Shown: piece by piece, positions 1-53,160 of the stretch
Layout of the letters: the number at the start of each line of letters is the position of its first letter
Position numbering within the stretch: the first letter of the stretch is position 1
From: Lachnospiraceae bacterium
GTDB taxonomy: Bacteria; Bacillota; Clostridia; Lachnospirales; Lachnospiraceae
Direction: 5' to 3'
Assembly: GCA_017460885.1 (NCBI GenBank)
Contig: JAFUAB010000023.1
Location: 1 to 53,160 of the forward strand
DNA: 53,160 nt
Position numbers and translations under genes: made by a program
Notes under the pieces: model-generated
Seen by the model: the letters and a program-made list of their open reading frames with translations, nothing else
Told to the model about the DNA's origin: nothing
Databases searched by the model: none

Positions 1-478
1 AGAAAAACGAAATGACTACTTTCATTATGCGCTGAACAGCGGCCAACATGAGCCGAACAGCGGATTGGTAAAAATGGGCTAAAGTGCGGTCAGGGTGCGC
101 TCAACTGCGACCGGGGTGCGCCGGGAGCCCGGAATAATCAGTGAATACAGTGATATGAATGCGTTATAATATCTATAGCCCCAGTATCTCGTGTGTTCAT
201 AATTCCCGCGCGCCAAGCGCGGGGGAAGAGGTCAGAAGGGCTTTCTTCCATTCCACTCTCCGCGGAGCGGACAGGTTTAGGAATGACAGTAAACGTTATA
301 GCTATGATATCACTATTTTGATAGCCGATATTAAGGTTTCATTTCATGCAGGCATTGTATCAACCCGCATAGGACATTTGACGCTTGGCAGCGTCCTATG
401 TAATCAATAGAAAAGAATTAATTCTTTAAAAAACATGCATGTAAATATTCTATAAAAAAAACAGAAAGGGGTGATAAC
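1..478. other. Non-coding lead region of the element, with repeats and hairpins
   Basis: No convincing complete gene is seen here. An open frame from the window edge stops at 80-82 and could be the last 26 codons of an upstream plus-strand gene, but it is too short to judge. Four related 12-mers lie at 31-110 (separate entry). A GC-rich hairpin sits at 205-223 (CCCGCGC / GCGCGGG, 5-nt loop). A smaller one at about 379-394 has a GACGC/GCGTC stem. A 252-bp open frame at 159-410 lacks a ribosome site and resembles no family I know. The region directly precedes a helicase gene, so an origin-like or regulatory role is plausible but inferred. Confidence 0.5.
31..110 (+). repeat. Four degenerate iteron-like 12-mers
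   Basis: Copies are GCTGAACAGCGG (31-42), GCCGAACAGCGG (52-63), GCTAAAGTGCGG (78-89) and GCTCAACTGCGA (99-110). Start-to-start spacing is 21, 26 and 21 bases, i.e. about two helical turns for the 21-nt steps. No single reading frame is open across all four, so this is not a peptide repeat. Arrays like this near a helicase gene often bind a replication initiator; that function is inferred. Confidence 0.5.
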
Positions 479-1618
479 ATGCCCAACGATAACAAAATAA
501 TGGCTTTCGATTCTTATCCTCAAGAGCCGATTCCTCCTTCCGAGCAGCAGGAGCCGATTCCTCCTTCCGAGCAGAAACAGGAACCGAAGCCACAATCACC
601 ACTTAAGATATTAAGTGGTGAGGACTATTTCACAAAAGCCGAGAATTTCAGTCATGATCTCATAAACTTTTCCTCTTCCAGGAACCGTAAGACAGGATTC
701 GAAAATCTGGATAAATTCCAACCACTATATCCGGGACTTATCGTAATCGGTGCCGGCTCTTCTCTCGGAAAAACAACATTTGTATATCAACTGGCTGATA
801 ATCTGGCCCAAAACGGGGAACATGTCCTGTTCTTCTCTCTTGAGCAGTCTCAATTCGAGCTTTATACCAAGTCACTCTCTCGCCGGACACACCTTGCGCA
901 TCTGAAAGACTACAGCAAAGCCGAATACTCTTCAACGGATATTCGCCGCGGCATGGACTATGATTCAAACCCGATAGACAAGGATTATCTCCGAGAGCAT
1001 ATCACTGCGTTTCTCGATGAGACTGCGGATCGCTTGAAGATCATAACTGCACCGTTTTCCATAACAGTAGAGGATATCGAAAGCACAACCAAGAAGTATA
1101 TCGAAGAGCATCCCGGCGAAAGAGTAAACGTAGTCGTCGATTATCTTCAGATAGTTAAACCGTCCGAAGCGAGCGGAAAAGAGCTCAATACCCGGGCTTC
1201 AGTAGATCATGATGTACACCAGCTCAAAGTCATGCAGATGGAACTTGGTATAACTATCTTTCTTGTATCCGCCTTAAATCGCCAAAGTTACCTATCCCCT
1301 ATCGACTTTGAAGCATTTAAGGAATCCGGCGGTATAGAGTATACTGCAGATCTGATATGGGGGCTTCAGCTTGAAGTGCTTTCAGTTGATGACACCTTTA
1401 ATAAGTCGGAGAAGCAAAAGCAAAAGCGTGATATCATCAAGCTGCACAAGCGCAGAGTCCCCCGGCTGATTGAATTGGTAGTCCTTAAGAATCGATTTGG
1501 CAAAACCGGAGATAGTTTCTACTTTGAGTATGATTCGACACATGATTATTACGAATCTCATGATCAGCGGCATTCACTATCGACATTCGGAATCTCCGAT
1601 ACGAACTCTCAAAAATAA
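479..1618 (+). CDS. DnaB-type helicase core protein (RecA-fold ATPase)
   Basis: A 379-aa protein with the C-terminal RecA-like domain of replicative DnaB helicases. The Walker A motif GAGSSLGKTT lies at about residues 91-100. A FFSLEQSQ segment matches the DnaB 'SLEM' region, and VVVDYLQIV near residue 220 is the Walker B/H2 motif. The primase-binding N-terminal domain of true DnaB (about 450 aa) is absent. In its place are about 50 residues rich in Pro, Gln and Glu, containing a perfect tandem duplication of QEPIPPSEQ. The ribosome site AAAGGGGTGA lies just before the ATG. It is followed by a resolvase-like gene, which suggests a replication or recombination module of a plasmid or integrative element. 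It is not the chromosomal dnaB. Confidence 0.85.
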   Translation: MPNDNKIMAFDSYPQEPIPPSEQQEPIPPSEQKQEPKPQSPLKILSGEDYFTKAENFSHDLINFSSSRNRKTGFENLDKFQPLYPGLIVIGAGSSLGKTTFVYQLADNLAQNGEHVLFFSLEQSQFELYTKSLSRRTHLAHLKDYSKAEYSSTDIRRGMDYDSNPIDKDYLREHITAFLDETADRLKIITAPFSITVEDIESTTKKYIEEHPGERVNVVVDYLQIVKPSEASGKELNTRASVDHDVHQLKVMQMELGITIFLVSALNRQSYLSPIDFEAFKESGGIEYTADLIWGLQLEVLSVDDTFNKSEKQKQKRDIIKLHKRRVPRLIELVVLKNRFGKTGDSFYFEYDSTHDYYESHDQRHSLSTFGISDTNSQK

Positions 1619-1705
1619 AACCACATAAGTAATATACACCATATCACAGACCGTGTTGGCCCCAAGCCTTCACGGTCTGTTTAGATTGCAACAATGGAGG
1701 AACAC

Positions 1706-2047
1706 ATGGGCAAGGAAAACAGAGACAAAGGAAAACGGTTTGAACGCACTGTAGCCAACCTGTTCAAGAGCCATGGCTACAACGCAAACCGCACTGCACA
1801 ATACCGAGGCAATACAGGTGCTGCCGGAGATGTTGAAGGCGTACCTTACATACACATTGAGGCCAAGCACCAGAAGCAGATGCGTCTGTACGAGTGGATG
1901 GCTCAGAGTGTGTCAGATGCAACCGCAGAGGGTAAAGGGAATCTTCCCGTAGTAATACACAAATCAAACAATAAACCGGTACTTGTATCTATGCTGTATG
2001 AAGACTGGATACAGCTCTACTCAGCTTACGATTCAGAAAGGAAATAA
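1706..2047 (+). CDS. PDDEXK-fold nuclease, Holliday junction resolvase-like
   Basis: A 113-aa protein. I chose ATG 1706 because GGAGG (1696-1700) sits 5 bases before it; the earlier in-frame ATG at 1694 overlaps that site. The opening DKGKRFERTVANLF, with its early Glu, then GDVEG and IEAKH, gives the E...D...ExK layout of archaeal Hjc-like and phage resolvase-type PDDEXK nucleases. The later YEWMAQ segment carries the Gln often seen after the core. It probably cleaves branched DNA during replication or recombination of the element. It follows the helicase gene by 87 bp and precedes the next gene by 2 bp, so the two downstream genes are likely co-transcribed. Another PDDEXK role, such as a restriction-like nuclease, cannot be excluded. 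Confidence 0.7.
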   Translation: MGKENRDKGKRFERTVANLFKSHGYNANRTAQYRGNTGAAGDVEGVPYIHIEAKHQKQMRLYEWMAQSVSDATAEGKGNLPVVIHKSNNKPVLVSMLYEDWIQLYSAYDSERK

Positions 2048-2049
2048 TT

Positions 2050-2436
2050 ATGAAGCCAAAAATTTATGATCTCACACAAGATCCCTTATCATTAATCAAG
2101 CCTATTAATTGCAGCTATGACCCTTTTGCAACTGCCGCATTGGATGAACATCTTGGTAAATACTTCGATATCGCCAGAAATGATGGCTATATCAGCTGTA
2201 GCCTTAAGTCTGATCTCTATGCAGAGATAGATACTATGACTCAGGTTCTTACAACCTTGGGATTCTTATCTGAAGATATAGAGACCGATAATTGGGATAT
2301 TGAATTAGACCAGACCATCGATTCGCTTATGTCCCTTTTAGAAGAGTTTCTCAATAATACTCAATGCCACAAATGCTCGAAAATTTGCATCAGGTACATA
2401 CTAAGCATATTTGACATGTATTTCGGCAATGACTAA
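2050..2436 (+). CDS. Hypothetical protein of the element
   Basis: A 128-aa acidic protein that I do not recognise. It starts 2 bp after the resolvase stop with GAAAGGA a few bases before the ATG, so translation is probably coupled. It has no signal peptide and no membrane segment. The C-terminal third has two close cysteines (CHKCSKIC pattern), which could bind a metal, but only three Cys and one His are clustered. The tight junction ties it to the helicase-resolvase module. Confidence 0.6.
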   Translation: MKPKIYDLTQDPLSLIKPINCSYDPFATAALDEHLGKYFDIARNDGYISCSLKSDLYAEIDTMTQVLTTLGFLSEDIETDNWDIELDQTIDSLMSLLEEFLNNTQCHKCSKICIRYILSIFDMYFGND

Positions 2437-2547
2437 TCACTATCAATAAGATTCCCAACCCTATGTAACTAGTTTCAAGTAACTCAGAAGGGGCTCTGTA
2501 CATACTGTACATCAGCCCCCTTCTGAATAAACCAAAGGAGACCATCT

Positions 2548-3159
2548 ATGAAAATTGCTTCAAACGAAAAAATATTATTAAACGATATCAAAAAGATTGC
2601 TATAAAGGGAGCAGAGAAGCGCATCGCAAAGCATGTTGCTAACGCTACCGCCCTCCTTAATATCCCAACCCCGGACATCTATGTAATACCATACATCGCA
2701 TCCCACAATGATACCCTTGTGTTTGCCGAGAAAAAGCACCCTCAGTTACAGATAGATTCACTCCGAAAAGCAGGGATAGAGCCTTTGCCAGCAGCTTTTA
2801 TTCCCGAACTAAATATCATTGCCATAACAGGCTATAGCATAGTCCTTGATCAAAAATATTCCGATGCAGTTTTACTGTATTCTGCTCTTCATGATCTTCG
2901 TATGATATGGAATTATTATAACAATCCTGTCGATGAACCGCTGGACGTTCCGTTTTGCTATGATATATCGTATTACCATGCAATAGATGCGACTGCTTTC
3001 GCACGCCTTTATACCGATTTCGTATACCGTGATAAACCATATGATTATCGCGCCATTATCGGTGCTGTTTTCGCAATGGATGACGGCGAGCGTTACAAAC
3101 GCTTAGAAGCGCTTAAAGAGGAATATGGATCAAGGATTGAGCAGCTCACAAATCTATAA
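2548..3159 (+). CDS. Hypothetical protein with a degenerate HELRH-like motif
   Basis: A 203-aa soluble protein, start supported by AAAGGAG before ATG 2548. A helical segment reads ALHDLRMIWNYY, followed about 30 residues later by DATAFARLYTD. This spacing resembles element-borne putative metallopeptidases (ImmA-like) with HELRHxWQ and a downstream D-A-x-A-F-A motif. Here the Glu is Asp and the second His is Met, so zinc-dependent catalysis is unlikely. It lies 110 bp after the previous gene and ends before a strong terminator. The relation to the HELRH proteins is my inference from motif spacing only. Confidence 0.6.
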   Translation: MKIASNEKILLNDIKKIAIKGAEKRIAKHVANATALLNIPTPDIYVIPYIASHNDTLVFAEKKHPQLQIDSLRKAGIEPLPAAFIPELNIIAITGYSIVLDQKYSDAVLLYSALHDLRMIWNYYNNPVDEPLDVPFCYDISYYHAIDATAFARLYTDFVYRDKPYDYRAIIGAVFAMDDGERYKRLEALKEEYGSRIEQLTNL

Positions 3160-3271
3160 GCATCTGTATCCTTTATTCTGTATGCATATTTCCGGCGCAT
3201 CCGATTTCCCCGGAGATCTTGTAAAAGGATCTTCGGGGACATCTTTCCGGCTCCTATGCAATAAATCAGCT

Positions 3272-3310
3272 AAAAAATACCCGACAGGCCCAGCCTTTCG
3301 GGTATTTTTT
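3272..3310. terminator. Bidirectional intrinsic terminator
   Basis: Perfect 13-bp stem AAAAAATACCCGA / TCGGGTATTTTTT with a 13-nt loop, giving an A-run on one side and a U-run on the other. It separates the convergent gene ending at 3159 (+) and the gene ending at 3327 (-). A second, weaker hairpin (CCCCGGAGATC / GATCTTCGGGG) lies at about 3209-3238. Confidence 0.9.
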
Positions 3311-3326
3311 CTTTGTAACAAGATTT

Positions 3327-5846
3327 TTACGGGGTAACTGTTATCTCATATTCATTCCTGATACCGCCTGCTGTTGTGTAGACTTTGGTTGTTCCGGCTT
3401 TGATACCTTTTACCTTATTACCTGTTACAGAGGCAATAGACGGATCTTCCGATATCCATGTTACATCAGCAGTCTTGAAAGCTGTGTTCTTAAGTGCTAC
3501 GGTGAGTGTCCTGCCTACTTTGATGCTCTTAGACAGCTGATGTGTCATGGGTGATGTCTTAAGTGCAGGCTCAACAACGTATACAGGAACGGTATATGTC
3601 TGCCCATCGATTGTTGCAATAACGGTCTGTGTTACTCCGGGCGGAGTGTAGGCGATTGCAGTGATTGCGATCTTACCTGTCTTCTTGCCGTTCTTTGCAT
3701 TTATGTCTGCGGACACGTTGATAAGGTCAGGATCGGATGAGGTATACTCAGCATCTGTAGCCGCCGTTACGTTCTTCATGGCGATCTTAAGTGTCTGGCC
3801 TGCTTTCATCGTGTAAGAAGTCTTTGCAAATGCAGGGACTTTAACCGAGAGGGAAGCCTTGACAGTGACTGTCTTCATTGCTCCGTTTTTTCCGTTTTCT
3901 GCAATGTAAGCCGTGATCGAAGTAGTTCCGGGAGCCTTTGCCGTAATGATACCTTCGTTTGAGATAGAAGCAATGGCGGGCTTTGATGATACAAAGTGTG
4001 TAAAGCGGGCATCACCAAGTGTTGCTGCACTTATGTTTGTGATGCAGTCATAGATGTTGCGCTCCTGGTTCTTATAGGTCATGGCTTGCGTGAACTTGAT
4101 AACAGGTTTGGGAAGGATAGTGATATCAAGGTTCGCATATTCACGTCCGTTATACTGGCCACGTACAAGAATAGATACTTTTCCTGCTTTTTTGGTTGTA
4201 AGGTATCCGCCTTTGAAGCTTGCCACACCATTATCCTGCACAATGTATACGTTTGAGGTATTGCTTGCGGGATATTTGTTGTTCAGGTATCTCTTGTTGA
4301 TGTCTATTTTTTCACCAACGAAGCATGTTTGTGATTTAGCTATAAGCTGTTCCAGAATGTTTACGTTGATATCTTTGGTTATTTTGTTACCATAGTTGTT
4401 ATCTGTGGCAGTTACTCTGATGACTTCTATATCCACTTTATCGAATGAGGATACAATAAGTCCTATCTGGTTCTGACCAACAACATTTTTATCTTGTTCA
4501 CAGTGAATGATATTGCTTGGAGCATATGGCAGGGACCATTCGATTGTCACATCAGCATTGGCGGGCAGTGCTGATATGCGTATGTTCTGCTTTGAGTCTT
4601 TCTCTATATTGATATTTGTAGCACCAACGTCCAATGATGTAAGTTTCGGCTGTGTAGGTTCAGGTGTTGATCCACCTTCTTTCCAGCTTGCATATAAGGT
4701 CGTGTCTTGATAGATGCTGTAATTATTGGACTTTATTTTCTTGGCAGCATACAGTTCACTGCTTTCAGCCCATTCCTTCTTTGCGAACCAGCCGTTGAAG
4801 GTATGTCCACTCCATTTAGGTGTAGGAAGCGTTACATTTCCGTAATAGTCAGATGTTACGGAGTTGACGGCGGGGCCGCCAAGGGTATCAAAAGAGCAGG
4901 TGAAAGTTTGAGGACTGCAGGTGATTATTTTGTCAAGGTTGGCGAGGACGAATGCAGGATTGTCCCAATCTTTTCCATGGCTTTGAGAATGGTTTGTATT
5001 TAATGGGTTATTGCGCCAATCATAATCCCAGTATACAACCCCATCGTCTGGATTAGTTGGATCTACTAAGTAATCGGCACCTTCGTTACCCCCCACCCAT
5101 GTTAATTTTGTGGGCGTTTTTTCTACAAGAATGCGAGCATGATTGTACATTCCTATATAGTCACCAACATGAAGATCGTTATATGTAGGTCTATGTGTTG
5201 CATCATAGGAATTCCAGTATTTTGGTGCATCCCCAAAGATTTCATCCTGTACTGTAAGTGCGAATGCAGCACATGCTTTACCACTTGTTGTAGTTTTGGA
5301 ACCCATGTAGACAATACTACCTTCCCATGTTTTTGTTTTTCCCCATGGCGTGTTTGAAGGATATTTATTTTTTAATTCCATCAGACGATTGTAAATTTCT
5401 GTGTCATTAGCAGGGTATGTGACATTGGAACTTCCAAGTGCATCACAGCTGATGATATCAGATGTTGAAGATACGGGCTCTTCTGTTTCTGTTTCATCAT
5501 TGTCTGAAGCGTATACAGTAAGGAGTTCATCCTGGTAAAGAATGTCTTCGTCAGGATTTGAAGATGCACAGGTATCGTTTGATATTTCTTCTGCTGTCGC
5601 ATCGGGGTTAAGCTCGGGTTCTGATATGTCTGCATCAGGAACAGAGTTTGCTTCGATACTGCTTGCAGATGATATATCTGTAGCTTCTTCTGTAATAGCA
5701 TCTTCTATGAAAAGGCTGTCACTATCAGATGATGATTCTATAAGGATTTCATCATCGATAGGCTCCGCTGCAAAAGTTGTGAGCGGAGTGGATAAAATAA
5801 GTGTCGCTGTAAGGAGCAGCGAGAGGAAAGAGTTTAATTTTTTCAT
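3327..5846 (-). CDS. Secreted surface protein with Cys/His hydrolase-like domain, InlB-type repeat and Ig-like domains
   Basis: An 839-aa secreted protein. The chosen start (5846) has AAAGGAGA 8 bases upstream and opens with a classic signal peptide (MKKLNSFLSLLLTATLIL, cleavage near TFAA). An acidic Ser-rich linker follows to about residue 130. A roughly 170-residue domain containing GKACAAFAL and YNHARILVE recalls NlpC/CHAP-like Cys-His hydrolases. Next comes a Listeria-Bacteroides repeat (FNGWFAKKEW ... TTLYASW), then three to four bacterial Ig-like group 2 domains ending in TVTP. No LPXTG or membrane anchor is visible. It is transcribed divergently from a ribbon-helix-helix gene across a spacer with an inverted repeat. 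The enzymatic reading of the first domain is tentative. Confidence 0.8.
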   Translation of the reverse strand: MKKLNSFLSLLLTATLILSTPLTTFAAEPIDDEILIESSSDSDSLFIEDAITEEATDISSASSIEANSVPDADISEPELNPDATAEEISNDTCASSNPDEDILYQDELLTVYASDNDETETEEPVSSTSDIISCDALGSSNVTYPANDTEIYNRLMELKNKYPSNTPWGKTKTWEGSIVYMGSKTTTSGKACAAFALTVQDEIFGDAPKYWNSYDATHRPTYNDLHVGDYIGMYNHARILVEKTPTKLTWVGGNEGADYLVDPTNPDDGVVYWDYDWRNNPLNTNHSQSHGKDWDNPAFVLANLDKIITCSPQTFTCSFDTLGGPAVNSVTSDYYGNVTLPTPKWSGHTFNGWFAKKEWAESSELYAAKKIKSNNYSIYQDTTLYASWKEGGSTPEPTQPKLTSLDVGATNINIEKDSKQNIRISALPANADVTIEWSLPYAPSNIIHCEQDKNVVGQNQIGLIVSSFDKVDIEVIRVTATDNNYGNKITKDINVNILEQLIAKSQTCFVGEKIDINKRYLNNKYPASNTSNVYIVQDNGVASFKGGYLTTKKAGKVSILVRGQYNGREYANLDITILPKPVIKFTQAMTYKNQERNIYDCITNISAATLGDARFTHFVSSKPAIASISNEGIITAKAPGTTSITAYIAENGKNGAMKTVTVKASLSVKVPAFAKTSYTMKAGQTLKIAMKNVTAATDAEYTSSDPDLINVSADINAKNGKKTGKIAITAIAYTPPGVTQTVIATIDGQTYTVPVYVVEPALKTSPMTHQLSKSIKVGRTLTVALKNTAFKTADVTWISEDPSIASVTGNKVKGIKAGTTKVYTTAGGIRNEYEITVTP

Positions 5847-5964
5847 GGTTTTGGTCTCCTTTGCCAGAGATTTTCCGGGGTTATAGATAACACGCATTAT
5901 CGCGTTTAAATGTCACAAAAATCTACAAATGTATTACTTTTTTAGTCTACCACTTCTGCGTTGC

Positions 5965-5992
5965 ATATACAAGATATAAATGTCTTGTATAT
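5965..5992. promoter_or_regulatory. Inverted repeat, candidate operator
   Basis: Perfect 10-bp arms ATATACAAGA (5965-5974) and TCTTGTATAT (5983-5992) with an 8-bp AT-rich centre. It lies in the 228-bp spacer between the divergent surface-protein gene and the RHH gene. The arm-to-arm centre distance (18 bp) is suited to dimeric regulators. The neighbouring RHH protein is the obvious candidate to bind it; binding is inferred. Confidence 0.55.
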
Positions 5993-6074
5993 ACATTATG
6001 TTTATCTTGCATTTCTAATATATAAGCATTGTTTTGTAGCCTGTAAAATACTTATTGTACGAGGAGAGAAAACA

Positions 6075-6260
6075 ATGCTGAGAATCAAGAAAGAATATTC
6101 AGAATACCTGACCAAGACTTTCAGAATACCAACTGAGATAATAAGCCGGCTGGATTCGCTGTCACATGAATATAACACTTCCATGAATAAGGTCGTCATC
6201 CAATGTCTGGAATATGCTTTGGACAATATTAGCGATGAGGAAAAGCCGGAAAAACAGTAA
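6075..6260 (+). CDS. Ribbon-helix-helix (Arc/CopG-like) DNA-binding protein
   Basis: A 61-aa protein. ATG 6075 is chosen because GAGGAGA lies at 6061-6067; the longer frame upstream lacks a site and would read through the operator. The pattern fits an RHH dimer: strand KTFRIP, helix EIISRLDSLSHEY, a turn at NTSM, and helix NKVVIQCLEYALDNI. Such small proteins repress their own promoter and nearby genes. It is divergent from the surface protein gene and ends before a strong palindromic terminator. It could be an orphan antitoxin, but no toxin gene follows. Confidence 0.75.
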   Translation: MLRIKKEYSEYLTKTFRIPTEIISRLDSLSHEYNTSMNKVVIQCLEYALDNISDEEKPEKQ

Positions 6261-6275
6261 AATAATGTATACCGT

Positions 6276-6301
6276 AAAAGGGCAGAACGTTCTGCCCTTT
6301 T
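6276..6301. terminator. Bidirectional intrinsic terminator
   Basis: A perfect 26-bp palindrome, AAAAGGGCAGAAC / GTTCTGCCCTTTT, with A-run and T-run flanks. It lies between the convergent RHH gene (stop 6260) and the small minus-strand gene (stop 6310). Confidence 0.9.
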
Positions 6302-6309
6302 TCATCTGA

Positions 6310-6588
6310 TCACTGCTCAATAAGCCCCAAAGCCTTAAACGCTTCCAGCACTGCCAGTTCCTTATCACTTTTTAATACCGGTATTACTTTACCGGCTCCA
6401 ACCTCCAACTTATCAGCGCCACATTTATCCCTGACAGCGCATACACTTGATTTGCTGATATCTAGTCCATATTCGTCAAGAACCCATCTTCTGACCCCGC
6501 CTATGGTGAGTGGATATCCTTGACCCTTAATCTGATCATCAAACTCAAATACAACCCCAAATACATTCTTGAACGCTGAAAACTTCAC
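6310..6588 (-). CDS. Small orphan protein resembling the C-terminal extension of clostridial RlmD-type methyltransferases
   Basis: About 92 aa from a GTG at 6588, which has no good ribosome site. The frame stays open upstream through 6621 and into the tmRNA 3' end, so the true start is unknown or lost. The core WVLDEYGLDISKSSVCAV followed by RDKCGADK, and the closing EAFKALGLI, recall a domain that many clostridial rRNA uracil methyltransferases carry at the C-terminus (VxxxYGxxVSxxYIAQVKxKxGI ... AlxhFkxI). No methyltransferase domain is present here. It may be a free-standing version of that domain or a fragment cut by integration at ssrA. The similarity is from memory of the motif and has not been tested. 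Confidence 0.5.
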   Translation of the reverse strand: MKFSAFKNVFGVVFEFDDQIKGQGYPLTIGGVRRWVLDEYGLDISKSSVCAVRDKCGADKLEVGAGKVIPVLKSDKELAVLEAFKALGLIEQ

Positions 6589-6621
6589 GTTTGAACTTGG
6601 GTTCTGATACTGATGATTTAG

Positions 6622-6983
6622 TGGACCAGGCGGGAGTCGAACCCGCGTCCAAAAACCAATCCCCGTTTCTTCTACACGCTTAGTCAGTCTTCATACCTGG
6701 GGAAAAAGTGAACTGACAGACTTTTCTTCCCCGGGTTCCCGATGGTCTTAGTACCGCTTCTCGTGAACTCGCTTTACGGTAAGCAGCCGCTACTTTTGAA
6801 CCTTGCGGAGTATAGCGGCGTTATCCGCAAGGCTTATCACCCGAAGGTGAGACAGCTATTTACGCAGCTGCCAGAGCGTAATCGTCGTTAGCGATTATTC
6901 TTTGGTGTCGGATTTACGAGGTGTCCACCATCCTCGGCGTGCTTCTCCCGCTTCATGATCCCTGTCGAAACCTTGACTGGCCC
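6622..6983 (-). ncRNA. ssrA: Transfer-messenger RNA (tmRNA)
   Basis: The 5' end GGGCCAG (at 6983) pairs with 3' CTGGTCC (6629-6623) as a 7-bp acceptor stem with one G-U; the discriminator is A at 6622 and CCA is not encoded. AAGGTTTCGACAGGG near the 5' end and GGTTCGACTCCCGCC in the T arm are diagnostic. Length is 362 nt. The resume codon is GCT at 6892-6890, preceded by AATAATC. The tag reads ANDDYALAAA and ends at TAA 6862-6860. smpB lies just upstream on the same strand. The 3' end marks the border with element-like DNA. Confidence 0.97.
6860..6892 (-). other. tmRNA tag reading frame
   Basis: Codons GCT AAC GAC GAT TAC GCT, then CTG GCA GCT GCG TAA, give the degradation tag ANDDYALAAA, added after the charged alanine. 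It ends in three alanines rather than the common LAA. Confidence 0.9.
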
Positions 6984-7048
6984 ATGATTATTCACCTCAT
7001 CGGTCAGCTTCGCTGACAGCCTCCTTAAATGGAAGCCTGAGGCAGAAT

Positions 7049-7516
7049 TTAATATAAATTCTTTATCTTAAATTCTCTTTCGTGTTCCCTCCTCTGATCC
7101 TTCTTGGCGATGTCCGCCCTCTTGTCGTAGAGCTTCTTGCCCTTCGCAAGAGCTATCTCCATCTTGGCTCTGCCGTCCTTAAAGTAAACCTGCAGCGGAA
7201 CGATCGTGTATCCGTCTCTGGTGACGGCGCTGTCCAGCTTGCGGATCTCAAATCCGTGCAAAAGCAGCTTCTTGGGTCTGAGAGGATCCTTATTGAAGAT
7301 ATTGCCCATCTCATACGGACTGATATTGCAGCCGTAGGCAAAGACCTCTCCGTTTTCTATACGGATATACGCCTCCTTGATCGAGCATTTGCCCATTCTC
7401 AGAGACTTCACCTCGGTTCCGTGCAAGACGATCCCGCACTCAAACTTCTCTTCTATGAAATAATCATGGTAAGCCTTTTTGTTATTGGCTACCGGCTTCA
7501 TCGCCTCTTTACTCAT
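7049..7516 (-). CDS. smpB: SsrA-binding protein SmpB
   Basis: A 155-aa protein that delivers tmRNA to stalled ribosomes. [18 protein letters not shown], then GTEVKSLR and [10 protein letters not shown], form the conserved N-terminal half of the OB-fold. The basic tail [18 protein letters not shown] is the ribosome-binding extension. ATG 7516 gives the family length; the longer frame runs into a terminator hairpin. No strong ribosome site is seen. It is directly followed by ssrA, so protein and RNA of the trans-translation system lie side by side. The rnr gene usually found between secG and smpB in Firmicutes is absent. Confidence 0.97.
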
Positions 7517-7537
7517 AACAGTCTGCTCACATAAGTC

Positions 7538-7563
7538 AAAAAAGCTCCTGCATAAGCAGGAGC
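7538..7563 (-). terminator. Intrinsic terminator after secG
   Basis: Stem GCTCCTG/CAGGAGC with a 6-nt loop, followed on the minus strand by TTTTTT (7543-7538). It lies between secG (stop 7579) and the smpB start, so smpB probably has its own promoter or depends on readthrough. Confidence 0.85.
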
Positions 7564-7578
7564 CCAAATTCGCTTTGA

Positions 7579-7818
7579 TCAGAAGACCTTAAGATTAAGA
7601 ATTATCGCAAATACGATGAAGAATACCGCAAGTGCTGTAGTAAACTTAACCAGCTTGCCCTCCATCGAGCGTCCCTTATTCTTGCCCCAATAGGTCTCTG
7701 CTGCTCCCGAAATAGCACCGAGTCCTGCAGATTTACCCTCCTGCATAAGAACTACGGCTACAAGTGCAAAACATGCAATGATATAAATTATCGTAAGTAT
7801 TATCCTAAGTACTGCCAT
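7579..7818 (-). CDS. secG: Preprotein translocase subunit SecG
   Basis: A 79-aa membrane protein with two transmembrane helices (residues about 3-22 and 57-76). The family signature [17 protein letters not shown] lies between them, followed by [16 protein letters not shown]. It assists SecYE in protein export. ATG 7818 is chosen because GGAGG lies 5-6 bases upstream; a TTG four codons earlier is inside that site. A promoter is visible upstream and a terminator follows, so it looks monocistronic. Confidence 0.95.
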
Positions 7819-7860
7819 AAAAACCTCCAAATCCGACGCTTGACGTCAAACACAAAGAAT

Positions 7861-7889
7861 ATAATATCACATCACGCTCAACTAATCAA
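7861..7889 (-). promoter_or_regulatory. Sigma-A type promoter of secG
   Basis: On the minus strand, -35 TTGATT (7889-7884), a 17-bp spacer and -10 TATTAT (7866-7861), about 43 bp before the secG start. Confidence 0.6.
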
Positions 7890-7908
7890 GCATTATTTAA
7901 CGGATTGG

Positions 7909-8610
7909 TCATTTATTTGACGGATTTGACGGATCGGCTATCTTTTTCAGCTTGCGAAGAGCACCCTTTGCTATGATCTCCTCTCCATGCTCACTCAGAT
8001 AAACAAGCTTGGCCTTAACATCAGGGCACACATTGGCATAATCAAAAGCCTTGGCAGACAGCTTATTGAAGTTCTTCCACGAGCATCTGTTCTTATGTAC
8101 TACAAGGTAATACTTCTCATCGGCAAATCCGAATGCGGATTTCACCTGATCCGCGGCAAATCCATCCTCTGCAAACTTAAAGACATTCTCCATGGAATCA
8201 AACTCAAATATCCGGATATCCTCGGGCTCACTTTCATCTGTCCGGGATGAACCTGCGCCGTCCTCGCTTTCCGATCCGATCTCCTCGAGCAGTTCATTCA
8301 TAGAGCCACCCATTATCGCCTCCATCACATCTCTCATATGCTCAAGAAAGCTTCTGATACCCAGACCGGCTTCATTAGTGATCGTAATGATCATGCCATC
8401 GTCCTGGATAGGGGTGATCTGCATGGAGATGCTGGGACCGCGGAGCTCATACCCGATCTCCTCGTGAGCCTCCTGTATCAGTTCGCGCAAAAACCCCTCG
8501 GCACGGTCACTTCTCGATAAGATATCACCGAGAGTAAGTCCTCTCTCGTCCATATCCTCACCGGTCACAATACATTGAATTGTATCTTCATCTACCCGTC
8601 TGTACAGCAT
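7909..8610 (-). CDS. mecA: Adaptor protein MecA (ClpC adaptor)
   Basis: A 233-aa protein. The N-terminal substrate-binding part has the family pattern (VDEDTIQCIVTGEDMDERGL, then LIQEAHEEIGYEL). An acidic Ser/Glu linker lies at about residues 115-135. The C-terminal ClpC-binding domain has FKFAEDG, YYLVVHK and KAFDYANVC-type segments. MecA targets proteins to the ClpCP protease and stimulates ClpC assembly. AAGGAGA precedes the ATG. It is the last gene of a compact group (aldolase, S1 protein, argJ, mecA) with gaps of 15-21 bp. Confidence 0.93.
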   Translation of the reverse strand: MLYRRVDEDTIQCIVTGEDMDERGLTLGDILSRSDRAEGFLRELIQEAHEEIGYELRGPSISMQITPIQDDGMIITITNEAGLGIRSFLEHMRDVMEAIMGGSMNELLEEIGSESEDGAGSSRTDESEPEDIRIFEFDSMENVFKFAEDGFAADQVKSAFGFADEKYYLVVHKNRCSWKNFNKLSAKAFDYANVCPDVKAKLVYLSEHGEEIIAKGALRKLKKIADPSNPSNK

Positions 8611-8631
8611 ATGATCTCCTTATAATCGGCA

Positions 8632-9855
8632 TCAGCTGCGATAATCGGCATTTATCTTAACATAATCATACGTCAGATCGCAACCATATGCAACTGCACT
8701 TTCGTCTCCCATATGCATATCCGCTATGATCTCGACATGATCCTTTGCAAGTATGGAGGCCGCTTCTTTCTCGATATATCCGGCATCCACTCCTGCCCTG
8801 ACAATAAGCAGTTCATGATCTCCCGCTTTGAAATATATATCGACTTTAGTCGGATCAAACGTAACCCCGGAATAACCAAGTGCACACAATTCTCTTCCCC
8901 AATTGGCGTCGCAGCCGAATACGGCAGCCTTAACCAGAGAGGATCCTATAACGGATTTAGCGAGGATCCGTGCGTTATCCTTTGTATCGGCGCCCCTTAC
9001 ACAGCATTCGATAAGCTTGGTAGCGCCCTCTCCGTCCGCTGCCATCTCCTTTGCCAGGTGCAGACATACGGTATAGAGTGCCTCATAGAAGATATCGTAA
9101 GCTTCGCCCTCGGCGGTTACAGCTTCATTTCCGGCCAGCCCGTTTGCAAGCACGATCAGGGTATCGTTGGTACTTGTATCACCGTCAACCGAGATCATAT
9201 TAAAGGTGTCCGTTACGATACTGCTGACAGCCTTCTGAAGCATTTCTCGCGAAATATCCGCATCCGTCGTGATATAGCCAAGCATGGTACACATATTTGG
9301 ATGGATCATTCCGGAACCCTTGGACATACCGCCTATATGAACCGTCTTACCCCCGAGCTCTGTCTCCAGAGCATACTCCTTCTCATGAGTATCGGTGGTC
9401 ATGATAGCCTTTGCCGAAGCATTGGCGGCTTCCGGGCTGCGTTCAAGACTGCCTGCCAGCTGAACCGCACCGTCTTTTAACTTATCAACGGGCAGCTGCA
9501 TGCCTATGACTCCGGTAGAACCGATCAGCACTTCATCCGTTTTGATCCCCAGAGCTCCGGCCGCAGCCTCTGCAGTCTCCCTGACAACGCTCATGCCTTC
9601 CTCGCCGGTACATGCATTTGCGATCCCCGTATTTACCACGACCGCCTGTGCGATACCGCGGTTATGAACAATATCCATATCCCAGATCACCGGTGCAGCC
9701 TTGACCACATTGGTAGTAAAGGTCCCGGCTGCCACACAGGGCTTTTCCGAAAAGACCATGGCCATATCGTCACGACCGGTATATTTTATCTGTGCAGCAT
9801 ATGATGCCGCCTTGAATCCCAATGCAGCACATACACCGCCTTGTATTTCTCTCAT
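8632..9855 (-). CDS. argJ: Bifunctional glutamate N-acetyltransferase / ornithine acetyltransferase ArgJ
   Basis: A 407-aa enzyme of arginine synthesis that moves acetyl from N-acetylornithine to glutamate. ATG 9855 has AAAGGG 7 bases upstream; an upstream TTG at 9876 is less likely. The self-cleavage site KGSGMIHPNMCTMLGYITTD is clear, with the nucleophile Thr in CTML; most family members have Ala where Cys stands here. VVNTGIANACTG and VFGCDANWGRE are further family motifs. No other arginine gene is adjacent, which is unusual because argJ normally sits with argC, argB or argD. Confidence 0.96.
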   Translation of the reverse strand: MREIQGGVCAALGFKAASYAAQIKYTGRDDMAMVFSEKPCVAAGTFTTNVVKAAPVIWDMDIVHNRGIAQAVVVNTGIANACTGEEGMSVVRETAEAAAGALGIKTDEVLIGSTGVIGMQLPVDKLKDGAVQLAGSLERSPEAANASAKAIMTTDTHEKEYALETELGGKTVHIGGMSKGSGMIHPNMCTMLGYITTDADISREMLQKAVSSIVTDTFNMISVDGDTSTNDTLIVLANGLAGNEAVTAEGEAYDIFYEALYTVCLHLAKEMAADGEGATKLIECCVRGADTKDNARILAKSVIGSSLVKAAVFGCDANWGRELCALGYSGVTFDPTKVDIYFKAGDHELLIVRAGVDAGYIEKEAASILAKDHVEIIADMHMGDESAVAYGCDLTYDYVKINADYRS

Positions 9856-9872
9856 CTGTTTTCCCTTTCCGC

Positions 9873-10601
9873 TCAATCCAGTTTAATTCCCTTCAGCAGG
9901 TCGCCGAGGCTGGTACCGATCGAACCTCTGTCACTGTATTCAGAGGTATCCACCTCTTCCGGATCACCGCCTGTTATCTCCTCGAGAACCTTCATGGAAA
10001 GTGAAATCTTTCCGTCTTCTATCTTGGTGATCTTGGCGCGTACCTCCTGTCCTTCCTTCAGAACCTCATAGGGCGTTCTGATCCTCTTCTGTGTGATCTG
10101 AGAAACATGGAGCAGTCCGTCAAGCCCGTTTTCCATTCTGACGAAAGCACCATAAGGCTTAATTGTCTCAACCGTTCCGTTAACTATCTGTCCAACGCTT
10201 ATTTCCTTAAGCATTTCACCCTTTTGGGCCTCAGCCTTTTTGTCTGCTACGGAACGGCCTGAAAGCACAAGCTTCTTATTGGCCTTATCCAATGTGATGA
10301 TCTCTGCCTCGATGGTCCTGCCTACCCAGTCATCCGTGCTCTCCACATGCGTATTGGTGATCTTGGATACCGGTATGAAGGCCCTGATCCCCTCAACCGT
10401 TCCGACTACTCCTGCAGCCACGGCCTCCTTGACCTTCATCTTGACCGTGTCTCCGTTAGCCTTGAGTTCCTTGAGATAAGTCCAGGCATTCTGCTCCGCC
10501 TCCTCTTCCTCAGTCAGCGGGGTCTGCTCCTGTTCATCCTCCTCAAGCTGTTTGTAGGACTCCTCGAGCTCTTTTTCAAGATCCATCATTGTTTCTTCCA
10601 T
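9873..10601 (-). CDS. Ribosomal protein S1-like RNA-binding protein with two S1 domains
   Basis: A 242-aa protein. An acidic coiled N-terminus (Glu-rich, residues 1-40) precedes two S1 OB-folds at about 50-118 and 138-205. The second is canonical (VNGTVETIKPYGAFVRMENG, then LDGLLHVSQI). The first is more divergent (VVGTVEGIRAFIPVSKI). It probably binds RNA and acts in translation; it is much shorter than six-domain S1. AGGAGG lies 10 bases before the ATG, with two further Met codons nearby. It lies 15 bp after the aldolase gene and 17 bp before argJ. Confidence 0.88.
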   Translation of the reverse strand: MEETMMDLEKELEESYKQLEEDEQEQTPLTEEEEAEQNAWTYLKELKANGDTVKMKVKEAVAAGVVGTVEGIRAFIPVSKITNTHVESTDDWVGRTIEAEIITLDKANKKLVLSGRSVADKKAEAQKGEMLKEISVGQIVNGTVETIKPYGAFVRMENGLDGLLHVSQITQKRIRTPYEVLKEGQEVRAKITKIEDGKISLSMKVLEEITGGDPEEVDTSEYSDRGSIGTSLGDLLKGIKLD

Positions 10602-10616
10602 TGGTAAAAATCCTCC

Positions 10617-11735
10617 TTATATATCAGATCCATCCTTCAATTTTGAATACTTTTTGATATAGTTGTTCCGATCCATGAAAGCATCTATGAAACCGATAGG
10701 CTTCACTCCCCTTATCATACCGAGATAAGCCGCCATACAGCCTTTCTCAAGCACCTCGGCGACACACAGAGCCTCATCATAGGTCGTTCCGGTACAATAT
10801 GCACCGTTATTCTCCGAAAAGACTGCATTGGTATCACCCATTGCCTTTATGACCGTTCTGCGGTCTGCTCCGGTCGAAACGCATCTGATGCTCGCACCTG
10901 CTATCTGTGCAAAATCATCCAGATAAGCCTTGATCGTAGAATCACGCCGGCTGAGCTCCAGGATATAAGGGGTTCTCGCATGCAGTATCCACTGACCCAC
11001 ATGATCCGCAGTGCCTTCTATCTCCTCGGGCACGGACTGGACTACTCTAATCTCATCAGCCTCGTCGACCGAAGGCTTCCTCGTATTGGGATCGGCCGAA
11101 TGCTCGTCCATATATCTGTGTATCTGTTCGGTCAGAGGGATCACATCCTCGCAGTAATAATCGAACACCTTGTGAGAAAGGGCCTCCAGGGTATACGCCA
11201 CATCAAAAGCATTCTGATAATCCCGGCCCAGGCAGAGTGCTCCGTGATTCCTCATGAGTACATGATTGGACTCCCCGTGCTCCCTCAGACAGTCGGCAAC
11301 CGCCTTATTGATCTTCTTCGATCCGTTAGGTCCGTATTCCGCGCAGAATATCCCGGGTCCCACCAGTTTCTTGACCGATGGCGAAACCCTGTCTCCCAGA
11401 CGTATATCACTGCCAAGTATGCTCAGAGCCGATGCATAGGGCTGATGGGTGTGGATAACGAAATTGACGTCCGGCCTGGCATTATAGGCTGCCAGATGTA
11501 CCCCTGTCTCGCTGGACGGAGCTGTATCTCCCTCGTATTTACCGGACATATTGACAACTACCAGATCCTCGACCTTCATCGTGTCATAATCCCTGCCGCT
11601 GGGCGTGATCATGATCAGATCACTGCTCAGTCTGGCGCTGATATTGCCCCAGGTACGGATTATCAGTTTTCTGTCTTTCAGCTCTTTACTTGCCCTGAGT
11701 ATCAACTCACCGGCTTCACTCATTCCGTATGACAT
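10617..11735 (-). CDS. Class II aldolase/adducin family protein with a second, degenerate domain
   Basis: A 372-aa protein. The N-terminal half (1-215) is a class II aldolase/epimerase domain: TWGNISAR and PSGRDYD bind phosphate, SSETGVHLAAY carries the catalytic Glu, and HTHQPYASAL plus MRNHGALCLG supply the zinc histidines. The C-terminal half (about 240-360) looks like a second, degenerate copy (ENNGAYCTGTTYDEALCVAE) without the histidine set. Typical members are about 215 aa, so this is nearly twice the length. The substrate is unknown (fuculose-, ribulose- or methylthioribulose-phosphate type). GGAGAGG precedes the ATG. It is the first gene of the S1-argJ-mecA group. Confidence 0.85.
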   Translation of the reverse strand: MSYGMSEAGELILRASKELKDRKLIIRTWGNISARLSSDLIMITPSGRDYDTMKVEDLVVVNMSGKYEGDTAPSSETGVHLAAYNARPDVNFVIHTHQPYASALSILGSDIRLGDRVSPSVKKLVGPGIFCAEYGPNGSKKINKAVADCLREHGESNHVLMRNHGALCLGRDYQNAFDVAYTLEALSHKVFDYYCEDVIPLTEQIHRYMDEHSADPNTRKPSVDEADEIRVVQSVPEEIEGTADHVGQWILHARTPYILELSRRDSTIKAYLDDFAQIAGASIRCVSTGADRRTVIKAMGDTNAVFSENNGAYCTGTTYDEALCVAEVLEKGCMAAYLGMIRGVKPIGFIDAFMDRNNYIKKYSKLKDGSDI

Positions 11736-11779
11736 ATATCCTCTCCGTTATCAGATGACTGCTCTGAACTGAATGAAAT

Positions 11780-11833
11780 AAAAAAACCACTTTATCATTC
11801 TACACCATTTTGTGAAGATAAAGCAGCTTTTTT
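11780..11833. terminator. Hairpin with A-run and T-run flanks
   Basis: Stem CTTTATC (11790-11796) / GATAAAG (11817-11823), preceded by seven A and followed by six T, so it could end transcription in either direction. It probably terminates the membrane-protein pair upstream on the minus strand (last stop 11872). Confidence 0.65.
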
Positions 11834-11871
11834 ATAAAGGAATGCTGATACGATCAATATTTCCCCGGGAT

Positions 11872-12183
11872 TCACTTTGTTCGGGTAAGAGTTGCGCGAA
11901 GCTTTCCTCTGGGATCACTGATCATGAGACGTACCATCCAGATCACAAGCCCAAGTGCGACCACGCACAGTCCCAGGAAAGCATCATTGATCATATCTTC
12001 TGCCGCAGGTGTAAAATATTCTGCACCGAGTTCTACGTATTCAAAGATCGCATCCACGAACCACATTATCGATGCGCCCCAGAACATAAGGCTTAAGAAT
12101 CCAAACTGCATATCATTGTCGCGGCGGCTGTACCATACTAAAGTAGCTATTACGGCCGCAAATACGGTAATCAAAAGTGTCAT
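11872..12183 (-). CDS. Small hypothetical membrane protein
   Basis: A 103-aa protein with three hydrophobic segments: residues about 1-17, 27-46 and 69-88. The tail is basic (RGKLRATLTRTK). I do not recognise a family. It starts 18 bp after the next membrane-protein gene and both share short hydrophobic helices around WGAS/WGGSALL, which suggests that they are related or form a complex. A hairpin terminator follows. Confidence 0.7.
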   Translation of the reverse strand: MTLLITVFAAVIATLVWYSRRDNDMQFGFLSLMFWGASIMWFVDAIFEYVELGAEYFTPAAEDMINDAFLGLCVVALGLVIWMVRLMISDPRGKLRATLTRTK

Positions 12184-12201
12184 AACAACCTACCCCCATT
12201 C

Positions 12202-12618
12202 CTATGCACGGGTAATGCTCTCAGATGCAGCCTTGCGGTTTACAATGATATCCGCTGCCTTACATATACCGAACCAGATCGCAGTTGTCAGCAATGCCAT
12301 ACATACACCGACGGTTGCAATCTCACGAAACATCTCCGCCCTGTCCGCGGCATCAGACATGGCCGTCAGGAACGGGAACCACGGAGTGATCTCTCCGTGC
12401 CACAGATGCTCAAATGCAAGAAGCGCCGAACCTCCCCAAAGCATCATTGACAGCCATTTAAGCTTTGTACTCCGGGAAATCCTGTTGTCAGTATTCTCTG
12501 TCAGCTCTGAGGGAAGCTCCAAATGCTCTGCATGGGCAAGCTTCTCTTTCTTTTCCAAATGCTTCTGAACAGCAGTAACAACAACTGCTTCTACAACAGA
12601 AACCGTAAAACAAGCCAT
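12202..12618 (-). CDS. Small hypothetical membrane protein
   Basis: A 138-aa protein. The N-terminus MACFTVSVVEAVVVTAV is hydrophobic. A charged stretch (KHLEKKEKLAHAEHLELP) follows, then two membrane helices at about 53-72 and 98-121. There is no family that I can name. The ribosome site AGGAGG lies 8 bases before the ATG. It is the first gene of a two-gene unit with the 103-aa membrane protein. A nested palindrome and a TTGGTTTAACCAA sequence lie in its upstream region and may be regulatory. Confidence 0.72.
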   Translation of the reverse strand: MACFTVSVVEAVVVTAVQKHLEKKEKLAHAEHLELPSELTENTDNRISRSTKLKWLSMMLWGGSALLAFEHLWHGEITPWFPFLTAMSDAADRAEMFREIATVGVCMALLTTAIWFGICKAADIIVNRKAASESITRA

Positions 12619-12673
12619 ATCAGTATCCTCCTATCCCAAACCTCCTATTGGTTTAACCAACAAAAGAAATTTT

Positions 12674-12719
12674 ATGATATCAGAGTCAAAAGGTATTTTG
12701 ACCCCTGAACTGATATCAT
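12674..12719. repeat. Nested palindrome, family copy 1
   Basis: Outer arms ATGATATCAG / CTGATATCAT (10 bp, perfect) enclose inner arms GTCAAAA / TTTTGAC around GGTA. Related copies occur at 15242-15280 and 21551-21595. It lies between a lipoprotein gene and the start of the membrane-protein pair. Confidence 0.8.
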
Positions 12720-12789
12720 ACGATTGATTTTATCACGCAATAAAGGTTATATACAAGTGATATATAAATTATTCTGCATTTCGAAGCAT

Positions 12790-14022
12790 TTATCCGGTTC
12801 CCATAAGCGCTTCAAGATTGTGCTGTGCGATCGCCAGCCCGTCTTCAATACTCTGTTTACCGTTAAGTATGTCCGCCATTTCCTTGCCGAGATACTGATA
12901 GAACTGAGGCCATTCCTTGATTATGGGTCGGTATACCCCATTTTCGAGAGCATTGCATATCTCCGTAAAATGCGGATGAAGCTTAAAGATCTCGGGATCA
13001 CGCAGACTGGAATATCTGCATGGTACTCCTTCATTTTCTACCGTTGACTTCTGAATCTCAGGATCCATGAGGTATTTGAGCAGCTCGCATGCATTGTCCC
13101 TGTTACCCGAATTAGCAGGTATCCCTATGGTCCATATACCGTAAATATTTGAATTATAGTCAGGATCCGAATCGCTGATCCCGGTAGGTATCGCAACAAA
13201 ATCGGTATTACTCTCCTTATCTGTCGAAACCCATCCGGGCCATCCTACTCCCGTACATCCGCTTCCCGTTTCGATGGAATTGATCATGGTCTCCTTATCC
13301 ATGGCCGCTCCCGTAGAGATCAGTTCCATATAATATTCCATGGCAGCATGGAATTCGGGAGTATCAACCGTTGGATTATTATCCGAATCGATCACCCAGC
13401 CTCCGTGCGCGCATAAGATGGGCAAAAAATCAACGACTACGTTATTTTCCGTATCACCTCTGTAAATATACCCGTTTATTCCCTGTTCCTCGGCATATTT
13501 TGACAGAGTCATGACATCGTTCCAGGTCTTAATCCCATCGGACAATCCCGAACCCTCAAGCAGATCCCTGTTGTACAGCATCACCGTAACATTACCGTAA
13601 TACGGTGCAAGGTACACCTCGCCGTCATGATAGCAGACCTTAGTTGTAGCGGGAATGATATCGTCATCGAAGCTGTAGCCAAGCCCGGTCAGATTCGAAA
13701 GTACTCCCGAATCCATGAATTCAGCCATCCAGGATCCGTCCACCATACATAGATCGTAATCACTTTTGTTTACAAGTGAATTGTTCAGAATCGCATTATA
13801 CAGCTCATCCTCTCCGAATTCCTTTATTTCGCAGGTTATGCCGTATTTTTCCTCAAACCCGGGAATGCACTGCCTGATAACCTCGGAATATGTGCCCGAC
13901 CGAAGCGCAAGCACGAGCTTGTCCGACGAATTACCGAAAGCCGACGCGCACCCCGGCAAAATGCCAAGACAAATAACACTGATCAGTAACGCAAAAATCT
14001 TATTTATGTATTTTTTTTTCAT
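12790..14022 (-). CDS. Extracellular solute-binding lipoprotein (ABC family 1 type)
   Basis: A 410-aa protein with a lipoprotein signal (lipobox LPGC at about residue 24). The mature part is a type I periplasmic-binding fold: LVLALRSGTYSEVIRQCIPG at the start, DYDLCMVDGSWMAEF, YYGNVTVMLYNRDLL, and GWPGWVSTD near the hinge. It probably captures a sugar or oligosaccharide outside the cell for an ABC importer. No permease or ATPase genes are adjacent, so the partner is encoded elsewhere or the protein is a sensor subunit. AAAGGAA lies 6 bases before the ATG. Confidence 0.88.
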   Translation of the reverse strand: MKKKYINKIFALLISVICLGILPGCASAFGNSSDKLVLALRSGTYSEVIRQCIPGFEEKYGITCEIKEFGEDELYNAILNNSLVNKSDYDLCMVDGSWMAEFMDSGVLSNLTGLGYSFDDDIIPATTKVCYHDGEVYLAPYYGNVTVMLYNRDLLEGSGLSDGIKTWNDVMTLSKYAEEQGINGYIYRGDTENNVVVDFLPILCAHGGWVIDSDNNPTVDTPEFHAAMEYYMELISTGAAMDKETMINSIETGSGCTGVGWPGWVSTDKESNTDFVAIPTGISDSDPDYNSNIYGIWTIGIPANSGNRDNACELLKYLMDPEIQKSTVENEGVPCRYSSLRDPEIFKLHPHFTEICNALENGVYRPIIKEWPQFYQYLGKEMADILNGKQSIEDGLAIAQHNLEALMGTG

Positions 14023-14110
14023 TCAGGTTCCTTTCACAGCAGGTTGCAGGGTCAGCTATCAGAATATACCCTTCGCCCCGCAGCCTGTAAACATTTAGTT
14101 ATTCATAATT

Positions 14111-14183
14111 GTACCACGGATGGGACAATGCGTGTACAGAAATACATGGATGTATTTCTACGCCCGGGTACCACGGATGGGAC
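14111..14183. repeat. Cluster of CCAYGGATGG-type hairpins
   Basis: GTACCACGGATGGGAC occurs twice (14111-14126 and 14168-14183) and flanks a perfect 9-bp hairpin AGAAATACA-TGGA-TGTATTTCT (14138-14159). The same core is found at 18123, 19269 and 19298. It lies between two minus-strand lipoprotein genes. Confidence 0.75.
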
Positions 14184-14197
14184 AGGAAGTGGTTTTG

Positions 14198-15220
14198 TTA
14201 TTCTGACTTTACTGTCGTATAGTATCCGTCCTCAGCATACAATCTGCCCCTGACAGTCCTGAAATTCGGCGAAAACAGGTTTGTCCTGCCGCTGAAATCA
14301 TCCGAATAGATCCAGTCTCCGTCACCCTCGTATCCTTCCGCTACAAAGACATTATCTATATATGCGTGATAGTCGCCGTTGGATATCCAGGTACCGATCA
14401 GACCCATTGCCTCCGGTGCGGCAAGCTCCAGGTCACAGACCTTGTAGCTGTCCAGAAAGACCTCGCCGCCCATGCCGCTGACCTTGATCTCCACGATCTG
14501 CTGAACTCCCGTAAACATGACCATCTCCGGGAACATGAAGTCCAGGTTTGTGTACGATTCTTCGTACAGATACCCGTCCTTATATCTCGCAAAGTAGAAC
14601 CTTGGAATCTCTCTGGTACAGTCAAAGGCAGCAATATAGAATTCGTCCTTTTCGCTCGCGTCTGTCTTATCCGTATTGATCCTGGCTTCGCCCGCGTGCT
14701 CTTTGGAAGCCCCCCAGGTAATTCCCGCGACACCGGAGTCAGTCTGTATCTCAAAGTCGATCTTGTATGAAGTGGCGGTGCTCTTTGTGCCAAGATATGG
14801 ATTTACATACTTTGGAGCGTTGGTCAGCTTTTTGTCGTACTTTTTGTTATCGGCGGAAGACGAAGACTTAATACCGCTTCCGGCATAAGTCTCTTGCATT
14901 TCATCTGCTTCGGAATCTCCCGGCTGCTCTCCCTCATCAGCATCGCCCCCGGTTACGCTGCCGGTCTGACCTGACGCAGTTCTGTCCTTATCCGGCGTCT
15001 CTACGTCATCCAGCGATTCCACGGTCACGCCGTTTTCCAAAAGGGCTCGTGTAACCTCGTCCTCGACGCTCTCCTGTCCGGTCTTTCCACAGCCTGTTAA
15101 CATACCGATGACAAGAGATACCGTAAGGATCACCGGCATGATACCTTTATTCCCGTATGCAAAGCTTTTTATATTATTGTGACAATTTTCGTGCATGTCG
15201 GTTATCATTCCCCGTATCAT
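14198..15220 (-). CDS. Hypothetical lipoprotein with a lectin-like C-terminal domain
   Basis: A 340-aa protein. A hydrophobic segment PVILTVSLVIGMLTGCGK ends in a lipobox (LTGC, Cys about residue 44). The N-terminal lead is unusually long, so the true start may be one of the internal Met codons; no clear ribosome site was found. A Ser/Asp/Glu-rich linker follows. From about residue 135 the domain (SYKIDFEIQTDSGVAGITWG, FYFARYKDGYLY, GEVFLDSYKVCDL) resembles the concanavalin-like fold of 3-keto-disaccharide hydrolase/DUF1080 proteins, which bind or cleave sugars. The function is not known. Confidence 0.7.
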   Translation of the reverse strand: MIRGMITDMHENCHNNIKSFAYGNKGIMPVILTVSLVIGMLTGCGKTGQESVEDEVTRALLENGVTVESLDDVETPDKDRTASGQTGSVTGGDADEGEQPGDSEADEMQETYAGSGIKSSSSADNKKYDKKLTNAPKYVNPYLGTKSTATSYKIDFEIQTDSGVAGITWGASKEHAGEARINTDKTDASEKDEFYIAAFDCTREIPRFYFARYKDGYLYEESYTNLDFMFPEMVMFTGVQQIVEIKVSGMGGEVFLDSYKVCDLELAAPEAMGLIGTWISNGDYHAYIDNVFVAEGYEGDGDWIYSDDFSGRTNLFSPNFRTVRGRLYAEDGYYTTVKSE

Positions 15221-15241
15221 TAATCGGTAATCGGAATTTTC

Positions 15242-15280
15242 ATATCAGGGACAAACGGTATTTTGATCCTGACCTGATAT
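15242..15280. repeat. Nested palindrome, family copy 2
   Basis: Outer arms ATATCAGG / CCTGATAT, inner CAAAC / TTTTG around GGTA. Same layout as 12674-12719. It lies 22 bp upstream of the lipoprotein gene start, so it is in or near that promoter. Confidence 0.75.
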
Positions 15281-15442
15281 ATAACTCAATCCGATTCGTA
15301 TCGAAATTCACGCAGTTTTGATATATTCGTAATCCGTTAAACATTATACATGAAACCAGATCATATTATCTTAAGATTTCCTGAAAAAGGGTTTAGGAAT
15401 TGACATCGGAAGATTGTATGTCTCGCTGCAATTCCCGAAGGG

Positions 15443-15471
15443 AGAAAGCGGGAAGCCGATCAGCCTCCCGC
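15443..15471 (-). terminator. Probable terminator of the glycolytic operon
   Basis: Stem GCGGGAGGC / GCTTCCCGC (one wobble) with a 5-6 nt loop, followed on the minus strand by TTTCTC. It lies downstream of tpiA and beyond the inverted-repeat element. Confidence 0.55.
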
Positions 15472-15494
15472 TCGTATTGCATATTATGCTGTTT

Positions 15495-15650
15495 AGGAAC
15501 TGTCAATAATTAATCTGATCATCTTGTTTGTCTGCTTTCCCGACAGCTGCGTCAGAAAGCCTCGCCGTAGCCCACTACGGCTGCGTTTTCTTCCTTGCAG
15601 TCTGAAAAGCATCCTTCGCAATTTGATCAGTTAATTTATTGACAGTTCCT
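15495..15650. repeat. 156-bp long inverted-repeat element (MITE-like)
   Basis: Ends AGGAACTGTCAATAA ... TTATTGACAGTTCCT form terminal inverted repeats of about 28 bp with few mismatches. Both arms continue as an imperfect palindrome to a central GCCGTAG-CCCAC-TACGGC hairpin. No coding frame fits. It occupies most of the 490-bp gap between a lipoprotein gene and tpiA. No clear target duplication is visible. Confidence 0.75.
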
Positions 15651-15710
15651 CATTCAGTCATCCGGCATTGATCTAAAATGACACTCTGACTCCGTCCCCG
15701 GGTGTCAAAA

Positions 15711-16457
15711 TCAGGCGTTGACGATCTGTCCGAAATCGGGCTTAAGAGATGCGCCGCCGATAAGTCCGCCATCGATATTGGGCTTGGATAACAGCTCGGC
15801 TGCATTGCCTGCGTTCATTGATCCGCCGTATTGGATGCGTACAGCCTCTGCTGTAGCGGCATCATACATATCGGCGATGATCTCTCTGATCATCTTGCAG
15901 ACCTCTTCTGCCTGATCGGATGTAGCGGTCTCACCCGTACCGATAGCCCAGATAGGCTCGTAGGCGATTACAAGCTCCTTAACCTGATCTGCGGTCACAT
16001 CGGTCAGATCCCAGCGTATCTGTCTTGCGATCCACTCCTTGTATGTGCCTGCCTTGCGCAGTGCAAGAGACTCACCGCAGCACAGGATGGGCTTGAGGCC
16101 TGCTGCAAATGCCTTCTTAACCTTGGCATTGATCAACACATCATTCTCGCCGAAGATGTCCCTTCTCTCGGAATGTCCGATGATGATGTACTCAACTCCC
16201 GCATCCTTGAGCATGGGAGCCGAGATCTCACCGGTGAATGCGCCCTTGTCCTCGATATAGAAGTTCTCGGCACCGACATGCACATTCGTGCCCTTTACAG
16301 CCTCAGCTACGGGTACGATATCGATAGCCGGTACACAGTAAACTACATCGACATCATCATTCTTTACAAGATCCTTGAGTTCATTGCACAGAGCTACTGC
16401 CTCGCTGGGAGTCTTGTTCATCTTCCAGTTACCGGCGATTATTCTTCTTCTTGCCAT
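15711..16457 (-). CDS. tpiA: Triosephosphate isomerase
   Basis: A 248-aa TIM-barrel enzyme interconverting dihydroxyacetone phosphate and glyceraldehyde 3-phosphate. [13 protein letters not shown] at the start holds the catalytic Lys, IIGHSERR the His (about residue 96) and [15 protein letters not shown] the Glu and the mobile loop. [12 protein letters not shown] and [11 protein letters not shown] bind phosphate. ATG 16457 has GGAG 7-8 bases upstream; an earlier in-frame ATG lies inside the palindromic region. It follows pgk after a 367-bp spacer rich in structure. Confidence 0.98.
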
Positions 16458-16473
16458 TACTTTCTCCATTTCC

Positions 16474-16494
16474 ATGTATCACTGATACATTATA
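16474..16494 (-). promoter_or_regulatory. Palindrome over a -10-like box before tpiA
   Basis: ATGTATCA-C-TGATACAT (16474-16490) is a perfect 17-bp palindrome. It overlaps a minus-strand TATAAT (16494-16489) and lies just before the tpiA ribosome site. The position over a likely start point fits a repressor operator. No good -35 is seen, so an activator or an extended promoter is possible. Confidence 0.5.
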
Positions 16495-16579
16495 TAAAAA
16501 CAATTCAATGATTTAATCTCATCAACAACCACCTTAAATAAACCAATTAATTCCCATTGATTATTCTTTTATGGCTGAT

Positions 16580-16705
16580 GATGGCATGTTTGCGGGCAGG
16601 GGTTGTTGGAAGCGCCGGTACTTGCTTCCTGCGTTTACGGCAGGAAGCTTAGTACCGTTGCGCTGGAATCAAAGCGAAAGCGTCCCCTGCCGTAAATATG
16701 CCATC
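16580..16705. repeat. 126-nt highly structured intergenic element
   Basis: A basal stem of 22 pairs joins 16580-16602 and 16684-16705. Inside it a second hairpin (16611-16664) has AGCGC/GCGCT, CGGTAC/GTACCG and a perfect 9-bp GCTTCCTGC/GCAGGAAGC arm with a 7-nt loop. Two stem positions are G-U on the plus strand but A-C on the minus strand. It has no ORF and lies between pgk and tpiA. It may be a mobile repeat or a structured RNA. Confidence 0.7.
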
Positions 16706-16739
16706 ACTCAGCCTGCAAGTCGCTATAATTTAATGCCGA

Positions 16740-16759
16740 ACCTTGCGCTTGCGCAAGGT
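16740..16759. repeat. Perfect 9-bp hairpin
   Basis: ACCTTGCGC-TT-GCGCAAGGT, 2-nt centre (effectively a 4-6 nt loop in RNA). It is one of three consecutive structures in the pgk-tpiA spacer. Confidence 0.7.
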
Positions 16760-16761
16760 CC

Positions 16762-16826
16762 AACAATTTAGTGAAATCCCTGCGAAGGAAGCCTTTACTC
16801 CTAGCAGTTGGATTCACTTAATTGTT
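16762..16826 (-). promoter_or_regulatory. Long hairpin starting at the pgk stop codon
   Basis: AACAATTTAGTGAAATCC pairs with GGATTCACTTAATTGTT. The stem continues through CTGCGAAGGA / TCCTAGCAG to a 9-nt loop, about 27 imperfect pairs. On the minus strand it begins within the pgk stop codon. It has no U-run and so is better read as a processing or stability element than as a terminator. Confidence 0.6.
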
Positions 16827-18057
16827 ATTTGTCGTCAGCCGCATACACTCCGGGCAGCTCCTTACCCTCAAGGAACTCAAGAGAAGCACCGCCGCCAGTC
16901 GAAATATGACTCATCTTATCCGCAAATCCAAGCTGGTTGCAGGCTGCAGCGGAATCACCGCCGCCGATGATCGTAGTGGCATCTGTCTCTGCCAGAGCCC
17001 TGGCAACTGCGATGGTACCCTTTGCAAGAACGGGATTCTCGAATACACCCATAGGTCCGTTCCATACAACGGTCTTGGCATTCTTAACAGCGTCTGCGAA
17101 GAGCTCCTGGGTCTTGGGTCCGATATCAAGGCCCTCCTTGTCAGCGGGAATTGCCGTAGAATCGACATAATCAACGCTGATTTCTGCGTCGATGGGATTC
17201 GGGAAGCTGTCAGCCACTGCGGTATCAACAGGAAGGAGCAGCTCCTTGCCGAGCTTCTTAGCCTTCTCCATCATCTCCTTGCAGTAATCAAGCTTCTCAT
17301 CATCTACGAGTGACTTACCGATCTCATAGCCCTGAGCCTTAAGGAAGGTGAAAGCCATACCGCCGCCGATGATAAGTGTATCACACTTTTCAAGCAGGTT
17401 ATTGATAACGTTCAGCTTGTCCGCAACCTTGGCACCGCCGAGGATAGCTACAAAGGGACGTACAGGATTCTCTACAGCATTACCGAGGAAGTCGATCTCC
17501 TTCTGCATCAGATAACCTACAGCGTTTGTGCCGCCCTTTTCGGTGATATATTTGGTAACAACAGCTACGGATGCGTGAGCCCTGTGAGCTGAACCGAAGG
17601 CATCGCATACATAGTCATCGGCAAGATCAGCAAGTTCCTTTGCAAAAGCCTCGCCCGCATCGGTAGGCTTGGTCTCTTCCTTGCCGCGGAAACGTGTATT
17701 CTGAAGCAGAACAACATCTCCGTCCTTCATAGCCTCAACAGCTGCAGTTGCAGCCTCACCCGTAACATTGTAATCGGAAACGAAGTTGACGGGCTTGCCG
17801 AGCTTCTCCTCCAGAGCCTTGGCTACGGGAGCAAGTGACTCCTTCTCATTGGGGCCATCTTTAACCTTACCGAGATGAGAGCAAAGGATAACTTTAGCTC
17901 CGTCAGCGATCAGCTTGTTGATGGTAGGAAGCGCAGCTTTGATACGGGTATCGTCGGTGATAACTCCGTCCTTTAAGGGTACGTTGAAATCGCACCTTAC
18001 CAGCACTCTTCTGCCGGCCGCATTAAAATCGTCAACACTTTTCTTGTTTAATGCCAT
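16825..18057 (-). CDS. pgk: Phosphoglycerate kinase
   Basis: A 410-aa two-domain enzyme that makes ATP from 1,3-bisphosphoglycerate. [16 protein letters not shown] at the N-terminus, [32 protein letters not shown] and the C-terminal nucleotide motifs GPMGVFENP and [13 protein letters not shown] are all intact. GAPLSTGGG-type ending is replaced by [19 protein letters not shown]. The ribosome site AAAAGGAG lies 8 bases before ATG 18057. It lies downstream of gap across a spacer with an intrinsic-terminator-like hairpin. Confidence 0.98.
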
Positions 18058-18074
18058 AATTATTCTCCTTTTCC

Positions 18075-18105
18075 AAAAAAGACCCGGCCCAAGCCGGACC
18101 GGGCC
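18075..18105 (-). terminator. Terminator-like hairpin between gap and pgk
   Basis: On the minus strand a GC-rich hairpin (GGCCCGG ... CCGGGTC, 18105-18081) is followed at once by TTTTTT (18080-18075) and then the pgk ribosome site. It has the full form of an intrinsic terminator inside an operon and would make pgk and tpiA depend on readthrough. Confidence 0.75.
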
Positions 18106-18122
18106 TAAATTTTTTATATCGT

Positions 18123-18142
18123 GGAAACCATGGATGGTTTCC
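18123..18142. repeat. CCAYGGATGG-family hairpin
   Basis: GGAAACCA-TGGA-TGGTTTCC, perfect 8-bp stem with a 4-nt loop, 35 bp downstream of the gap stop codon. Confidence 0.8.
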
Positions 18143-18177
18143 GGCCTGTTTGTGATTACACGCTGGTGATCACAGGC

Positions 18178-19197
18178 TTACTTATTAAGCAGGCTTCCGA
18201 AGTGCTTGATGGTACGAACCATCTGAGAGGTGTAGCTGTTCTCGTTGTCATACCATGAAACAACCTGAACCTGAGTAGTGCCGTTGTCAAGAGGCAGAAC
18301 CATGGTCTGAGTTGAATCAAAGAGTGAACCGTAAGTCATTCCTACGATATCGCTGGAAACGATCTCATCTGTGTTGTATCCGAAGCTCTCGTTTGAAGCA
18401 GCCTTCATAGCGTCATTGATCTGCTCCTTGGTTACATTACCCTCTACAACTGCAGTAAGGATAGTGGTTGATCCTGTAGGAGTGGGAACACGCTGTGCAG
18501 CACCGATGAGCTTGCCATTCAGCTCAGGGATAACAAGGCCGATAGCCTTTGCAGCACCCGTTGAGTTGGGAACGATATTAACTGCAGCTGCACGTGAACG
18601 TCTCTTGTCGCCCTTTCTCTGAGGTCCGTCAAGAGTCATCTGATCGCCTGTATATGCGTGGATAGTGCACATGATACCGCTCTTGATGGGAGCGCAGCCA
18701 TTAAGTGCCTTAGCCATAGGTGCAAGGCAGTTTGTAGTACATGAAGCAGCGGATATGATCTTGTCATCTGCTGTAAGTGACTGATGGTTTACATTGTAAA
18801 CGATGGTAGGCAGATCGTTGCCTGCAGGAGCGGAAATGATAACATGCTTAGCGCCTGCATCGATATGAGCCTGAGCCTTCTCTTTGCTGGTGTAGAAACC
18901 TGTACACTCAAGAACTACATCTACATCAAGATCCTTCCAGGGAAGATCTGCGGCCTTAGCTTCTGCATAGATCGTGATCTCTTTGCCATCTACGGTGATG
19001 CTGTTCTCACCGAAAGAAACCTTATCTGCCAGAGCATATCTGCCCTGTGTCGAGTCATACTTAAGAAGATGTGCAAGCATCTCAGGGCTGGTAAGATCGT
19101 TGATTGCCACGATCTCAAATCCCTCTGCTCCGAACATCTGTCTGAAAGCCAGACGACCGATACGACCGAATCCGTTGATTGCTACTTTTACTGCCAT
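18178..19197 (-). CDS. gap: Glyceraldehyde-3-phosphate dehydrogenase, type I
   Basis: A 339-aa NAD-dependent glycolytic enzyme. [14 protein letters not shown] is the Rossmann glycine loop; [20 protein letters not shown] gives the NAD-type adenosine pocket. [12 protein letters not shown] holds the catalytic Cys (about residue 152), and the His is in [26 protein letters not shown] closes the protein. AGGAGG lies 8 bases before the ATG. A strong promoter and two 5' UTR hairpins precede it. It is the first gene of gap-pgk-tpiA; no cggR-like repressor gene is upstream. Confidence 0.98.
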
Positions 19198-19268
19198 TTG
19201 AGATTCCTCCTAAATAATATAAATTGTTACATAAACCCATTCCCATAGGGAAAGGGATGTCAGCGTTA

Positions 19269-19286
19269 TGTACCATGTATGGTACA
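19269..19286. repeat. CCAYGGATGG-family hairpin in the gap leader
   Basis: TGTACCA-TGTA-TGGTACA, perfect 7-bp stem. It is the second stem-loop in the predicted 5' UTR of gap. Confidence 0.8.
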
Positions 19287-19297
19287 AAGTCTGTTTC

Positions 19298-19317
19298 GAA
19301 AGCCACGGATGGCTTTC
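19298..19317 (-). promoter_or_regulatory. 5'-terminal stem-loop of the gap mRNA
   Basis: GAAAGCCA-CGGA-TGGCTTTC, perfect 8-bp stem with a 4-nt loop. From the promoter at 19326-19354 the transcript should begin near 19319, so this hairpin would lie at the very 5' end. Such placement is known to protect mRNA from 5'-dependent decay. Confidence 0.65.
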
Positions 19318-19325
19318 AAGAGTTC

Positions 19326-19354
19326 ATTATACTTGTTTAGAGCCTATAATTCAA
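19326..19354 (-). promoter_or_regulatory. Sigma-A promoter of the gap operon
   Basis: On the minus strand, -35 TTGAAT (19354-19349), a 17-bp spacer and a consensus -10 TATAAT (19331-19326). It gives a leader of about 120 nt. Confidence 0.85.
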
Positions 19355-19407
19355 TATTCTTTTTTAAAAAACGGAAATTGGGAATCGATGGATCGATCAG
19401 CATTTCC

Positions 19408-20226
19408 TTAAAGCTTTACCTGTACGGGAATCCGGGCATCATAGACGGTGTAATACTCAAATCCGGCTTCTTCAAGCACCTCTCTGGCCCTGTCAAGCCC
19501 CCTTCCGACCTCTTCAACCGTATGGGCATCGCTGCCTACAGTGATCAGCTCTCCTCCGAGCTCCCTATATCTCTTCAATATATCGGTGCAGGGATTAAGC
19601 TCCTTCAATCCGTATTTAATGGCCGCAGTATTGACCTCGATACCCTTTTCCAGATCTATGATACGCTTCAGTATCTTATCCAGTATATCACTGTATTTCG
19701 CATAAGAATAATCCGCATCCAGTGTTTTGCCCTTGCGTACAACATAATCCAGATGCCCCACCACATCAAAATTGGAATATGACCTCAGATTCTCGTAAAC
19801 GGCCTCGAAATACCTTCTGTAGGCCTCCTCGTCGCTCCTGCCCTCAAAATACACCGGATCATAGATATCCATGCCGTCAACAACATGTATGGATCCGATC
19901 ACAAAATCAAAGTCATGATCCTTGACCACCTTAACATTCTTTCTGTTGGTCTCCGGCTGCAGGCCAAGTTCAAGTCCAAATCTGACATTTACATCATTAA
20001 TGTACTTATTTCGTACCGACAGCAGATGATAAAGATAGGAATCGACATTACATTCAAAATACCCTTCGGGGCACTCATTGGTAACAGGAAAATCCAGATC
20101 CATATGCTCCGTAAAGGCAATATCCTTAAGTCCGAGCGAGACTGCCTTTTTGATCATTTCCTCCATATCCGCTTCGGAATCACCCGAAAAAGACGAATGA
20201 AGATGAAAATCCGATCTTATACTCAT
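19408..20226 (-). CDS. PHP-domain histidinol-phosphatase family protein
   Basis: A 272-aa metal-dependent phosphoesterase of the HisJ/HisK type. SDFHLHSSFSGD at the start holds the first two metal histidines; FTEHMDLDF, IGSIHVVDG, VVGHLDYVVRKG and TVGSDAHTVEEVGRG supply the remaining ligands of the PHP trinuclear site. It probably removes phosphate from histidinol phosphate, the penultimate step of histidine synthesis, but PHP proteins also act on nucleotides. AAAGGAGG lies close to the ATG. No other his genes are nearby. Confidence 0.88.
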   Translation of the reverse strand: MSIRSDFHLHSSFSGDSEADMEEMIKKAVSLGLKDIAFTEHMDLDFPVTNECPEGYFECNVDSYLYHLLSVRNKYINDVNVRFGLELGLQPETNRKNVKVVKDHDFDFVIGSIHVVDGMDIYDPVYFEGRSDEEAYRRYFEAVYENLRSYSNFDVVGHLDYVVRKGKTLDADYSYAKYSDILDKILKRIIDLEKGIEVNTAAIKYGLKELNPCTDILKRYRELGGELITVGSDAHTVEEVGRGLDRAREVLEEAGFEYYTVYDARIPVQVKL

Positions 20227-20272
20227 AACTGACCTCCTTTTTTGTAAACAACAAATCCTTCTCTACCGTCAA

Positions 20273-20290
20273 AGCCGGCAACACCCGGCT
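20273..20290. terminator. Small GC hairpin after the lipoprotein gene
   Basis: AGCCGG / CCGGCT with a 6-nt loop, 36 bp past the stop at 20326 on the minus strand. It has no convincing U-run, so terminator activity is uncertain. Confidence 0.35.
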
Positions 20291-20325
20291 AAAAGTAACT
20301 TAAAGCCGAACGATTCGAACCCTCC

Positions 20326-21459
20326 TCAGTCGAACGCCCTGTCCAATGATGAACCCGGAAAGCACGCCGGCTTTTCACGGATCAGCTCCGGCACTTCGGC
20401 AACGGCATCTTCGTCCCCTATCCCAAGCAGATAAGCCGTTATCGGGGATATCTCCCCATATACCTCATCGGGGAAGGTGGTATATACACCGTTGATCTTT
20501 GTGAATGTCCTGAGCATCAGATCATCCTGACAGAGTGTTTCAAGCGCTGCATATGTCTCATCGGAATAGATGCCTGCACTCGAATACAGATCCTCCGCCC
20601 CGAACTGATGCAAAAGCTCATGAGCATATACCGTAGGTGTCTCGTAGGCGTATGTATCGGAATACATGTCCTGCAGATAAAAGACCGACATTTCATTCCA
20701 GGTCGACCTGTCATCCAGCAGACAGTGCATTTCCGAATATGAGCAGCCCTCATGGGGCACGAATACAATAAATGCCACGGAAGCCGAGTCATACTTGAGC
20801 ATAAGATCACGAAAAGGGATAGTCTCAACCCATTCGTCAGCCAGGTCATTGATATGTATCTCATCCCTGAGGCCGACATAGGCAGGTATGCTCTCGTACA
20901 GCCTGATATCATACCTCAGATCGGGATCCTCGGTCCAGTCATAGTACAGATTGCACGCGGTATTGTATTTTTCATCAAGCTCCTTTTTGATAAAATCAAA
21001 TCCGATCCTGCAGACACCAAGCGCATATTCGCGTTCCTCTTCGGTCCAGAGATCCTCCTCTTCGTCCACAAAGATGCTGACAACGACCGTAGGCTCCCAT
21101 ATATAGGATGCTGATCCGGTATCTCTCGTCTTCCATTCATCCTCCGAGTCATAACCGGGCAGATACTCCTCGATCACCGGCTCGGATTCTTCACCGGTAT
21201 CGGTATCCGTATCATTCCCCGAAGCTTTATTCTCATCCCCTGCCGGCTTGTCCTTTTTGCGCTCTTCGTAGGGAACACTCTGCGCAAACTGCGGCTCCCC
21301 CTCGCCCAGAGCCTCCTCCACCTCATCCCGGGTTATCACAAGATCCGGGTCGATATCTTCATATCCGTCAATATTTCCCGTGTGTCCCGCGCTGCATCCC
21401 GACAACATGCCCAGAGCACAGAAAACAGCCAGTGATCTGTATAAAAAATGTTTTTTCAT
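20326..21459 (-). CDS. Lipoprotein with a metzincin-like zinc peptidase motif
   Basis: A 377-aa protein with a lipoprotein signal (LSGC, Cys about residue 22). A low-complexity Asp/Glu/Lys linker reaches about residue 100. The body holds YAHELLHQFGAEDLY at about 280-295: HExxH plus Gly and an acidic third-ligand position, as in metzincins (HExxHxxGxxH/D). The upstream FVPHEGCSYSEMHC segment may shape the active site. It probably acts as a surface-anchored peptidase; the substrate is unknown. Ribosome binding is weak (AAAGGC 14 bases upstream). It is divergent from the DAHP synthase gene. Confidence 0.75.
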   Translation of the reverse strand: MKKHFLYRSLAVFCALGMLSGCSAGHTGNIDGYEDIDPDLVITRDEVEEALGEGEPQFAQSVPYEERKKDKPAGDENKASGNDTDTDTGEESEPVIEEYLPGYDSEDEWKTRDTGSASYIWEPTVVVSIFVDEEEDLWTEEEREYALGVCRIGFDFIKKELDEKYNTACNLYYDWTEDPDLRYDIRLYESIPAYVGLRDEIHINDLADEWVETIPFRDLMLKYDSASVAFIVFVPHEGCSYSEMHCLLDDRSTWNEMSVFYLQDMYSDTYAYETPTVYAHELLHQFGAEDLYSSAGIYSDETYAALETLCQDDLMLRTFTKINGVYTTFPDEVYGEISPITAYLLGIGDEDAVAEVPELIREKPACFPGSSLDRAFD

Positions 21460-21550
21460 GATTTTTTTATTTGCCTTTTAAAACCCGTATAATTATAATT
21501 TTACAGAACTGAGTGTTGATTATAACACAGATTTGCGGTCAATGGTATCC

Positions 21551-21595
21551 AATCATGATTCAAGTCGGGGCAAAATACCTGTTTTGACCATGATT
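21551..21595. repeat. Nested palindrome, family copy 3
   Basis: Outer arms AATCATG / CATGATT, inner GGGGCAAAATA ... GTTTTGACC with CAAAA/TTTTG arms. It lies directly before the DAHP synthase ribosome site, so it is likely within the leader and could act as an attenuator or terminator. Confidence 0.65.
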
Positions 21596-21616
21596 AAAAA
21601 ATGTGAGGTGTATAAA

Positions 21617-22645
21617 ATGTCATTCGAATTTCATGCAAAGCTTCCTTCCCCATCCGAAATAAGGGAAGGCTATCCTCTGACCGAGGAACAAAAATGCGCA
21701 AAGGAGGTTCGCGATCGGGAGATCAGCGACATAATTACCGGCAAAAGCGATAAATTTCTTGTGATCATCGGTCCCTGTTCCGCAGACAATGAGGATTCCG
21801 TCTGCGAATACATATCGCGTCTCGTAAAGGTAGCCGACAAGGTCAAAGACAAGATGCTGATCGTACCCAGGATCTATACGAACAAGCCCCGTACCACCGG
21901 TGAAGGCTACAAGGGTTTGTTCAGTCAGCCGGATCCTGAGAAAAAGCCCGACTTTCTGGCAGGCCTGATCGCTATGAGAAAGATGCATTTAAGAGCCATC
22001 TCGGAAACCGGTCTCACGGCCGCCGACGAGATGCTCTATCCCGAAAACTGGGGTTATGTCGAGGATATACTCTCCTACGTGGCCATAGGAGCCAGATCCG
22101 TCGAGGATCAGCAGCACAGGCTGGTGGTCAGCGGATTCGATGTTGCCAGCGGTATGAAAAACCCTACCAGCGGAGACTTTGCGATCATGCTCAATTCCGT
22201 ATATGCAGCTCAGCATCCTCATTCCTTCGTGTACAGGGGTTTTGAAGTATCCACCACCGGTAATCCCCTGGCTCACACCGTTCTCAGAGGCTCCGTCAAC
22301 AAATACGGCCGGAGTCTGCCTAACTATCATTATGAGGATCTGAACACGCTGATCAAACTGTACAGTGAACGCGATATCGTAAACCCCGCCTGCATAATAG
22401 ACTCCAATCACAACAATTCAAACAAGGAATTCCTGCAGCAGATCAGGATAGTCAAGGAGGTACTGCATTCCAGACGTCTGAATCCTGATATTCATAAGCT
22501 TGTTAAGGGTGTAATGGTAGAAAGTTATCTCGTGGAAGGAGCCCAGAGGATAGGTGACGGAGTATACGGAAAATCAATAACCGATCCCTGTCTGGGTTGG
22601 GAAGATTCCGAGAGGCTTTTGCTTGAGATGGCCGATCTGGTTTGA
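21617..22645 (+). CDS. aroF: 3-deoxy-7-phosphoheptulonate (DAHP) synthase, class I
   Basis: A 342-aa enzyme joining phosphoenolpyruvate and erythrose 4-phosphate, the first step of aromatic amino acid synthesis. LVIIGPCSADNEDSV, RIYTNKPRTTGEGYKGL, IGARSVEDQQHR, PTSGDF, ACIIDSNHNNSNK and GVMVESYLVEGAQ are class I (AroF/G/H) motifs including metal and substrate residues. ATG 21617 has GAGGTG 6 bases upstream; an 84-bp longer frame would translate the palindrome. It is the only large plus-strand gene outside the element. Its TGA abuts the xerD stop with no base between. Which feedback isoform it is cannot be told. Confidence 0.96.
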   Translation: MSFEFHAKLPSPSEIREGYPLTEEQKCAKEVRDREISDIITGKSDKFLVIIGPCSADNEDSVCEYISRLVKVADKVKDKMLIVPRIYTNKPRTTGEGYKGLFSQPDPEKKPDFLAGLIAMRKMHLRAISETGLTAADEMLYPENWGYVEDILSYVAIGARSVEDQQHRLVVSGFDVASGMKNPTSGDFAIMLNSVYAAQHPHSFVYRGFEVSTTGNPLAHTVLRGSVNKYGRSLPNYHYEDLNTLIKLYSERDIVNPACIIDSNHNNSNKEFLQQIRIVKEVLHSRRLNPDIHKLVKGVMVESYLVEGAQRIGDGVYGKSITDPCLGWEDSERLLLEMADLV

Positions 22646-23530
22646 TCATCCTCTCGGAAAACTTTTTGAATAAACTTCTCTTAAATGATTCTGATTCATA
22701 TTGGCGTAAACCTGGGTAGTTGAGATATCGGAATGCCCGAGCATTTCCTGAACGCTCTTCAGGTCTGCGCCGTTTTCAACAAGATGAGCCGCAAAGCTGT
22801 GTCTTAAGGTATGCGGAGTGATATCCGCTTCGATGCCGGCCTTCTTGGAGTACATCTTGATAAGCTTCCAGAAGCCCTGTCTGCTCATGGTCTGTCCGGA
22901 ACAGTTTGCAAAGAGAACATCCGAGGATTTATCCTCAAGCATTGCCTCCCTGGTACCGTCAAGATATCTGGTGAGCGCATCTCTTGCAGGTTTACCGAAA
23001 GGAACCGTACGTGTCTTCCTGGCATCCTTCAGGACAATGGTCCCGTTAGACATATTGACATCGGAAACCTTGAGCGTAATGAGCTCAGTCACTCTGATAC
23101 CGGTAGCATACAGGAGTTCAAGCATAGCCTTGTCTCTCACTTCCTTGGGTGTATCACCGCTCGGCTGTGAAAGAAGCGAATCTATCTCATCCTGAGACAT
23201 GATCTCGGGAGCCTTTTTCTCTATCCTGGGAGCGTGTAAAGTCAAAGAGATGTCCTTATCAACGATCCCTTCCGCTTTGAGGTAATGAAAAAAAGCTTTG
23301 ATCGAGGCGATATTTCTGGATATTGTAGCTGCTTTAAAGTTCTGATCCGACAGATCCTTGATATAGTCCTTTAGATCCTGTTCTTTTATGGATTTTAGAC
23401 AACTGATACCGCGAGCCTCAAGAAACCTGGCAACCTTCATCAGATCTCTTCTGTAGCTCATCTCGGTATTAGCGGAAGTATTCTTGGTTTCATGCATGAA
23501 CGCTATGAAATTCTGAATGCTTGACTCCAT
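22646..23530 (-). CDS. xerD: Tyrosine recombinase XerD
   Basis: A 294-aa site-specific recombinase that resolves chromosome dimers. The SAM-like N-terminal domain (1-105) includes SYRRDLMKVARFL. The catalytic domain has the first Arg in YATGIRVTELITLKV (about 145), HTLRHSFAAHLVENGADL with His-x-x-Arg, GHSDISTTQVYA with the final His and the nucleophile Tyr (about 274). Length and the ending fit chromosomal XerD rather than an element integrase. GAGGGG lies 5 bases before the ATG. It converges on the DAHP synthase gene. Confidence 0.92.
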   Translation of the reverse strand: MESSIQNFIAFMHETKNTSANTEMSYRRDLMKVARFLEARGISCLKSIKEQDLKDYIKDLSDQNFKAATISRNIASIKAFFHYLKAEGIVDKDISLTLHAPRIEKKAPEIMSQDEIDSLLSQPSGDTPKEVRDKAMLELLYATGIRVTELITLKVSDVNMSNGTIVLKDARKTRTVPFGKPARDALTRYLDGTREAMLEDKSSDVLFANCSGQTMSRQGFWKLIKMYSKKAGIEADITPHTLRHSFAAHLVENGADLKSVQEMLGHSDISTTQVYANMNQNHLREVYSKSFPRG

Positions 23531-23672
23531 GCCAACCCCTCGTATTTCGTATTAACGCACTTAATTATGTAACTGAATTTATGTCAATCTTGAGCGCGTC
23601 TGAAACCCATTATACGCACGAAAAAAAATAAAATCAATGTCAATTTTGTATTGATTTTTAAAGGTTTTTTAC

Positions 23673-23703
23673 AAAAAAGGACCGATATACAATATATCGG
23701 TCC
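23673..23703 (-). terminator. Intrinsic terminator of the aminotransferase gene
   Basis: Stem GGACCGATATA / TATATCGGTCC with a 3-nt centre at 23679-23703, followed on the minus strand by TTTTTT. It lies 65 bp past the aminotransferase stop. Confidence 0.85.
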
Positions 23704-23767
23704 ATAATATTTTTATGTCTACTAGATATTGACATAACTCAATATAAAATAACACTGATTTTTAATT

Positions 23768-25054
23768 TCAGATCTGACCCAGCAACTTTTCGGCTCCGGC
23801 AAGTTTTACGCAGAGCGTGAATATATTGAGAGCCTGCTCCAGCTCTCCGATCGGCGGGAACGTAGGTGCTATACGGATATTGCTGTCATGTGGGTCCTTT
23901 TTATATGGATAGGTAGCTCCGGCACCGGTCAGGGTAACTCCGGCTTCCTTGCACAGTCCCACGATCCTCTTTGCTGTTCCCTCGGGTGCGTCAAATGATA
24001 CAAAATACCCTCCGTTGGGATGTGTCCACTCTCCTATTCCCAAAGGACTTAAATCCCTGTCAAGAATATTCAGAACAAGCTCAAATTTAGGCCTGATGAT
24101 CTCAGCATGCTTCTTCATATGCTCATGCATACCGTCTATATTTTTGAAATACCTGACATGTCTGAGCTGGTTGAGCTTATCGTGCCCGATGGTCTGTATG
24201 GTCAGTATCTTTTTGACATACTCAAGATTCTCCTCGGAAGCGGCAAGCGCAGCTATACCCGATCCCGGGAATGTAACCTTGGATGTCGAGCAGAATTTCC
24301 ATACAAGATTGGGATTACCGGCCTTTTTACATTCAGCCAGGATCTCGAGAAGCTGATCCTCCCTGCCGTTATAGAGATGATGGATAGTGTACGCATTATC
24401 CCAATAGATACGAAAATCCTCTGCCGCGGGCTTCAGGTTTGCAAAGCGGCGAACGACCTCATCCGAGTATGTCACGCCTGAAGGATTGGAATATTTGGGA
24501 ACACACCATATACCCTTGACCGCGGGATCGGAGCCGACATACTTTTCAACCAGATCCATATCGGGACCCTCGGAATTCATCGGGATATTGATCATCTCTA
24601 TACCGAATAGCTCGGTGATCGCAAAATGCCTGTCATATCCGGGTACGGGGCAGAGGAATTTAACCTTATCGAGTCTGTTCCAGGGAGTCGAGCCCAGTAC
24701 GCCGAAGTCCATTGATCTGGCCACGGTGTCAAACATTATATTCAAGCTGGAATTACCGAAAACTATGATCTCTTCGGGACTTACCTCCATCATATCGGCC
24801 ATGAGCTGTCTGGCCTCATGGATTCCGGTCAGTTCTCCGTAATTGCGGCAATCGATCCCAAGCTCCGAATGAAAATCAACCGTGGGATTGAGCGTATTAA
24901 AGAAATCCGCCTCCATATCAAGCTGCTCGGCACTGGGTAAGCCTCTGGCCATATTCAGCTTGAGTCCCTTGCCTTTGGCGTCGGCGTATTTCGACTTAAG
25001 ATCCTCAAGTTCGGCCGTAAGTTCCTCTTTGGTCATTTCGGAATATTTTTTCAT
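23768..25054 (-). CDS. PLP-dependent aminotransferase, class I/II fold (MocR-like aminotransferase family)
   Basis: A 428-aa enzyme. LNMARGLPSAEQLDM, the NYGELTGIHEAR loop, VFGNSSLNIMFDT, CPVPGYDRHF, WCVPKYSNPSGVTYSDE and the PLP-lysine segment FCSTSKVTFPGSG are all present, with RIAPTFPP supplying the carboxylate-binding Arg. This is the family annotated as aspartate- or alanine-glyoxylate-type aminotransferases (PF12897). The amino donor cannot be told. ATG 25054 has AGGAGA 7 bases upstream. A promoter and a 14-bp leader hairpin precede it and a terminator follows, so it appears monocistronic and possibly leader-regulated. Confidence 0.9.
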   Translation of the reverse strand: MKKYSEMTKEELTAELEDLKSKYADAKGKGLKLNMARGLPSAEQLDMEADFFNTLNPTVDFHSELGIDCRNYGELTGIHEARQLMADMMEVSPEEIIVFGNSSLNIMFDTVARSMDFGVLGSTPWNRLDKVKFLCPVPGYDRHFAITELFGIEMINIPMNSEGPDMDLVEKYVGSDPAVKGIWCVPKYSNPSGVTYSDEVVRRFANLKPAAEDFRIYWDNAYTIHHLYNGREDQLLEILAECKKAGNPNLVWKFCSTSKVTFPGSGIAALAASEENLEYVKKILTIQTIGHDKLNQLRHVRYFKNIDGMHEHMKKHAEIIRPKFELVLNILDRDLSPLGIGEWTHPNGGYFVSFDAPEGTAKRIVGLCKEAGVTLTGAGATYPYKKDPHDSNIRIAPTFPPIGELEQALNIFTLCVKLAGAEKLLGQI

Positions 25055-25081
25055 TATCTTTCTCCTGTTTATTATATTGTT

Positions 25082-25125
25082 CAATAAAGAGAGCTGTATC
25101 TCGAGAAGCAAAGCTCTCTTTATTG
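25082..25125 (-). promoter_or_regulatory. 14-bp leader hairpin of the aminotransferase gene
   Basis: Perfect arms CAATAAAGAGAGCT (25082-25095) and AGCTCTCTTTATTG (25112-25125) with a 16-nt loop. It lies between the promoter and the ribosome site. It lacks a U-run and so is not a standard terminator. Confidence 0.65.
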
Positions 25126-25142
25126 TTTGTATACAATAATAC

Positions 25143-25171
25143 AATATACTCCTTTATCCTGTATATTGCAA
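25143..25171 (-). promoter_or_regulatory. Sigma-A promoter of the aminotransferase gene
   Basis: On the minus strand, -35 TTGCAA (25171-25166), a 17-bp spacer and -10 TATATT (25148-25143). The start point would fall just upstream of the leader hairpin. Confidence 0.6.
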
Positions 25172-25177
25172 GAATAA

Positions 25178-25199
25178 GGGCGGTCCTTTCGGACCGCCC
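25178..25199 (-). terminator. Hairpin terminator of rny
   Basis: Perfect 9-bp GC stem GGGCGGTCC-TTTC-GGACCGCCC only 6 bp past the rny stop, followed on the minus strand by TTATTCTT. Confidence 0.75.
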
Positions 25200-25205
25200 C
25201 GACGT

Positions 25206-26753
25206 TTACTTGGCGTAATCAATAGCACGACTTTCGCGGATTACATTTACCTTAATCTGACCGGGATATTCAAGCTCTTCTTCTATCTGCTTGGAAATGT
25301 CCCTTGCCAATAAGATCATATCGGCGTCGGTAACCTGCTCAGGAATAACCATGACACGAATCTCTCTGCCGGCCTGGATCGCAAAGGATTTCTCAACTCC
25401 CTTAAATCCGTTGGAGATATCTTCCAGCTGTTTAAGTCTGGTTGTATATGTCTCCAGGGTCTCACGTCTTGCACCGGGACGGGCTGCCGAAATGGTATCT
25501 GCGGCCTGTACGATACAGGAAATGAGGGATGTGGGTTCGCAGTCTCCATGATGTGATGCGACTGCATTGATAACGACCTCAGACTCTTTGTACTTTTTAC
25601 ATAGATCAACACCTAACTGAACATGTGTGCCTTCCATCTCATGATCGACAGCCTTACCGATGTCATGGAGCAGACCTGCTCTCTTGGCAAGACGTACATC
25701 AAGCCCCAGCTCTGAAGCCAGAAGACCTGAAAGATGGGCCACTTCGATTGAATGCTTAAGTGCATTCTGACCATAACTGGTCCTGAATTTCATTTTACCC
25801 AAAAGACGTACAAGCTCGGGATGGAGACCGTGTACACCGACTTCAAGTACGGTAGCCTCTCCCTCTTCTTTAATCATCTGCTCAACCTCACGCTGAGCCT
25901 TTTCCACCATTTCTTCTATCCTGGCGGGATGGATACGACCGTCGACGATCAGCTTTTCAAGCGCTATCCTGGCGACCTCGCGTCTGATAGGATCAAAGCC
26001 GGAAAGGACAACTGCCTCGGGAGTATCGTCCACTATCAGGTCGACACCCGTCATCGTCTCAAGAGTACGTATATTACGTCCCTCTCGTCCGATGATCCGT
26101 CCCTTCATATCGTCATTAGGCAGCTGTACTACCGAGATAGTACTCTCGGATACATGATCCGCAGCGCACCTCTGAATGGCCGTAACCACGTATTCCTTGG
26201 CTTTCTTATCGGCTTCCTCCTTGGCTCTGCTCTCCATTTCCTTGATCATCACAGCTGTTTCATGCTTTACATCTTCTTCTACGATCTTGAGTAAATAGTC
26301 TTTTGCCTGTTCAGCGGTTAATCCGGAGATTCGTTCAAGTTCCTGTAGTCTCTGCTCATTAAGCTTGGATACTTCCACCCTGAGCTTCTCGATCTCGGCT
26401 TCTCTGGTGGCAAGTACTGCTTCTTTCTTTTCGATAGCCTCAGCCTTCTTATCAACAGACTCTTCTTTTTGCTGAACCCTGCGCTCATAACGCTGTGCCT
26501 CAGCCCTGCGTTCCTTGATCTCTTTATCAAGTTCATTCTTGTTCAGAATGTTCTCTTCCTTAGCCTCAAGAAGCGCCTCGCGTTTCTTGGTCTCCGCAGT
26601 CTTCAGAGCCTCGTCGATGATCTGGCGTGCTCTGTCCTCGGCATTACCTGTAGTCTTTTCGTCAGCTTTGCGCTTCATGGTCACAGTGACGAAATAAGTT
26701 ACAGGAACAGCGATGATCAGAGTAACAACTACCGCAATGATAGCTGGCATCAT
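25206..26753 (-). CDS. rny: Ribonuclease Y
   Basis: A 515-aa membrane-anchored endoribonuclease that starts bulk mRNA decay. A single N-terminal membrane helix (about 3-25) is followed by a long coiled coil (about 30-200). The KH domain has [15 protein letters not shown], and the HD domain holds [20 protein letters not shown] with ligands continuing in [12 protein letters not shown]. The C-terminus [19 protein letters not shown] is typical. ATG 26753 has AGGAGG 9 bases upstream. A near-consensus promoter precedes it and a hairpin follows the stop. Confidence 0.97.
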
Positions 26754-26796
26754 CTACGTGAACCTCCTTATTCGATTTTCATGGTACAACATTACT

Positions 26797-26825
26797 ATAT
26801 TATCCTTAATAGGATTGGTTGTCAA
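26797..26825 (-). promoter_or_regulatory. Sigma-A promoter of rny
   Basis: On the minus strand, consensus -35 TTGACA (26825-26820), a 17-bp spacer and -10 TAATAT (26802-26797). It lies between the STAS gene stop and the rny start. Confidence 0.85.
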
Positions 26826-26852
26826 ATGTTATGTAAAACATTTTACAAGTTT

Positions 26853-27155
26853 TCACAGATCCTCGGACAAACCTGTCATCTCCAGAACATCACGGACCAT
26901 TTCATTGGCTTTGATCAGTCTGGTCCTGCCGTTCTTGGATTCGGTTACCGCCATTATCTGCAGTATCTGCCTGAGTCCCGCGGATGAAATATATTCGAGA
27001 TCCTCCGCGTCGATCACGACATCGGTAAAACGCTTATAATCCTTCTTTACCTCTTCCATGATCCTCTCGGCATTTACCGCAGTTACACGCCCTGAAAGCT
27101 TAAGTTCCAGGGTTTTGTTCTGAATGTTTTTGTGAATTTTCAGATTATAATCCAT
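26853..27155 (-). CDS. STAS-domain anti-sigma factor antagonist (RsbV/SpoIIAA-like)
   Basis: A 100-aa single STAS domain. LELKLSGRVTAVNAERI and VVIDAEDLEYISSAGLRQIL match the family; the Ser in YISSAG is the usual phosphorylation site. In partner switching the unphosphorylated form binds an anti-sigma kinase. ATG 27155 (AAAGGGA 8 bases upstream) overlaps the end of the phosphatase gene by 11 bp, so the two are translationally coupled. No anti-sigma kinase or sigma factor gene is adjacent, so its target may be non-sigma or encoded elsewhere. Confidence 0.9.
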   Translation of the reverse strand: MDYNLKIHKNIQNKTLELKLSGRVTAVNAERIMEEVKKDYKRFTDVVIDAEDLEYISSAGLRQILQIMAVTESKNGRTRLIKANEMVRDVLEMTGLSEDL

Positions 27156-28605
27156 TGTCAGGTCCCTTTCCGGAATTTCCATTATATTTCAGACAGAGCA
27201 TGGTAAGATCATCAAACTGCTCCTCACTCCCTGCAAAGCTGTCTACCGCAGATCGTACTGCCCTGAGTATTTCTTGCGGCGTATCATTCGAGACGCCCTT
27301 TATGGCATCAAGCATCCTTTCCCTGCCGAACAGTTCGCCGCCTGAATCCATCGCTTCCACTATCCCGTCGGTATATACGAAGAGCATCTCTCCCGGCTTA
27401 AGCGTATACTCCTGATCGGTATAAGTCTTGCCCGCCCTTACTCCGAGAATAAATCCGTGCCTGTCCTTTACAAGCTCCGGTGTCTCTCTCCGGTGGATAA
27501 ACACAGGATATTCATGACCGGCATTTGCAGCCGTTAAACATCCCGTGGATAATGTCAGAACACCGAACCATACCGTTACGAACATCCCCTCCGAATTATT
27601 GGCACATATGGCGGCGTTTGCATCTTCCAGCACCTTGGACGGAGTCTTGCCCATCATTGCATTATTGACAATGATATTCTTAGTATACATCATAAACATC
27701 GCCGCCGGAATCCCTTTGCCGGAGACATCGGCTATAAGAAGACCCAGCCGGTCATCATCTATCAGGAAAAAATCATAGAAATCACCGCCAACCTCTCTGC
27801 AGGGGGTCATTTCCGCATACACATCGAACTCATCCCGATCCGGAAAAGTGGGGAACTGTGTCGGAAGCATATCTGTCTGTATCTGAGCCGCAAGGATAAG
27901 CTCCGTATCGATCCTTGCCCTGTGCTGCGTCAGTTCCCTCTGCCTGTATATCAGCTTTCTGCCATGACCCGCCATGGTGATACATGCCGTGAACACAATG
28001 AGTCCCTGCATGGTTTCCACCAGATATCCGTAGAAAAGAGTATTGCGCATATAGTGCATCTTATCATACGGCATGTTCTGCGCTTCAAGCACATCTATTA
28101 TCCAGGTTTCTTCCCCAAGCTCTATGACGGTTCCGGGGGCCAGCTCCAAAACATTCAGATTAGGTTCCCCGTACAGTGCTCCCCACATGGTAGATAAGAA
28201 GAATACTCCCAGAGACACCAGCGCTATGACCGCCGTATACCGCCTTGAGAAATACCGTACAGACAGTACGGTCGGTATCACCATCAATATCACTACGTTA
28301 TATGTGAAAACAGCGTCTGCCACTGCACATGCGAGGATCATGGCTCCCATAAGGAGGAATTTGACCCATTTCCGGGAATAGTCATAATGCCGGCAGACCA
28401 GTATACTTATGACCAGAACACTGATGACAAGAATGTAAGTCACAGGTGATCTGCCCCAGAAATAAACATAAAATACCCCGAGTTCGGAAAGTGGCCATAT
28501 AATAGCGAACAGTGCCGCCGTGATCGCGCCGGTTACAACCAGAATCCTGTTTGCCTCTATTTCGTTTGTCCAGAGAATATCTTCTGTTCTGTTCTGATCA
28601 TCCAT
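27145..28605 (-). CDS. Membrane PP2C-type (SpoIIE/RsbU-like) serine phosphatase
   Basis: A 486-aa protein. The N-terminal half has six hydrophobic helices between about residues 20 and 240 with an extracellular loop after WGALYGEPNLN. A short coiled region leads to the PPM domain: PCREVGGDFYDFF, IADVSGKGIPAAMFM, AANAGHEYPVF, FVYTDGIVEAMD and QFDDLTMLCLKY carry the metal-binding aspartates. It probably dephosphorylates the coupled STAS protein in response to a signal at the membrane. It starts 16 bp after the subtilisin-like gene, which links signalling to the peptidase locus. Confidence 0.92.
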   Translation of the reverse strand: MDDQNRTEDILWTNEIEANRILVVTGAITAALFAIIWPLSELGVFYVYFWGRSPVTYILVISVLVISILVCRHYDYSRKWVKFLLMGAMILACAVADAVFTYNVVILMVIPTVLSVRYFSRRYTAVIALVSLGVFFLSTMWGALYGEPNLNVLELAPGTVIELGEETWIIDVLEAQNMPYDKMHYMRNTLFYGYLVETMQGLIVFTACITMAGHGRKLIYRQRELTQHRARIDTELILAAQIQTDMLPTQFPTFPDRDEFDVYAEMTPCREVGGDFYDFFLIDDDRLGLLIADVSGKGIPAAMFMMYTKNIIVNNAMMGKTPSKVLEDANAAICANNSEGMFVTVWFGVLTLSTGCLTAANAGHEYPVFIHRRETPELVKDRHGFILGVRAGKTYTDQEYTLKPGEMLFVYTDGIVEAMDSGGELFGRERMLDAIKGVSNDTPQEILRAVRSAVDSFAGSEEQFDDLTMLCLKYNGNSGKGPDNGL

Positions 28606-28621
28606 ACCAAGTACTATGCGT

Positions 28622-31600
28622 TTACTTCGAAATCCTGATCACTCCCTGATAATACTTACATGAAGGCTTGATACGTATATAACCGTCCTCAGCGGTATAA
28701 TCCTTTTTGGAAACCGTAAGCAGCTTTTTCTTACCGTTTGAAGCAGTATATGCGTATTTAAGAGCTGACACCTTACCCGATTTGTTAAGTGTAACGACCG
28801 TATTATCATCACCTAATATCCTTTTGGTGATGTTGAATTCAAAAGTATTATTCGCAAGCGCCTTCTTAATATCACTGCCGGCCTTTTTGACCGTGAAGGG
28901 ATCACGCACAGCTTCCCATGCAAGAGTCTTTATCTTAAAGGACCCTGTTCCGGGAGCTTTGTTGGCCTTATATGCCACGGTCCCCGGCAGATAAACTTTA
29001 GTTCCGTCACTGCTTCTGATGGTAAGCGCAAGGTCATCAGCGGTTATTTTGCTGCCGGTGTAAGGAACTCGGCTTTTATAGCTTACCACATAGTCCCCGA
29101 TATTTACCATAGTCATTTCCGCTTTCTCATACCCGTCAAGATATCCGAAACGTATATGTTTGTTCCCAAGAGATGTATTACCAAGCACATAATATCTTCC
29201 GTCCAGGATCGTGCTTTGCTGATTTACGGTTCTGGCAGCTGAGAAAAGCCTTCCCGTCTCTGTGAATGTAACCCCTGATTCACTTATGTTCATCTTCCAT
29301 GTATCGGTATCGATGACTCCGAAGGAATTCTCCCTGGGCAGCCCCGTGAGTATGACACCTCCATCATAAGTTGAAACGGCTGCATGAATAATGTCCGTCA
29401 ATTCGTTTTCGTTTATCCCTTCCGGTAACGCTTTTGGGGAAATGACTGTGTCCGTGTAAGATCCGTCGTCATTTTTCACCAGTTTAACAAGATCCGACAT
29501 AATCATCATCTTCGTCACATCAGAAGACTTACCGTAGAGCAGATAAACATTCCCATTATATGTGAATACTTTGCCTCCGCCTTTGCCCGCACTCAACTCG
29601 CCAGCCTCTGAAAGCTTTCCGGCATCTTCATCAAAACGATAGATCTTCTTTACTGCTCCTTCTTCAATGAGAAAATTCATGATTCCTCCAATAAGCAGCA
29701 GTTCACCATCCGCATCTGCGATCATGATCTCTCTTAAAGGAAGCAACTCAATACTCGGTATTTCCTCATACATAGTGATCGGAGTTGAACTTGTATTAAG
29801 ACTCTCAGGGTCGAACATATTAAGAGAATAATCGTACTCAGTTAATTCACCATTTATGGTCTGACCGCGGGTCACAAATACCAGTTTGCCATCCCGTGAC
29901 AGGGTATTGCTCACGATCACCGGCGGTGTTTCCTTAACATGCTCAGGCTCAAAGTAGTCATCCGCCACATTTGACATTATCTTGTTCATAACATCCGTAT
30001 CGGGATCATATTCATATATCAGATATCCCCTGTCATTACCTTCATCATCGACAGTAGTAGTTACATATATTCTGCCGTTTAATGATGCGATATCAACGAT
30101 CTTCTCACCTGCAATCTGATCGAGTCCTTCCGGTGTAAGGTATGTATAATCACCGGTATTTTCACTTCCCGCCTCAACGCCGATCGCAAATCTGCGATGT
30201 CCGTCGCGCATCGATGTATCCCCGGTAACTTTATGCACCTCTACAAGCTTAACTCCGGTCTGAAAACCCGCAGGCAGCCTGGCGGTTATCTCGTTATCGG
30301 TCCAGGATGCAACGGTCAGTTTAGTGCCGTCTAACGTAACAGTACCCTTTTTCGTACCAAAGTAGTATCCGCCTATTTTTATCAGATCATTGTCCTTTGC
30401 TGCCGAGAAAAGCACGGGCATGGTCTTCTCATCGTCAAGTGCGTATGTTAAGTTGGCGATGCCTCCGGATACGCATTTATCCGCCAGCTTGTCACTTCTT
30501 TTTACACTTCCTTTGATACGGGCTGCCAGCTTGTCTGATGCCTCGTCGGGAAATGCTGCCGCCAGCACAGCCGCCTCGCCTGCCACAACAGGACAGGCCA
30601 TAGATGTGCCGCTGTCATAGGAATACAGAATGCCATCATCCGGCTCGATAAACTTAAGATCATCCAGGTACAACTCAAAGTTTCCGTTTTTATCGGACTC
30701 ATTTACCAGTTCCAGAGTGATCGTGGTCTGCTCCCAGTTCGCAGCCGCCATATTATGACTGCAAACGCTCCATCCATCAGTATTGCCCAAAGGGATCAGA
30801 TTAAAGGGAGTATCTTCTGTCATGAAAGCCCTGATCTGATAATCATCGCTCTCCCCTCCCTTGCGAACGCTTACAGACAGGTATTTAGTGTTGCCGGTTG
30901 CAGCAGGAGCCGTCGACGGGATCACTTTGGGAAAACTGATCCTCACGGGAGTATCTGCCTTGAAGCTGCCGGTTATTATAAGTCCGTTACCCTCCCTTCC
31001 GTCCGGTGTTACCTGAGCCTCGCAGCCTGTAACAGTATAATCGCCGAAATCATTATGGGTATCAAAATCATTTATTGCAAAGCCTTTTGAATACCTGGCG
31101 TCGATAGTACCGGTTAAGAATGTTGACATGATGTCGTCACCGGGCGCTGCCACATCTGTCTGATCATAGCCGTAATTGGAAAAAGATGTCAGTTCTCCCT
31201 TTATATCCGATGCATTGACAATGATCACATTCGGAAGATCCCTTAACATTACATATCCAAGCGATTTAACGTCTGCATCACGGGTCTCATTGCCGGAAGC
31301 AAAGCAAATAACTACGTCGTTTCTTGCCACATTTCTGATAGCAACGCCTTCGGCATAGCTTGAATAAGCATTCCCCCAGGAATTGTTAATGACCTTAACA
31401 TTTACTCCTGCTTCTATGGCAGCTTCAATGTAGTTATATGAGAGAATGATAGCCGAGGTAGGAAGACATCCCCTTGCATCTGCCGCACGGACAGCCATGA
31501 TCTTAGCACCGTTTGCAATGCCGCTTACACCCATGCCGTTCCATTCGCCCGCTATGATCCCGGCCACATGTGTGCCGTGATGATGCTCATCCATAGGATC

Positions 31601-32533
31601 ATCAACAGGGTAATTTGTGTCAAATCCCGCAGCCTGTAATGCATTGAAACCGCATTTACCGCCGCCCATGGCAGTAAGTGCAGGATAGTTTAAGCCCTCA
31701 TTCCACATTACATTCTTAAGATCCGCGTGATCGTGTTTAACACCCGAATCCACCACCGCCACAACGATCTCCTCTCCCGACTCGGGAACAGCATTTTTAT
31801 TGGCCAGATCATTCCAGCCCGGCACATCTATCCCGTATTCGCCGGTGGCCATATACTGATCGGCACTCAGATCGGGATCAGAGTTATCAGTCTGCTCATC
31901 AGCAAGGAGCGGCAGGGGCTGATCGGGAATGCTCAGTGCTTCATCAGCTTCTGCACTATCAGCCTCATATATCGCACTTTCTTCCGTAAGAGGCTCGTAT
32001 ATTTCATCAGTTTCAAGATGATGGATCAGATTGGGTTCCGCGGATATCACATTATCAGCTGCTTTAAGTTTACCTATCAGTTCATCCGTATCAAGCTGAT
32101 CGGATTTGACAAGACAGATGGTCTCTGATACGTTCCCGTCTGTCGATCCATCGCCTGCCCCGTAAAGCGGCGCAGGAGCTCCCTCAGCATAAGCCGTCAC
32201 AGCGGTCAGATCATCAATCGGAGCCTGAATGCTCATAAGCTCCGTGATCTCAAAGTCTCCGGGGATACTACCCAGCGCTTCGATAGCTGATCCTTCGCCT
32301 GATCCTTTACCGTTGCCTGACAGATCGCCACCGGCCGTCTTGTCCCTGACCACAACGATGGCCTCTCCGGGTACGTATTCGGCTTCGGCCGCGGTCACCG
32401 TATCCGATTCGTTATTCGCTGCGGTATATGCATCCATCGGGACACACGCAACAGCAAGTACCAGTGCCATTGTAAACGGCACGATCTTCTTCAAACCGAT
32501 TCTTTTGATATCCATTTTTATCATCCTTACCAT
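28622..32533 (-). CDS. Secreted S8 subtilisin-like peptidase with inserted jelly-roll-like domain, TIG domain and beta-propeller-like tail
   Basis: A 1303-aa protein; the start may be one of three nearby Met codons. A signal peptide (KKIVPFTMALVLAVACVP) is followed by a propeptide-like region. The triad is complete: Asp in VAVVDSGVKHDHADL (about 260), His in HGTHVAGIIAG (about 318) and Ser in DSGTSMACPVVAG (about 641). An insert of about 160 residues just before the Ser resembles a carbohydrate-binding jelly-roll (YLSVSVRKG ... ELYLDDLKFIE). A TIG/IPT-like domain (IKIGGYYFGTKKGTVTLDG) and kelch-like repeats follow. No cell-wall anchor motif is seen. It lies 55 bp after the ABC genes. Confidence 0.92.
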   Translation of the reverse strand: MVRMIKMDIKRIGLKKIVPFTMALVLAVACVPMDAYTAANNESDTVTAAEAEYVPGEAIVVVRDKTAGGDLSGNGKGSGEGSAIEALGSIPGDFEITELMSIQAPIDDLTAVTAYAEGAPAPLYGAGDGSTDGNVSETICLVKSDQLDTDELIGKLKAADNVISAEPNLIHHLETDEIYEPLTEESAIYEADSAEADEALSIPDQPLPLLADEQTDNSDPDLSADQYMATGEYGIDVPGWNDLANKNAVPESGEEIVVAVVDSGVKHDHADLKNVMWNEGLNYPALTAMGGGKCGFNALQAAGFDTNYPVDDPMDEHHHGTHVAGIIAGEWNGMGVSGIANGAKIMAVRAADARGCLPTSAIILSYNYIEAAIEAGVNVKVINNSWGNAYSSYAEGVAIRNVARNDVVICFASGNETRDADVKSLGYVMLRDLPNVIIVNASDIKGELTSFSNYGYDQTDVAAPGDDIMSTFLTGTIDARYSKGFAINDFDTHNDFGDYTVTGCEAQVTPDGREGNGLIITGSFKADTPVRISFPKVIPSTAPAATGNTKYLSVSVRKGGESDDYQIRAFMTEDTPFNLIPLGNTDGWSVCSHNMAAANWEQTTITLELVNESDKNGNFELYLDDLKFIEPDDGILYSYDSGTSMACPVVAGEAAVLAAAFPDEASDKLAARIKGSVKRSDKLADKCVSGGIANLTYALDDEKTMPVLFSAAKDNDLIKIGGYYFGTKKGTVTLDGTKLTVASWTDNEITARLPAGFQTGVKLVEVHKVTGDTSMRDGHRRFAIGVEAGSENTGDYTYLTPEGLDQIAGEKIVDIASLNGRIYVTTTVDDEGNDRGYLIYEYDPDTDVMNKIMSNVADDYFEPEHVKETPPVIVSNTLSRDGKLVFVTRGQTINGELTEYDYSLNMFDPESLNTSSTPITMYEEIPSIELLPLREIMIADADGELLLIGGIMNFLIEEGAVKKIYRFDEDAGKLSEAGELSAGKGGGKVFTYNGNVYLLYGKSSDVTKMMIMSDLVKLVKNDDGSYTDTVISPKALPEGINENELTDIIHAAVSTYDGGVILTGLPRENSFGVIDTDTWKMNISESGVTFTETGRLFSAARTVNQQSTILDGRYYVLGNTSLGNKHIRFGYLDGYEKAEMTMVNIGDYVVSYKSRVPYTGSKITADDLALTIRSSDGTKVYLPGTVAYKANKAPGTGSFKIKTLAWEAVRDPFTVKKAGSDIKKALANNTFEFNITKRILGDDNTVVTLNKSGKVSALKYAYTASNGKKKLLTVSKKDYTAEDGYIRIKPSCKYYQGVIRISK

Positions 32534-32588
32534 CCTTTCATTTCCTTCATGATCTATCTAAAGAAACGCTGATTACGTCGGCATTTCC

Positions 32589-33335
32589 CTAAAAATCCAA
32601 TTCTTTCTTTCTGAAAAACAGATACGAGATCAGGACAGACACTGCGCTGATCCTGACAAGCTCCCAGAGGATCGTAAATACCGCTGCCCTATTCCCCAGC
32701 ATTATGCTCGATGCGGCGCAGTCAACAGCGCCGGAGAATACCTTATTCTCAAAATGCATGAACTTAATGACGGGCAGCTTCGTAAGAGGTTCCGCCAGCA
32801 TATTTGACAGCGCCGTCAGTACAACATCCGTGATCGTTGCAAATGCCACATTTTTGGTTAAGTACAGCACGATCATCGAAACAGTCGCAAAACCGATGGT
32901 CTTAACAATACCCACCAGGATCCTTACAGACAGAAACAGTATCTCTTCACCGCTAAGATGCGCTCCCAGTATAAATCCCATAAGCAGCATACCTGCCAGA
33001 TATAATGCAAATGAGATCACTGTGATCACGACGCAGTCGATATATTTCGCGATCAGCAGCTTAAATCGTGACACGCCCCGGCCGATAAGTGCCTGCATCG
33101 AATTGGATGTGAATTCATCCGCGTAGACGCTTATGTAGATCATTATCCCCAGCATAAGCTCCGCTGCGAGCTTCATCATATTGTACTGATTCGATGTATA
33201 TGCTATGTCATTCCAGACACCCAGCCTTGTGCGCACCGTAACAGACATCTCCATAAGAAAAGCCACGACCAGCATAATGCGATAGGAGGGTTTTTTCAGA
33301 ATACGTATAACATCTGCTATTATCAGATCTTTCAA
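32589..33335 (-). CDS. ABC-2 type transporter permease
   Basis: A 248-aa protein with six hydrophobic helices. The start is TTG 33335 with AGGAG 8 bases upstream; it overlaps the TGA of the preceding permease in TTGA. The end FFRKKELDF mirrors the RRKEFEF end of its neighbour, so the two are paralogs that probably form a heterodimer. The conserved TSNSMQALIGRGVSRFKLLIAKY matches the coupling-helix region of LanE/LanG-like permeases. With the upstream ATPase it forms an exporter; the cargo is unknown. Confidence 0.88.
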   Translation of the reverse strand: MKDLIIADVIRILKKPSYRIMLVVAFLMEMSVTVRTRLGVWNDIAYTSNQYNMMKLAAELMLGIMIYISVYADEFTSNSMQALIGRGVSRFKLLIAKYIDCVVITVISFALYLAGMLLMGFILGAHLSGEEILFLSVRILVGIVKTIGFATVSMIVLYLTKNVAFATITDVVLTALSNMLAEPLTKLPVIKFMHFENKVFSGAVDCAASSIMLGNRAAVFTILWELVRISAVSVLISYLFFRKKELDF

Positions 33336-34066
33336 AACTCGAACTCCTTTCTGCGTAAAGATATGACCGTAACGATCACGGCAGCGGCAACATAGATAAC
33401 TGCCGGTATGATCTGCCATCCGAAGCGTCCGATCTCTACCAGCTTATAAGATAAGTCCAGCAGCCCGTCAAAGGTATAATCATATATGGTAAACTCCGTG
33501 AACAGGCTCATCACCGTGAATGTCACCTTAAAAATGGCAGTAAACGCCACACAGGCCACGATCCCTGCGGCTGATGAGTCCGTAAGGAACATTATCATCG
33601 CAGAGAACACTATATAACCATAGTAACGGAGCATCGTAAAAAGTATATATATGACGATGCATCTCCTCTGGAAATCACTCAGCGCGATGCTTCCGTCGTC
33701 AAGCGACTTAATAAGCCCCCCAATGAAAATGAAATAACAGGCAAGAAGTATTGCTCCGTCCAGAAACTTGGACGCAATAAGCTTGTCTCTCGTCAGTCCG
33801 TGGCCGAGTATGCACTGCATTGATTTGGAGGACAGTTCATTGGAAAAAACCGCTACGAATATGGGGATCACCACAAACAGGGCTCCAAAAGGAGTATCGG
33901 ACAAAGCTTTGTGCAATCCGTCGATAAAGCCCTTTGCGCCGGCGTCTACGCCCATGGCGCCGGTTACTATCTGATCAATGGTGCGATACAGGACAAGGAT
34001 CAGACCCACATACAATATCTTGCTCTTCAGCGCGCGTATAAGATCCGCTTTGATCAGGTTTCTCAA
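33332..34066 (-). CDS. ABC-2 type transporter permease
   Basis: A 244-aa, six-helix permease. TTG 34066 has GGAGG 9 bases upstream and overlaps the ATPase stop as TTGA. The coupling segment SSKSMQCILGHGLTRDKLIASK closely resembles that of the second permease. A hydrophilic loop near residue 40-60 is probably outside. It works with the ATPase at 34063-34905 and the paralogous permease. Confidence 0.88.
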   Translation of the reverse strand: MRNLIKADLIRALKSKILYVGLILVLYRTIDQIVTGAMGVDAGAKGFIDGLHKALSDTPFGALFVVIPIFVAVFSNELSSKSMQCILGHGLTRDKLIASKFLDGAILLACYFIFIGGLIKSLDDGSIALSDFQRRCIVIYILFTMLRYYGYIVFSAMIMFLTDSSAAGIVACVAFTAIFKVTFTVMSLFTEFTIYDYTFDGLLDLSYKLVEIGRFGWQIIPAVIYVAAAVIVTVISLRRKEFEF

Positions 34067-34905
34067 TCCTTCGCACCTCCGATCAGTTCAAAATAGTAGT
34101 CCTCAAGGGTCACCTTCTCCTTGCCTTCCTTCACTACCCTGATGCCATTATCCGCAAGTACCTGTCTTGCCCTGTCCAGATCACCGACTGCCACGGATAA
34201 CTCCACCTCGGGACGCTTAGCGCTTAAGTCCTCCTGGGAGATCTCCTTCGCTATCACGCCCTCATTTACTATACCGAACCGGTCTGCGGTATTCTCCAGC
34301 TCTCCGAGGATGTGGCTTGACACTATCACCGTCATCCCGTATTCGTCACGGAATCTCTGTATCATATGACGCACATCCGCGATACCCTGGGGATCCAGTC
34401 CGTTGGTGGGCTCATCCAGTATCAGGATCTCGGGAGTTCCCAGTATGGCATTGGCTATCCCCAGTCTCTGCTTCATCCCGAGAGAATACCCTTTCACGGG
34501 TTTCTTCCCCGCATCCTTTAATCCTACCAGTTCAAGTACACGGCTTACCTCTGTCTTCAATTCTTTGCCGGGTATCCCTTTGGCTCTGGCATAGTATTCC
34601 AGATTTGCTCTTCCCGACAGGTAATTGTAGAAATTCGAACCTACAAAGAATCCGATTCGGCGTCTGCCTTCAAAAAGTTCCTTTCTGCTTACGGAGCCGG
34701 ATATGGATACCGTACCGGAGGTATACTCAGAAAGTCCCAGGATCATCTTGAATATCGTCGTCTTGCCTGCACCGTTCTTGCCTACAAGTCCGTATATATC
34801 CCCCTTGTTGACCTGCATTGATACACCTTTAAGGACCTGCGCTTTGCCGTAGCTTTTATGGATATCGTCAAGCTTTATCACTGCCGTTTTCTCTGCATTA
34901 CTCAT
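34063..34905 (-). CDS. ABC transporter ATP-binding protein (BcrA/LanF-like)
   Basis: A 280-aa ATPase. Walker A GLVGKNGAGKTT, a signature SLGMKQRLGIANAIL (LSGGQ variant typical of the BcrA/LanF group), Walker B EILILDEPTNGLDP and the H-loop VIVSSHILGELE are intact. The last 70 residues form a C-terminal domain common in this group. ATG 34905 is preferred: GGAGG lies 5-6 bases upstream, and the longer frame would overlap the M13 gene. Members of this group export peptides or give immunity to antimicrobial peptides. Here it lies between an M13 peptidase and a subtilisin. Confidence 0.92.
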   Translation of the reverse strand: MSNAEKTAVIKLDDIHKSYGKAQVLKGVSMQVNKGDIYGLVGKNGAGKTTIFKMILGLSEYTSGTVSISGSVSRKELFEGRRRIGFFVGSNFYNYLSGRANLEYYARAKGIPGKELKTEVSRVLELVGLKDAGKKPVKGYSLGMKQRLGIANAILGTPEILILDEPTNGLDPQGIADVRHMIQRFRDEYGMTVIVSSHILGELENTADRFGIVNEGVIAKEISQEDLSAKRPEVELSVAVGDLDRARQVLADNGIRVVKEGKEKVTLEDYYFELIGGAKD

Positions 34906-34921
34906 TTTGTCCTCCATAATC

Positions 34922-37003
34922 TCACCATACATTTATCCGTTTCTCCGGAGCCAGATACATGCCGTCTCCGGGCTTAATGTCATAGGTTTCATAAAATTCG
35001 TCAAATTGCTGAAGAGTGATATTGATCCGGTGGAAATTCAGCGGATGAACATCAATGCCCATCATCTGAAGCTCATTTTTCTCTTCGGTCTGCATGCGCC
35101 AAAGCGCTGCATAGGCTCTGAAGAAAGAGTCGTAATCAAAATCCGGGATATTCTTCACCATATACAGCACAGCCTTCATGCCGGCCATATCGGCTATAGC
35201 TTCATTTTTGACATTCTGTCCGTTGACCTGCTGCTTGCCGGGTACGGGACGTGCCAGAGAAAAATACCCCGCGAGGGCATCAGCACGTTCATTTAATCTG
35301 GATCTGTCCTCTTCGCTCATCCAGTCCAGCTGTTCTCCGTTATCATCATATACCCTTCCGTCCTTGTCATAGTGGGATCCGTCGGCATCAAAGCCGTGGG
35401 ATATCTCATGTCCCACAACGCTGCCCACTCCTCCCAGAAGCTGTTCGAATGAAGCCTCCGTTCCGTAGCGGTCTTCAGCATCGGCGATCCAGCCCGCCAG
35501 TATGAAGATCGCGTTCTGCGATGGGCTGTAGTAGCTGTTGATCTGAGTCGTGGACTGCTCAGTATCATATATATCCCAGAAACTCCTGTCAAAAGATTCA
35601 TTTGACGCCATCTGTGCAAAATGTCTGTTCAGTTCCCTTCGTCCCTCGGCGGCGGCATCCAAGAGATTACCTCCGTCCTCATAGCCTTTGATCACTACAT
35701 CGGAATAATCAGCTGTATTGTCCGGCCTGATCACACACATCACCATATTATCAAGCTTCTCTCGGGCGGCGGATGCAGTATCGCCGGATATCCAGTCCTC
35801 CTCGCCGAGCATGAAGCTATATGAATCCATCAGATCCTGTGTCATCTGTACATACATATCGCACGAATCCTCATCCGGAAAATATTTCTCCAGATAAAGA
35901 GTATCCATAAGCGGCAGATATCCGCAGGCCGAAAGCGCTGTCTGAAAGAGTCTGTTGTCTCCGGGTAATATGGTATCACTGTTATCCTTTGTTCTGGAAA
36001 GCTCAGCCTCCATGATCTTATCGACATATTCCCTGTCATACAGAAATCTGGTGCCATTTATCAGATGGACGATAAGAAATGATTTAAGGCTCTCTAAATT
36101 CTTTTCGGTATAGATACCGCTCAATCCGGCCAGATACATGTAATCAACATTCAGGCTGTCACACCCTGAATACCCTCTTTGATCAAGTATCTCAAAAAGC
36201 GGATAGGCCCCCGTATATGCGCTTAACCCTTCGCGGTCTGTCTGCACCTGATTAAATGTTTCGCTGGTGGAATAAAAGTCCTTATTTTCAATCTTCGCAA
36301 GTGCGGTCTCTATCTCATAATTTTGATTCAATATCCGGGTTATTTCACTGTCCGAATATCCAAGTCTGTTAAGTATGGAGCGCACGATCAGATCATTTCT
36401 GCTTTTGGCTTCAAGCGTATCCGCTCCAAAAGAAAGATACGCCTCCCTGCTTCTCAGAGAATATGAAGGTGCAGAAAGAAACAAAGTATTCTGGTCTGTA
36501 AACTGCAGCTGCGGACCGACCTTACTTAGCATGAGCAGTCCTATGCCAAAGGGATTGTCGGCAAGGCTACCCTGATAGGCCGTAAGATCATCAATGGACG
36601 AAATATTCTCAATAGGCTCTAAGTATCTGCGCAGAGGTTCCGCGCCGAGACGATCCCGCTCTTCCCAGTTAAGCGCCAGACCGGCAAATGTCTTCATGAC
36701 ATCGGCATTGGCACCTGTAAGACCTTCGTCGTTTATGATATCCATATATCTGTTAAGGACAGGATCTTCATCCGCAAGCTCCTGTTTTGAAGGAGCGTTA
36801 ATGATCCAATCCTTATTGGCGGCAGCTGCAAAATCATCCTGCAGACGGATATCACTGGATGCATCCACATTTCCGATAATGTCAGAATCCACCCATTTGC
36901 CGCCCCCCGGAATATCCGAAAGCGGCCCCTGACTGCCGCATCCTGCCAGGGTAACTGCAGAAATTGCCACAGCCGCTATAAGTGCAACCGTTCGTTTACG
37001 CAT
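34922..37003 (-). CDS. M13-family (neprilysin-like) zinc metallopeptidase lipoprotein
   Basis: A 693-aa lipoprotein (lipobox LAGC, Cys about residue 22). DDFAAAANKDWI opens the M13 N-terminal domain. The catalytic HEISHGFD lies at about residue 533 and NEAIADMAGMKAV at about 603, giving HExxH plus the Glu and Asp of ExxxD. QNAIFILAG stands for the usual substrate-binding NAFY. VHPLNFHRINI and PEKRINVW at the end match the family, except that the last residue is Val-Trp rather than Cys-Arg-Val-Trp. It cleaves peptides at the outer membrane face. It lies 42 bp after the papain-like gene and 16 bp before the ABC ATPase. Confidence 0.94.
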   Translation of the reverse strand: MRKRTVALIAAVAISAVTLAGCGSQGPLSDIPGGGKWVDSDIIGNVDASSDIRLQDDFAAAANKDWIINAPSKQELADEDPVLNRYMDIINDEGLTGANADVMKTFAGLALNWEERDRLGAEPLRRYLEPIENISSIDDLTAYQGSLADNPFGIGLLMLSKVGPQLQFTDQNTLFLSAPSYSLRSREAYLSFGADTLEAKSRNDLIVRSILNRLGYSDSEITRILNQNYEIETALAKIENKDFYSTSETFNQVQTDREGLSAYTGAYPLFEILDQRGYSGCDSLNVDYMYLAGLSGIYTEKNLESLKSFLIVHLINGTRFLYDREYVDKIMEAELSRTKDNSDTILPGDNRLFQTALSACGYLPLMDTLYLEKYFPDEDSCDMYVQMTQDLMDSYSFMLGEEDWISGDTASAAREKLDNMVMCVIRPDNTADYSDVVIKGYEDGGNLLDAAAEGRRELNRHFAQMASNESFDRSFWDIYDTEQSTTQINSYYSPSQNAIFILAGWIADAEDRYGTEASFEQLLGGVGSVVGHEISHGFDADGSHYDKDGRVYDDNGEQLDWMSEEDRSRLNERADALAGYFSLARPVPGKQQVNGQNVKNEAIADMAGMKAVLYMVKNIPDFDYDSFFRAYAALWRMQTEEKNELQMMGIDVHPLNFHRINITLQQFDEFYETYDIKPGDGMYLAPEKRINVW

Positions 37004-37045
37004 GTATATCTCCTTATGTCATGGGATCTCTCATCCCGATATTTC

Positions 37046-40000
37046 TCAAATATAACCTGACTCCCGTTTGCTGAATATATTAAATATTTCTATATTTCGT
37101 GCCTTTATCGTAAACGGAATCGTCAAAAAGCCTCCGTAGCCCGTGCCGTCCGTCTTAGGGATACCGTGCAGGATCACCTTGCCGGTTCCCCGTCCGTTAT
37201 TGTTCATATAGCCTACGATCTCAAAATCCTCGCCCGGTACAAGGACTTTGCCTGAAGATGATGTTAGAAGTCCCTCAAAGGCACTGTCCGGCAGAACCGC
37301 AGCCTCTCCGGTATAGTAAACAGCCGGCAGCTTCTTAGTCTGCTTCGCTACACTCAGTTTCATTGATGAGCTGATAAGCGCATACTCGGCCGATGCTTCA
37401 CCCTCATATCCGCCTATGCCCCTGACCGTCACTATAATCCGGTCTCCGATCCCCGGCGATGTCACATCAGAGCCGTCAACAGCGTTCTTGAATCCGGCGA
37501 TCTCGTAATCAGCCGTGGTCAGCTTTTTTCCATCAGTATCGGTAAGCGTGATGACAGTCTTTTTGTATGAATCCGCTTTAGCTGTAAGCACAGTGTCCGC
37601 AGCTGTCATTTCATCCTGCAGGATGCTTATGTCCTTTTTTACTATTGAATAATAACCGGTAAACGTACCCGTGTAGCATCCCTTAAATTTCACCTTCAGC
37701 ACGGCATTTTGCGTGATCTTCCTGTTGCCTTCACAGGTAATGGTATAATCAGTACCCTCAGTGAGCCTTTTGCCGTCGTCCGTGACGGTTACAGCCGGAA
37801 CTGCACCGCCTTTTAAATACGGCAAACTGTGCTCATATTCGATATGTATGGATTCAGAGTCCGCCCTTTTGCCTTTTTTGATCTGAAACGTCACGGATCT
37901 TACGCCTGAGTAACGTATGCCGGTTCCCCTGATCAACACCACCGCCTTGCCGGGCAGGATATTATTGCGTACATCAAGATCGTAATCTATGCTCTCGCGC
38001 AGGGTATCGTTCCTTGTCGTGTCCGTGATGACAAGCTTCGGCACGATCTTATCCCCGGTATAGATATATGATTTCTTCTCAATACTTACAGATACCTTAC
38101 TGATGGGCATTTGATCAGTGGTCACAAGTATGGGGATCGAGATATCTCCCAGGTAATTCTGTACCGTTTTGGTCTTAGCAGTGATATGGGCTATGTACCT
38201 TCCCGGCGCCGTGACTCCCTTAAGCAGAACCTCCGGTTCATCCTCGGAAGCATAGGTGAGTGTAAAAACCGATGTCTTAAAGGTAATCTGCGCCCCCGTC
38301 TCCGCGTTCCTGAGTACCGGTATGGGTTTTTGCACAGCGTTTTGTTTCTTCGGATTAAGTACTATCTCATCCGCTGTGATATCATTTCCAAGTTCTGCCG
38401 GAGCGATGGTAAAATATACCACCTTGCTGGTCGCGGCGTAATTACCCTTAAACTGTATCTTAATCCTTGCCTGTCCCGCGTTTTTATTGTTCGCATAGGA
38501 AAGCGTATAGTCCCGCTTCTCCTTTAAAAGCTTTATACCGTCATAGACATGTACCGCCGGTTTTATTGCAGCCCCCGTATAGACATAGGCGCGCTCGCTG
38601 TCATCGATCCCGCCGACCCAGAGTTTATATGTGTGGTTTCCTGCATCATCCACATCGGACACCCTGGCCAGTATCTCATAAACCTGGGCATCGGTCAGGC
38701 TGCCGCCTTCTCCTTCTCCCGTTATGGACAGGTCCTCAGCCAAAGCCGCCCTGGTGGCCTCATCTGCTTCCTTTACCGGATCCGTATGCCACTTATCTTC
38801 CTTTCTGACGGTGACTGTAAATGAATTGGAGACAGTGGGTGCTGCATTTGAGACCGCCTTGATCACACAGCTCCCCTCTGACATACCGGTCAGCACTCCA
38901 TTCTCATCCACTATGGCGATCCCGGGGTCGCTGCTATACCAGTTAACAGTCCGGTCGGATACGTAATACGGTGTGAAATTGATCCGCAGCGTTTTCTTAA
39001 AGCCTGGGCTGACGGTCAGACCTATCACCGATAACCCGTCTTCAAAATCCAGCGCCTCAGGTATGAACACCGCATCCTCCGGAATATCATCAGTAAATGC
39101 CTTGATGACCAGATTGCCCCCTATGCTGTCCTCGACATCCTTCCATCCGCCATCATAATACAGGCTCTGTCCGGGCTGTAAGCCGGCTTTGATGGTGGCC
39201 CAGCCCGACCAGCTGATCTCTCTGCCTATAGTCGGAACGGCTCCGGACTTTTTAAGCGTCACTACAACGGAGAAGCTCTGTCCTGCGGATACATACGCAG
39301 GGGCAGGTAACGGTACGGTATAGTATCCCGGATATACTGTAGTACCTGAAGCCGAAGCCTCCGTGACCTTCCTGCCGCTCTCGGGGTTAGACAGATCGCT
39401 TAATTGCGTATATATATCTATGGTATATTCCAGATTGGCAGATGAGGTCTGAAAGGCTGCCGCCCTTATAAGTTCGCCGTTTTCACACGCTTTTGCGGTG
39501 AAGATATTTGCGGTCTTAAGTTCGTCCTCTGAATATGAATCAGGTGTCCAGCCCTTCCTGTACATAGCGCCGTCATACTGATAATTATGTGCATAATTAT
39601 CTTCAGCCTCCAGCTCGAAGGCTCTGGCTCCTGCCGCAAGAGAAGCATTCTCATAGGACATCCAGAAATATCCGGCATAGGAAGGGTTCTCAATGCCCTC
39701 CGAAGAAGAACCGGCCGTCCAGCTGTTTCTTATAAGCCACGCTCCGTCACCTTCCGGTTTGGTCGCAAAATTATCTTTGGAGAAATCATCATCCCAGCCC
39801 ACGATGACTACGGCGTGATTCTGTCTTCCGCCGTGTGTGCTCTTATCATAATATGCTCCGGTATCGCTGTTGTAAGTGCCGGCGTCTGTGAGGGGAGAAC
39901 TGCTGCTGGCGGAATAGTAGCTTACCGCGATAGCCCCCTGATCCCTGATCAGTCGCTTGGCCCCCTCAGGATCCTCCTTAAGGTTAACCTCATAGATATG

Positions 40001-40669
40001 TGTCAGATGGGCTTTATCCAGATATGCAAGTTCATCATCCGGTACCAGGATTTTGTTCTGCACGCTGGTCGCATCAGAGCTTTTGAGCACCTCTTCGTCG
40101 GCTGCTCCCGTCCAGCATGCAAGCACGTTCTGCGAAAATACCGGATTACCGCCAATGGTTAAGATATTCGTACCTGATGGTACACCGTTGGAATCCTCCG
40201 CGGTTCCGCCCAGGGGATCTGTCACTGAATGATAAGAAAACCATACCGTATGAAGCTCCGACAGATCCGGTTCTTCATAAATATTCTTATTCATCAGGTT
40301 GATCTCCGCAAGAGCCATCGTAGCGTGCGCCCAGCAGGTGCTTTTGAACTGGCTCCTTAAGTCAGGAAGCTCCGGCGTGATATATTTGGCGGGCTGATAA
40401 TCTGCAAGAAGATGCTCCGTTTCATCCCCTTCATCTTCGGAGGAAATGGCCGTGCTCTCGATATCATTTTCTCCGGGAACCATGCGGAAACCTCCGGATT
40501 CACTATCCTCCTCTGCATATACTTCATCCTGCAACACCGGCACCGTCTCTTCCTGTGCGTACGACACCTCTGTGCCGCACAAAAGGACCGCGGTCGCAAG
40601 AAGGAGCGCGGCCGCTTTTTTCCGGACTAATGATCTTCTATGATGTTTTCCTAAGATTTTTCCTCTCAT
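37046..40669 (-). CDS. Secreted papain-like (C1A) peptidase with lectin-like, Ig-like and beta-repeat domains
   Basis: A 1207-aa protein with a signal peptide (KKAAALLLATAVLLCGTEVS). The peptidase domain has RSQFKSTCWAHATMALAE (Gln oxyanion residue and Cys about 110), HGGRQNHAVVIVGWDDDF (His about 284) and AWLIRNSWTAG (Asn about 313). The next region (EDNYAHNYQYDGAMYRKG to IKAFTDD) fits the lectin-like domain often joined to C1 peptidases of gut and archaeal origin. A group 2 Ig-like domain follows, then several repeats of the type YTGAAIKPAVHVYDG. No anchor is visible. It starts 18 bp after the giant LRR protein. Confidence 0.92.
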   Translation of the reverse strand: MRGKILGKHHRRSLVRKKAAALLLATAVLLCGTEVSYAQEETVPVLQDEVYAEEDSESGGFRMVPGENDIESTAISSEDEGDETEHLLADYQPAKYITPELPDLRSQFKSTCWAHATMALAEINLMNKNIYEEPDLSELHTVWFSYHSVTDPLGGTAEDSNGVPSGTNILTIGGNPVFSQNVLACWTGAADEEVLKSSDATSVQNKILVPDDELAYLDKAHLTHIYEVNLKEDPEGAKRLIRDQGAIAVSYYSASSSSPLTDAGTYNSDTGAYYDKSTHGGRQNHAVVIVGWDDDFSKDNFATKPEGDGAWLIRNSWTAGSSSEGIENPSYAGYFWMSYENASLAAGARAFELEAEDNYAHNYQYDGAMYRKGWTPDSYSEDELKTANIFTAKACENGELIRAAAFQTSSANLEYTIDIYTQLSDLSNPESGRKVTEASASGTTVYPGYYTVPLPAPAYVSAGQSFSVVVTLKKSGAVPTIGREISWSGWATIKAGLQPGQSLYYDGGWKDVEDSIGGNLVIKAFTDDIPEDAVFIPEALDFEDGLSVIGLTVSPGFKKTLRINFTPYYVSDRTVNWYSSDPGIAIVDENGVLTGMSEGSCVIKAVSNAAPTVSNSFTVTVRKEDKWHTDPVKEADEATRAALAEDLSITGEGEGGSLTDAQVYEILARVSDVDDAGNHTYKLWVGGIDDSERAYVYTGAAIKPAVHVYDGIKLLKEKRDYTLSYANNKNAGQARIKIQFKGNYAATSKVVYFTIAPAELGNDITADEIVLNPKKQNAVQKPIPVLRNAETGAQITFKTSVFTLTYASEDEPEVLLKGVTAPGRYIAHITAKTKTVQNYLGDISIPILVTTDQMPISKVSVSIEKKSYIYTGDKIVPKLVITDTTRNDTLRESIDYDLDVRNNILPGKAVVLIRGTGIRYSGVRSVTFQIKKGKRADSESIHIEYEHSLPYLKGGAVPAVTVTDDGKRLTEGTDYTITCEGNRKITQNAVLKVKFKGCYTGTFTGYYSIVKKDISILQDEMTAADTVLTAKADSYKKTVITLTDTDGKKLTTADYEIAGFKNAVDGSDVTSPGIGDRIIVTVRGIGGYEGEASAEYALISSSMKLSVAKQTKKLPAVYYTGEAAVLPDSAFEGLLTSSSGKVLVPGEDFEIVGYMNNNGRGTGKVILHGIPKTDGTGYGGFLTIPFTIKARNIEIFNIFSKRESGYI

Positions 40670-40687
40670 CTGATCATGATCCGTAAG

Positions 40688-43600
40688 TTATTTTATCCTC
40701 TCAAGATCCACGCCTGCCTCGATAAGAAGCGTCTTGATGGTCTCCTTGTCCGCCTTCTTAGCCGAGATCTTAAAGGTCGCTCCTGTGCTGATATCCTCAA
40801 AGGCGTCGGCACCGACAGTTTTTAAGTTAGTCGGCGAAGCAGACTGTATGGTGACGGTGTCAAGTGATATGCATCCCGCAAAGGCTCTGCCGTCTATGGC
40901 GTCTGTTGTCTTCGGAAGCTTAATGCTCTTAAGGCCGGTGCAGCCCGTAAAGGCGCCGAAAAAGATGGTTTTGACTCCCTTCATCGTAACGGATGAAAGC
41001 TGTACGCATCCCGCAAAAGCGTCGGGACATATCTCGGTAACATTTTTGCCAAGCGTGGCTTTCTTAAGATTCTTATTATACGCAAATGCTCCGTCCTGTA
41101 CTGAAATGACCTTGAGCTTTGCACCGCGAAAGGTTACGGTGTCAGGCACATTAAGCTTCTCTATACTCTTGTCGGTAGATCCCGTAAGCAGTACCCCTGT
41201 AAGATCCGGATCAAGGATCTCATATGTAAGCCCTGTCCTGCTTACGAAGGAGGTGGACTGTCTAAGCAGCTGCCCGCTTAGTTTCCGCGCGGCCTCTTCT
41301 CCCTTGAAGGAATATTTAAATACCGTCACGTCAGGCACACCCTTAAAGGCGTCTTCTCCGACTGTAAGTGAAGGTGATGCAATAGTTACCTTGTTAAGCT
41401 TGGCGCATCCGCTGTAGGCTTCCGCACCGAGAGTCTTAACTGCTGCAGGGATCGCGGCGCTCTTTAATGCCGTATCGCCTGCAAAGGCTCTGTCGCCTAT
41501 GGAAGTTACTGTCTTAGGTATCGTGACCTTAGTCAGCATCACATTATTCTCAAAGGCTCCGTCAGCTATGGCTGTGACTGTATATTTATATCCTTTGAAG
41601 GTCACCTTCGCAGGTATCGATAAGGATTTTAGTTTTGCTTTTGCGGGATCGGTAAGACCTGTCACCGACAGAGTCTTATCTGCTTTGGAGCTGATGCTGT
41701 ACGTGATGCCTTTTTTGTCTGTCACCTGATCAGATGCATTCATAAGGGTGTCTGTCAGTTCATTCCGGGCAGCAGCATCCTTGATCGCAATATTATAATC
41801 CGCACTTTGAGGTACGCCGAGGAATACGTCTGTGCCTAAGTTATTACCCGTCAGTTTATCTGACTTAACAGTAATCTTCAAAAGACCTGTGCAGCCGGCA
41901 AATGCCTTGTCCCCGATATATGCAACCGATGCCGGGATGATGAGATTCTTTAATCCTGCGCATCCGTAAAATGCCTCTGCTTCTATGCGTTCAAGCTTAG
42001 CAGGTAAAGTGACGGCTGATATCCCGGCGCATCCCTTAAATGCGCTTTCTCCTATCTGTTTAAGCGCGCTGCCAAATGTAACCCCCTTTAAGTTCTCACA
42101 TCCCTCGAAGGCGCTGCTGCCTATCTGCGTCACATTCCTGCCGATGCTTAACTTTTCTATGCTTAAGCTCTTATTGAAGGCGTAAGCATCAATACGGGTA
42201 ACATTATATTTCTTGCCATCGATGGTAACTGTGGCAGGTATGGTCAGCGTCTTAACATTCGCACCATCTTCAGGACCACATACAGCAGCATCGGTCTCAT
42301 TGATGATGCGGTACTGTATTCCACCAACTGCATATGAACCGGTGGTGTCTGTTCTCTCACCCTCCTTAAGGATATTCACATCAATCACAAATGTCCTTAT
42401 GGCAGCGGTCGGAAGCTTATGGAAAGAGTCTTCCCCATACGAATCCTCATCATCCATGGACTGGAATTCTTCGCCATCGATCACTACGGTGCTGTCTCCG
42501 GTATTGTTATCTGCCACATATTCAGAATTGTCCGGATAAACATATACCTTGATCCTGCCGGTTCCCTCACTGAGTGTATGAAGCATTCCGTCAGTGTTTA
42601 TCTCGGCATTATCTCCGATGTACTCGTAATGGTATGACAGACCCTCAGTTCCGGTGGAGAGTTCTACAAGCTCATTATTCTGATCAAATGTTGCCTGCGC
42701 ACCCTTTCTGGGAGAATCGGTAAGGATCCTGGCCTGGATATCCACGGTCTCACCGGCTTCTAAGGTGATCTGACCCTTGCCGCTGCTTACGAGCACTCCC
42801 GTAAGATTGCCGTCATCATCCTCTGCCGCCTTCACTGCGTCAACCTGTACTCCGGTCACGAAACCTATATCTTCAAGTGCACTTTCTGATATGGAGCGGG
42901 TGATGAATTTATTCGATGAAGCAGAGCCGGTATCATACACCGCATCTCGCACAGCATCCTTTACAGGGATTCTGAGCCTGCCCATCCCGCCGGAATAAAC
43001 TGCGTAGAGCTGCAGTTCTTCGGCGACAAATTCCGTGCTTTGCACCTGATCATCTGATGCGTCGTCATCAACATCAGGATCATCAGATGCACCGTTATCC
43101 GCGGCCAGATCATCGGTTACAGTAAAATCATCATCCGATACCTCGATAAGCACGCACCTTGCGCCATCATCCTGCGCATCGTTCTCATTTTCTTCATCGA
43201 ATTCATAGCTCTCACCCGGCATCAGCGCAGGGTACTCTATCTGCTTAAGTGTCTTATCGGCGGACCCTCTCTGCACTACAAGGCTTATCACTCCGGCATC
43301 TGCAAGGGCTGTGCCCTCATTTATTACCCTGCCTGCCACCTGATAGAGATTACGCACACCTGTATCGCTGATGCTTATATCCTGCAGAGTGATATCAGGG
43401 GCAAGCTCCCGTGTAATGGTCGCATCATCAACTATGTTGCCCTCTGCATCCGAAAGTGTGATCGTAACCCCGGCATTCACTGCGTCCTCTGCAAGCGGAA
43501 CAGACCCGGTTACGACGTAAGTGTCGCCGCCTCCTAAGCCGTTTATGGTGATCTTCTCTGCTGCGGTCGTCTCTCCCTCGCCGTCTTCAGTCTCAGCGGG

Positions 43601-46600
43601 TACATAGCTGTACAAGGTACAATTATTACCATCCTTATCCGTAGCAGTGACCTCTGCTCCGCTTAAGTCATTGAAGCTGAAGTTATGGATCTCCAGTGAA
43701 AACGATGCATTCTCACCTGCCAGAGCGCCTGTGAATCCGGCATTTCTGATCCTTGCCGCCCCGTTTCCATCTGTCTTAAATGTTACCGGGTATGCTCCGG
43801 TATAATCCCAGATCGCATAGGGCACAAATGTTGCCTCATCGAAGCTGTCCGCGAATATCTCTCGCGCCTCTGATACCGTGATCATGCGCGAAGGGATCTT
43901 ACTTGCCATACCATATATCTCACCATCATATACTCCGAATGCCACGTCATCATAACGCTCGCCATAGTGACTGGTGATCTGCACAGGGCTTGTCTGGTAA
44001 GACATCACGCCATCTGAGATTTCCGTCTTTACTCCCCACATCTGGATATCCTTTAATCCGTCCTCCAGGTTCTCCGGCTTATCGTCTGCCGCCTGAGGCC
44101 AGATAACATAGATATATCTTCCATCAGTTTCAGCGTCGAAGGCACTGATTGCTCCTGTCTGCCAAGAATCCGCATCTTTCGAGATGGTACCTGATACAAG
44201 AGTAACCGGTGCTTCATACGCTGCGGTCATACCATCTGTATACGGAGTCTTATCTGCATACCGGTATGAGCTTCCCTGAACTTCTCCGGTTTTTATAAGA
44301 GCTTTTTCATTCTGAAGCAGATTTCCCACATTCATCGATACGATATTGCCGTCCTTAAGCCACATCAGATAAAGGTCATCTGCAACGCTTACAAATCTCG
44401 GACTGCTGTTCCCCTGACGCTCATTGCCTTCCGCATCCGTATTCAAGCTATATCCTGTCAGTATGACAGGCTTTGCAAAGGTTTCTGCAGTAAAATCATA
44501 GGTGGACAGGTACAGCTCTCTGTCACCTGCACTGCTTAAGTCGCCATCAGTATCGACGGTATAGGCAAGCACACCCGTAATCTCACCACCGGCTGTAAAT
44601 GTCGCCATATCGCTGTCAAGCAGTTGTCCTGCTCCGGGATTATCAAGCTTCACGGCTTTAGTTCCGGCTCCGCCTTCGCGGTAATATCCTGCCTCGTCCA
44701 GATCCTCCTGCAGTACGACCTCGGGCAGATATCCTTCATAGTATTTCTGTACGTATGTATTTCCGTCATCCGGTTCATTTTCAAATCCGTCGTTAGCCAG
44801 GTCATAGGTTCTGTACGCGATCTGAGTGCTTTCGGGATAGAACATATCCCGCACCATTGCTTCTGTACCGGAAGACTTATAGGCTCTCTTCTCATAGGCA
44901 ATTACGAGCCTGTCGCCGCTTTGGCTTACACCGATGGCTCTGTCTGCGGCGAGGTCGGTTTTTTCTGCGCCTGCATCTGCGTCATCTATTATCGCTGTAC
45001 TCGTAATCTCCAGAACATTTTCATCAAGCGAACCATCTGTATTTACGAATCTTCCATGTAAGTCAAGGGCATTCTGTCTTGCTATCCTGTCAGTTGTGTC
45101 CTTATATTCCTCATTCACTGATGACCACATGATCAGGGCTCTGTTACCATTTATTGAATAGATATGCGGGTACAGATCCAAAGTGCCGTCGTCCTCCAAC
45201 AGTTCGGGCTTACTCCACTCGCTTCCATTGAAATAAGTATAATAAGCTGCTTTGGCGTTCTCCTCATTCTTTACTCTGTTTTGGGGAACATTAAGGAACA
45301 CTGCTGCGAACTTACCGTCACCGAGAGATACCATATCGTAGCCTGCATCCGGCGCGATTCTGTTAGAGAGCATACCTTCGATGTAAGATTCAGACCCTCC
45401 GTCATCGATAGCGCCAAGTGCCTGCAATTCACCGTCCGCTGCAGCCGTCTCACTATCATCCAATTCGCCGTACCAGGTATCTTCACCCTCCATGTAGCTT
45501 AAGTCCTCTGCCTTAAGAGTGTCGACACTCTGTGACAGATAACTGTCCTCTGATCCTATACCCAGGGAACTAAGATCTTCCTCCCCTGTCTGATAGACAC
45601 CGTTTAAGATCGGTATCGTGTCTGAGTAATTCATAATACGGAGCTTCACGGAACCGTTCTGTGCGCAGGTTCCGGTACTGTCAGCAGATGCACCGTACGC
45701 AAGATCGTACTGCGCTTTGCCATCCACATCAGCCTGCACCAGATCACCCGCAAGGTTCGAAAAGCCCGTCAGAGTGATCTCAGGATTAAGGTTAAGTCTC
45801 CCGTAGCTGTCAAACCTTCTGTTCTCTCCGCTTCCTGCCACACTTAGGATATCGAAGCTGTCCTTATTATCTTCCGTAATGTAATAGCGCCTCTCTTTCC
45901 TGTCTTCGTCCGTAAGATCCTGCCTTTCTTCAACCACAATGGTGGTCCTGCCGGTTGCCTTAAGTTGCCTGCCGATACCGGCTGATAGTCCCAGCCCGGT
46001 GTCAAGATTTTCCGATGCATCGGAGTCTGCATCCACGGAGGCTGTGCACAGCATGTCCTTGACATACCATTTGCCGCACTCTTCATCGTAGCCGAAGGTC
46101 ATAAGCATACTGTACCCAAGATCCATCGGCAGGTTATCATCAAATTCCGCCTGCTGTCTGTACTCGTTCTGTATAGCCTTTATCTTATCATCAAGTCTGC
46201 TCTGGGCCTTATCGGCAGCCTCACCGCCCTCATCCTGCGCTTTGGCGGCAGCACGCGCCAGATCCATCAGCATATCCTTCTCGCCGCCTGCGCTCAATAT
46301 CTTCCTGCCGAAGCCCACACAGATCACGCGGTCCTGGCCGTCCATATATGCAGCACTCAGGTTATCAGTAATATCATCAAATTCTCCGCTCCAGTCCATG
46401 GTGATGGTCTGTCCTGCAGCCGGGATCAGACTTACAGACGAAGAATCATCTGTCGCTCCCAGAGGCTGAACCGAAGATGCGCCTGTCAGAGGGTTGATAA
46501 TGCGGATCGAGCCGATCCCATCCGCAACCTTAAGTCCGGCATCTCTTGACAATAAAGCACGGTCTCCCACATAAAACGCCACTCTTGCTGTAGCTCCATT

Positions 46601-48946
46601 ACCGATGCCCTTTGCTTTAGGATTGAAATCAAAGGTAAAAAGACCGCTGTGACTGGCATCCTCAGTTCCTTCTATGGACACCTTATTGCCATTCGTATTG
46701 GTAAAGGTGATCATGCCCTTGGTAAGAACCTCGTTTCCTCTGTGGGCGCTCATCTGCAGTCTGTAGTTCCTGTCGCCCCCGGGAAGAGCATAGTAGCCAT
46801 CGGACGATCCTATCTTAGTATCGGAAGTATCTACTGTCATATACTCCTTGCCGCTGCCGTCCTTTTTATTCTGCTCTATCAGAAGCTTTACATCGGAAAT
46901 ATCCACATCAGCAGTGGCGTCTACAACAACATTTCCCAATTTATTAGGGTTCTGGGAGTAAACCACTCCGATTGTACCTACCTCGTTCTCTCCGGTGAAA
47001 GTCACGTTGTAGTCGTACAGATCGTAATACTTAAACTTTTCATTGCTTTCAAGCTCGTAGTACCCCCTCGCATCGGTTGTAACCTCCTGTCCGGCTTTGA
47101 AGCCGCTGGCAAACACCGTGATGCCGCCTAAACCCTTCTGCACCTTCTTCCCGGATATAAGCAGCTGATCATTAAGTAGCAGATACCCCTTGATCGGCAG
47201 AGACTTCACCTCCCTGGCCACATTGACATCCTTGACGAAGTTGTAATATACCCTGTTCTTCACCGGTAGTTGAGGGATAAACTTAAACTGATCCCCGAAG
47301 GTGTTCCGGAAAGCCTCATAACCCGGGATCCTGATATCATCCACGCCGTCGCCATTGGTATCCTGGGTTCCGTCCTTCCAGTAGGCGTGAAAGCCCGACT
47401 TCGATGTAGCACCGAAGATATACGGCTTAAAAAGGTGAACATTTTCGATGGTGAAGGTCTCTCCGGCTGCGACCACCGTACCTAAAATGGGATTTTTCTC
47501 TGCTCCGGGACCATTTATAAAGGTAAGCTTGCCGTCCGCCCCTTCATTTACCGACTGTGGACTGGGAGCCATGGTGATGGAGCCTGTGGCTGCATCGCCA
47601 TAGTAGATCATGACACGACATAAATTTTTACCCAGAATAACTTTTGTCATTCCGGAATTCCACATATCCCCTTTATAATTGATAGCCGCTTCCAATGTAG
47701 TGGGATCGTCCGAACTCTGGCTGTCGCTTTGCGTTCTCCATTCGGTCCATTTATCGGATCTGTTGGATTTATTGTAATAAGCTCCGGTGGGTGATTGCAG
47801 TATCAGATGGGAAATCCTGTAGTCTGAATTAGCTTTCGCACTAACCCGGATCGTGTCAAGCTTCGTGGCGTTCTGAGTGTAGTCACTCCGAAAACCGTCA
47901 TAGACACCCTTTACATTGGCCTTTCCGTCCACTGCAGCATAACCGTTGAAAAACTGCACAGCCTGATATTTCGGCTCATAGACGGGCACCAGCGTAAAGG
48001 TGCCATCAGAGGAAAGGTAATCCTTATACTTGCTCAGAAAATTCTGGTCAAAGGTAAAGCTGGCTGAGTTTGTGATAAAGCCGCTGAGTTCATTTGTCTT
48101 TCCGGGCTTTGCCAGCTTAAAACCACGGCAGATTACGGTATTGCCGTCGGCCTTCACGCCCTGTGAGTTGGTTCCGCCGCCCTCCCACACGGAGGCGCTG
48201 ACGGTCTGACCACAGACAAACTGCTTTTCCTCAACATGCTTGCCGTTTCCATCCGTGAAATACGGCTTGGGGTACTCTACAAGTTTTCCGGGTTCATATC
48301 TGTCCTCGCCGGTAAAAACTCGCTCCCTGTATTCCCCCATGTGATTATAATTATCGTCTACCTTAAAATTATAGCTTGCGTATCCGATTGAATAACTTTG
48401 CAGTTTATAGCTTTTTACATACTTAAAATTCCCCTCCAATCCAAGGCCAATGCTTGCCTTGCCGTAATTCCAGGTTTCACCGCTGCCTCGCCTGAAATAA
48501 TCAGTAAAAGTCATATAACTACCATCATCCAGGCGACGATGAATACAGGGTTTTATGTTTTTCCCTGTAGATGCATCAATCAGATACAGGTAAGTATCGC
48601 CCACGTAATATGCCCAATCGTCAGCTGAAAATGCTGTCACAACCTTTATATAGTCTGCAGTTCTGAGATCGATATCGTTCACAACCCTGGTAGGGTTATC
48701 GCTAACCGGAGTAACACTACCCCCACCGATAGAAGTAACTTCCAATGTACCATATGGCTTGCTGCCCAGTGCTTCTATCTCCTCATCAGGCATCCCGACA
48801 GCACCGGATGATTCCTTTTCAATCTGATCATTTTGAATGCTGTCCTCCGCTTCAGCGACCGCTGCAAAGGCGTTTACATCCATCGAAGACCACACCATCA
48901 TGGCTGCCATAAGTACACTGATTGCTCGTTTTAAATATTTCCTCAT
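40688..48946 (-). CDS. Giant BspA-type LRR surface protein
   Basis: A 2752-aa secreted protein. ATG 48946 has AGGGG 7 bases upstream; a GTG 8 codons earlier is less likely. A signal peptide (YLKRAISVLMAAMMVWSSM) precedes adhesin-like beta domains. A carboxypeptidase-regulatory-like domain lies at about 585-690 (GITVFASGFKAGQEVTTDAR). A beta-propeller or sialidase-like stretch covers about 1150-1650, a CARDB-like domain about 1850-1960, and a group 2 Ig-like domain follows. BspA/LRR_5 repeats (DAFAGCxxLxxVTM) fill about 2240-2740. No LPXTG, SLH or choline-binding anchor was seen. Its C-terminal 115 residues are paralogous to the truncated protein at 52800. Confidence 0.9.
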   Translation of the reverse strand: MRKYLKRAISVLMAAMMVWSSMDVNAFAAVAEAEDSIQNDQIEKESSGAVGMPDEEIEALGSKPYGTLEVTSIGGGSVTPVSDNPTRVVNDIDLRTADYIKVVTAFSADDWAYYVGDTYLYLIDASTGKNIKPCIHRRLDDGSYMTFTDYFRRGSGETWNYGKASIGLGLEGNFKYVKSYKLQSYSIGYASYNFKVDDNYNHMGEYRERVFTGEDRYEPGKLVEYPKPYFTDGNGKHVEEKQFVCGQTVSASVWEGGGTNSQGVKADGNTVICRGFKLAKPGKTNELSGFITNSASFTFDQNFLSKYKDYLSSDGTFTLVPVYEPKYQAVQFFNGYAAVDGKANVKGVYDGFRSDYTQNATKLDTIRVSAKANSDYRISHLILQSPTGAYYNKSNRSDKWTEWRTQSDSQSSDDPTTLEAAINYKGDMWNSGMTKVILGKNLCRVMIYYGDAATGSITMAPSPQSVNEGADGKLTFINGPGAEKNPILGTVVAAGETFTIENVHLFKPYIFGATSKSGFHAYWKDGTQDTNGDGVDDIRIPGYEAFRNTFGDQFKFIPQLPVKNRVYYNFVKDVNVAREVKSLPIKGYLLLNDQLLISGKKVQKGLGGITVFASGFKAGQEVTTDARGYYELESNEKFKYYDLYDYNVTFTGENEVGTIGVVYSQNPNKLGNVVVDATADVDISDVKLLIEQNKKDGSGKEYMTVDTSDTKIGSSDGYYALPGGDRNYRLQMSAHRGNEVLTKGMITFTNTNGNKVSIEGTEDASHSGLFTFDFNPKAKGIGNGATARVAFYVGDRALLSRDAGLKVADGIGSIRIINPLTGASSVQPLGATDDSSSVSLIPAAGQTITMDWSGEFDDITDNLSAAYMDGQDRVICVGFGRKILSAGGEKDMLMDLARAAAKAQDEGGEAADKAQSRLDDKIKAIQNEYRQQAEFDDNLPMDLGYSMLMTFGYDEECGKWYVKDMLCTASVDADSDASENLDTGLGLSAGIGRQLKATGRTTIVVEERQDLTDEDRKERRYYITEDNKDSFDILSVAGSGENRRFDSYGRLNLNPEITLTGFSNLAGDLVQADVDGKAQYDLAYGASADSTGTCAQNGSVKLRIMNYSDTIPILNGVYQTGEEDLSSLGIGSEDSYLSQSVDTLKAEDLSYMEGEDTWYGELDDSETAAADGELQALGAIDDGGSESYIEGMLSNRIAPDAGYDMVSLGDGKFAAVFLNVPQNRVKNEENAKAAYYTYFNGSEWSKPELLEDDGTLDLYPHIYSINGNRALIMWSSVNEEYKDTTDRIARQNALDLHGRFVNTDGSLDENVLEITSTAIIDDADAGAEKTDLAADRAIGVSQSGDRLVIAYEKRAYKSSGTEAMVRDMFYPESTQIAYRTYDLANDGFENEPDDGNTYVQKYYEGYLPEVVLQEDLDEAGYYREGGAGTKAVKLDNPGAGQLLDSDMATFTAGGEITGVLAYTVDTDGDLSSAGDRELYLSTYDFTAETFAKPVILTGYSLNTDAEGNERQGNSSPRFVSVADDLYLMWLKDGNIVSMNVGNLLQNEKALIKTGEVQGSSYRYADKTPYTDGMTAAYEAPVTLVSGTISKDADSWQTGAISAFDAETDGRYIYVIWPQAADDKPENLEDGLKDIQMWGVKTEISDGVMSYQTSPVQITSHYGERYDDVAFGVYDGEIYGMASKIPSRMITVSEAREIFADSFDEATFVPYAIWDYTGAYPVTFKTDGNGAARIRNAGFTGALAGENASFSLEIHNFSFNDLSGAEVTATDKDGNNCTLYSYVPAETEDGEGETTAAEKITINGLGGGDTYVVTGSVPLAEDAVNAGVTITLSDAEGNIVDDATITRELAPDITLQDISISDTGVRNLYQVAGRVINEGTALADAGVISLVVQRGSADKTLKQIEYPALMPGESYEFDEENENDAQDDGARCVLIEVSDDDFTVTDDLAADNGASDDPDVDDDASDDQVQSTEFVAEELQLYAVYSGGMGRLRIPVKDAVRDAVYDTGSASSNKFITRSISESALEDIGFVTGVQVDAVKAAEDDDGNLTGVLVSSGKGQITLEAGETVDIQARILTDSPRKGAQATFDQNNELVELSTGTEGLSYHYEYIGDNAEINTDGMLHTLSEGTGRIKVYVYPDNSEYVADNNTGDSTVVIDGEEFQSMDDEDSYGEDSFHKLPTAAIRTFVIDVNILKEGERTDTTGSYAVGGIQYRIINETDAAVCGPEDGANVKTLTIPATVTIDGKKYNVTRIDAYAFNKSLSIEKLSIGRNVTQIGSSAFEGCENLKGVTFGSALKQIGESAFKGCAGISAVTLPAKLERIEAEAFYGCAGLKNLIIPASVAYIGDKAFAGCTGLLKITVKSDKLTGNNLGTDVFLGVPQSADYNIAIKDAAARNELTDTLMNASDQVTDKKGITYSISSKADKTLSVTGLTDPAKAKLKSLSIPAKVTFKGYKYTVTAIADGAFENNVMLTKVTIPKTVTSIGDRAFAGDTALKSAAIPAAVKTLGAEAYSGCAKLNKVTIASPSLTVGEDAFKGVPDVTVFKYSFKGEEAARKLSGQLLRQSTSFVSRTGLTYEILDPDLTGVLLTGSTDKSIEKLNVPDTVTFRGAKLKVISVQDGAFAYNKNLKKATLGKNVTEICPDAFAGCVQLSSVTMKGVKTIFFGAFTGCTGLKSIKLPKTTDAIDGRAFAGCISLDTVTIQSASPTNLKTVGADAFEDISTGATFKISAKKADKETIKTLLIEAGVDLERIK

Positions 48947-48983
48947 CTCTTTTCCCCTGTTTCTGTTCACAAGTCCTTATCTG

Positions 48984-50414
48984 TTACGCTTTCTCAAAAA
49001 GCTGATCAAGATCGATCACCCTGCTTACATAATTGCTGTACATATTCTTTTTAATGCCGCAGGTTGTTATCATTACAAGCTGAAGCGTCTTATTCGTCTT
49101 TGTTTCCTCTCTGAACACTCTGACCCCGGTCTTCAGAGCCTCGTCGTCCTCTTTTTTGATATCATACACATCTGTGTAAAACTTAATTTCGCAAAGGCTG
49201 ATCACTCTGTCATGACGGTCTATGACCAGGTCAATCTGTGCACCCTTTTCTTCGCCATCACCTTTTTTCATCCATGATGATATCTCAGATCTTACGGCCG
49301 CGATCCCCAGCGCTTTTTTTATCTGTTCTATATGATCCTTACATACCTGCTCAAATGTAAAGCCCTGCCATGCGCTTCTTTGTCTGTCATCATTGGTATC
49401 ACTCCACAGATGCGGGTTTTTACCGGAATTATCCCTTACAAAACTGAAGAAAAACTTGGTATAATAGTCTGACAACTGGTAATGCATATCCCTGCTTTTA
49501 TGACGGTATGCGGGATTAATACGGACAAAGCCGGCATTTATGAGATCATCAAGTATCTTAGTCAGCGTTCCGTTTTGCGGGAGCTTCGTATCAGACTCGA
49601 TCTCCGCGCGGGTCAGTCCCTTTCTTTTCCTGCTCAGGGCTTCAACTATTCTGATATACTGGTCGCTGTTTTTAAACAGAGTTCTGTACAGCTGTTCAAA
49701 CTCATCATACAGCTCTGCCCCGTTTCTGAAGAAAAGCTCATCAATATTTTCATTCAGCGTAAGTCTTCTGTCCAAAAGTCTTAAATAATACGGTATTCCA
49801 CCCATTATCATATAGCACTGCGTGATATCATATCTCGACCAGCAGATATCTCTGGATATAAGATACTGCTCAACATCGTGTAGGTTCAGGGGCTTAAGGT
49901 GCAGTTTGCAGGTACACCGATTAAAAAGGCCTCCCTTATTCTTCTCAATATTGTCCGTAAGCCATGATGCCGCTGATCCGCATGCGATAAATACCAGATT
50001 CTTCCTTGTGCTTGCCCATGCATTCCAGAACCATTCAAATGCGGGAAGAAAACCTGATTTCTGCTTATCCATCCACGGCATTTCATCAAAGAAAACCACC
50101 TGTTTTTCATCGGATGGCTTACTTTCGAGATAGTCTCTCAGCAAAAAGAAAGCCTCAGTCCAATCCTTAACCGCAGCGTATTCTTTTTTTGAACATCGTT
50201 CAAGCTCCAGAATGAAGTTTTTTAACTGGATCTGCGTGCTCTGATCATAGGAGCCGGTGAATTTAAAATCAAAATCATAGTTAAAGTATTCATTGATCAG
50301 AAATGTCTTTCCAACTCTTCTTCTCCCGTAAACGAGGATAAGCTGCGCTTCCTTTTCCTCTAATGCTCTGTTCAACCTGTTTATTTCATTCTCTCTGCCG
50401 ATCAGATCATTCAT
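48984..50414 (-). CDS. AAA ATPase with C-terminal PDDEXK (DUF234-type) domain
   Basis: A 476-aa protein of the archaeal-type ATPase family. IGRENEINRLNRAL, Walker A VYGRRRVGKTFL, Walker B VVFFDEMPWMD and sensor IACGSAASWL are intact. A winged-helix region (RAEIESDTKLPQNGTLTKIL) follows. The C-terminal nuclease-like domain has GAQIDLVIDR and ISLCEIKFY, the D...ExK core. ATG 50414 has AAGGTGAG upstream. These proteins are widespread with unclear roles, often near mobile or surface genes. It lies 37 bp before the giant LRR gene and may share its promoter. Confidence 0.88.
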   Translation of the reverse strand: MNDLIGRENEINRLNRALEEKEAQLILVYGRRRVGKTFLINEYFNYDFDFKFTGSYDQSTQIQLKNFILELERCSKKEYAAVKDWTEAFFLLRDYLESKPSDEKQVVFFDEMPWMDKQKSGFLPAFEWFWNAWASTRKNLVFIACGSAASWLTDNIEKNKGGLFNRCTCKLHLKPLNLHDVEQYLISRDICWSRYDITQCYMIMGGIPYYLRLLDRRLTLNENIDELFFRNGAELYDEFEQLYRTLFKNSDQYIRIVEALSRKRKGLTRAEIESDTKLPQNGTLTKILDDLINAGFVRINPAYRHKSRDMHYQLSDYYTKFFFSFVRDNSGKNPHLWSDTNDDRQRSAWQGFTFEQVCKDHIEQIKKALGIAAVRSEISSWMKKGDGEEKGAQIDLVIDRHDRVISLCEIKFYTDVYDIKKEDDEALKTGVRVFREETKTNKTLQLVMITTCGIKKNMYSNYVSRVIDLDQLFEKA

Positions 50415-50519
50415 AGCACTCACCTTCAAGACCTCAACGCATAAAGCGATTTTTAGTCTATATCCTGAAAAAATAATGACTTATAGACATAAAATGTTTA
50501 TTTCTTATCTATATCGTAT

Positions 50520-50548
50520 ATTCTATTCAACATAAAGTACAATTACAA
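50520..50548 (-). promoter_or_regulatory. Predicted sigma-A promoter upstream of the ATPase and giant LRR genes
   Basis: On the minus strand, -35 TTGTAA (50548-50543), a 17-bp spacer and -10 TAGAAT (50525-50520). It lies in the 179-bp AT-rich gap after the redoxin gene, the largest gap in the right half. Confidence 0.55.
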
Positions 50549-50593
50549 GTCTTTTGTTTTAGCAAAGTATACGGCGATTTGTGATGCTCTGTC

Positions 50594-51655
50594 TCATTTC
50601 AGGTATTCATCCAGTCTCGATTCATACTCACTCACTCTGGCTCCAAGTATAGGGTCTCCCAGGATCTTACCGTTACTGTCAACAAAATAGGTCGTAGGTG
50701 TTCCTACACAGGATAACGAATCTGTAAAGCCTTCCCATGCCCGGAGATTGATATAACCGACCCCCGTGTCACTGATTATATCCTGTGCATCCTGCAGATA
50801 CATATTATTTCCTACCGGAACATCTGACACCAGTCCTACCACAGCGCCTCCCCTGGCGGAGATATCATCATGGATCTTCTGAAGCTCGGCCATCTCATTA
50901 ATGCAGGGACCGCAGGTGGTTGCCCAGATATTGACCATCGTAACCTTGTTTCTTCCAAACAGATCGGCCGAATTAATTGCAGTCCCATTAAGATCCACTG
51001 TGTCAAATACGACTGAATCTCCTGCGTCGTTACCGTGCCATATATACGGCTCGCAGAATTTCATGCTCGCTAAAATAGCGTCGGCGGCATCATAAAACGC
51101 ATTGTATTCAGCTATATTGTCACCCTCAAAATTCTCTGATGTATTCTGTGCGATGGCCGAATACCATGTATATTCGCCTTCCTTATGGATCTGCTTAAGG
51201 GTCTCAAGCGCCTCTTCATCTCCCTCTTCCAATTTGCCGCCGTATACAACCTTAAGGTTCTCAATGATCTTCTCTTTGACTTCGTCGTCGCTGCCCGCAT
51301 CCTTCACGCAGAACACCTCGAAGCTGAAGCCTCTGCGTATCTTATCATATTCTTCCTCCGGCAATGCGTTCAGTTCATCCTCCGTCATATTGAAATATAC
51401 CGGAATACCGAACATCACGCCTTCTCCATAGTTCATTTCGCCGACATCATTAGAAAGGATACATCCGGTTTTTATCTCAATATCACCCGGCAGTTCAAAC
51501 CCGAAGCCGGTCTGCGGAAAATCATATGTACAGCCCGTACCGGATATATTTCCCTGAGTTTCACTGCTTTCTGCTGTCTGATTTTCAGACGAGCCGCAGC
51601 CGGCCATAGATAATACTGTAACTACACTCATCAATAATGCTAAAAACTTTTTCAT
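50594..51655 (-). CDS. TlpA/redoxin-type thiol-disulfide lipoprotein
   Basis: A 353-aa lipoprotein (lipobox MAGC, Cys about residue 20). Residues 40-200 form an unfamiliar domain. The C-terminal thioredoxin fold begins near 210 (VDLNGTAINSADLFGRN), with the active site NIWATTCGPCINEMAEL (CGPC about 247-250) and the cis-proline in CVGTPTTYFVD. It probably reduces disulfides outside the membrane. It follows the 4Fe-4S membrane protein by 26 bp, and that pairing suggests that the membrane protein feeds it electrons. Confidence 0.9.
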   Translation of the reverse strand: MKKFLALLMSVVTVLSMAGCGSSENQTAESSETQGNISGTGCTYDFPQTGFGFELPGDIEIKTGCILSNDVGEMNYGEGVMFGIPVYFNMTEDELNALPEEEYDKIRRGFSFEVFCVKDAGSDDEVKEKIIENLKVVYGGKLEEGDEEALETLKQIHKEGEYTWYSAIAQNTSENFEGDNIAEYNAFYDAADAILASMKFCEPYIWHGNDAGDSVVFDTVDLNGTAINSADLFGRNKVTMVNIWATTCGPCINEMAELQKIHDDISARGGAVVGLVSDVPVGNNMYLQDAQDIISDTGVGYINLRAWEGFTDSLSCVGTPTTYFVDSNGKILGDPILGARVSEYESRLDEYLK

Positions 51656-51681
51656 AATGATTCCTCCTGATCTACTCTGTG

Positions 51682-52584
51682 TTATTTAATCGCCTGCGGT
51701 ATTTTGCCTGCTTCCGGCGATGATTGACTTTTCCTTGACTTAACACCCATCGAAAGCGCCTTTTTCGGACAGGCCGCAATGCATTCCCGACAGCGGATGC
51801 ATTCGCTGCTGTTTGGATTTATATGCGGATCCACATTCATTTTGCAGGTCTTTGCGCAAAGTCCGCAGTTTATACAGCTATGCTCATCCACATGCATACG
51901 CACGAGGCTGACCTTCTGGAACAGTCCGTAGAAAGCGCCGAGCGGACAGATATATTTGCAGAACGGCCGGTATATGAACATGGAAGATAATATGCACAGG
52001 ATAAGGAGCAGGAACTTCCACTTAAAAAGCCACCCTAACATGCTCCTCATCTGGCTGTTTAACAGTACAAGCGTGATACCGCCCTCAAGCGTCCCAACCG
52101 GACATATGTATTTACAGAAGAACGGCTCTCCGGCTCCATACTCCGTGCGGTAGAAAAAAGGCAGTCCGAACACCATTACCACCAGGATCACATACTTTAA
52201 GTATCTTAATACATTGTCCAACTTCTGAGGCACCCTGATCTTGGGTACCGGGATCTTATATAAAAGCTCCTGCAGCAGTCCGAAGAGGCACAGCCATCCG
52301 CAGATAAACCGGCCGCATATAAGTCCGATAAGTGACAGATAGCCTATGACATAGAAAGCGAATTTCCTGTGCCGCCCGTCAAATACCGCCTGCATTGATC
52401 CGATAGGACAAGAACCCAAAGCCCCGGGGCAGGAATAACAGTTCATGCCAGGTACGCAGAGCTTTTTTAAATTGCCGCCGTATATTGCAGGTCCTCCCGG
52501 GAGAAATCCTTTTACATATGCGTTCGTAATGATCCCCCATCCTGCCTGAATACATTTTCTGATAATTCCTGTTTTCTTATCCAA
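51682..52584 (-). CDS. NapH-like 4Fe-4S polytopic membrane protein
   Basis: A 300-aa protein from TTG 52584, which overlaps the stop of the small CXXC gene by 8 bp. The N-terminus carries NCYSCPGALGSCPIGSMQ. Four to five membrane helices alternate with the two cysteine motifs FCKYICPVGTLEGG and FCKYICPLGAFYGL, the signature of NapH/NosR/YccM electron carriers. Two ferredoxin clusters end it: CINCGLCAKTCKMNVDP and CIRCRECIAACPKKAL. It probably passes electrons across the membrane to the redoxin lipoprotein. The start has GGAG 10 bases upstream. Confidence 0.92.
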   Translation of the reverse strand: MDKKTGIIRKCIQAGWGIITNAYVKGFLPGGPAIYGGNLKKLCVPGMNCYSCPGALGSCPIGSMQAVFDGRHRKFAFYVIGYLSLIGLICGRFICGWLCLFGLLQELLYKIPVPKIRVPQKLDNVLRYLKYVILVVMVFGLPFFYRTEYGAGEPFFCKYICPVGTLEGGITLVLLNSQMRSMLGWLFKWKFLLLILCILSSMFIYRPFCKYICPLGAFYGLFQKVSLVRMHVDEHSCINCGLCAKTCKMNVDPHINPNSSECIRCRECIAACPKKALSMGVKSRKSQSSPEAGKIPQAIK

Positions 52585-52732
52585 GTCCGATACACTCCAT
52601 ACAGATATTTACCGCCTTATTTAAAACGGTATTTACCTCGCCTCTCCATATGCCGAACGCACAAAGAGCAATGGATGCGAGCATCAGAACCACTGTCACT
52701 GCAAGTGGTATTTCCCTGTTGTTTTTTTTCAA
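52577..52732 (-). CDS. Small CXXC membrane protein (CD1871A-like)
   Basis: A 51-aa protein read from TTG 52732 with AAGGAGG 8 bases upstream. It begins MKKNNREIP, has one membrane helix (LAVTVVLMLASIALCAFGIW) and ends EVNTVLNKAVNICMECIGLG, with a CMEC motif just after the helix. I recall a family of tiny CXXC proteins (CD1871A family) linked to 4Fe-4S membrane proteins and redoxins, which fits this location exactly. It overlaps the next gene by 8 bp. A longer 60-aa frame over the same bases is a shadow. The likely role is a thiol relay at the outer membrane face. Confidence 0.82.
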   Translation of the reverse strand: MKKNNREIPLAVTVVLMLASIALCAFGIWRGEVNTVLNKAVNICMECIGLG

Positions 52733-52799
52733 GAAATTCTCCTCCTTCATTCTCCTGATATCTGATCTTTCCTCTGTTTTTCCTATGCAGGATCGACAT

Positions 52800-53160
52800 C
52801 TATTTTATTCTCGTCGGATCAACGCCTGCTTCGGTAAGGAGCGTTTTTATCGTTTCCTTGTCTGCAGGCCTGGCCTGGATCTTAATGTAAGCATTCACGC
52901 TGATATCATCAAAGGCATCGGCGCCGACTGCGTTAAGCAGTGTCGGTGTCGCAGACTGTATGGTGATGGCAGAAAGCGATGTGCAGCCGTCAAAGGCTTC
53001 GTTGCCGATCTCCTTAACAGTCTTTGGGATCGTGATCTTCTTAAGCGATATGCAGCCTGTAAACGCACTGAAACTGATATTCTGAACTTTCTTCATCGTA
53101 ACGGAAGTAAGCGCAGTACATCCGGCAAAAGCGTCAGGATATATCTCAAAGACATTTTTG
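52800..53160 (-). CDS. C-terminal end of a second BspA-type LRR surface protein (runs off the window)
   Basis: The frame is open to the window edge, so only the last 119 residues are seen. It carries LRR_5 repeats (PDAFAGCTALTSVTM, FSAFTGCISLKKITI, NEAFDGCTSLSAITI) and the tail KIQARPADKETIKTLLTEAG ending DPTRIK. The same order and tail end the 2752-aa protein, so the two are paralogs; DNA identity is clearly lower than protein similarity. It lies 67 bp upstream of the CXXC gene. The start, length and anchor are outside the window. Confidence 0.88.
   Translation of the reverse strand, partial: KNVFEIYPDAFAGCTALTSVTMKKVQNISFSAFTGCISLKKITIPKTVKEIGNEAFDGCTSLSAITIQSATPTLLNAVGADAFDDISVNAYIKIQARPADKETIKTLLTEAGVDPTRIK

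Follow-up and report, generated by a model that had tools for sequence, protein, structure and literature searches.

An M13 peptidase-ABC transporter cassette of conserved order, possibly serving peptide immunity, within a surface-protein island of a Lachnospiraceae bacterium

Resistance operons that encode a lipoprotein or a protease beside an ABC transporter have been described in two reviews. According to the consulted sections, the permeases of LanFEG and CprABC possess six transmembrane helices each, NsrFP is of the BceAB type, its permease being single and large, and NSR is a serine protease. In the nisin resistance of Streptococcus agalactiae, this membrane-bound protease and its ABC transporter form two layers.

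The window analysed here is a stretch of 53,160 nucleotides, which comprises one entire contig (C1) of a Lachnospiraceae bacterium. As in CprABC and in LanFEG with LanI, the transporter encoded there consists of one ATPase and two small permeases, and a lipoprotein gene lies next to them. The features of the right part of the window are, in the direction of transcription:

52800..53160, minus strand: C-terminal end of a second giant LRR protein (LRR'), the rest on contig C39 (translation aligned to the C-terminus of the giant; 41-bp overlap)
51682..52584, minus strand: 4Fe-4S membrane protein (Fer4_5; Pfam)
50594..51655, minus strand: TlpA/ResA-like redoxin, N-terminus lipoprotein-like by eye (Pfam; paralog on contig C39)
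48984..50429, minus strand: AAA ATPase (ATPase_2/DUF234; Pfam)
40688..48946, minus strand: giant protein with C-terminal BspA-type LRRs and, by eye, a signal-like N-terminus (LRR_5, E 5e-67)
37046..40669, minus strand: C1A papain-family peptidase, Cwp84-like, with lectin-like domain and Big_2 (Pfam Peptidase_C1 and Lectin_like; motifs)
34922..37003, minus strand: M13 (PepO/neprilysin-like) metallopeptidase with lipobox LAGC, first gene of the conserved cassette (Peptidase_M13 N and C; motifs; linkage)
34063..34932, minus strand: ABC ATPase of the cassette (ABC_tran; TIGR03740 best, under cut-off)
33332..34066, minus strand: ABC-2 permease TM1 (ABC2_membrane, under the Pfam cut-off)
32589..33335, minus strand: ABC-2 permease TM2, start corrected to TTG at 33335 (ABC2_membrane, just above the Pfam cut-off)
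28622..32533, minus strand: subtilisin-like S8 peptidase with TIG domain (Peptidase_S8; motifs)
27145..28605, minus strand: SpoIIE/RsbU-type PP2C phosphatase with N-terminal membrane segments (Pfam SpoIIE; motifs)
26853..27182, minus strand: STAS anti-sigma antagonist (RsbV-like), right end of the island (Pfam STAS; TIGR00377; motif)
26797..26825, minus strand: promoter-like site of rny, outside the island (common to G001, G002, G003 and G005 of the same genus)
25206..26753, minus strand: rny (RNase Y), conserved flank (Pfam; same-genus comparison)

The nine genes between 26853 and 48946 lie on one strand, and the order and spacing claimed for them in the initial annotation, with intervals of at most 55 bp or overlapping ends, were borne out: along giant-C1A-M13-ABC-TM1-TM2-S8-SpoIIE-STAS the intervals measure 18, 42, -11, -4, -4, 55, 16 and -38 bp. 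The block is real, but the giant is not the first gene of the run, since the AAA ATPase gene ends 37 bp upstream. The block also showed no obvious terminator, as had been claimed, terminator-like sites being near the shuffled expectation (10 against 9.9 at 26500-41000; 10 against 9.0 at 41001-53160). Promoter-like sites also stayed close to expectation, at 26 against 22.7 and 17 against 19.6 in the same two intervals. The start of TM2 is listed at 33419, probably too far upstream; TM1 and TM2 overlap by TTGA, which points to 33335, as in G001. Situated 99 bp downstream of the STAS gene, rny has its own promoter-like sequence, which is common to the four same-genus genomes listed above. The genes flanking the block run in the same direction as the block, and all genes from recA through AAT are co-directional.

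Where LanI is a binding protein, the lipoprotein of the window is an M13 metallopeptidase. It contains both Pfam M13 domains and the zinc motifs HExxH and ExxAD (of the ExxxD type), as in PepO and neprilysin-like enzymes, and its best structure matches are PDB 9kn2 and 9fma. However, it carries a lipobox, its gene is linked in order to those of an ABC exporter, and it does not reach the equivalog cut-off of the NCBIfam PepO model (183.5 against 1000 bits). The ATPase, TM1 and TM2 comprise 289, 244 and 248 amino acids and are encoded by overlapping genes in one run; with an M13 enzyme and two small permeases, the window differs in both layers from NSR-NsrFP as portrayed in the consulted sections. 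Among NCBIfam models the ATPase scores best on the lantibiotic protection model TIGR03740, a likeness to CprABC/LanFEG, but stays below its cut-off (210.9 against 309.75); on the model of the PSM exporter PmtC it reaches 145 bits against a cut-off of 375. Neither permease matched an NCBIfam model, a further difference from CprABC/LanFEG. By simple hydropathy TM1 has six helices and TM2 four (read with its long start), and six permeases of relatives have five to seven.

A glutamate in the Q-loop (E-loop) marks LanF. In our own reading of the alignment, this position is occupied by glycine in the window ATPase, as in all 15 M13-linked ATPases, whereas another ABC ATPase at locus L220, which likewise scores best on TIGR03740 and below its cut-off, has glutamate. 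The term "E-loop" was not found in a literature search of limited extent.

Adjacent M13 and ABC ATPase genes are present in at least 15 distinct loci, both permeases being complete in at least 10, and M13 identity ranges down to about 33%. G001 and G236 show the same order M13-ABC-TM1-TM2; in G270, G082 and G262 the M13-ABC pair is followed by one, a cut, or no permease before the contig ends. The M13-ABC spacing ranges from -13 to 55 bp among the loci measured, and 4-bp overlaps between ABC and permease genes occur in the window and in G001. In a genome scan that kept the best 80 of 589 confirmed stretches, all 80 being examined for an ABC protein of at least 45% identity, an ATPase lies beside M13 in 10 of the 11 best, one of the 10 being the G262 contig again. 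A tree of 49 M13 rows places all 15 ABC-linked rows within one part of 23 rows, which has weak support (81/50). The tree needs three changes, not one; L189 and also five unlinked rows on a long branch are placed among the linked ones. This tree was built from frames of at least 550 aa and 150 bits, with same-place duplicates (L009, L010, L014, L128 and L218) set aside and a pool that drew only L275 from loci L239-L295. M13 proteins at 33-36% identity to that of the window are found without adjacent ATPase in L189, L190, L191, L193, L195 and L219, with only a permease-like gene beside M13 in L190 and L219; an M13 fragment in L275, with no ATPase alongside, shows 43% identity over 234 residues. 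One M13 lineage and one ABC lineage have long been linked, and M13-ABC-TM1-TM2 is the only unit of the block with conserved order. Most of the block, which the initial annotation had treated as a unit, does not keep its order in relatives: the block genes gave no tblastn match in the recA-to-rny stretches of any of six same-genus genomes.

A connection to peptide biosynthesis is seen at L216. There the cassette begins 108 bp after a precursor-like gene with an NHLP leader and a cysteine at every fifth position, and a RiPP-type cluster with NHLM ABC1-, NHLM ABC2-, radical SAM- and PoyD-like genes lies upstream. This is the one locus with such a cluster beside the cassette, many contigs being too short to tell. 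A histidine kinase and a response regulator are encoded directly upstream of the cassette in L192; in L220 a response regulator, a histidine kinase and the TIGR03740-best ATPase mentioned above lie upstream. No two-component genes were detected among the window proteins scanned. The reading that the organism of the window protects itself from a peptide of its own was set aside as regards the NHLM type, whose exporters gave no strong match in its genome: the best NHLM ABC1 match reaches 328.2 bits and lacks the peptidase part, against 822.2 bits in L216.

Peptide handling appears to be the likeliest task of the M13-transporter unit. We give about an even chance to the reading that the cassette is a peptide immunity or resistance unit, in which M13 replaces LanI or NSR, within a species-specific surface-protein island. 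The M13 lipoprotein on the outer face would cut small, probably antimicrobial, peptides near the membrane, and the ATPase with its two permeases would form an ABC-2 exporter moving intact peptide out of the membrane. Such cooperation would provide two-layer protection comparable to LanI with LanFEG or NSR with NsrFP, with the M13 peptidase as the first layer, and the combination of an anchored peptidase with a small export pump may represent a previously undescribed way of withstanding peptide antibiotics. With somewhat less than even confidence, M13-ABC-TM1-TM2 could be regarded as a class of its own among immunity and resistance systems against peptide antibiotics, belonging to Clostridia of the rumen and gut. 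Its neprilysin-like lipoprotein peptidase would act jointly with the ABC-2 exporter, whose Q-loop glycine is unusual, and the two would protect RiPP producers (L216) as well as non-producing neighbours, perhaps including the window's organism. If so, some RiPP-type clusters come with a portable protection cassette whose parts would be annotated separately, as an M13/PepO-like endopeptidase and as an ABC transporter, and which could mark new peptide clusters and predict tolerant community members.

The precursor gene ahead of the L216 cassette, the score of the ATPase on PmtC and the kinase and regulator upstream of the L192 cassette would also suit a purpose other than protection, namely export of a self-made peptide, a signal or a RiPP, whose leader is trimmed by M13 or which M13 degrades as a signal-off. 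This has a modest chance of being correct, given that L216 already possesses NHLM-like exporters, one bearing a C39 peptidase domain, that the M13, ABC, TM1 and TM2 genes of the window overlap, so that no precursor gene fits between them, and that the NHLM ABC1 matches of the own genome end at the score given above. It is quite improbable that the three peptidases digest extracellular protein for feeding while the ABC-2 transporter has a role in the envelope that is unconnected with them. The closeness of M13 to PepO endopeptidases agrees with this, as do the titles of 3 of the 11 best loci (among the best 80 of 589 stretches), which name rumen or omasum, RUG codes denoting rumen sets; that only these three titles do so lowers the rating, and the old M13-ABC linkage and the 4-bp ABC/permease overlaps in the window and G001 argue against it.

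The initial annotation had proposed one operon spanning the entire block, by which surface proteins or peptides are processed and the outcome is sensed via the SpoIIE/STAS pair. We regard this as doubtful, with a small chance of holding. Co-direction, short gaps and the lack of a clear terminator speak for it, but recA to AAT are co-directional anyway, and no block gene is found near rny in the six congeners. Catalytic motifs were found in all three peptidases, the Ser motif of S8 at residue 642 lying far behind NNSWGN at 383. Cwp84-type proteases carry cell-wall-binding repeats; none was detected by Pfam at E 0.05 in the window C1A, which has Big_2 and a long C-terminal part. Its residues 105-512, a catalytic domain followed by a lectin-like domain, match the papain-like and lectin-like domains of the Clostridioides difficile Cwp84 structures 4ci7 and 4d59. 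Cwp84 is called a surface-layer-associated protein in the title of a publication, in favour of the operon, and the secreted proteins of the block presumably reside at the cell surface. In G219 an M13 gene follows a C1A-like gene after 38 bp; this was the one other such case, with C19 and G151 as the further C1A surroundings read, and a C1A-M13 pair as a conserved unit was rejected. The SpoIIE phosphatase and the STAS protein, which has a Ser motif and scores 66.9 on TIGR00377 (cut-off 53.45), resemble an RsbU/RsbV partner switch with overlapping genes. However, the neighbours of the pair in the window are not common to the paralogs read, and no RsbW-type kinase or sigma factor was detected among 17 window proteins scanned by Pfam. 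A SpoIIE-peptidase pairing as a rule was rejected, 6 of the 7 other SpoIIE places of the own genome being free of a peptidase cluster (C23, C44 with three, C51 and C55 were read, N-termini by eye; the C12 fragment was left out), and sensing through this pair found no support other than adjacency. At the three other places in the own genome that encode a giant (C51, C42 and C41), no protein matches the window peptidases or the proteins of contig C39 in the stretches read, and the idea that giants always accompany peptidases was set aside. Outside the own genome, 2 of 7 giant-homolog loci have peptidase and signalling genes in the same co-directional run: G262 with an M13 of another lineage, two hybrid sensor kinases and GGDEF proteins, and G269 with an S8 peptidase and a LytTR regulator. 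These two loci favour a functional link wider than that of the cassette reading, although their peptidases and regulators are of other types or lineages. Of the original idea, the M13-transporter unit, with peptide handling as its likeliest task, held up well, and a loose theme of giant, peptidase and signalling genes had some support; one surface-proteolysis system of fixed parts was rejected because it is not kept in relatives, and a process-and-sense system as a whole is weakly supported.

The peptide immunity reading places the cassette within a larger island. The right end of the window, inside LRR', shares an exact 41-bp overlap with the end of contig C39 at its position 1; this 41-bp sequence occurs once in the window and once among the 315 loci compared, and the LRR' frame runs on across the join to the expected C-terminus. 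In the best reading, the window and contig C39 carry one co-directional island, about 53 kb long and bordered by recA-recX-GH5 on one side and by rny on the other; the 22-kb block is its right half. In the own genome recA-recX-GH5 sits on contig C39 with a further gene run; in all six same-genus genomes the order is recA-recX-GH5-rny, with GH5 adjoining rny. It is very unlikely that the island is partly an assembly artefact, with C39 and C1 not truly adjacent or the window contig chimeric. The contamination estimate of 6.64%, equal-scoring matches on C20/C34 and on C32/C38, which suggest duplicated contigs, and the fact that such a contig break can mean a 41-mer with a second neighbour would fit an artefact; the rarity of the overlap, the completed frame, the flank rny-AAT-xerD-DAHP, which lies on the window contig as in the same genus, and the GC content (0.42-0.51 in the island part, 0.45-0.50 at 8-26 kb) oppose it.

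The island looks like a patchwork of separate, species-specific modules, inserted or grown between housekeeping genes, and suggests that in a single species a surface-protein repertoire can grow among conserved housekeeping genes, where six congeners have kept the short version. A mobile element was rejected, as Pfam found neither a transposase nor a phage integrase in the island proteins scanned, xerD is a housekeeping neighbour common to same-genus genomes, and the longest word common to both island borders is 9 bp. The modules would be the secreted peptidases, the SpoIIE/STAS pair, and the giant secreted proteins with the TlpA-like gene. The last of these is duplicated: the window giant and LRR' are 71% identical, and the redoxin and its paralog on contig C39 90%.

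The nine genes of the block (26853-48946) are all located on the minus strand and follow each other, from the giant LRR gene to the STAS gene, with gaps of at most 55 bp or with overlaps, as the initial annotation had claimed. The AAA ATPase gene ends 37 bp ahead of the giant LRR gene. Pfam assigns LRR_5 to the giant protein, Peptidase_C1 in combination with a Lectin_like domain to the C1A peptidase, both halves of Peptidase_M13 to M13, ABC_tran to the ATPase, ABC2_membrane to the permeases TM1 (below cut-off) and TM2, and Peptidase_S8, SpoIIE and STAS to the S8 peptidase, the phosphatase and the antagonist, respectively. The catalytic motifs of C1A, M13 and S8 are all present, as are the motifs of SpoIIE and STAS, and M13 displays the lipobox LAGC. 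The start of TM2 is probably at position 33335. Promoter- and terminator-like sites occur at counts near chance level. Elsewhere in the window, a tmRNA gene (6621-6983) specifies the tag ANDDYALAAA.

The gene order that had initially been taken to define one locus is retained in part: the cassette M13-ABC-TM1-TM2 (lipoprotein peptidase, ABC ATPase and two small permeases) is kept across relatives, but none of 12 block or upstream-window proteins gave a tblastn match at 1e-5 in the recA-rny stretches of the six genomes of the same genus. In one of these, G001, the cassette proteins are about 53, 80, 48 and 47% identical to those of the window and the ABC-TM1 and TM1-TM2 overlaps are identical, while no other block member was found within the 60 kb examined around the cassette. 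All four genes are likewise present in G236 and in G082, where the last one is cut by the contig end; G270 contains M13-ABC with one permease, and in G262 M13-ABC is followed by the contig end.

Genome contigs were scanned with six cassette-type M13 proteins, and 80 of 589 confirmed loci were kept. An ABC ATPase of at least 45% identity is found in 10 among the 80 loci listed, and these represent 10 of the 11 best M13 matches among them (L216-L226, of which L218 is the G262 contig a second time); at L219, the remaining one, a permease-like gene is present without ATPase. The M13 tree has 49 rows, and in 15 of them, each a distinct locus, the ATPase lies beside M13. Both permeases are complete in ten (the window, L017, L187, L216, L217 and L220-L224, the M13 of L222 being cut at its 5′ end), two have one permease (L192, L225), and three are cut by contig ends (L160, L188, L226). 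All 15 linked rows group in a weakly supported (81/50) part of 23 rows; the tree needs one change of the linkage label if they are set against the two rows with a permease only, and three if every unlinked row is counted. Identity of the linked M13s to that of the window decreases to about 33%, so the M13-ABC linkage is old. Since M13s at 33-36% identity also occur without ATPase (L189, L190, L191, L193, L195), identity by itself is no guide to linkage.

The cassette ATPase scores best with TIGR03740 (lantibiotic protection), at 210.9 bits versus a cut-off of 309.75. However, a Glu is a hallmark of LanF-type ATPases, and all 15 linked ATPases carry Gly at this position, where another ABC ATPase of L220 has Glu. 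The permeases tested matched no NCBIfam model. Resistance operons in which a lipoprotein or membrane-bound protease joins an ABC transporter are described in two reviews (PMC5786555, PMC4828448), and by analogy with these the best interpretation of the cassette is a putative peptide protection system with two layers. The portions of the literature consulted on M13/PepO peptidases, ABC transporters and antimicrobial-peptide immunity contain no description of an M13-ABC cassette; neither a Lachnospiraceae BspA-SpoIIE-peptidase combination nor an M13-family peptidase in a RiPP gene cluster was found in the literature searched.

Upstream of the cassette in L220 lie genes for a response regulator and for a histidine kinase, which match VanR and VanS best but score far under cut-off; they are accompanied by an M18 peptidase gene and by a further ABC ATPase whose best model is TIGR03740 (207.5, under cut-off). 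A RiPP-type cluster is found at only one cassette locus, L216 of the Lachnospiraceae MAG RUI570, whose M13 is 50% identical to that of the window.

Model scores of the L216 genes ahead of the cassette
NHLM ABC1, TIGR03796: 822.2 (cut-off 853.3)
NHLM ABC2, TIGR03797: 635.4 (cut-off 709.4)
Radical SAM maturase, TIGR04463: 221.9 (cut-off 525)
PoyD, TIGR04517: 302.7 (cut-off 325)
Precursor, NHLP leader: 40.7 (cut-off 50.9)
Precursor, Cys-every-fifth core, NF038108: 38.5 (above cut-off 30)

Only NF038108 is above cut-off, so that the putative RiPP-type naming rests on the combination of genes. The precursor gene ends 108 bp ahead of M13, and the NHLP/Cys-every-fifth cluster with its PoyD-like gene extends over L216:1069-9868. 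The window proteins scanned gave no match named as a RiPP family. The NHLM ABC1 scan of the own genome yielded 71 matches, the best with 328.2 bits and without peptidase part, and one being a 59-position peptidase fragment on contig C51.

With the own genome included in family and genus counts, C1A has a match in 189/397 family genomes, and S8 and SpoIIE each in 38/61 genomes; M13 is rarer (6/61 and 43/397). STAS lies near SpoIIE in three of the six larger stretches examined around S8/SpoIIE (L120-L125), which hold no further block member except LRR repeats near or in an S8 protein and distant ABC matches. In G219, a C1A-like peptidase gene is situated 38 bp ahead of an other-lineage M13 in the same direction (L203:5792-10098); an S8 homolog (241 bits) is divergent from an M13 gene in L230:4721-12016, and one contig (L238:3-11916) combines SpoIIE, a STAS-type and a TlpA-like gene with an M13 split over two frames.

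Residues 60-2150 of the giant protein match in 13/397 family genomes and, within the genus, in 1/7, namely the own genome. Five giant paralogs (C1, the window itself, and C39, C51, C42 and C41; frames of about 2700-3400 aa) are found there, without match in the six congeners; for those three that lie outside the island, the stretches examined contain no neighbouring match to the window's peptidases. Seven giant loci from the 12 other family genomes were examined, and five lack a peptidase matching the window's. At the G262 locus (C105; L185/L186), M13, hybrid kinases and GGDEF proteins share the direction of the giant, this M13 belonging to a lineage not ABC-linked; at the G269 locus (C111; L204), an S8 peptidase and a LytTR regulator do so. 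Giant homologs also lie near transporter genes in L208, L214 and L215, with ABC exporters after the giant in the latter two; judged from N-termini, L208 and L215 presumably contain NHLM-like parts.

The left flank rny-AAT-xerD is common to the window and the six congeners G001-G006 (the G004 stretch stops inside xerD), and DAHP to the window and the five whose stretch reaches it. All six have recA, recX and GH5 immediately upstream of rny, in a co-directional run. Contig C39 carries recA-recX-GH5 in the own genome, with uridine phosphorylase 12 bp downstream of GH5.

Genes following uridine phosphorylase on C39, in order
3602-aa Calx-beta protein, TlpA-like protein, STAS-APH protein (one direction)
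Two ABC exporters, GrpB, 216-aa protein without Pfam match (same direction)
Giant LRR protein, last gene, running off the contig end

C39 ends in the same 41 bases with which the window's right end begins. This 41-mer was found once in the window and once among 315 loci, and the window's end supplies the C-terminus of the C39 giant. Thus, the block and the C39 run are most likely parts of a single island of about 53 kb (27 kb + 26 kb). The TlpA copies of window and C39 share 90% and the two giants 71% identity, pointing to a probable duplication of a TlpA-giant unit. The promoter-like sequence of rny is common to the window and all relatives compared (G001, G002, G003, G005) and thereby marks the right border of the island. 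Directly ahead of the rny -35 element (window 26790-26850) lies the palindrome-like TGTAAAATGTTTTACA, perhaps an operator; relatives show GTTTATGTAAAC-like words near the same place. Equal-scoring matches at mirrored places on the own-genome contigs C20/C34 and C32/C38 suggest redundant contigs.
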